Below, in pieces: positions 1-21,403 of a stretch of DNA of 21,403 nucleotides. Numbering within the stretch: the stretch's first letter is position 1; each line of letters opens with the position of its first letter. The position numbers and the translations under genes were made by a program. The notes beneath the pieces are model-generated. The model was not told where the DNA came from, did not search any database, and worked only from the letters and a program-made list of their open reading frames with translations. The DNA comes from a virus. The stretch covers positions 1 through 21,403 of IMG/VR virus record IMGVR_UViG_3300046450_002391. The stretch is one strand, 5' to 3'.

Positions 1-96
1 AAGACCGAGGTTGACGTTGATCCTGTTGACGAAGACGACGAAGAACAGATCGACATGAATGCAGTAAGTCCTGCAATGCTCGCCATGTTCCAGTAA
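1..96 (+). CDS. 3' end of an acidic protein of unknown function (partial)
   Basis: Frame 1 is open from the first base to TAA at 94-96, giving 31 C-terminal residues. The visible part is very acidic (DPVDEDDEEQID) and ends SPAMLAMFQ. The codons are richer in G and C at the third position than those of the following minus-strand genes, as in the highly expressed structural genes of this window. The start lies outside the window, so no function can be given. The acidic C-terminal tail does not identify a family. It is followed after 21 bases by a tiny + strand reading frame. Confidence 0.6.
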   Translation, partial: KTEVDVDPVDEDDEEQIDMNAVSPAMLAMFQ

Positions 97-117
97 ACAT
101 ATTAACTTATATTAAAA

Positions 118-210
118 ATGATTAATTTACTTTTAGTTGTCGCCGTTGGGTTGATTTGGTTTGCGTGGGGCTTGCAGTTGCTCTGCATCCACGCATCCAA
201 AAGAGATTAA
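118..210 (+). CDS. 30-residue single-pass membrane peptide
   Basis: ATG at 118-120 opens a 30-codon frame ending TAA at 208-210. The product has a hydrophobic stretch from about residue 3 to 22 (INLLLVVAVGLIWFAWGLQL) followed by a short polar, basic tail (IHASKRD), as expected for a small single-span membrane protein with the tail on one side. The upstream sequence is AT-rich with no clear Shine-Dalgarno. It is the last + strand gene before a convergent boundary. Small membrane peptides are common in phage genomes, sometimes in lysis or host takeover, but nothing here fixes the role. A frame this short could be chance; the hydrophobic pattern is the main support. Confidence 0.4.
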   Translation: MINLLLVVAVGLIWFAWGLQLLCIHASKRD

Positions 211-395
211 GCAGTTCAAGCACTCCCCCCTTTTTTCAAAAGAAAAGGGGCTTCAAAAAAATGTTTTAGCGGGGGGGGTGGTTATTTTCACAATCAAAAC
301 TCATTTTTAAAAAAAGGGAATTACAAGGCTACCTATAGTGGACGATAGACAGCACTACATAGCACTATTGCTTAAAAAAAAAGAAAAACCCAATT
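211..395. other. Non-coding convergence zone with homopolymer runs and short repeats
   Basis: These 185 bases separate the end of the + strand peptide gene from the end of the minus-strand block. They hold the CCCCTTTT/AAAAGGGG hairpin, a run of eight G (271-278), several A-runs, and two copies of AGCACTA (351-357 and 361-367). ATAGTG at 335-340 is complementary to CACTAT at 363-368. Read on the minus strand, T-runs just beyond the stop of the 396-713 gene could help terminate that transcript. No open frame with coding character was seen. Confidence 0.5.
227..250. terminator. Hairpin with CCCCTTTT/AAAAGGGG arms between convergent genes
   Basis: The arms CCCCTTTT (227-234) and AAAAGGGG (243-250) are perfectly complementary around an 8-base loop. 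It lies between the end of a + strand gene (210) and the end of the minus-strand block (396), where a terminator is expected. Neither strand has a clean T-run directly after the stem, so efficient intrinsic termination is uncertain. Confidence 0.35.
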
Positions 396-713
396 TTATT
401 GAGAGGGCGGCGTGGGAACCTGCGGAACTTGAGCTGCGCCTTGTTGAACGGCGGCCCCACCAAGCATCTGGTTTTCGGCGCGAATACGAGTTAAGTCTTC
501 ACGAATTTTTCCAATAGTTTCTGAATCAGCATCTTCGACAACTTGCTGCGCTTGTCCGCGACATTGATTTTCAATCGTCAACAATACTTGATTAAATTGC
601 AAATTCGAAAACATCTGCGAAGCAACAAACTCGGTGAGTTCGGCTTTTTCCTGTTCTGAAAGGACCAGCGTCTCAGACGCCGTGTCTACTGTTTCTTCTG
701 CTGTATCTGCCAT
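396..713 (-). CDS. Small acidic protein of unknown function (105 aa)
   Basis: ATG at 713-711 opens 105 codons. The product is acidic and rich in Glu, Ala and Thr at the N-terminus (MADTAEETVDTASETL), then predicted helical with a possible coiled coil around residues 60-85 (GKIREDLTRIRAENQML), and ends in a Gln/Pro-rich tail (about 88-105: QQGAAQVPQVPTPPSQ). I do not recognise a family. Third-position G/C is higher than in the next three minus-strand genes, which may mean stronger expression. TATAATACTGTATT lies directly before the ATG in place of a ribosome binding site. It is the last gene of the minus-strand block, 21 bases from its upstream neighbour. Confidence 0.6.
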   Translation of the reverse strand: MADTAEETVDTASETLVLSEQEKAELTEFVASQMFSNLQFNQVLLTIENQCRGQAQQVVEDADSETIGKIREDLTRIRAENQMLGGAAVQQGAAQVPQVPTPPSQ

Positions 714-727
714 AATACAGTATTATA
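714..727 (-). promoter_or_regulatory. TATAAT-like box abutting the start of the 105-aa gene
   Basis: Read on the minus strand the sequence is TATAATACTGTATT directly followed by ATG. It shares the nine bases TATAATACT with the box before the portal gene at 8849-8862, but the leading GTG is absent here. There is no Shine-Dalgarno in the gap. It may be a promoter giving a leaderless or near-leaderless transcript; this is inferred from position and similarity only. Confidence 0.35.
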
Positions 728-734
728 AGAACAA

Positions 735-953
735 TCAACTATAAATCCATTCAAAAGGATAGGTTTTTTCAAAATTGATAATATAATGAGTTTTTGATTC
801 CCTCACACTAGTCTTGGGTCGGTAGTCCATGTCAAAAAGCTCATCTATTAATAAGCCCATAGAATCTCTCTCGATACGAACTACGATATTAGATCTATCG
901 GTATTATGAAATACCTCCTTACAGAACTTCTCACAAATATCAACTGCCTCCAT
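735..953 (-). CDS. Small protein of unknown function (72 aa)
   Basis: ATG at 953-951 is preceded on the minus strand by a purine-rich AAAAAGG that may serve as a ribosome binding site. The start overlaps the end of the upstream 61-aa gene by 14 bases, so the two are probably translated together. The product looks like a small globular alpha/beta protein: an acidic helical start (MEAVDICEKFCKEVF), a strand NIVVRIERDS, then SKTHYIINFEKTYPFEWIYS. There is no membrane segment or recognisable motif. It could be paired functionally with the MbcA/ParS-like neighbour, but it does not show the residues of a RES-type toxin. Confidence 0.55.
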   Translation of the reverse strand: MEAVDICEKFCKEVFHNTDRSNIVVRIERDSMGLLIDELFDMDYRPKTSVRESKTHYIINFEKTYPFEWIYS

Positions 954-1125
954 CCTTTTTCGTATCCTTCCTCAAGAGAGAATGGACATCCTGTATTTTA
1001 TTTTCCCTAATATATTGGGCGGGAGTTTGGTTGTTTAGTTCTGTTCTATTTTTACTAAGCCATTTGGCGGCCCCGTAAAGCGAGAAACTAGAAGTGATTT
1101 GTCTCATGAGATCAATCTTGTCCAT
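940..1125 (-). CDS. Small protein with possible MbcA/ParS (DUF2384)-like domain (61 aa)
   Basis: ATG at 1125-1123 overlaps the upstream gene's stop by 14 bases. Residues about 19-51 (GAAKWLSKNRTELNNQTP, then a helix ending VHSLL) follow the pattern of the MbcA/ParS/Xre antitoxin C-terminal domain: A-x-WL, a leucine, a TP turn, then V-x-x-LL. In known systems this domain binds a RES-type toxin. Here the usual N-terminal helix-turn-helix is missing and no RES toxin is adjacent, so a stand-alone regulatory or anti-defence role is as likely. The assignment rests on a short motif and is tentative. Confidence 0.5.
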   Translation of the reverse strand: MDKIDLMRQITSSFSLYGAAKWLSKNRTELNNQTPAQYIRENKIQDVHSLLRKDTKKDGGS

Positions 1126-1390
1126 ATACTGCTCGTTTATTTAAACTATCTTTATAGTAAAGTTCTTTTTGGTATTTTTTAATTATAATTTCGTAATCGT
1201 AAATTATTTGTCGCTGTTGTCGTGAGATATTAATTAATTCCTTAATAGAAGAGTCTCTCTTTTGAAGTGTCTCTTGTTGGTGTTTGATATATATTCTAAC
1301 CAAGTCAAGTTCTTTTTGATGTTTATCGGTTAAGATTTTATATTCTAGCGCTCCAAATAATAAAAAAAATATTAAAAATTTAGCCCACAC
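1112..1390 (-). CDS. Membrane-anchored coiled-coil protein, i-spanin-like topology (92 aa)
   Basis: The start is GTG at 1390-1388. Residues about 4-19 (KFLIFFLLFGALEYKI) form one transmembrane segment, with basic residues after it. Residues 20-80 are strongly charged and heptad-like (KHQKELDLVRIYIKHQQE), predicted helical or coiled coil. One N-terminal membrane span followed by a coiled coil is the layout of inner-membrane spanins (Rz-type), which help disrupt the outer membrane at lysis. No lipoprotein partner (Rz1-like) or endolysin is seen here, so spanin is only a suggestion. The gene heads the minus-strand block, and GTGTATATTAAGAT lies directly before its start. Confidence 0.55.
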   Translation of the reverse strand: MWAKFLIFFLLFGALEYKILTDKHQKELDLVRIYIKHQQETLQKRDSSIKELINISRQQRQIIYDYEIIIKKYQKELYYKDSLNKRAVYGQD

Positions 1391-1404
1391 ATCTTAATAT
1401 ACAC
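1391..1404 (-). promoter_or_regulatory. GTGTA-type start-proximal promoter-like motif (minus)
   Basis: On the minus strand GTGTATATTAAGAT runs directly into the GTG start at 1390. The TATATT portion would be a -10 box only five bases from the start codon. The same GTGTA-plus-AT element precedes several + strand genes at nearly the same spacing. It faces a divergent copy at 1412-1426 with only seven bases between. Confidence 0.45.
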
Positions 1405-1411
1405 ACAGGGA

Positions 1412-1426
1412 GTGTATTATATATCA
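1412..1426 (+). promoter_or_regulatory. GTGTA-type start-proximal promoter-like motif before PhoH-like gene
   Basis: GTGTATTATATATCA ends at the base before ATG 1427. TATTAT would be a -10 box six bases from the start codon. A purine run AGGGAG (1407-1412) lies too far upstream of 1427 for a normal Shine-Dalgarno. An alternative is that GTG at 1412 is itself the start codon, in which case this stretch is coding. Confidence 0.45.
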
Positions 1427-2152
1427 ATGGCAAGAAAAAAGGTTTCTCAACTAGATGGAGAAGATTTGAAATTACAGGGCTTTAATGGTCTGACTTCTCA
1501 TTTTCATATACAATCCAAAAGGTTAACAGAAAAACAAAAACAGTTTCTGGAGCTCGCTCTAGACGAAAAGACAAATATCATTTACTGCGCAGGCCCAGCT
1601 GGGACGACCAAAACTTATGTTGCGGTGTACTCGGCCCTTAGGTATTTAAGCGTAAACGTAGATCTTGATTTACTTTACGTTCGAACGGTCGTGGAGAGTG
1701 GCGAGAGGAATCTTGGCTCACTACCTGGAGACATAGATGAAAAATTCAACCCCTACATGGCTCCGCTTGACGATAAATTACGAGAAATGATTAAGCCGTC
1801 AATTATTCCAGAGCTGATATCTAAATCAAGGATTCAAGCAATGCCTATCAACTACTTAAGGGGGGCAAGCTGGAATAATAAGATTGTTATAGCGGACGAA
1901 GCTCAAAATTTTACCTTTAAAGAATTAACCACTTTAATCACGAGACTGGGTGAGAGCAGCAAGCTTATCGTTTGTGGTGACTTCCTTCAATCAGATATTA
2001 ATGGAAAGACAGGATTTAAAACGATGTTTGATCTATTTAATGATGAAGACAGCAGAAGGAAAGGGATTCATACTTTCGAGTTTACGAAAAAAGATATAAA
2101 ACGAAATAAAATTTTAAGTTTTATTATTGGCAAACTTGAAAGCGTGCATTAA
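1427..2152 (+). CDS. phoH: PhoH-like P-loop ATPase
   Basis: The 241-residue product matches the PhoH family: a P-loop GPAGTTKT (about residues 56-63), the signature RTVVESGERNLGSLPGDIDE then KFNPYMAPLDDKL (about 86-117), Walker B IVIADEAQN (about 153-161) and the late motif VCGDFLQSDI. PhoH proteins are cytoplasmic ATPases related to superfamily 1 helicases. They are common in phages, especially aquatic ones, and their role there is unsettled (RNA metabolism or stress response). The Walker A has Thr where Gly is usual before the Lys. ATG 1427 (MARKK) is chosen; an in-frame GTG at 1412 would add five residues. The gene opens the + strand block, divergent from the minus genes. Confidence 0.9.
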   Translation: MARKKVSQLDGEDLKLQGFNGLTSHFHIQSKRLTEKQKQFLELALDEKTNIIYCAGPAGTTKTYVAVYSALRYLSVNVDLDLLYVRTVVESGERNLGSLPGDIDEKFNPYMAPLDDKLREMIKPSIIPELISKSRIQAMPINYLRGASWNNKIVIADEAQNFTFKELTTLITRLGESSKLIVCGDFLQSDINGKTGFKTMFDLFNDEDSRRKGIHTFEFTKKDIKRNKILSFIIGKLESVH

Positions 2153-2157
2153 GGTTG

Positions 2158-2174
2158 GTGTATTACAATATAAC
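2158..2174 (+). promoter_or_regulatory. GTGTA-type start-proximal promoter-like motif before GAF-like gene
   Basis: GTGTATTACAATATAAC occupies the 17 bases before ATG 2175. Its first eight bases GTGTATTA are identical to those of the element at 1412. It begins six bases after the PhoH stop, with no Shine-Dalgarno near the ATG. The spacing is two or three bases longer than in the tightest copies. Confidence 0.4.
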
Positions 2175-2753
2175 ATGGATAGTTATATTATCGCTGCAAT
2201 TATAGGCGCTGCCGCAACAATTTGCGGGGTCGTTCTAAAAACATATCTTTCGGGCCATTGGCAAAAAGGAAAACTTAAAGAGCATACCGTTCAAAACGAA
2301 AATGTTTATAGGGCGCTAGAATACGCTAGGGGCAAAATTGATTGTGATAGAGTGGTCGTTTATGAATTTCATAATGGCGATGTTTATTATTCAGGAAGCT
2401 CACAACAGAAATTCAGCAACACTTATGAGGTCTTATCGGACGGAGTAAGCTCTGAGCTAAAAAACCAACAAAACTTGAGGGTATCTTCTTTTAATAGATT
2501 TATAAAGCCCTTAATTGACGAAGAGGAATATGGGTTCTGGGATATAGATCAAGTAAGTGATATAGTAACTAAAACTTTTTTCGAAGACCAGGGCACAAAG
2601 AGTACGTATTGTGTACCCATTGAATTATTAACTGGTAAAATCATTGGGATACTAGGCATAGACTATGTTAAAGGGGGGAAGAAGCTTACCCCTTCGCAAA
2701 AGAATTTTATTAAAAATCAGTCGTGTATTATCGCTGGTTATTTAAAAGCTTAA
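2175..2753 (+). CDS. Membrane-anchored GAF-like domain protein (192 aa)
   Basis: ATG 2175 is chosen because it follows the PhoH stop and gives a membrane segment directly at the N-terminus; an in-frame ATG at 2127 would overlap phoH by 26 bases. Residues about 4-23 (YIIAAIIGAAATICGVVLKT) are hydrophobic, a probable membrane anchor. The remainder resembles a GAF-type sensor fold: VVVYEFHNGDVYYSG (about 63-77), then SNTYEVLSDGVSSE, and a final CVPIE..GKIIGILGIDYV with LTPSQKNFI near the C-terminus. GAF domains bind small molecules. No output domain such as a kinase or cyclase is present. Function in the phage cycle is unknown; membrane sensing of cell state is an inference. Confidence 0.65.
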   Translation: MDSYIIAAIIGAAATICGVVLKTYLSGHWQKGKLKEHTVQNENVYRALEYARGKIDCDRVVVYEFHNGDVYYSGSSQQKFSNTYEVLSDGVSSELKNQQNLRVSSFNRFIKPLIDEEEYGFWDIDQVSDIVTKTFFEDQGTKSTYCVPIELLTGKIIGILGIDYVKGGKKLTPSQKNFIKNQSCIIAGYLKA

Positions 2754-2774
2754 AAAAATATTTAATATACTAGT

Positions 2775-3197
2775 ATGAATGCTGAATATTGTCCCCATTG
2801 TGGTTTCAAAAACGTTTATGCGGCAGTTGCTCCTAATTTTTGTGGAGGGTGCGGTTCCCCCCTCAATAAGTCTACCGCTTCGGCCAGAGCAGCTCCTAAA
2901 GCCTCCCCCAGGGCACAGGTAAAACGGTCACCCGTTGCCCCTAGGCCTACGGCTCCTCAGGAGCCAGAAGAGCGTGTGCCATTTATTAGTAAATTAGAAT
3001 ATGAAATTCAGGGAATAGAACCCAACAAAATGACTGTTGGGCAGCTAATGCAAGAAGAGCCTAGCGATGGCCCTTCTATGCTGCGTCCTCAAGCCAAAGG
3101 CAAAAAAGCCAAGGCCCTTACCTCTAAAGAGATATTGAAGGAAAGTATGGATGTATGCAAAAGCGCTAGAACTAAACCTCCTGAAGAAGTTGAATAA
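2775..3197 (+). CDS. Zinc-ribbon protein of unknown function (140 aa)
   Basis: The N-terminus is a clear zinc ribbon with two CxxC knuckles (C6/C9 in YCPHCGF and C23/C26 in FCGGCGSPL). A basic Ala/Pro/Ser-rich linker follows (about 31-68), probably disordered. The C-terminal half (about 70-140) has PFISKLEYEIQGIEPNKMTV and a Lys-rich stretch KGKKAKALTSKEILKE. Zinc ribbons of this kind bind nucleic acid or polymerase subunits. Its 3' end overlaps the sigma-like gene by 47 bases, so the two are probably co-translated, and a joint role in phage transcription is plausible but inferred. AT-rich TAATATACTAGT stands directly before the ATG in place of a Shine-Dalgarno. Confidence 0.6.
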   Translation: MNAEYCPHCGFKNVYAAVAPNFCGGCGSPLNKSTASARAAPKASPRAQVKRSPVAPRPTAPQEPEERVPFISKLEYEIQGIEPNKMTVGQLMQEEPSDGPSMLRPQAKGKKAKALTSKEILKESMDVCKSARTKPPEEVE

Positions 3198-3933
3198 AAA
3201 CGAAAAAAAGCTACCTTTTATTTATGCAGATAAAGCAGGGGTAATAGACAAGGAGCTTAGTAAACGACGCCATAAATGGTTTCTTTATTCTGTAGCCTGG
3301 ATTGACTTCGATGACGTATGCCAAATTATTCGCGCACATATTCATAAAAAATGGCACCAATGGGATCAAGAGCGAGCGCTAGAGCCATGGCTTAATAAAA
3401 TTATATCCAATCAGCTAAAAAACATTCTTCGAAATAATTACGGGAACTTTGTGCGACCCTGCTTAAATTGCCCTTTTAACCAAAGCGGTCCTCCTGATGG
3501 TGACAGAGAGGGGCTTTGCGCTTTTACCTCTAGCGGGATGCAATGTAATGAATGTCCTTTATATGCCAAATGGGAGTCTACAAAGAAAGACGCATATAAT
3601 ACTAAAATGGCGGTTACCATGGAAAATCATTCTCATGAAATGGCCATGATGCCCGAGCAGGCTTTTGATACTTTGGACGAATCTATTGAGCGCGTCCACC
3701 TTAAGATGGAAGAGGTCTTGCCCCCGAAAAAATTTAAAATTTATAAAATGCTATACATAGATTATCTTTCAGAGGCCGACGTGGCAGAAGCGATGGGGTA
3801 TAAAACTTCAGAGACGGGGAGAACTGCGGGCTATAAGCAACTCCGTAATTTAAAAAAGTTTTTTAAACAAACCGTAGAAGACTTAATGGAAAAACACGAT
3901 ATAATTATAACAGGTGGATCAATCTCTTACTGA
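3151..3933 (+). CDS. Sigma-70-like transcription factor with inserted cysteine cluster
   Basis: Residues about 41-97 read as sigma region 2: FDDVCQIIRAHIHKKW, WDQERALEPWLNKIISNQLK and NILRN, the Q/W-rich helix that binds core polymerase and the -10 DNA. Residues about 188-245 resemble region 4 with a helix-turn-helix (YLSEADVAEAMGYKTSE). Between them are five cysteines (C104, C107, C123, C132, C135; CLNC ... GLC ... QCNEC), likely a metal site. A phage sigma factor would redirect host RNA polymerase to phage promoters, as T4 gp55 does for late genes. The 5' end is uncertain: ATG 3151 overlaps the previous gene by 47 bases, and TTG at 3190 in GAAGTTGAATAA is an alternative. The next gene starts at GTG 3914, inside this one. 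Confidence 0.7.
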   Translation: MYAKALELNLLKKLNKNEKKLPFIYADKAGVIDKELSKRRHKWFLYSVAWIDFDDVCQIIRAHIHKKWHQWDQERALEPWLNKIISNQLKNILRNNYGNFVRPCLNCPFNQSGPPDGDREGLCAFTSSGMQCNECPLYAKWESTKKDAYNTKMAVTMENHSHEMAMMPEQAFDTLDESIERVHLKMEEVLPPKKFKIYKMLYIDYLSEADVAEAMGYKTSETGRTAGYKQLRNLKKFFKQTVEDLMEKHDIIITGGSISY

Positions 3934-4969
3934 ACAGCAAAAAGCATATATAGATGCTAACCATAAGGCCACTCCTGACTTAATAGAGTTAACGAGGAAG
4001 GTCTTTAATGATGATTCTTTGGACGGACGAACCAAAGAGGGAAAGGCGGTGCGTAGCTATCTGGTGGAATGCGGCCTTAAATATAATACTACCAAAAGCA
4101 AAAAGGCAAAAAGAATAATTTTAACTGGCGAAGAAAAAGAATTCATAGAGCGATCTGCTCAAGACGAAATGAATGCGTTTCAAATCGCCTGCATTATTTG
4201 GCCACAAGCACACATCACTCCTTTAAGTAAGGAAACCCTAGTGGTTGCCGAACACATTAAGAGTCAAAAGCCTAATTTGTTACAACTAACAGATTCAGCC
4301 TTAGGTGATGATTACGCACCTCCTCAGACGCTTTCTGCGACGATTAAATTAATCAACACTTACGCTCTTGAGGAAATCCGCATAGACAAACTAGCGCTTA
4401 GGGAAAAGAATTGCGCAGAATCATTATTAAAGTTTCTCTCTAGTCCCAGGCTTTTACAGGTTATTAACACTTATGGAGACATAACTGACAGACAATTGTT
4501 TGAAGCAGAGTTTATTCGTACTACTTGGGAGAAATTCGACTTAACAGCAGATGAAATAAATCTATATATCAATGTATGCATAGACTATGTTAATCTAAAG
4601 AACATAACCAAAGCAATGGAAAAACTAAATAGAATGTTCCATGAAGCAGAGGATCAAAGGGATATGACAGTAAGACTTGCTGAGTTATTAAAAACTAAAA
4701 GCGACGAATACAATCAATGCGAAAAGAGAATGGAGTCGCTCGTCAACCGTTTAAACGGTGACAGGGCGCGTAGAATACAAGGCAGACAAGAGGAGAATGC
4801 ATCTGTTCTATCTTTAGTACAATTATTCCAGGATGAGAATGAGCGTCAAATTATGTTAAGGATGGCTGAAATGCAAAAAGAAGTCGTTGAGGATAAGGCT
4901 CTAGAATTAGAATCTATGCCTGCATGGAAAGCGAGAGTCCTGGGAATCAGTAAAGGTGATGCGATATGA
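3914..4969 (+). CDS. Protein of unknown function, C-terminal coiled coil (351 aa)
   Basis: The start is GTG 3914 (GTGGATCAA), overlapping the sigma-like gene by 20 bases; the end overlaps the next gene by ATGA. The product is mostly helical and soluble. The N-terminal third is basic (KSKKAKRIILTGEEKEFIE) and may include a helix-turn-helix-like segment near residues 80-110 (MNAFQIACIIWPQ). Residues about 235-335 are charged and coiled-coil-like (KAMEKLNRMFHEAEDQRD). I do not recognise the family. Its place upstream of the large terminase is where small terminase subunits often lie, and a basic N-terminus with coiled coil is compatible with that, but no diagnostic motif supports it. Confidence 0.55.
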   Translation: MDQSLTEQQKAYIDANHKATPDLIELTRKVFNDDSLDGRTKEGKAVRSYLVECGLKYNTTKSKKAKRIILTGEEKEFIERSAQDEMNAFQIACIIWPQAHITPLSKETLVVAEHIKSQKPNLLQLTDSALGDDYAPPQTLSATIKLINTYALEEIRIDKLALREKNCAESLLKFLSSPRLLQVINTYGDITDRQLFEAEFIRTTWEKFDLTADEINLYINVCIDYVNLKNITKAMEKLNRMFHEAEDQRDMTVRLAELLKTKSDEYNQCEKRMESLVNRLNGDRARRIQGRQEENASVLSLVQLFQDENERQIMLRMAEMQKEVVEDKALELESMPAWKARVLGISKGDAI

Positions 4970-5919
4970 TAGATCCTTTAAAACCGAACTTATACTGCAA
5001 GATATGTAGCGAGTCGTTTAAGTCTGAACGCTCTTTACATTCTCATTTTAAAAAACATAAGCTTACATTGGCAGAATACTATTGTCAAGAGTATCCGCGA
5101 ATCAATAAGTTCAGCGGTGACCCGCTGCCCTTTAAGAATAAGTTTGATTATTTCACTAAGGATTTTACTTCAAGGGTTCAAATGAATAAATGGATTGGTA
5201 AATCACCCGCAGACGAAGTCAAGGAATACATTCTTGATCAGCTAAGGTATCGTATTCAGAATAAAAATTTGAGATTTGCTCCCTTTCACCTTGAAATTGA
5301 AACATTGAAATTACCATCGCTTAATGTTTTTATTGAGCATTTTGGATCGTATTCTAGTGTGTGTAAATTACTTGAAATTGAGCCACTTTTTAAAAGGGGG
5401 CTTGCTGCTCCCGAGCAATTTTTTGAAGATAACAAAAAATTTGAAGACGTCAAGATATTCGTAGATACCCGAGAGCAAAAACCATTAGACTTTAAGGAAT
5501 CCTCTTCAATGAAGCTAGACTTTGGGGACTATACCACGGGGGGCGAAAATTACACCTATACCTACGTTGACCGTAAAAGCGAGTCAGACTTTAAGTCTAC
5601 ATTAAGCACGGGGCTTGAGCGCTTTAAAAAAGAACTAGATCGAGCCAGAGAGTTCAATAGCTATCTATATATAGTGGTGGAGAGCAGCATTGAGAAGGTA
5701 AAGAAGAACAATATATTCGGCGCGCACAAATCTAACCTGGAATATATCTTTCATAATCTGCGTAATCTCACTCATGACTATCATGATGTATGTCAATTTA
5801 TATTTAGCGGAAATCGACGAAACTCAGAAATCCTTATTCCTAAACTACTTCTTGGAGGAGAAAAGTTGTGGAATATAGATTTTCAGTATCATGTAGACAA
5901 ATATGCAGCTAGTACTTAA
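4966..5919 (+). CDS. C2H2 zinc finger - DNA-binding repeat - ERCC4-type nuclease fusion
   Basis: Three parts can be read. Residues 11-31 are a canonical C2H2 finger (C11-x2-C14-x12-H27-x3-H31). Residues about 103-130 (LRFAPFHLEIETLKLPSLNV then HFGSYSSVCKLLEIEP) resemble the short repeat found with HNH homing endonucleases. Residues about 160-300 are an ERCC4/XPF-type nuclease: VDTREQKP (D167, R169, E170), LDFGDYTT (G187-D188), then VDRKSESD (D202-R203-K204...D208), a GDx(n)DRKx3D version of the GDx(n)ERKx3D active site. XPF-type nucleases cut branched DNA. The gene is joined by ATGA to its upstream neighbour and lies two genes before terminase, so a role in resolving DNA before packaging, or as a homing-type nuclease, is possible. 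Confidence 0.75.
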   Translation: MIDPLKPNLYCKICSESFKSERSLHSHFKKHKLTLAEYYCQEYPRINKFSGDPLPFKNKFDYFTKDFTSRVQMNKWIGKSPADEVKEYILDQLRYRIQNKNLRFAPFHLEIETLKLPSLNVFIEHFGSYSSVCKLLEIEPLFKRGLAAPEQFFEDNKKFEDVKIFVDTREQKPLDFKESSSMKLDFGDYTTGGENYTYTYVDRKSESDFKSTLSTGLERFKKELDRAREFNSYLYIVVESSIEKVKKNNIFGAHKSNLEYIFHNLRNLTHDYHDVCQFIFSGNRRNSEILIPKLLLGGEKLWNIDFQYHVDKYAAST

Positions 5920-6133
5920 ACGAAAGAAATTTGGAGGGATCTATACCTGTATCCCTGGGTTTGTGAATATTAACCTAGATGGTAGAGTTATGGTAGATGA
6001 AGGGGACGCAGAACGGGCGAGAGAAATGATTGAATATGATGTTTATATTAATCCTTATGACAAATGGATGGATTTAACATACGCCTATAACGAGGGGTTC
6101 TTGGACTCCAATCAACTTAAAAACTGGAAATGA
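5903..6133 (+). CDS. Small protein of unknown function (76 aa)
   Basis: The start ATG 5903 overlaps the nuclease gene by 17 bases and the end overlaps the terminase start by ATGA, so it belongs to a tightly coupled translation unit. The product starts with a basic strand-rich segment (MQLVLKRKKFGGIYTCIPGF), then acidic helical stretches (VDEGDAERAREMIEYDVY) and an aromatic C-terminus (DKWMDLTYAYNEGF). I recognise no domain. Because it is sandwiched between a nuclease and the terminase, it may be a packaging accessory, but nothing in the sequence proves that. Confidence 0.55.
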   Translation: MQLVLKRKKFGGIYTCIPGFVNINLDGRVMVDEGDAERAREMIEYDVYINPYDKWMDLTYAYNEGFLDSNQLKNWK

Positions 6134-8013
6134 GCTGGGAAAACGGAAAGCAAGAATATGAGAAAAACGATGTCAATGAGCGAGTCGCTAATGCCAAAGG
6201 CCTTCTTGAGGAGAAACAGGCCAAGCTATTGTTATATGAATTTTTAAGGGAAAATACTACATTTACTGTCGACCTACTGAGCGGAGTAAAGTTATTTCCT
6301 TTTCAGCATATGGCTATCAAGTCTATGTTTAAAACTGATTATTTTATGGGCGTGTGGTCACGAGGTATGTCTAAATCTTTTACTACTGCTATCTTTGCAT
6401 ACTTGGATGCTATTTTAAATCAGGGCGTAGAAATTGGCATCTTATCTAAATCGTTTAGGCAGGCCAAAATGATCTTTAGAAAAATAGAAGATATTGCCGC
6501 AAAGCCTGAGGCGAAGTACCTGTCTCAATGTATTACCCGAAAATCAAAACAAAACGACCAATGGACCTTGGAGTTTGGGGATAGCAAAATCCATGCGCTG
6601 CCCTTAGGCGACGGGGAGAAATTGCGTGGGTTTCGTTTCCACAGGATTATTATTGACGAGTTTCTTTTGATGCCTGAAAGAATTTATAACGAAGTTATCG
6701 TACCCTTTTTATCCGTAGTGCAAAACCCTACCCAAAGAGAAGACCTGTATGTTCTTGAGACAAAGTTAATTGAACAGGGAAAGATGAAAGAAGAGGACAG
6801 GCATCAATGGCCCAACAATAAACTCATTGCTTTATCTTCTGCTTCTTATAAATTTGAGTACATGTACAAACTTTATCAGGAATTTGAGAATCTTATTCAT
6901 GGGCGTGTTAAGGAAGAGGAAAATCCTTATGGAGCTAATGCTCGACGAGTCATTATGCACTTTTCTTATGATTCTGCTCCGCAAGCCCTCTATGACCAAA
7001 ACCTCATAAATCAAGCTCGTTCGTCAATGAGCCAGAGCCAGTTTGATCGAGAGTTTGGAGCTATCTTTACGGATGACAGTAGCGGCTATTTTAAAACGTC
7101 TACCATGGCCAAATGCACAGTGCCAGACGGGGACACTCCGTCCCTAGAGATTGGCGGGGACCCGAGCTCTAAGTATATCTTAGCTTTTGACCCAAGCTGG
7201 GCAGAGACGGAAAGTAGTGATGATTTTGCTATGCAAGTCTTAAAACTTAATGAATCTAACAATACATCAGTACTTGTTCATAGCTATGCATTGCCTGGGG
7301 CCAAACTAAAAGACCACATTAATTATTTTCATTATCTTTTAAAGAACTTTAATATTGTATCTATCGTTGGAGACTATAATGGAGGAGTGCAGTTTATTAA
7401 CTCTGTAAACGAAAGCAAGCTATTTAAAGACGATAAAATACAAATTGGGATTATTGAGGCCAAGTTTGATGACTTAACTAAATATGATGAATCTCTCATA
7501 GATGCAAAAAGGCAATACCAAGATGGCAAAATATGTTATTTAAGAACCCCTACTTCTGGCTGGATCAGGCAAGGAAATGAAATGTTGCAAAAAAACTTCG
7601 ATCATAAAAAAATCTGGTTCGCAGCTAGAGCAATTAATGATGAATACCATACTCAAAGAAAAAAACGAATCCCCATTAAGGATATTAAGTATATCTCCGA
7701 AAAGGCTGACGCGGCCTCTTTGTCTATGACTGGCGGCGCCAAGATGATTGACTTTCTTGAACACCAGCATGATATGATAAGTTTAACCAAGGCTGAATGC
7801 GCCCTTATCCAAATCAAGACTTCTCCTCAAGGAACACAGACTTTTGATTTGCCTGATAATCTTAAACGACAAACAGGCCCTCATAAGGCGCGCAAAGACT
7901 CCTATTCCGCATTAGTTCTTGGAAATTGGATGGTACAAATATATTATGACATGATGAGTGCGCAAGCTAAGCCCCCGCCGCTCCAGGGCTTTACTCCTAT
8001 GTTTATAAGATAA
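6130..8013 (+). CDS. terL: Large terminase subunit (DNA packaging ATPase/nuclease)
   Basis: The 627-residue product has the two-domain layout of phage large terminases. In the N-terminal motor domain are the adenine-site motif FPFQHMAI (about 56-63), a P-loop WSRGMSKSF (76-84) and Walker B plus catalytic Glu HRIIIDEF (D176, E177). In the C-terminal RNase H-like nuclease are ILAFDPSWAETESSDD (D354 and following acids), SIVGDYNGG (D415) and KDSYSALVLG near residue 595, the acids that bind metal for cutting the concatemer. The P-loop has Ser in place of Gly before Lys82. The start ATGA overlaps the upstream stop, and TAATG joins it to the next gene. Confidence 0.95.
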   Translation: MSWENGKQEYEKNDVNERVANAKGLLEEKQAKLLLYEFLRENTTFTVDLLSGVKLFPFQHMAIKSMFKTDYFMGVWSRGMSKSFTTAIFAYLDAILNQGVEIGILSKSFRQAKMIFRKIEDIAAKPEAKYLSQCITRKSKQNDQWTLEFGDSKIHALPLGDGEKLRGFRFHRIIIDEFLLMPERIYNEVIVPFLSVVQNPTQREDLYVLETKLIEQGKMKEEDRHQWPNNKLIALSSASYKFEYMYKLYQEFENLIHGRVKEEENPYGANARRVIMHFSYDSAPQALYDQNLINQARSSMSQSQFDREFGAIFTDDSSGYFKTSTMAKCTVPDGDTPSLEIGGDPSSKYILAFDPSWAETESSDDFAMQVLKLNESNNTSVLVHSYALPGAKLKDHINYFHYLLKNFNIVSIVGDYNGGVQFINSVNESKLFKDDKIQIGIIEAKFDDLTKYDESLIDAKRQYQDGKICYLRTPTSGWIRQGNEMLQKNFDHKKIWFAARAINDEYHTQRKKRIPIKDIKYISEKADAASLSMTGGAKMIDFLEHQHDMISLTKAECALIQIKTSPQGTQTFDLPDNLKRQTGPHKARKDSYSALVLGNWMVQIYYDMMSAQAKPPPLQGFTPMFIR

Positions 8014-8681
8014 TGGGTCTATTTAAGCCGTATAGGTCCGACTTTTTAAAACTTAGCTGGCAGAACGTATATTACGGCAAAGACATTATTCTTTGTGGTA
8101 CAGGTCCATCATTGTGGGATGTAGACCCCCAGCAACTCCGAAATAAAAACAAATCTATTTTTGGGCTTAATAATTCTTTTAATTTAATAGAGCCCGATTT
8201 CTGGATGGGTGTAGATGAACCTTCAGCCTTTAAGTCTTCTTTGGCACAGTCTGAATGTATTAAGTTTTTTAGCTGGAACCACCGCAAAAACAAGAAAATT
8301 AAAAAGGCACAGAATGTTTATTTTTATAAACTTTATGGGGTCGAAAAGGTAAGCAATGGAGAATTTAGTTCAGACGTATGTTTTTCTGGCCCCTATATTT
8401 CTTTCCTTTTTGAGGGCTATACTTTTTCTATGGCCTTGCAAATGATATATTGGCTAGGATTCAGAAGAGTCTTCCTGGTGGGTTGCGATTTTGGAGGGGA
8501 TAGCCAGCTTTCTAAATTATCGACAAAAGTCTATAAAGAAGGAGGGCAACAAGAGAATCTAACTAAAGCATTAGATTTTTTAAAAGTTACTAGCAATTCA
8601 GGTGGCTTAGATATAATATCATGTACGGAGAATTCTCCTATTAATGAATTTTTAGCTTATAAACCCTTATCCGAAATCTAA
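8013..8681 (+). CDS. DUF115 / MAF-like (sialyltransferase-fold) protein
   Basis: The 222-residue product starts at ATG 8013, sharing one base with the terminase stop. It shows the pattern of DUF115/motility-accessory-factor and related sialyltransferase-like proteins: a nucleotide-binding-type strand-loop DIILCGTGPSLWDVD (about 24-38), IFGLNNSFNLIEPDFWMGVDE (about 49-69, split as IFGLNNSF and PDFWMGVDE), and a late LGFRRVFLVGCDFGG (about 148-162). Relatives transfer sugars to flagellin or glycans, or act on pterins. Standing between terminase and portal, it might modify a virion or host surface component. The exact substrate cannot be told. It is followed by a TAATG-coupled micro-ORF. Confidence 0.6.
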   Translation: MGLFKPYRSDFLKLSWQNVYYGKDIILCGTGPSLWDVDPQQLRNKNKSIFGLNNSFNLIEPDFWMGVDEPSAFKSSLAQSECIKFFSWNHRKNKKIKKAQNVYFYKLYGVEKVSNGEFSSDVCFSGPYISFLFEGYTFSMALQMIYWLGFRRVFLVGCDFGGDSQLSKLSTKVYKEGGQQENLTKALDFLKVTSNSGGLDIISCTENSPINEFLAYKPLSEI

Positions 8682-8818
8682 TGTCCTTAGAAGTTATCTA
8701 TCACTTACGCCAGGAAATAAAAGCCAAAGACCAAGAGCTTTGCCAACTTAAGAAGGCAAACCAAAGCTTACTGAAGGAAGTAGCAGAGCTAAAAAAAGAC
8801 CTTATTCCTAAAAGTTAG
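8681..8818 (+). CDS. 45-residue coiled-coil peptide
   Basis: ATG 8681 overlaps the previous stop as TAATG, and the frame ends TAG at 8816-8818. The peptide is almost entirely a charged amphipathic helix with leucines at heptad-like spacing (VIYHLRQEIKAKDQELCQLK, then SLLKEVAELKKDLI), so a short coiled coil is likely. Its coupling to the upstream gene supports real translation. A small coiled-coil protein just before the portal gene might be an assembly chaperone or be part of the preceding protein's function; no family is recognised. Its last bases form part of a palindrome (8811-8837). Confidence 0.55.
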   Translation: MSLEVIYHLRQEIKAKDQELCQLKKANQSLLKEVAELKKDLIPKS

Positions 8819-8837
8819 AAAGTTAACTTTTAACTTT
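8811..8837. repeat. Near-perfect palindrome (AAAGTTA ... TAACTTT) upstream of portal gene
   Basis: The outer arms AAAGTTA (8811-8817) and TAACTTT (8831-8837) flank the perfect palindrome AAAGTTAACTTT (8819-8830), with one unpaired G at 8818. Thus 26 of 27 bases belong to nested dyads. It overlaps the stop of the 45-residue gene and ends 11 bases before the promoter-like box of the portal gene, so an operator for a dimeric regulator or a transcript hairpin is possible. No T-run follows, so a normal terminator is less likely. Confidence 0.5.
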
Positions 8838-8848
8838 GGGGGACTTTC

Positions 8849-8862
8849 GTGTATAATACTTT
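8849..8862 (+). promoter_or_regulatory. GTGTA-type promoter-like motif before portal gene
   Basis: GTGTATAATACTTT abuts ATG 8863. It holds a perfect TATAAT five bases from the start codon, preceded by TG as in extended -10 promoters but without the usual single-base gap. There is no Shine-Dalgarno after it; GGGGGA at 8838-8843 lies some 19 bases upstream of the ATG. This is the clearest copy of the element. Confidence 0.55.
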
Positions 8863-10869
8863 ATGCCGAGACCATATAAGAAAAGATCTGATTACTGGAA
8901 GAAGTTTGACGCCGACGGAAACAAGAAGCCGTTAGAGAGCCTATATGAGATGCACGGCTCCAAAGAGTGGAGTCCTTCATTTGAAGGGGAACCTTATTAT
9001 TTCGCACAAGCAGGCTATAGTCGCAGCTCGGGATCGGGCGGTAGTACTAGTTATCGACAGAACGCTGCCGCCTCCCAGCCTATACTTAATAGATTTGCGA
9101 ATATTGCGGAGGGTATGTTGCCTTATAATTATCGCGATCAAGGATATGTAGATATTCAAGACGCCATTCAATTGTGCCAGAAAGCATATGCAAATATAGC
9201 GATCTTTAGAAATACTATTGATGTTATGTCTGAGTTCTCTAACTCTAATATATATCTCCAGGGAGGTAATGACAAGGTCCGTAAATTTATCTATAAATGG
9301 TTAGAAAAAATTAAATGCTGGGAAATTAAAGATCAGTACTTTAGAGAATATTATCGTAGTGGTAATGTATTTATTTATAGAATTGATGGTAAGTATTCAA
9401 CGGCCGACATCCAAAAAATGCAGACTGTTTATGGTGCCACTGGGGAGTATATTGAAAGCGGTAAGATCCCTATTATGTATACTTTTTTAAATCCTTTTGA
9501 TATTATCGCTAAGCGAGCATTGACTTTTAGTAAGAAAGGGGGAAGATATGGTAATTACGCTAAGCTCCTATCGGAATATGAACTAGAATCATTGAGAGAC
9601 CCCAAGACTGATTACGACAAGGAAGTCTTTGACGCGCTAGATGAGATCACAAAAAAAAGAATTAGGGATGGGAGCTTTACGTCCCAAGGCGTAACAGTCC
9701 TTTTGGACGCTAAGAGATTAATATATTCTTTTTATAAAAAGCAGGATTATGAGCCCTTTGCGATGCCTTTCGGTTTCCCTGTATTAGATGACCTTAACTG
9801 GAAGATTGAGTTGAAGAAAATAGACCAAGCTATCGTTCAAACTGTAGAAAATGTTATTCTCCTTATTACGATGGGCTCCGAACCTGAGAAGGGTGGCATT
9901 AATCCTCATAACCTCACGGCTATGCAGAATTTATTCCGCAATGAGAGCGTGGGTCGAGTATTAGTCTCTGACTATACAACTAAAGCTGATTTCGTAATGC
10001 CCGATTTAAATAAGGTATTAGGCTCCGAAAAATATAAAGTAGTTAATGAAGATATTAGAGAAGGTCTCCAGAATATTATTGTGGGGAATGAGAAGTATAA
10101 AAATACAGAAGTTAAGGCTCGCATATTTTTGGAAAGACTAAAAGAGTCTCGACAAGCATTTTTAAATGATTTTTTACAGCCACAAATTAAATTAGTATGT
10201 CAATCCTTGGGCTTTCGCGATTATCCCATTGCTTCCTTTGAGGATATAGACCTTAAAGATGAAACACAATTCCAGCGTGTGACCACTAGATTAATGGAAC
10301 TTGGCATTCTTACTCCTGATCAGGGAATTAGAGCTATCGAAAGTGGAGTGTTCCCCAATAAAGATGACTTGGCAGCTGCTCAAAAGACTTATGTGGATGA
10401 TCGCGAAAAGGGTTATTACAATCCTTTAGTGGGTGGCGTCCCTATGGTATCTCCCGCAATAGATGAGGCTGGGCCTCCCCTCCTCAATCAAACACCCGAG
10501 TCGCCAGGTCGACCAGGAGGCACAAAAGAAATAGAGCAAACTGAGGCTTCAACAAAGACCTACAGTAGAAAGGGCGTACAAGGCATTGTTTATAAAATAG
10601 AAGAGTTAAGAAAGTTTTTAAGCAAAGAGGCCAAGGCTCACTTGAATATTAAAAGAATGAGCCAACAGAAAAAACAGCTCGTGGATTCTCTGTGTGAGAA
10701 TGTCGTTATCGCGTCTGAAACCAAAGACTGGGAAAAGAAAGGTAAGGAGTGCATTATAGATTTTAGTAATATAGAATCTTTAAGCGTATTACCAGAAATT
10801 AATCAAATCGCCGCTGAGCATCAGATCAAGCTATACGAGGCTTCCCTTTTGTACCACAGCAATAAATAG
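8863..10869 (+). CDS. Portal protein
   Basis: The 668-residue product follows the terminase and precedes the protease and capsid, the standard position of a portal. The sequence supports this: an N-terminal low-complexity Gly/Ser region (about 50-66), then a conserved-type core IQDAIQLCQKAYANIAIFRN (about 90-109), an acidic wing and hinge QYFREYYRSGNVFIYRIDG, the stem-like helix region LDDLNWKIELKKIDQAIVQT (about 307-326), and a C-terminal alpha-helical crown. Portals form dodecamers at one capsid vertex, nucleate shell assembly and conduct DNA driven by terminase. The last ~100 residues are Lys-rich and helical. ATG 8863 (MPRPYKKRS) is chosen because it directly follows the TATAAT box. Confidence 0.85.
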   Translation: MPRPYKKRSDYWKKFDADGNKKPLESLYEMHGSKEWSPSFEGEPYYFAQAGYSRSSGSGGSTSYRQNAAASQPILNRFANIAEGMLPYNYRDQGYVDIQDAIQLCQKAYANIAIFRNTIDVMSEFSNSNIYLQGGNDKVRKFIYKWLEKIKCWEIKDQYFREYYRSGNVFIYRIDGKYSTADIQKMQTVYGATGEYIESGKIPIMYTFLNPFDIIAKRALTFSKKGGRYGNYAKLLSEYELESLRDPKTDYDKEVFDALDEITKKRIRDGSFTSQGVTVLLDAKRLIYSFYKKQDYEPFAMPFGFPVLDDLNWKIELKKIDQAIVQTVENVILLITMGSEPEKGGINPHNLTAMQNLFRNESVGRVLVSDYTTKADFVMPDLNKVLGSEKYKVVNEDIREGLQNIIVGNEKYKNTEVKARIFLERLKESRQAFLNDFLQPQIKLVCQSLGFRDYPIASFEDIDLKDETQFQRVTTRLMELGILTPDQGIRAIESGVFPNKDDLAAAQKTYVDDREKGYYNPLVGGVPMVSPAIDEAGPPLLNQTPESPGRPGGTKEIEQTEASTKTYSRKGVQGIVYKIEELRKFLSKEAKAHLNIKRMSQQKKQLVDSLCENVVIASETKDWEKKGKECIIDFSNIESLSVLPEINQIAAEHQIKLYEASLLYHSNK

Positions 10870-10886
10870 ACTTTTGTATTTTTCTT

Positions 10887-10904
10887 GTGTAACCCTTTAA
10901 GGCG
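10887..10904 (+). promoter_or_regulatory. Weak GTGTA-type element before protease-scaffold gene
   Basis: GTGTAACCCTTTAAGGCG precedes ATG 10905. Only the GTGTAA part fits the shared element; the downstream half is less AT-rich and instead contains AAGG, a possible weak Shine-Dalgarno four to seven bases from the ATG. The preceding stretch is T-rich (CTTTTGTATTTTTCTT). Both readings are possible. Confidence 0.3.
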
Positions 10905-12455
10905 ATGCAGGAGTTTAAATATAAAACGAGTTTTTCGAGCAAGATATTAAGTTGTTCTAGTCTGGAATCAAATGAATGGGTTCCGTGGAATATAAGCCAA
11001 GCCTCGCTAGATTCACTAGAAGGCCTAATGCCTTCATCGGTAGACTTAAATAAAAACATTGACCTTTTGGGCGTGGCATTTAATGCTGCCGTTGTTAATC
11101 GTTTTAATCGTAATGGTGATGGAATTAGCACCCAAACCGCGCTAGCCATTAAAGATTACTTTGTAAATAAGCCTACAAATATTGAACACGAAAGACACAA
11201 GGTCGTGGGCCATATCGTTGGCAGTTCCTTTAGCGACTTTAATACTAATAAACTTTTAAGCGATGAAGAGGTTACTGAAAACAATGGAGCTTTTAATATA
11301 GCTCTGGCGGCTGTAGTATATAAAACTGTTAATAAGCAATTTGCTGTAGCCTTAGAGAACGCGCAAACAGAAGGGCTCGATGAAGTGATATCTGCCAGTT
11401 GGGAAATAGGCTTTAATGATTACGCTATTGCTTTAGGAAGTAAGGATGTTCACGAAGCCCAGCTAATTACTGAACCCGATCAGATAAAAGAATTTGAAGG
11501 TTATCTTCTTGCTAATGGCGGAAAAGGTAAAACTAAGGACGGCGTTGAAGTTTATCGTTTGGTAGTGGGAGAGGTTTATCCTTTAGGGATTGGCTTTACC
11601 ACGAATCCTGCGGCTGACGTTAACGGGCTGCACATAATAGAGCCTTTAAAAGATGAAAATTTAGATCTTAAATCTGAAGAAAACATTTCACATTTAAATA
11701 AAACAACTGTAAACACTGAAAAAACTAACCCTAGACAATTAACTATGGAAAACAAAGAACTTATTCAACAACTAGAAGAAATTCTAGACGATAAGCTTTC
11801 CAAGAAGGAGTATGCGAAGGAAACTGTTGCCAGCATGGCGCAGCTGATTTCGGATGCAATCAAGGATAAAAGCGATCATTACGTCGAAGAAAAGAAACTT
11901 CTGGAAGAAGAAAAACAGCGTATTTCTCAGGCTGAAGAGCAATTCAAAACCTCCGTAAAGGAGATGGAAGAAAAGCTTACGTCAACCGAGGAAAAGCTCG
12001 ATCTGCTCGAAGCTGAAAAGCAAGAGCGTGAAGCTAAGGCGCGTTTCAACTCCAGGATGACTGAAATTGACGAGCACTATGAGCTCGACGACGCAGACCG
12101 AAAGATCGTAGCCTCCGAGATTACCTCTCTTGAAGAAGGCGATGAAAGCTTTAATACATTTAAAGAAAAACTGGAAGTCATGTGGAAAACTAAGTCCAAA
12201 GCTTATGTTGAAGAACATCAGCAGGCAATAGAAGACCACATAGCCGAGGAAGTTGCTAAGCGACTTGCTGAAGCTGAAGTGGCCCCAGTAACCCAAGAAA
12301 GTGAATCTACCGAGCAGATTTTTGAAAATGCAGAAGTAGAGGATGAAGAAGCAGCATTAACCAATAATAGCGCGGAAATTTCCAAGCAAGCGGCTACCCT
12401 GCAAGATCAATTTAAGTCGGTTTTTAACCGCGACAATGTTAACATCAAATACTAA
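10905..12455 (+). CDS. Prohead maturation protease fused to scaffold
   Basis: The 516-residue product joins two functions. Residues about 25-245 resemble a herpesvirus-like prohead protease: LLGVAFNAAVVNRFNRNGDG, a His-containing motif NIEHERHKVVGHIVG (about 91-105) and a Ser-containing strand EVISASWEIGF (about 162-172), the usual His/Ser pair. Residues about 280-470 are a long charged coiled coil (QQLEEILDDKLSKKEYAKE and following), typical of scaffold. After capsid assembly the protease would digest scaffold and itself. An in-frame ATG at 11745 (MENKELIQQ) falls exactly at the domain boundary, allowing a separate scaffold. Codons become richer in G/C after that point. Confidence 0.8.
   Translation: MQEFKYKTSFSSKILSCSSLESNEWVPWNISQASLDSLEGLMPSSVDLNKNIDLLGVAFNAAVVNRFNRNGDGISTQTALAIKDYFVNKPTNIEHERHKVVGHIVGSSFSDFNTNKLLSDEEVTENNGAFNIALAAVVYKTVNKQFAVALENAQTEGLDEVISASWEIGFNDYAIALGSKDVHEAQLITEPDQIKEFEGYLLANGGKGKTKDGVEVYRLVVGEVYPLGIGFTTNPAADVNGLHIIEPLKDENLDLKSEENISHLNKTTVNTEKTNPRQLTMENKELIQQLEEILDDKLSKKEYAKETVASMAQLISDAIKDKSDHYVEEKKLLEEEKQRISQAEEQFKTSVKEMEEKLTSTEEKLDLLEAEKQEREAKARFNSRMTEIDEHYELDDADRKIVASEITSLEEGDESFNTFKEKLEVMWKTKSKAYVEEHQQAIEDHIAEEVAKRLAEAEVAPVTQESESTEQIFENAEVEDEEAALTNNSAEISKQAATLQDQFKSVFNRDNVNIKY
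11745..12455 (+). CDS. Possible independently translated scaffold protein (nested in-frame)
   Basis: ATG 11745 lies in the same frame as the protease-scaffold gene and would give a 236-residue protein beginning MENKELIQQLEEI, consisting of the scaffold coiled coil and the acidic tail (SESTEQIFENAEVEDEEAAL). The arrangement copies lambda C/Nu3, where an internal start makes the scaffold in excess over the protease fusion. Support: the start sits in a disordered linker between domains, and codon choice changes soon after it (for example GAGCTCGACGACGCAGAC at about 12081). Against: the bases before the ATG (CTAGACAATTAACT) hold no Shine-Dalgarno. Such weakness is common elsewhere in this window. 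Confidence 0.4.
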   Translation: MENKELIQQLEEILDDKLSKKEYAKETVASMAQLISDAIKDKSDHYVEEKKLLEEEKQRISQAEEQFKTSVKEMEEKLTSTEEKLDLLEAEKQEREAKARFNSRMTEIDEHYELDDADRKIVASEITSLEEGDESFNTFKEKLEVMWKTKSKAYVEEHQQAIEDHIAEEVAKRLAEAEVAPVTQESESTEQIFENAEVEDEEAALTNNSAEISKQAATLQDQFKSVFNRDNVNIKY

Positions 12456-12461
12456 TTAGTT

Positions 12462-13187
12462 ATGGCACTTAGAATATTACCATTCAGACAATATGCCGAA
12501 CAAGACGTGGTTAACCTGTATGCCCTACGTGGAACTGACGTGAATAGTCAGCTCAATACCAAGGGAGCGGGTGACGCTGGCGTTTTTGTTTCGGTAGAAA
12601 TCGGGAAACTGGACGGAGGCCCTGTTACGTACGCTTCAAGTACGTATTTAGGCAAGACAGATTACCCTTATGTGGGAAAGAATCAATATCCTTCCACACA
12701 AATGCGAGTCAAGGTCGCGCTCACGGGAGACTCAATCCTGGGCATGACCCTTAATCAAACCGCCTTAAAGGACGAAAATGAAGAGAAGCTTCTTTATTAC
12801 CCTCAAAAGGCTTTAGAAAACCAGGCCGTCCTTTCGGGGCAAACCGTTCCTGTATTAACTCGTGGCATTGTCACGCTTAATGGGAGCGCAGGTGGAGCTT
12901 TTGGAAATAATGCATATGTAGATGACGCTAATTGGGCGGTTGGCAATGCATGCATCCTCGGCGCGAACGAAGATGGACGACTTACGGGAGTACCCATTAC
13001 ATCGTCCCATCTACGGACGGTGAACATCTGGGGCAACGGCACAGATGAACTGGGCCGTATCCTGGCTACGGGATCAAGAGTTGCGGGAGTTACTGAGGAC
13101 CAGTTCGCTGGCGCAGGAGGAACGCTTACCAATGCAGGCGCAACAGGCGCTTACTCAATAGTTCGAATTAATTGCGGACACGGATGA
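12462..13187 (+). CDS. Probable capsid decoration protein (241 aa)
   Basis: The gene lies between the protease-scaffold and the major capsid protein, where lambda-gpD-type decoration genes sit. The product is beta-rich and Gly/Ala/Asn-rich, without Cys until near its end. It contains MRVKVALTGDSILGMTLNQT (about 82-101), ALENQAVLSGQTVPVLTRGI (about 117-136), and VTLNGSAGGAFGNNAYVDD, a pattern resembling capsid-stabilising beta-tulip proteins that sit on the outside of expanded heads. Codons are rich in C/G at third positions, a sign of high expression shared with the capsid gene. The start ATG 12462 has no obvious Shine-Dalgarno. Identity as decoration protein is inferred from position and composition. 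Confidence 0.6.
   Translation: MALRILPFRQYAEQDVVNLYALRGTDVNSQLNTKGAGDAGVFVSVEIGKLDGGPVTYASSTYLGKTDYPYVGKNQYPSTQMRVKVALTGDSILGMTLNQTALKDENEEKLLYYPQKALENQAVLSGQTVPVLTRGIVTLNGSAGGAFGNNAYVDDANWAVGNACILGANEDGRLTGVPITSSHLRTVNIWGNGTDELGRILATGSRVAGVTEDQFAGAGGTLTNAGATGAYSIVRINCGHG
12626..12646. repeat. Inverted repeat TACGTAC / GTACGTA within decoration gene
   Basis: TACGTAC (12626-12632) and GTACGTA (12640-12646) are perfect reverse complements around a 7-base loop GCTTCAA. It lies inside coding sequence (residues about 56-62), so it may be a chance or weak RNA hairpin. Confidence 0.35.
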
Positions 13188-13206
13188 TTAGGAAGAGCTT
13201 AAAACA

Positions 13207-14316
13207 ATGACAATTACATTAAAAAGAACTGAAGAACAATTAGAACTCCTCAAGGCGATGGGTTCCAAGAATCGGGATGTTGCTTATGAAGCCCAAGCTG
13301 CGCTTGGCTCCTTTATGGGTCCTATCCTGGCGGAAGTCATCAATAATGCTCCTGCGCTTAGTAATTTATTTACTACGCTGAGTTTTAATCCTGACGATAA
13401 CCCAAGTATCCCCCTTGATCTGTATTACGATATTACAGCTGAGGATTATATTACGGTTTACTCGCAGTCGATGCCTGGAGGCCTTCCAACCAATCATGTT
13501 GCACCAACAGCCAGTGAAATGAAATTCACTACCTATAACCTAGATAGTGCTGTTAGTTTCGATAAGAAGTATGCCGCTAAGAGTCGCTTAGACGTAGTCG
13601 GTAAGACTTTTACTAGAGTCGCCCAAGAAATTCTCCTCAAGCAGGAGAGAACTTCGGCCAACTTAATTCTGGGTACCCTTGCTGACACTCAATCGTCAGG
13701 AATCGACCAGACCCTAACCTCTAAATCAGCTGGTAGATTTCTGCTTGCTGACTTAAATGCTCTAATTACTCAATCCAAGAGAGTGAATGAGTCGTGGTCC
13801 CGTGGTACTCCTCTCACAAAGAGGAGTGGCGTAACGGACCTACTGGTTAGCCCTGAGGTTATTGAGGATATTCGCGGAATGGCGTATAATCCAATCAATA
13901 CGAAGACAGCCTCAGGATCGACCCCTGTCAGTCAAGGCGCTGCGTGGGTAACGGCTCCTGATGACATTCGTCGGGGACTGTTTAACGATTCGGGCGCAAT
14001 GAGCTCCTTCTTTGGAGTTAACCTGATGGAAATCTATCAATTAGGACCTTTAACTAATCCTGGTAATTCATTTACCAAGATTTTTAATGGACTAGGTACT
14101 TTTGCCGCAGGCAGAAATGATCTGGTTCTGGGTCTTGACTTAAGCAGGGATTCCTTGTTTAGGGCGGTAGTCCTCGATTCGGACAGTGGTTCAGAGTTTA
14201 CTCTGGCTGCCGACGATCAGTACAGCGTACGACAACAGAAAATTGGTTACTACGGCGCAGTTGAAGAAGGAAGAATGGTTCTCGATAAGAGGGCAATCTT
14301 TGGCGTTATGGTTTAA
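13207..14316 (+). CDS. Major capsid protein (HK97-fold type)
   Basis: The 369-residue product follows protease-scaffold and decoration genes, has high-expression codon use, and is closed by a strong terminator, as expected for a major capsid gene. It has an N-terminal helical arm (MTITLKRTEEQLELLKAMGS), then SIPLDLYYDITAEDYITVYS, a long spine-helix-like segment VVGKTFTRVAQEILLKQERT (about 130-149), then SANLILGTLADT, and a late segment LVLGLDLSRDSLFRAVVLD. No clear cleavage site for the maturation protease is obvious in the N-terminus. AGGAAG (13190-13195) twelve bases before the ATG is a usable Shine-Dalgarno. Family assignment is by position, length and general pattern. Confidence 0.8.
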   Translation: MTITLKRTEEQLELLKAMGSKNRDVAYEAQAALGSFMGPILAEVINNAPALSNLFTTLSFNPDDNPSIPLDLYYDITAEDYITVYSQSMPGGLPTNHVAPTASEMKFTTYNLDSAVSFDKKYAAKSRLDVVGKTFTRVAQEILLKQERTSANLILGTLADTQSSGIDQTLTSKSAGRFLLADLNALITQSKRVNESWSRGTPLTKRSGVTDLLVSPEVIEDIRGMAYNPINTKTASGSTPVSQGAAWVTAPDDIRRGLFNDSGAMSSFFGVNLMEIYQLGPLTNPGNSFTKIFNGLGTFAAGRNDLVLGLDLSRDSLFRAVVLDSDSGSEFTLAADDQYSVRQQKIGYYGAVEEGRMVLDKRAIFGVMV

Positions 14317-14338
14317 ACTACCCATAGTTTGTTTTGAA

Positions 14339-14369
14339 AGAGCCGCCTTCGGGCGGCTCTTTTGTTTTT
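14339..14369 (+). terminator. Strong intrinsic terminator after capsid gene
   Basis: Arms AGAGCCGCC (14339-14347) and GGCGGCTCT (14352-14360) pair perfectly around a stable TTCG tetraloop, followed by TTTGTTTTT (14361-14369). This is a textbook rho-independent terminator. It would separate the head genes from the neck genes and set high capsid mRNA apart. Confidence 0.93.
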
Positions 14370-14387
14370 CACTTAAAGTGGATTTTT

Positions 14388-14410
14388 GTGTATTCCTTAT
14401 TAAAATAAGG
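14388..14410 (+). promoter_or_regulatory. GTGTATT element with CCTTATT/AATAAGG dyad after the capsid terminator
   Basis: GTGTATT (14388-14394) matches the shared promoter-like element and is followed at once by an inverted repeat CCTTATT (14395-14401) and AATAAGG (14404-14410). The ATG at 14445 is 57 bases downstream and has a good Shine-Dalgarno, AAAGGAG (14431-14437), so this would be a conventional leadered transcript. Restart of transcription is expected here because a terminator lies just upstream. The dyad could be an operator or leader hairpin. Confidence 0.4.
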
Positions 14411-14444
14411 AAACCCCTAACCCTAGGATAAAAGGAGAAAAATT

Positions 14445-14840
14445 ATGAGCAACACATCAAAACGAGGGCCAGGTAGGCCAAGAAAACAGAAGCTCGATAC
14501 TTTGCAACAGGCACATGGCAAAGATGAGCAGATTAAACGCGCGAAAGAGTTGGAAGAATTAGTAGGCATTGCCTCTATTAATCCGTATGGCACTACTATT
14601 GCAGAAAAATTTGAGGAAGATATTCATGAGATGTCCTTAGTGGACCTTCAGGAACTAGCAGTTAAAGTAGGCGTCTTCCCTAACGGGACAAAGAGCGCCT
14701 TAAAAAGCAAGCTGGTCAAGGGTTTTAGCGAATACAACAGAGCAAGCATGGTAGTTCCTGCTCCTCGAGACATTCCCCTTAGAAATCCTAATAGTAAAAA
14801 AACTCAAGAGGCTCTTCGCTTAATGAAAGAGGGTCTCTAA
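14445..14840 (+). CDS. AT-hook plus SAP-like DNA-binding protein (131 aa)
   Basis: Residues 7-14 (RGPGRPRK) are a textbook AT-hook, which binds the minor groove of AT-rich DNA. Residues about 62-97 (HEMSLVDLQELAVKVGVFPN then GTKSALKSKLVKGF) resemble a SAP domain, another AT-rich DNA binding helix pair, with its typical L-x-V-x-DLQ-ELA and G-x-K-x-x-L pattern. The C-terminus is basic. It has one of the few strong Shine-Dalgarno sequences here and is the first gene after the capsid terminator, abutting the first neck gene with no gap. It may be a virion-associated DNA binder or a head completion factor. Specific role unknown. Confidence 0.7.
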   Translation: MSNTSKRGPGRPRKQKLDTLQQAHGKDEQIKRAKELEELVGIASINPYGTTIAEKFEEDIHEMSLVDLQELAVKVGVFPNGTKSALKSKLVKGFSEYNRASMVVPAPRDIPLRNPNSKKTQEALRLMKEGL

Positions 14841-15359
14841 ATGAGCGATATTGGGGGATTAGCTACACGCATTTGGGATACCGAATTCGGAGACGAAACG
14901 GGAGCGGCACATCGCACTACCAACATCTCCTCCATATCGGGGTGGCTGCAAGCAAATGTAGGGCAGCTCAATAATTATATTTATACAGCCTTTAGTGGGC
15001 AGTCTAATGGCACTATGTTTCCTACGGGGAGCTTTAGGCTTGAGGAACAAAACATTTATACTGAAATTTACTTAGCTCACTATTACAAGAAGAAGTCTCG
15101 CAATGTCCTAAGGGGCATAGATGGCACGCTTAGTAGTGATATAGATTGGATTAGATTGAGAGAAGGCGATTCCCTTATTGTCCGTAGTAATAAAGTAGAT
15201 GTATCTAAGGTTTATATATTATTAGCAAAGGAGGCAGATCAAAAGCTCAAGAACTTAGTTTACTACTACAATCTATATCAAGCTGCTCCTCGACAAGTTG
15301 GAGGTCAAGACGGCAATCCTTTTCCTGCTTCAGGTCAAGTAGGTTATCGTTATCTATAA
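14841..15359 (+). CDS. Probable head-tail connector/adaptor protein (172 aa)
   Basis: The first base follows the previous stop immediately, so translation is probably coupled. The product is soluble and mixed alpha/beta: ISSISGWLQANVGQLNNYIY (about 30-49), IYTEIYLAHYYKKKSRN (about 71-87), and WIRLREGDSLIVRSNKVDVS (about 101-120) followed by KVYILLAKEADQKLKNLVYY. Helical bundles with such aromatic-rich helices are seen in adaptor (connector) proteins that dock under the portal. The identification is by position between capsid and tail-tube genes; no diagnostic motif is seen. It could equally be another neck component. Confidence 0.5.
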   Translation: MSDIGGLATRIWDTEFGDETGAAHRTTNISSISGWLQANVGQLNNYIYTAFSGQSNGTMFPTGSFRLEEQNIYTEIYLAHYYKKKSRNVLRGIDGTLSSDIDWIRLREGDSLIVRSNKVDVSKVYILLAKEADQKLKNLVYYYNLYQAAPRQVGGQDGNPFPASGQVGYRYL

Positions 15360-15365
15360 TGAAAC

Positions 15366-15812
15366 ATGGCGAGCTTAATAAGCAGTGGTCAAAAAAACCA
15401 ACTCGAGAATGTTTTTGTAAATGTACACGATACTTTCTCTAGGCAGATTACTATTTATACAGTAAAGAAGGAGATCTTTGTTGCTACCAATCAAACTTAT
15501 AACGCTTTATATTCTCGAATTAAAGATGCCACTGGTAGTACTAAGACCGTTACGTCTGCTACTGTAAATGCCAGAGTTCAGTATCTCACCAAGCAATATA
15601 TTGAGGAAGAATATGCCTTGAGGGCACAAACCAATTTGCCTATTTCTGAAGGGCAGCTAAGGCTTAAACTGGACGAAACAGGATATACTTCTTTTAAATT
15701 CGCCAATAGAATTGAAGTGGATGGTACCGTGTGGAAAATTACCACCGACGCCTCACGTATAGGATTATTTAGCCCTAAGTTTTATTTGTTATTTTTAGAA
15801 AGAGCTAATTAA
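15366..15812 (+). CDS. Probable head-closure (stopper)-like neck protein (148 aa)
   Basis: The start is ATG 15366, six bases after the previous stop and without a Shine-Dalgarno. The product has an N-terminal strand segment (FSRQITIYTVKKEIFVATNQ, about 24-43), a helical middle, and a C-terminal beta-rich half: EGQLRLKLDETGYTSF, then NRIEVDGTVWKITTDASRIG (about 113-132) and FYLLFLERAN. A dG-x-W-x-I strand followed by a glycine and a final strand is the pattern of small beta-barrel stopper or head-closure proteins such as SPP1 gp16. Overlap of one base with the next gene suggests coupling. Assignment is moderate at best. Confidence 0.5.
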   Translation: MASLISSGQKNQLENVFVNVHDTFSRQITIYTVKKEIFVATNQTYNALYSRIKDATGSTKTVTSATVNARVQYLTKQYIEEEYALRAQTNLPISEGQLRLKLDETGYTSFKFANRIEVDGTVWKITTDASRIGLFSPKFYLLFLERAN

Positions 15813-16399
15813 TGATTATTAATAAAGCTAGCCTGCAGCGTACTTTGGGCAAAGAAGTTCCAAGAGCTATAGGGAAAAGGGTATTTGCGGAATTAGAGCA
15901 AGAATTCGAAAAAGCTAAGAAGATATTATTGGCCGAATTTGAATCCCATGTTGTATCTCAGGAGCTAAAGGGGAAGTCGGGAGGCACAAACCTAACTAAC
16001 ACCTTAGGTGGAGAAGGTAATTTATATTCATTTATTGGCTTTAGTGGAGAAGACGCTCTCTCATCGTTGCGCGACTTATTACAAAACAATGTTAAAATTA
16101 TAAGCAAAAAAACAGACTCCCAGACCCTTACGTTTTCTATTAAAATAGCTTTTCCTAGTAGTGATGAAATTGCTTCGGTAACCCCTATGCCGTGGGCGCC
16201 AGGCATGAGTTGGGCTGAAGGCATAGAACGTGGGATTTCAGGGTTAGGAAATTATTTAGCCAAAGATTCTCCCGTTAGTCGTTCGGGCAAAGGCATCCAG
16301 GTTAACGTACAAGTGCGAGCAGCTACCTTTTCTCCCACGGAGTATATGACGGGGCTTTTAAGGGATTTTATAAATGCATTAACTAAAGAAATAAAATGA
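15812..16399 (+). CDS. Probable neck/tail-completion protein (195 aa)
   Basis: ATG 15812 overlaps the preceding stop by one base (TAATG), and the end overlaps the next start as ATGA. The N-terminal half is helical (RVFAELEQEFEKAKKILLAE, about 24-43); the middle has TDSQTLTFSIKIAFPSSDEI (about 100-119), and a Trp-rich loop PMPWAPGMSWAEGIERGISG (about 125-144); it ends in a helix YMTGLLRDFINALTKEIK. This resembles HK97-gp10-type tail completion proteins by layout and position, but the match is not decisive. Confidence 0.5.
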   Translation: MIINKASLQRTLGKEVPRAIGKRVFAELEQEFEKAKKILLAEFESHVVSQELKGKSGGTNLTNTLGGEGNLYSFIGFSGEDALSSLRDLLQNNVKIISKKTDSQTLTFSIKIAFPSSDEIASVTPMPWAPGMSWAEGIERGISGLGNYLAKDSPVSRSGKGIQVNVQVRAATFSPTEYMTGLLRDFINALTKEIK

Positions 16400-17268
16400 A
16401 GGTCCAGTTTGATCACGAGCTACAATCTAGTTTTTATTTATGGTTTGATGACCGAATAACGCGTATCATGTCAGGCATCCAGCCTGATATCTCTATGACA
16501 TTTGAGTATTATGCTGATACCAATGATACCCCCTCTAATCTAGATGCCTATTATGGCCCTTATAGACAATTGCTTGCTAATGGCGCGGCAGTCCCAAGCG
16601 GGGTTTATATTGGTGGGGTTTTTAAACCCCAAGATACTTCAGCCGACAAATACCTTTTAATTGATTATAATCAAGGGCGTGTGCTTTTGGACCCTACAGA
16701 ATATGGGAGCCAGCCACTATCTGTAAGTGGAGACTTTTCCACAAAAGATTTTAATGTTTACATGACCAATGAAACAGAAGAAGAGCTATTAATTGAGAAT
16801 ACTTTTATATTATCGTCCGATAGTGAAACTCAATTGGAGAACGCAGGTAAATTAAATATAGATCATTATGTTGTCCCTGCGGCTTTTGTTACTATGGCTA
16901 GCTCTCAAAATAAACCTTTTGCCATGGGAGGGCTAGACCAGACCCTTTATAGAATCAGAACGGTAGTAATGGCTGACAGTAATTATGGGCTCGACGCCAT
17001 GCTTTCTCATTTTAGGGACACTAAAAACCTGGGGGTTCCTTTAGTTACTTATTCGAATTTTCCTTTCGGGGAATATTTTCATACCAAAAATCCTCCTTAT
17101 ACCTATACGGGACTAGTTAATGGGCAAAGAGGAGATATCTGGATAGAAGATGTAAAAACATCGAAACTTTACGACAGAAATAGTGTACTTAGATTAAGTA
17201 AAGGCGTAAAGGTGGGCTTTATAGATTTTGAACTGAATATAGTGCGAAGTACGCGGGTATGTTCTTAG
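16396..17268 (+). CDS. Structural protein of unknown function, neck/tail region (290 aa)
   Basis: ATG 16396 overlaps the previous gene as ATGA. The product is beta-rich with many Tyr, Asn, Asp and Gly residues (ISMTFEYYADTNDTPSNLDA, about 32-51; YIGGVFKPQDTS; YLLIDYNQGRVLLDPTEYGS), a virion-structural composition. Later comes YRIRTVVMADSNYGLDAMLS (about 186-205) and a long aromatic segment (FHTKNPPYTYTGLVNGQRGD). It ends the neck cluster immediately before the tail-tube genes, where a tail terminator or neck protein would be expected. I do not recognise its family. Confidence 0.6.
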   Translation: MKVQFDHELQSSFYLWFDDRITRIMSGIQPDISMTFEYYADTNDTPSNLDAYYGPYRQLLANGAAVPSGVYIGGVFKPQDTSADKYLLIDYNQGRVLLDPTEYGSQPLSVSGDFSTKDFNVYMTNETEEELLIENTFILSSDSETQLENAGKLNIDHYVVPAAFVTMASSQNKPFAMGGLDQTLYRIRTVVMADSNYGLDAMLSHFRDTKNLGVPLVTYSNFPFGEYFHTKNPPYTYTGLVNGQRGDIWIEDVKTSKLYDRNSVLRLSKGVKVGFIDFELNIVRSTRVCS

Positions 17269-17357
17269 GTCTTAAAAAAAAAATTCCCATCACTATATGT
17301 TAGCTGTAATAAGCTATAAATTCAAATCACATTTTAACCTTAAAAAAATAATATATT
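17269..17357 (+). promoter_or_regulatory. AT-rich intergenic spacer before first tail-tube gene
   Basis: These 89 bases contain a run of ten A (17274-17283), a small dyad TAGCT (17301-17305) / AGCTA (17312-17316), and AATAATATATT directly before ATG 17358. The GTGTA half of the shared element is missing, but the AT-rich end lies at the same distance from the start codon. A promoter for the abundant tail-tube gene is likely here, without a proven box. No clear terminator hairpin was found. Confidence 0.35.
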
Positions 17358-18614
17358 ATGGCAAGAAATAGAGTAATTTATCAATCCGAAGCTTTGTTCG
17401 TGGGGCCGACTACAGGTGGGATCTCCAATGGCGATCACAGTCAACTTATTAGAGTTCAGGATATTAGTCACGACATGGCCGCTACGCGGACCGATGTTTT
17501 CGAATTTGGGCGTCTCGCTCCCCTCGACAAGGTGATGATCGAGCCCCCAACAGTAACCTTAGATTTTTCCTATTTAGTAACGAATGGCGGAAATGAAGAG
17601 GCTATGGGCATGAGCATATCTAACACTACGACCAAGACCGTCAAGTGGGATGCTGGCACAGCCCCTGCATTAATTAGTGGCCTCATTGAGGATGGGTCAG
17701 TAAGCCCAGGAGAAAAGAACTATTATGTTGTAACAGTTCCTGAATCTGAGGATGCAGAAGGGAACACTTCTTCTAACGACAAAACTTATAATGGCTTTGC
17801 AGTCGTAGGTTTCGGTAATGCAGTAGTCTCAAACTATAGCGTAAATGGCGCCGTCGGAGACTTTCCGTCTGCCAGCGTAAGCGCTGAAGCCTTTAATGTG
17901 TCTTATATTTCAGGTACAAGGGGTGCAACTGCTGACTCATGGGTGACCATTGCAGCAATTCCTAGTGTCAAGAAAGGGGCAGGAGCCCTGGAGGATGGAA
18001 CAGCAGCTCTTCCGTCACCAACTACGGGAAATGCTCCTGTATTTGCGATTCGCCCTGGAGATATTACGTTGAACTTCGATTCCAGCACAGCAGGCACAGC
18101 AGGCGCAGCAGGTCAACTTTCTGTTGGGGGTGCAGTTATACCAACCAACGCCAATGAAGATCCTGACGCAGTAGTTGAACGCCGCGGCCAAGCAGAACCT
18201 ATGCATATTCAGAACTTCAGCATTGATGCGCCGTTAACGCGGACCGCATTGACTCGACTGGGTTCTACATTCCCTTATTACAGAGCAATTGATTTCCCAC
18301 TAGACATAACCCTAAATGTTAGCGCTTACTTGGCTGACACGGAAACAGGTAGTTTAGTAGATCTCATTTGTGATGATCAGAAGAGAATAATTGACGTTAA
18401 CATGCGGGTTCCTTGTACTTCAACATCATCCGACACAGTGGAGAATCCTCTGACTATCTGTTATAGATTAAGGAATGCTCAGCTCACGTCTCAGAACATG
18501 GCAGCGACCATTGGAGACACGAAGACCGTTGATCTATCCTTCCAGGCTCAATATGGAGGAGCGACTGACACAAGTAACGGACTATTCGTTTCTGGACGCG
18601 CAGACGCATCGTAA
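17358..18614 (+). CDS. Tail-tube-like major tail protein, two related domains (418 aa)
   Basis: The product is beta-rich with high-expression codon use and its own terminator, as expected for a major tail protein. Two related segments are visible. The N-terminal one is about residues 31-74 (IRVQDISHDMAATRTD ... EFGRLAPLD ... EPPTVTLDFSYL), the C-terminal about 282-330 (MHIQNFSIDAPLTRTA ... RLGSTFPYY ... DFPLDITLNVSAYL). Both read V/I-Q-x-I/F-S, then a G-x-x-x-P turn, P and a long strand, like tail-tube domains. Between them is an insertion with a 9-bp repeat encoding TAG-TAG-AAG (18087-18113). Related genes follow at 18719 and 19634. Tail tube for DNA passage is the likely role. Confidence 0.7.
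   Translation: MARNRVIYQSEALFVGPTTGGISNGDHSQLIRVQDISHDMAATRTDVFEFGRLAPLDKVMIEPPTVTLDFSYLVTNGGNEEAMGMSISNTTTKTVKWDAGTAPALISGLIEDGSVSPGEKNYYVVTVPESEDAEGNTSSNDKTYNGFAVVGFGNAVVSNYSVNGAVGDFPSASVSAEAFNVSYISGTRGATADSWVTIAAIPSVKKGAGALEDGTAALPSPTTGNAPVFAIRPGDITLNFDSSTAGTAGAAGQLSVGGAVIPTNANEDPDAVVERRGQAEPMHIQNFSIDAPLTRTALTRLGSTFPYYRAIDFPLDITLNVSAYLADTETGSLVDLICDDQKRIIDVNMRVPCTSTSSDTVENPLTICYRLRNAQLTSQNMAATIGDTKTVDLSFQAQYGGATDTSNGLFVSGRADAS
18087..18113 (+). repeat. Three tandem 9-bp units in tail gene
   Basis: ACAGCAGGC, ACAGCAGGC and GCAGCAGGT lie head to tail, encoding TAG, TAG, AAG in a flexible-looking loop of the tail protein. The number of units may vary between relatives through slippage. Confidence 0.7.
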
Positions 18615-18630
18615 GCTTAGTATTCTAAGC
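18615..18630 (+). repeat. Small hairpin GCTTAG/CTAAGC after tail gene
   Basis: GCTTAG (18615-18620) and CTAAGC (18625-18630) pair around TATT, right after the stop of the tail gene and ten bases before the strong terminator. It may stabilise the mRNA 3' end or help termination. Confidence 0.5.
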
Positions 18631-18640
18631 ATATATTTAA

Positions 18641-18668
18641 AAGCCCCCAATTTTGGGGGCTTTTTTAT
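18641..18668 (+). terminator. Strong intrinsic terminator after first tail-tube gene
   Basis: AAGCCCCCAA (18641-18650) and TTGGGGGCTT (18653-18662) form a GC-rich stem (core GCCCCC/GGGGGC), followed by TTTTTTATTT from 18661. This is a clear rho-independent terminator, leaving the first tail-tube gene as a transcript separate from the next two. Confidence 0.92.
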
Positions 18669-18703
18669 TTATAAATACAATCAACCAATTTATATAATAT
18701 AAG

Positions 18704-18718
18704 GTGTAATTATATAAC
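18704..18718 (+). promoter_or_regulatory. GTGTA-type promoter-like motif before second tail-tube-like gene
   Basis: GTGTAATTATATAAC directly precedes the GTG start at 18719, with the first G 15 bases upstream of the start. It comes after a strong terminator, so a promoter is required between 18670 and the gene. There is no Shine-Dalgarno between the box and the GTG; a purine patch AAGG lies at 18701-18704. Confidence 0.5.
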
Positions 18719-19630
18719 GTGGCGCTTTATAGGAATATCTACGAGGACCAGAATGTATATATTTCTGGATACAAGTTAAGAGGAGTCCAGTCTTTTGATG
18801 GCGGCTTTGAAATTCCGTATGAGCCTATTAAGGTGGCTGGAATTGGCTATTTAGATTATTCTATTAATTCAAATTTAGAAGGCAGCTTTAATGTGAAGAG
18901 GTTTATCGTCGGTACGGGAGACCCCTTAACTGGAATGTTTGATACTCCTCTAAGTGGACACCTGACTTATAAAGGAGGCAACCCTTCCGTCGCGAGAGAG
19001 TCTTTAAGGCTGGGCTTTACTAATGGATATATAAATTCTTATTCTTCTTCGTGCGCAGTAGGCCAGGTTCCTGCTTTAGACTTTGGTATTACTGTATATG
19101 GAGACATGGGGTCGGAGGTGCCTAAAGCGCCCGAAGGGACAAACGACGAGGTCCTTCTGGTTCCTGGCAAGGGAGATATTAGCTTCTTTAATGTTTCAGG
19201 AGAAAAGACCAATAGGCTACAGTCTTATGATTATCGTATTACTATTCCCCGTAAACCTATTTATACTTTAGGTTCAGGCTTGGAGCCTGGGCTCTTTAAT
19301 ATAGATTACCCTATTGAGGTTGAATTATCTTTTAATATGGAAATTGATGACTTTGAGGCGGCAGACATGCACGACCTCCTATGCGACCAGCCTAAAGGCG
19401 ACATTTGTATTGTTTTAAGTGGCTGCGGAGGAAGCGAGAAACTGAGAGAGTTCCACGCTCCGTGCCCTATATTTTTAGGCATTCAAGAAAATAGTGCTAT
19501 AGGAGAAATGTTATCTGTAGAGATAAAATATAAATCTTATATTGATCACATAAGCGGTGTCCCTCCTTTGGTTGCAGGCGGCCAATGCGGTTATGCGGCG
19601 CAAGAATGTGTGGGAGCTGAATATTTATAA
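18719..19630 (+). CDS. Tail-tube-like protein 2, two related domains (303 aa)
   Basis: The start is GTG 18719 (GTGGCGCTT, MAL), matching the MA-x starts of the sister genes. An N-terminal segment (about 15-62: ISGYKLRGVQSFDGGFEIPY ... LDYSINSNLEGSFNV) and a C-terminal one (about 167-215: LQSYDYRITIPRKPIYTLGS ... IDYPIEVELSFNMEIDD) match the two segments of the 17358 gene. The best match is YPIEVELS ... DLLCDQPKGDICI against FPLDITLN ... DLICDDQKRIIDV. Several Cys cluster late (GGQCGYAAQECVG). It is probably a second tube-type or tube-associated protein (for example a tube initiator, tail-tip or baseplate hub-like tube). Confidence 0.65.
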   Translation: MALYRNIYEDQNVYISGYKLRGVQSFDGGFEIPYEPIKVAGIGYLDYSINSNLEGSFNVKRFIVGTGDPLTGMFDTPLSGHLTYKGGNPSVARESLRLGFTNGYINSYSSSCAVGQVPALDFGITVYGDMGSEVPKAPEGTNDEVLLVPGKGDISFFNVSGEKTNRLQSYDYRITIPRKPIYTLGSGLEPGLFNIDYPIEVELSFNMEIDDFEAADMHDLLCDQPKGDICIVLSGCGGSEKLREFHAPCPIFLGIQENSAIGEMLSVEIKYKSYIDHISGVPPLVAGGQCGYAAQECVGAEYL

Positions 19631-19633
19631 GTC

Positions 19634-20482
19634 ATGGCTATACAATTTGAAAACTGCCCCGTTATCTTTCGGCCTCAAGTGCCTGTAGCAAGCACCTTTG
19701 AAAATGTCTTCGTGTTGGCGAATTCTGCTCAGCTTAGCGACAGCTTGCCTATGACAGAAATAAGACGTTTAGGCCGAGAAGGGGGCTATGCAGGTCGATC
19801 ACAGGCCCCAGTAGAAGGGTCGTTGTCTGTAGAGTTCGTTTATGGGGAGATGTCGGTTGCGGTGGAAGGCGAGACTCTTAATGCGCCGCTCAAAGCATGG
19901 TTCGATAATCTTACGGGTACTGTAGAGTATATTGATGCGGACATTGGTCCTTATCAGTTTTCGAGCGGCCTCCTTACTAATTTTTCATTTTCAGCTGAAC
20001 CTAATGCTGTCGTTAAGGCTTCGGCCGATTTCGTTTTTTATAACAGTGAACTCTCAAAAGCTATCGCCTCGGGGATAAGCAATGCATCTTTAACCGCCGT
20101 GGGGCACGGAGTTTATTCAAGCGGCTCTTTTAGTGATGCTAGTATTGGCCTAAATAATCACCCTCTTTCTTTTTCTTATAATTTATCTCAAACATTTGAA
20201 CCTTCTCGTTATGTTGGTCAAGTAGCTACGGCTTTAGTGCAAAGACGTGATGGTCAGATTTCAATTGATGTTGAGGGGGATGATTTGGGGGCGGCTTTAA
20301 CTACATCTGCGGGCTCACTTTGCAAGAACAGAATTACTGATGCAACATTTAATATTAGCGGCTTATGTAAGCCTACATTTGGCGACCAATATCCAGTTAG
20401 GGGATACGTCGAAAATAGAGAGATATCTGTGTCGGAGGGAGACATAGTTCACGGAAACCTTTCTATTATAGACTATTTTTAA
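19634..20482 (+). CDS. Tail-tube-like protein 3, two related domains (282 aa)
   Basis: ATG 19634 is three bases after the previous stop. The N-terminal segment (about 24-72: VFVLANSAQLSDSLPMTEIR, then RLGREGGYAGRSQAPVEGSL, then SVEFVYGEM) and the C-terminal one (about 174-222: PLSFSYNLSQTFEPSRYVGQ, then VATALVQRRDGQISIDVEGD) have the same order of strand, G-turn and long strand as in the two preceding genes. The match is weaker but consistent, including a GSLC that aligns with the DLLC/DLIC region. Coupled with protein 2, it is likely made in the same transcript. A distinct tube-like role, perhaps at one end of the tail, is inferred. Confidence 0.6.
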   Translation: MAIQFENCPVIFRPQVPVASTFENVFVLANSAQLSDSLPMTEIRRLGREGGYAGRSQAPVEGSLSVEFVYGEMSVAVEGETLNAPLKAWFDNLTGTVEYIDADIGPYQFSSGLLTNFSFSAEPNAVVKASADFVFYNSELSKAIASGISNASLTAVGHGVYSSGSFSDASIGLNNHPLSFSYNLSQTFEPSRYVGQVATALVQRRDGQISIDVEGDDLGAALTTSAGSLCKNRITDATFNISGLCKPTFGDQYPVRGYVENREISVSEGDIVHGNLSIIDYF

Positions 20483-20501
20483 TGGAATCTCTTTTTTATA
20501 A

Positions 20502-20515
20502 GTGTAATATGATAT
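20502..20515 (+). promoter_or_regulatory. GTGTA-type promoter-like motif before 95-aa gene
   Basis: GTGTAATATGATAT abuts ATG 20516. TAATAT would be the -10 box, five bases from the start codon. The preceding bases are T-rich (CTTTTTTATAA), and no Shine-Dalgarno is present. Confidence 0.5.
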
Positions 20516-20803
20516 ATGGAATTGGATCCACGGGATGTATTAATGTTTCAGGCTAAGAGGGATTTTGTGAATTTATACAAAAGCTTCCTTATTATACTGG
20601 AGGATTTGGAAAAGGAAAATGAAATTTCATTTAACAAGTTAAAGCGACAGCTTCCAGAAGCTAATGGCGCTCTTGATTGTGCTAATTACTTTGACGAAGC
20701 AAAAATGGAATATTTAAGGAAAAAGATTTTGGATTTAGGTAACGGCTCTATACGGCACTTTAATGCAGAGCTGGAGAAATATAATATTAATTTTAATATA
20801 TAG
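20516..20803 (+). CDS. Small helical protein of unknown function (95 aa)
   Basis: ATG 20516 follows a GTGTA-type box. The product is largely helical and charged: RDFVNLYKSFLIILEDLEKE (about 15-34), EISFNKLKRQLPEANGALDC (about 36-55), then FDEAKMEYLRKKILDL (about 59-74). It lies between tail-tube genes and a large charged protein, where tail assembly chaperones are common. The next gene is in the same frame but two stop codons stand between (20801-20803 and 20813-20815), so a -1 frameshift fusion as in lambda G/GT is not supported. Function unknown. Confidence 0.6.
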   Translation: MELDPRDVLMFQAKRDFVNLYKSFLIILEDLEKENEISFNKLKRQLPEANGALDCANYFDEAKMEYLRKKILDLGNGSIRHFNAELEKYNINFNI

Positions 20804-20821
20804 AAAAGGTTTTAAGGAAAA

Positions 20822-21403
20822 ATGGCTAAAAGAGAACTATATAGTTTTACGATAGAACTTGAACGGGAAGTAGAAAAAGAAGTTCAAGTTGAAAGAGAAG
20901 TAGAGGTCGAAAAGGAAGTCGAAGTTGAAAAGCGCCGAAAGAATAAGAAGACCAATAAATTTGAGAAGTATACCACAACCGTCACTAAGAAGGTAAAGGA
21001 GAAGCAGCTCGTCCCTGAGACGAGAACAGAGACCGAAGTGACCCCTGTGCGTATCGCTCTTACGAAACCCACACGATCCCAACTTGAGGATGGGGATATG
21101 TTTTATAGCATATGGCTTAATAAATTTATCAAGATGGGACTATTAACAAGGTCAATGCTGGCCAAACAGCATTTGGATTTGGGAGGCACCCTTAATGATG
21201 ACGAGAAGCAAAAGTATTCTCAGTTATACGTCAAGCTTTACGAGAAACAAATGATTGTCCAACGCCTGGGTATTCTCGGGGAGGACGAAATGAGTAACGA
21301 TCAACGAGAACGGCTCGACAGTGCTATTGCAGAACTAGGCTTAATTCGTAAGGAGCTTACCGATTTCGAAACCGTACAAGCAGCCATGTTTGAGCATACC
21401 GCA
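20822..21403 (+). CDS. Charged repeat-containing protein, 5' part (partial, 194 codons)
   Basis: ATG 20822 is preceded by AAGGA (20815-20819), a usable Shine-Dalgarno, and the frame stays open to the window end. Residues about 14-38 are built from degenerate E-V-E/K steps (EREVEKEVQVEREVEVEK), a low-complexity charged strand or helix. Then comes a basic stretch (RRKNKKTNKFEKYTTTVTKK) and TETEVTPVRIALTKPTRSQL (about 69-88), followed by a helical domain with DMFYSIWLNKFIKMGLLTRS and YSQLYVKLYEKQMIVQRLG. Position after the tail-tube genes suggests a tail structural or assembly protein. The family is not recognised. Confidence 0.65.
   Translation, partial: MAKRELYSFTIELEREVEKEVQVEREVEVEKEVEVEKRRKNKKTNKFEKYTTTVTKKVKEKQLVPETRTETEVTPVRIALTKPTRSQLEDGDMFYSIWLNKFIKMGLLTRSMLAKQHLDLGGTLNDDEKQKYSQLYVKLYEKQMIVQRLGILGEDEMSNDQRERLDSAIAELGLIRKELTDFETVQAAMFEHTA

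Follow-up and report, generated by a model that had tools for sequence, protein, structure and literature searches.

The box GTGTAWWAT, which stands in front of start codons in the stretch of viral DNA analysed here and in its relatives, is, with a probability that we put at roughly two in three, the −10 element of a late promoter class that is read by a phage ECF-like sigma factor together with the host RNA polymerase, the predicted mRNA being leaderless or nearly so. We infer this promoter role, the point of transcription start, the timing and the identity of the reader from the position of the box, its conservation, a one-sided limit on its spacing, the terminators that abut it and the presence of the sigma gene. 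In the mechanism that we propose, the product of 3151-3933, acting as sigma subunit of the host RNA polymerase, would recognise the box with little or no contribution from a −35 region, and transcription would start about six bases downstream of it. A first G at −14 would thus place the start at the first base of the start codon, and with the first G at −15 to −19, one to five leader bases would come before the codon; the choice of the start codon would be set by the promoter and not by a Shine-Dalgarno sequence. Downstream genes inside an operon would carry no box, and a distal box, such as that at 14388, would generate a leader, often with a Shine-Dalgarno sequence.

The stretch (hereafter the window) comprises 21,403 bases and is a whole virus record. 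Its genes include those for a PhoH-like protein, a GAF protein, a sigma-like protein, an ERCC4-type nuclease, the terminase large subunit (TerL) and tail proteins. Searching a viral collection with the terminase led to 342 related stretches, in contigs of up to 194 kb. No cultured relative was found, the best TerL matches among phage isolates being about 25-27% identical, and the clade is therefore an uncultivated one. Fourteen relatives were fetched and their genes were predicted with a simple codon-based finder, which gave back the expected gene set in the window; all start positions in the relatives are predictions of this finder. An MptE-like gene (8013-8681; Pfam PF01973, above cut-off) lies between the terminase gene and the putative portal gene of the window, and among the 14 relatives it was detected in G001, G008 and G011 only.

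Every box listed in the preliminary description is present, including the weaker copy before 10905 and the distal one at 14388. Two of them are divergent and share one 36-bp gap: GTGTATATTAAGAT (1391-1404, minus strand, first G at −14) abuts the GTG start of gene 1390-1112, at the place of which relatives have ATG (G002) or GTG (G014), and GTGTATTATATATCA (1412-1426, first G at −15; plus strand, as for all features that follow) abuts the PhoH-like gene (1427-2152; PF02562, E = 5.6e-49). Next comes GTGTATTACAATATAAC (2158-2174, first G at −17), before the gene of a GAF-domain protein (2175-2753; PF01590, E = 3.8e-5) that opens the sigma operon. Further along the window, GTGTATAATACTTT (8849-8862, −14) precedes the putative portal gene 8863, so named solely by its size and its place after the terminase, GTGTAACCCTTTAAGGCG (10887-10904, −18) precedes gene 10905, GTGTAATTATATAAC (18704-18718, −15) abuts the GTG start at 18719 and GTGTAATATGATAT (20502-20515, −14) stands before gene 20516. 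The distal copy (14388-14402) has its first G at −57, i.e. 57 nt before the start of gene 14445.

What is special about GTGTA in the window is its placement, not the number of its occurrences. With at most one mismatch allowed, GTGTAWWAT is found 20 times where 22.1 are expected; this lack of over-representation would suit an explanation by chance or AT-rich composition. But in 7 out of its 17 occurrences GTGTA begins between −18 and −14 relative to a start codon (0.11 expected), and the first G falls at −19 to −13 for 7 of 28 starts, against 0.107 expected when positions are rotated (P = 1.1e-4; we take the few offsets that reach this value as neighbours of the true one). Since position-specific enrichment also recurs in many independent genomes and is seen in none of the control phages, chance is refuted by the position statistics and its probability is negligible. 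None of the 13 tightly packed genes of the window has a box, as had been noted before, and much the same holds for the relatives, where 2 of 550 genes with a gap below 5 have one. The spaced window genes 2775, 13207, 17358 and 20822 also lack it, and a box at 2723 lies inside a gene, with no start after it.

Enrichment in relatives had been set beforehand as the test of the proposal, and it was found in the contigs mentioned above and in many further related loci. An unbiased scan of all 1024 5-mers by position before 634 spaced starts gave two top words, TTGAC at −36/−35 (96 occurrences vs 7.5 expected) and GTGTA at −15/−14 (65 vs 5.7). Counts that do not depend on gene models agree: GTGTA-N9-ATG and GTGTA-N10-ATG occur 48 and 33 times vs about 9, and TTGAC-N30-ATG and TTGAC-N31-ATG 134 and 78 times vs about 40. 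For the four control phages, the number of GTGTA words at the start-proximal position was zero in each; only Shine-Dalgarno-like words were enriched before starts in T4 and Bacillus phage Slash, and phiYS40 displayed TTGAC at −36/−35. Counted from the start codon, a TA-led, −10-like element is present above background at positions of about −10 to −12; a −10 element that precedes the codon by about 10-12 bp marks an mRNA as leaderless (PMC3160421, PMC12340547).

The spacing is limited on one side. In a non-redundant set of 701 starts from 11 genomes, the first G of GTGTA is at −14 in 51 cases, at −15 in 20 and at −13 in none, positions −13 to −5 together accounting for 4; the corresponding counts for TTGAC are 76 at −35, 16 at −34 and 1 at −33. 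One base closer, the predicted transcription start would fall inside the start codon, and such a limit is therefore as expected for leaderless mRNA; it fits selection against initiation of transcription within the AUG. Alternatively, the box could be a promoter from which transcripts start a few bases upstream of the codon, with short leaders of about 3-10 nt that would not be leaderless in the strict sense. This would be in keeping with the minority of boxes found at −17 to −22 in the same set, with the PhoH orthologs that have the box at least 30 bases away, and with the start sites of phi32_gp36, which vary from 6 to 8 bp downstream of its element (PMC8948821). But the most frequent position, −14, and the abrupt cut-off at −13 agree with initiation on the codon itself, and we judge short leaders to be quite improbable.

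Conservation at orthologous genes is strong for some boxes and weak for others. Before gene 8863, GTGTA is found in all 38 different ortholog upstreams, exactly at −14 in 30 of them, down to 48% protein identity, and the box of gene 18719 is kept in 7 out of 7. For genes 10905 and 2175, GTGTA is at −20 to −12 in 28/44 and 19/30 different ortholog upstreams, respectively; in those relatives where the ortholog of 10905 directly follows the terminase gene, the box comes immediately after the terminase stop codon. The box of the PhoH gene is kept in most, not all, ortholog upstreams. At gene 20516, one of the 7 different upstreams compared, among which is the window's own, contains GTGTA; AT-rich or TATAAT-like sequence is mostly all that precedes the orthologs of 20516, 2775 and 17358. 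GTGTAATATAA or GTGTATAATAA remains in use in two distant lineages, whose TerL is 58-59% and whose sigma factor is 36-37% identical.

Two observations concern neighbouring sequences. The promoter of gene 8863 is preceded by a conserved array (8810-8847) made of ACTTT words (at 8826, 8833 and 8843 in the window), usually spaced by 7 and 11 bp, and a palindrome, AAAGTTAACTTT (8819-8830). Of the 15 sets scanned, 13 have one array per genome with at least three ACTTT words, and such arrays were seen at the 8863 promoter only; the array looks like an activator or operator site. In front of the zinc-ribbon-like gene that precedes the sigma gene (window 2761-2774 and orthologs), many relatives have a TATAAT-like sequence a few bases before the start, with neither GTG nor TTGAC, and these sites perhaps form a third leaderless class.

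The relation of the boxes to terminators and to neighbouring genes is relevant to the level at which they act. Six boxes start at the first base past the T-run of a strong intrinsic terminator, which is the case for none in shuffled sequences, and in such places just 14-19 nt separate the end of the terminated transcript from the start codon. The terminator upstream of the 18719-type box (18640-18666 in the window, before the box at 18704) adjoins the box directly in several relatives. Where divergent genes are 34-36 bp apart, two boxes stand back to back between them. The tie between box and start codon could also be explained if the box acted in RNA, as an element of translation initiation, and not as a DNA promoter. 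But several features are at odds with this: some boxes follow a terminator T-run without any gap, some copies are distal and come with a leader, operon-internal starts are devoid of the box, and divergent pairs share 34-36 bp. On account of the abutting terminators and the distal copies we reject an RNA-level translation signal, to which we accord hardly any probability.

A pyrimidine at −1 is typical of transcription starts. It is found at 84% of early starts, 75% of late starts and 41% of tightly packed ones, as would suit promoters that start transcription at the codon. Shine-Dalgarno words precede 2 of 110 late starts, 2 of 153 early starts and 11 of 39 starts with a distal GTGTA. The low counts are partly forced, the boxes filling that space, and are weak evidence alone. 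More telling is gene 14445, for which a distal GTGTA at −29 to −59 is kept in 26/26 different ortholog upstreams, about half of them with a Shine-Dalgarno word. In the window, an intrinsic terminator (14337-14370) follows gene 13207-14316, and the leader that the distal box would produce contains AAAGGAG (14431-14437). This sequence and AGGAAGAG before 13207 show that Shine-Dalgarno sequences are rare in the window and not absent, as the preliminary description had it. Its proposal of leaderless phage promoters is supported by the one-sided spacing, the abutting terminators, the −1 pyrimidine and a Shine-Dalgarno signal that is depleted at near boxes but often present at distal ones. Against the proposed mechanism count the several spaced genes that lack the box and the share of GTG starts: these are poorly tolerated in leaderless initiation in E. 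coli, and 13 of the 110 late starts (about 12%) are GTG.

The candidate reader of the box, which the preliminary description had missed, is the ECF-like sigma factor encoded at 3151-3933, with a region 2, a Cys4 insertion and a region-4-like helix-turn-helix. Its match to sigma-70 region 2 (PF04542) scores 25.5 bits, for a curated cut-off of 24, and region 2 is matched by 37/37 homologs at E<=0.1; the gene is present in 14/14 relatives. In the structural model (mean pLDDT 74, pTM 0.41), region 2 can be overlaid on that of ECF sigma factors over 73-77 residues, at 2.2-2.7 A. Region 4 is less certain: the Pfam r4_2 match is below cut-off (E = 0.041), and when modelled residues 173-253 are aligned with region-4 domains, the deviation is 2.3-3.3 A (Z 7.1-7.6). 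The Cys4 insertion (residues 104-135), located between region 2 and the C-terminal helix-turn-helix, has four cysteines conserved in homologs and is unusual in sigma factors.

This phage sigma factor probably reads the GTGTA class, because a motif that has no −35 signal and is rarely accompanied by TTGAC resembles phage sigma promoters. What counts against the link is that the box motif is the same where the sigma is merely 36-37% identical, which leaves no co-variation signal to use. A phage RNA polymerase was considered as reader as well, and no beta-subunit match (PF00562) was found in seven genomes. Another possibility is that the box, while being a leaderless promoter, is read by a sigma factor of the host, either the housekeeping one, to which it would be an atypical −10 or extended −10 element, or another, the phage protein doing something else. 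Part of the box does resemble TATAAT, and the late promoters of Thermus phage P23-45, of the extended −10 type, are used by host sigmaA (PMC7403470). But the boxes hardly ever have TTGAC at −35 (2 genes in per-genome counts), and information is near zero in the region upstream of the box in the relatives, with no informative −35. Furthermore, the canonical extended −10 is TGnTATAAT, while GTGTATAAT has no base between TG and the hexamer; genes with boxes and genes with TTGAC promoters lie for the most part in separate regions of the genomes, and the sigma gene is always present. We therefore regard recognition by a host sigma as unlikely and favour the phage sigma factor.

The TTGAC class, also missing from the preliminary description, has no member within the window. 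In the relatives its TANNNT peaks at −12 from the start codon; with TTGAC at −35, these are the canonical −35/−10 positions with the start codon as +1, the same start-codon geometry as that of the box. Probable early genes of the relatives would thus use sigma70-type promoters (TTGACA, TANNNT), again with the start codon as +1, and both classes look leaderless. They are found in largely different genome stretches, TTGAC genes occupying for instance 57-98 kb in G008; the labels 'early' and 'late' are our assignments from gene content and position. A further set of small probable early genes, at about 18000-28600 in G003 (L102-L104) and 12000-18700 in G001 (L098), has TTGAC...CTGTCATACT promoters with TTGAC clustered at −68 to −65 and a conserved leader like ATTAAGATTAACCATAACGAAA before the ATG. 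These are probably a leadered early class lacking Shine-Dalgarno sequences.

A broader proposal, for and against which we see about equal grounds, is that, in this uncultivated clade, the first genes of operons have for the most part done without 5′ leaders. Early promoters of the host type and late promoters specific for the phage sigma would both have the start codon as +1, promoter recognition would be the main determinant of translation start, and the host would have to translate leaderless mRNA efficiently. As to this host, TerL relatives are found in four MAGs with conflicting labels. For a Verrucomicrobiales-labelled MAG, the TTGAC..ATG count looked strong vs the reversed pattern but was about 1.2-fold with a spacing control, and a longer promoter pattern gave little signal in two phyla. 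Starts analysed directly in MAG pieces gave no uniform result: those of a Halobacteriovorax-labelled MAG had Shine-Dalgarno sequences and a minor TANNNT peak at −12. In pieces L198-L207 of the bacterial genome G137, from the phylum of a relative-holding MAG, Shine-Dalgarno words were found in 2/93 cases and TTGAC at −39 to −34 before 12 of 93 spaced starts, vs 1 in the control band; this lineage may itself use many leaderless genes. If the proposal is true, one could tell directly from the sequence where transcription starts, which genes form an operon, to which temporal class they belong and even which start codon they use, and this for hundreds of genomes of uncultivated phages. The host would be predicted to handle leaderless mRNA well, and one small sigma factor with one 9-bp element would constitute a compact test bed for the making and high-level translation of leaderless mRNAs.

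Several known systems share part of these features. T4 late promoters consist of one element, TATAAATA, which is read by a small phage sigma, gp55. The clade resembles T4 in having a one-element late promoter and differs from it in that T4 late genes have Shine-Dalgarno sequences in the control; a T4-like TATAAATA was in no clear excess at −20 to −8 over −60 to −21. As in leaderless bacterial genes (Deinococcus-Thermus, Actinobacteria), a TANNNT-type element lies next to the ORF, but those are cellular housekeeping promoters, whereas GTGTA promoters follow a consensus of their own and have a phage sigma factor as candidate reader. Middle and late mRNAs of phiYS40 are reported to be leaderless (PMC3594737), and this phage shares with the clade the TTGAC signature at −36/−35 in the same scan; middle and late promoters of P23-45 belong to the extended −10 class (PMC7403470). 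Neither of them shows GTGTA, and in the clade, unlike these phages, probable early genes also look leaderless. In phiEco32, early genes rely on host sigma70, and late promoters, recognised with the phage sigma gp36, have a single element, tAATGTAtA, with the start 6-8 bp downstream and no −35 (PMC8948821). A phage-encoded sigma-like protein, a single-element promoter without −35 and a TGTA core are thus common to both. The full tAATGTAtA, however, is not matched, the enriched word here being GTGTA, with G before the shared core. Moreover, gp36 is reported to be without region 4, while the model of the clade protein shows a Cys4 insertion and a domain that resembles region 4, and the spacing tied to the start codon, seen in the clade, does not figure in the passages on phiEco32 that were consulted. 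Leaderless phage mRNA (phiYS40) and single-element phage-sigma promoters (phiEco32) are already known; our literature search found no description of the GTGTA motif, and the motif, the way these features are combined and the adoption of both start-codon-tied promoter classes across the clade appear to be new.
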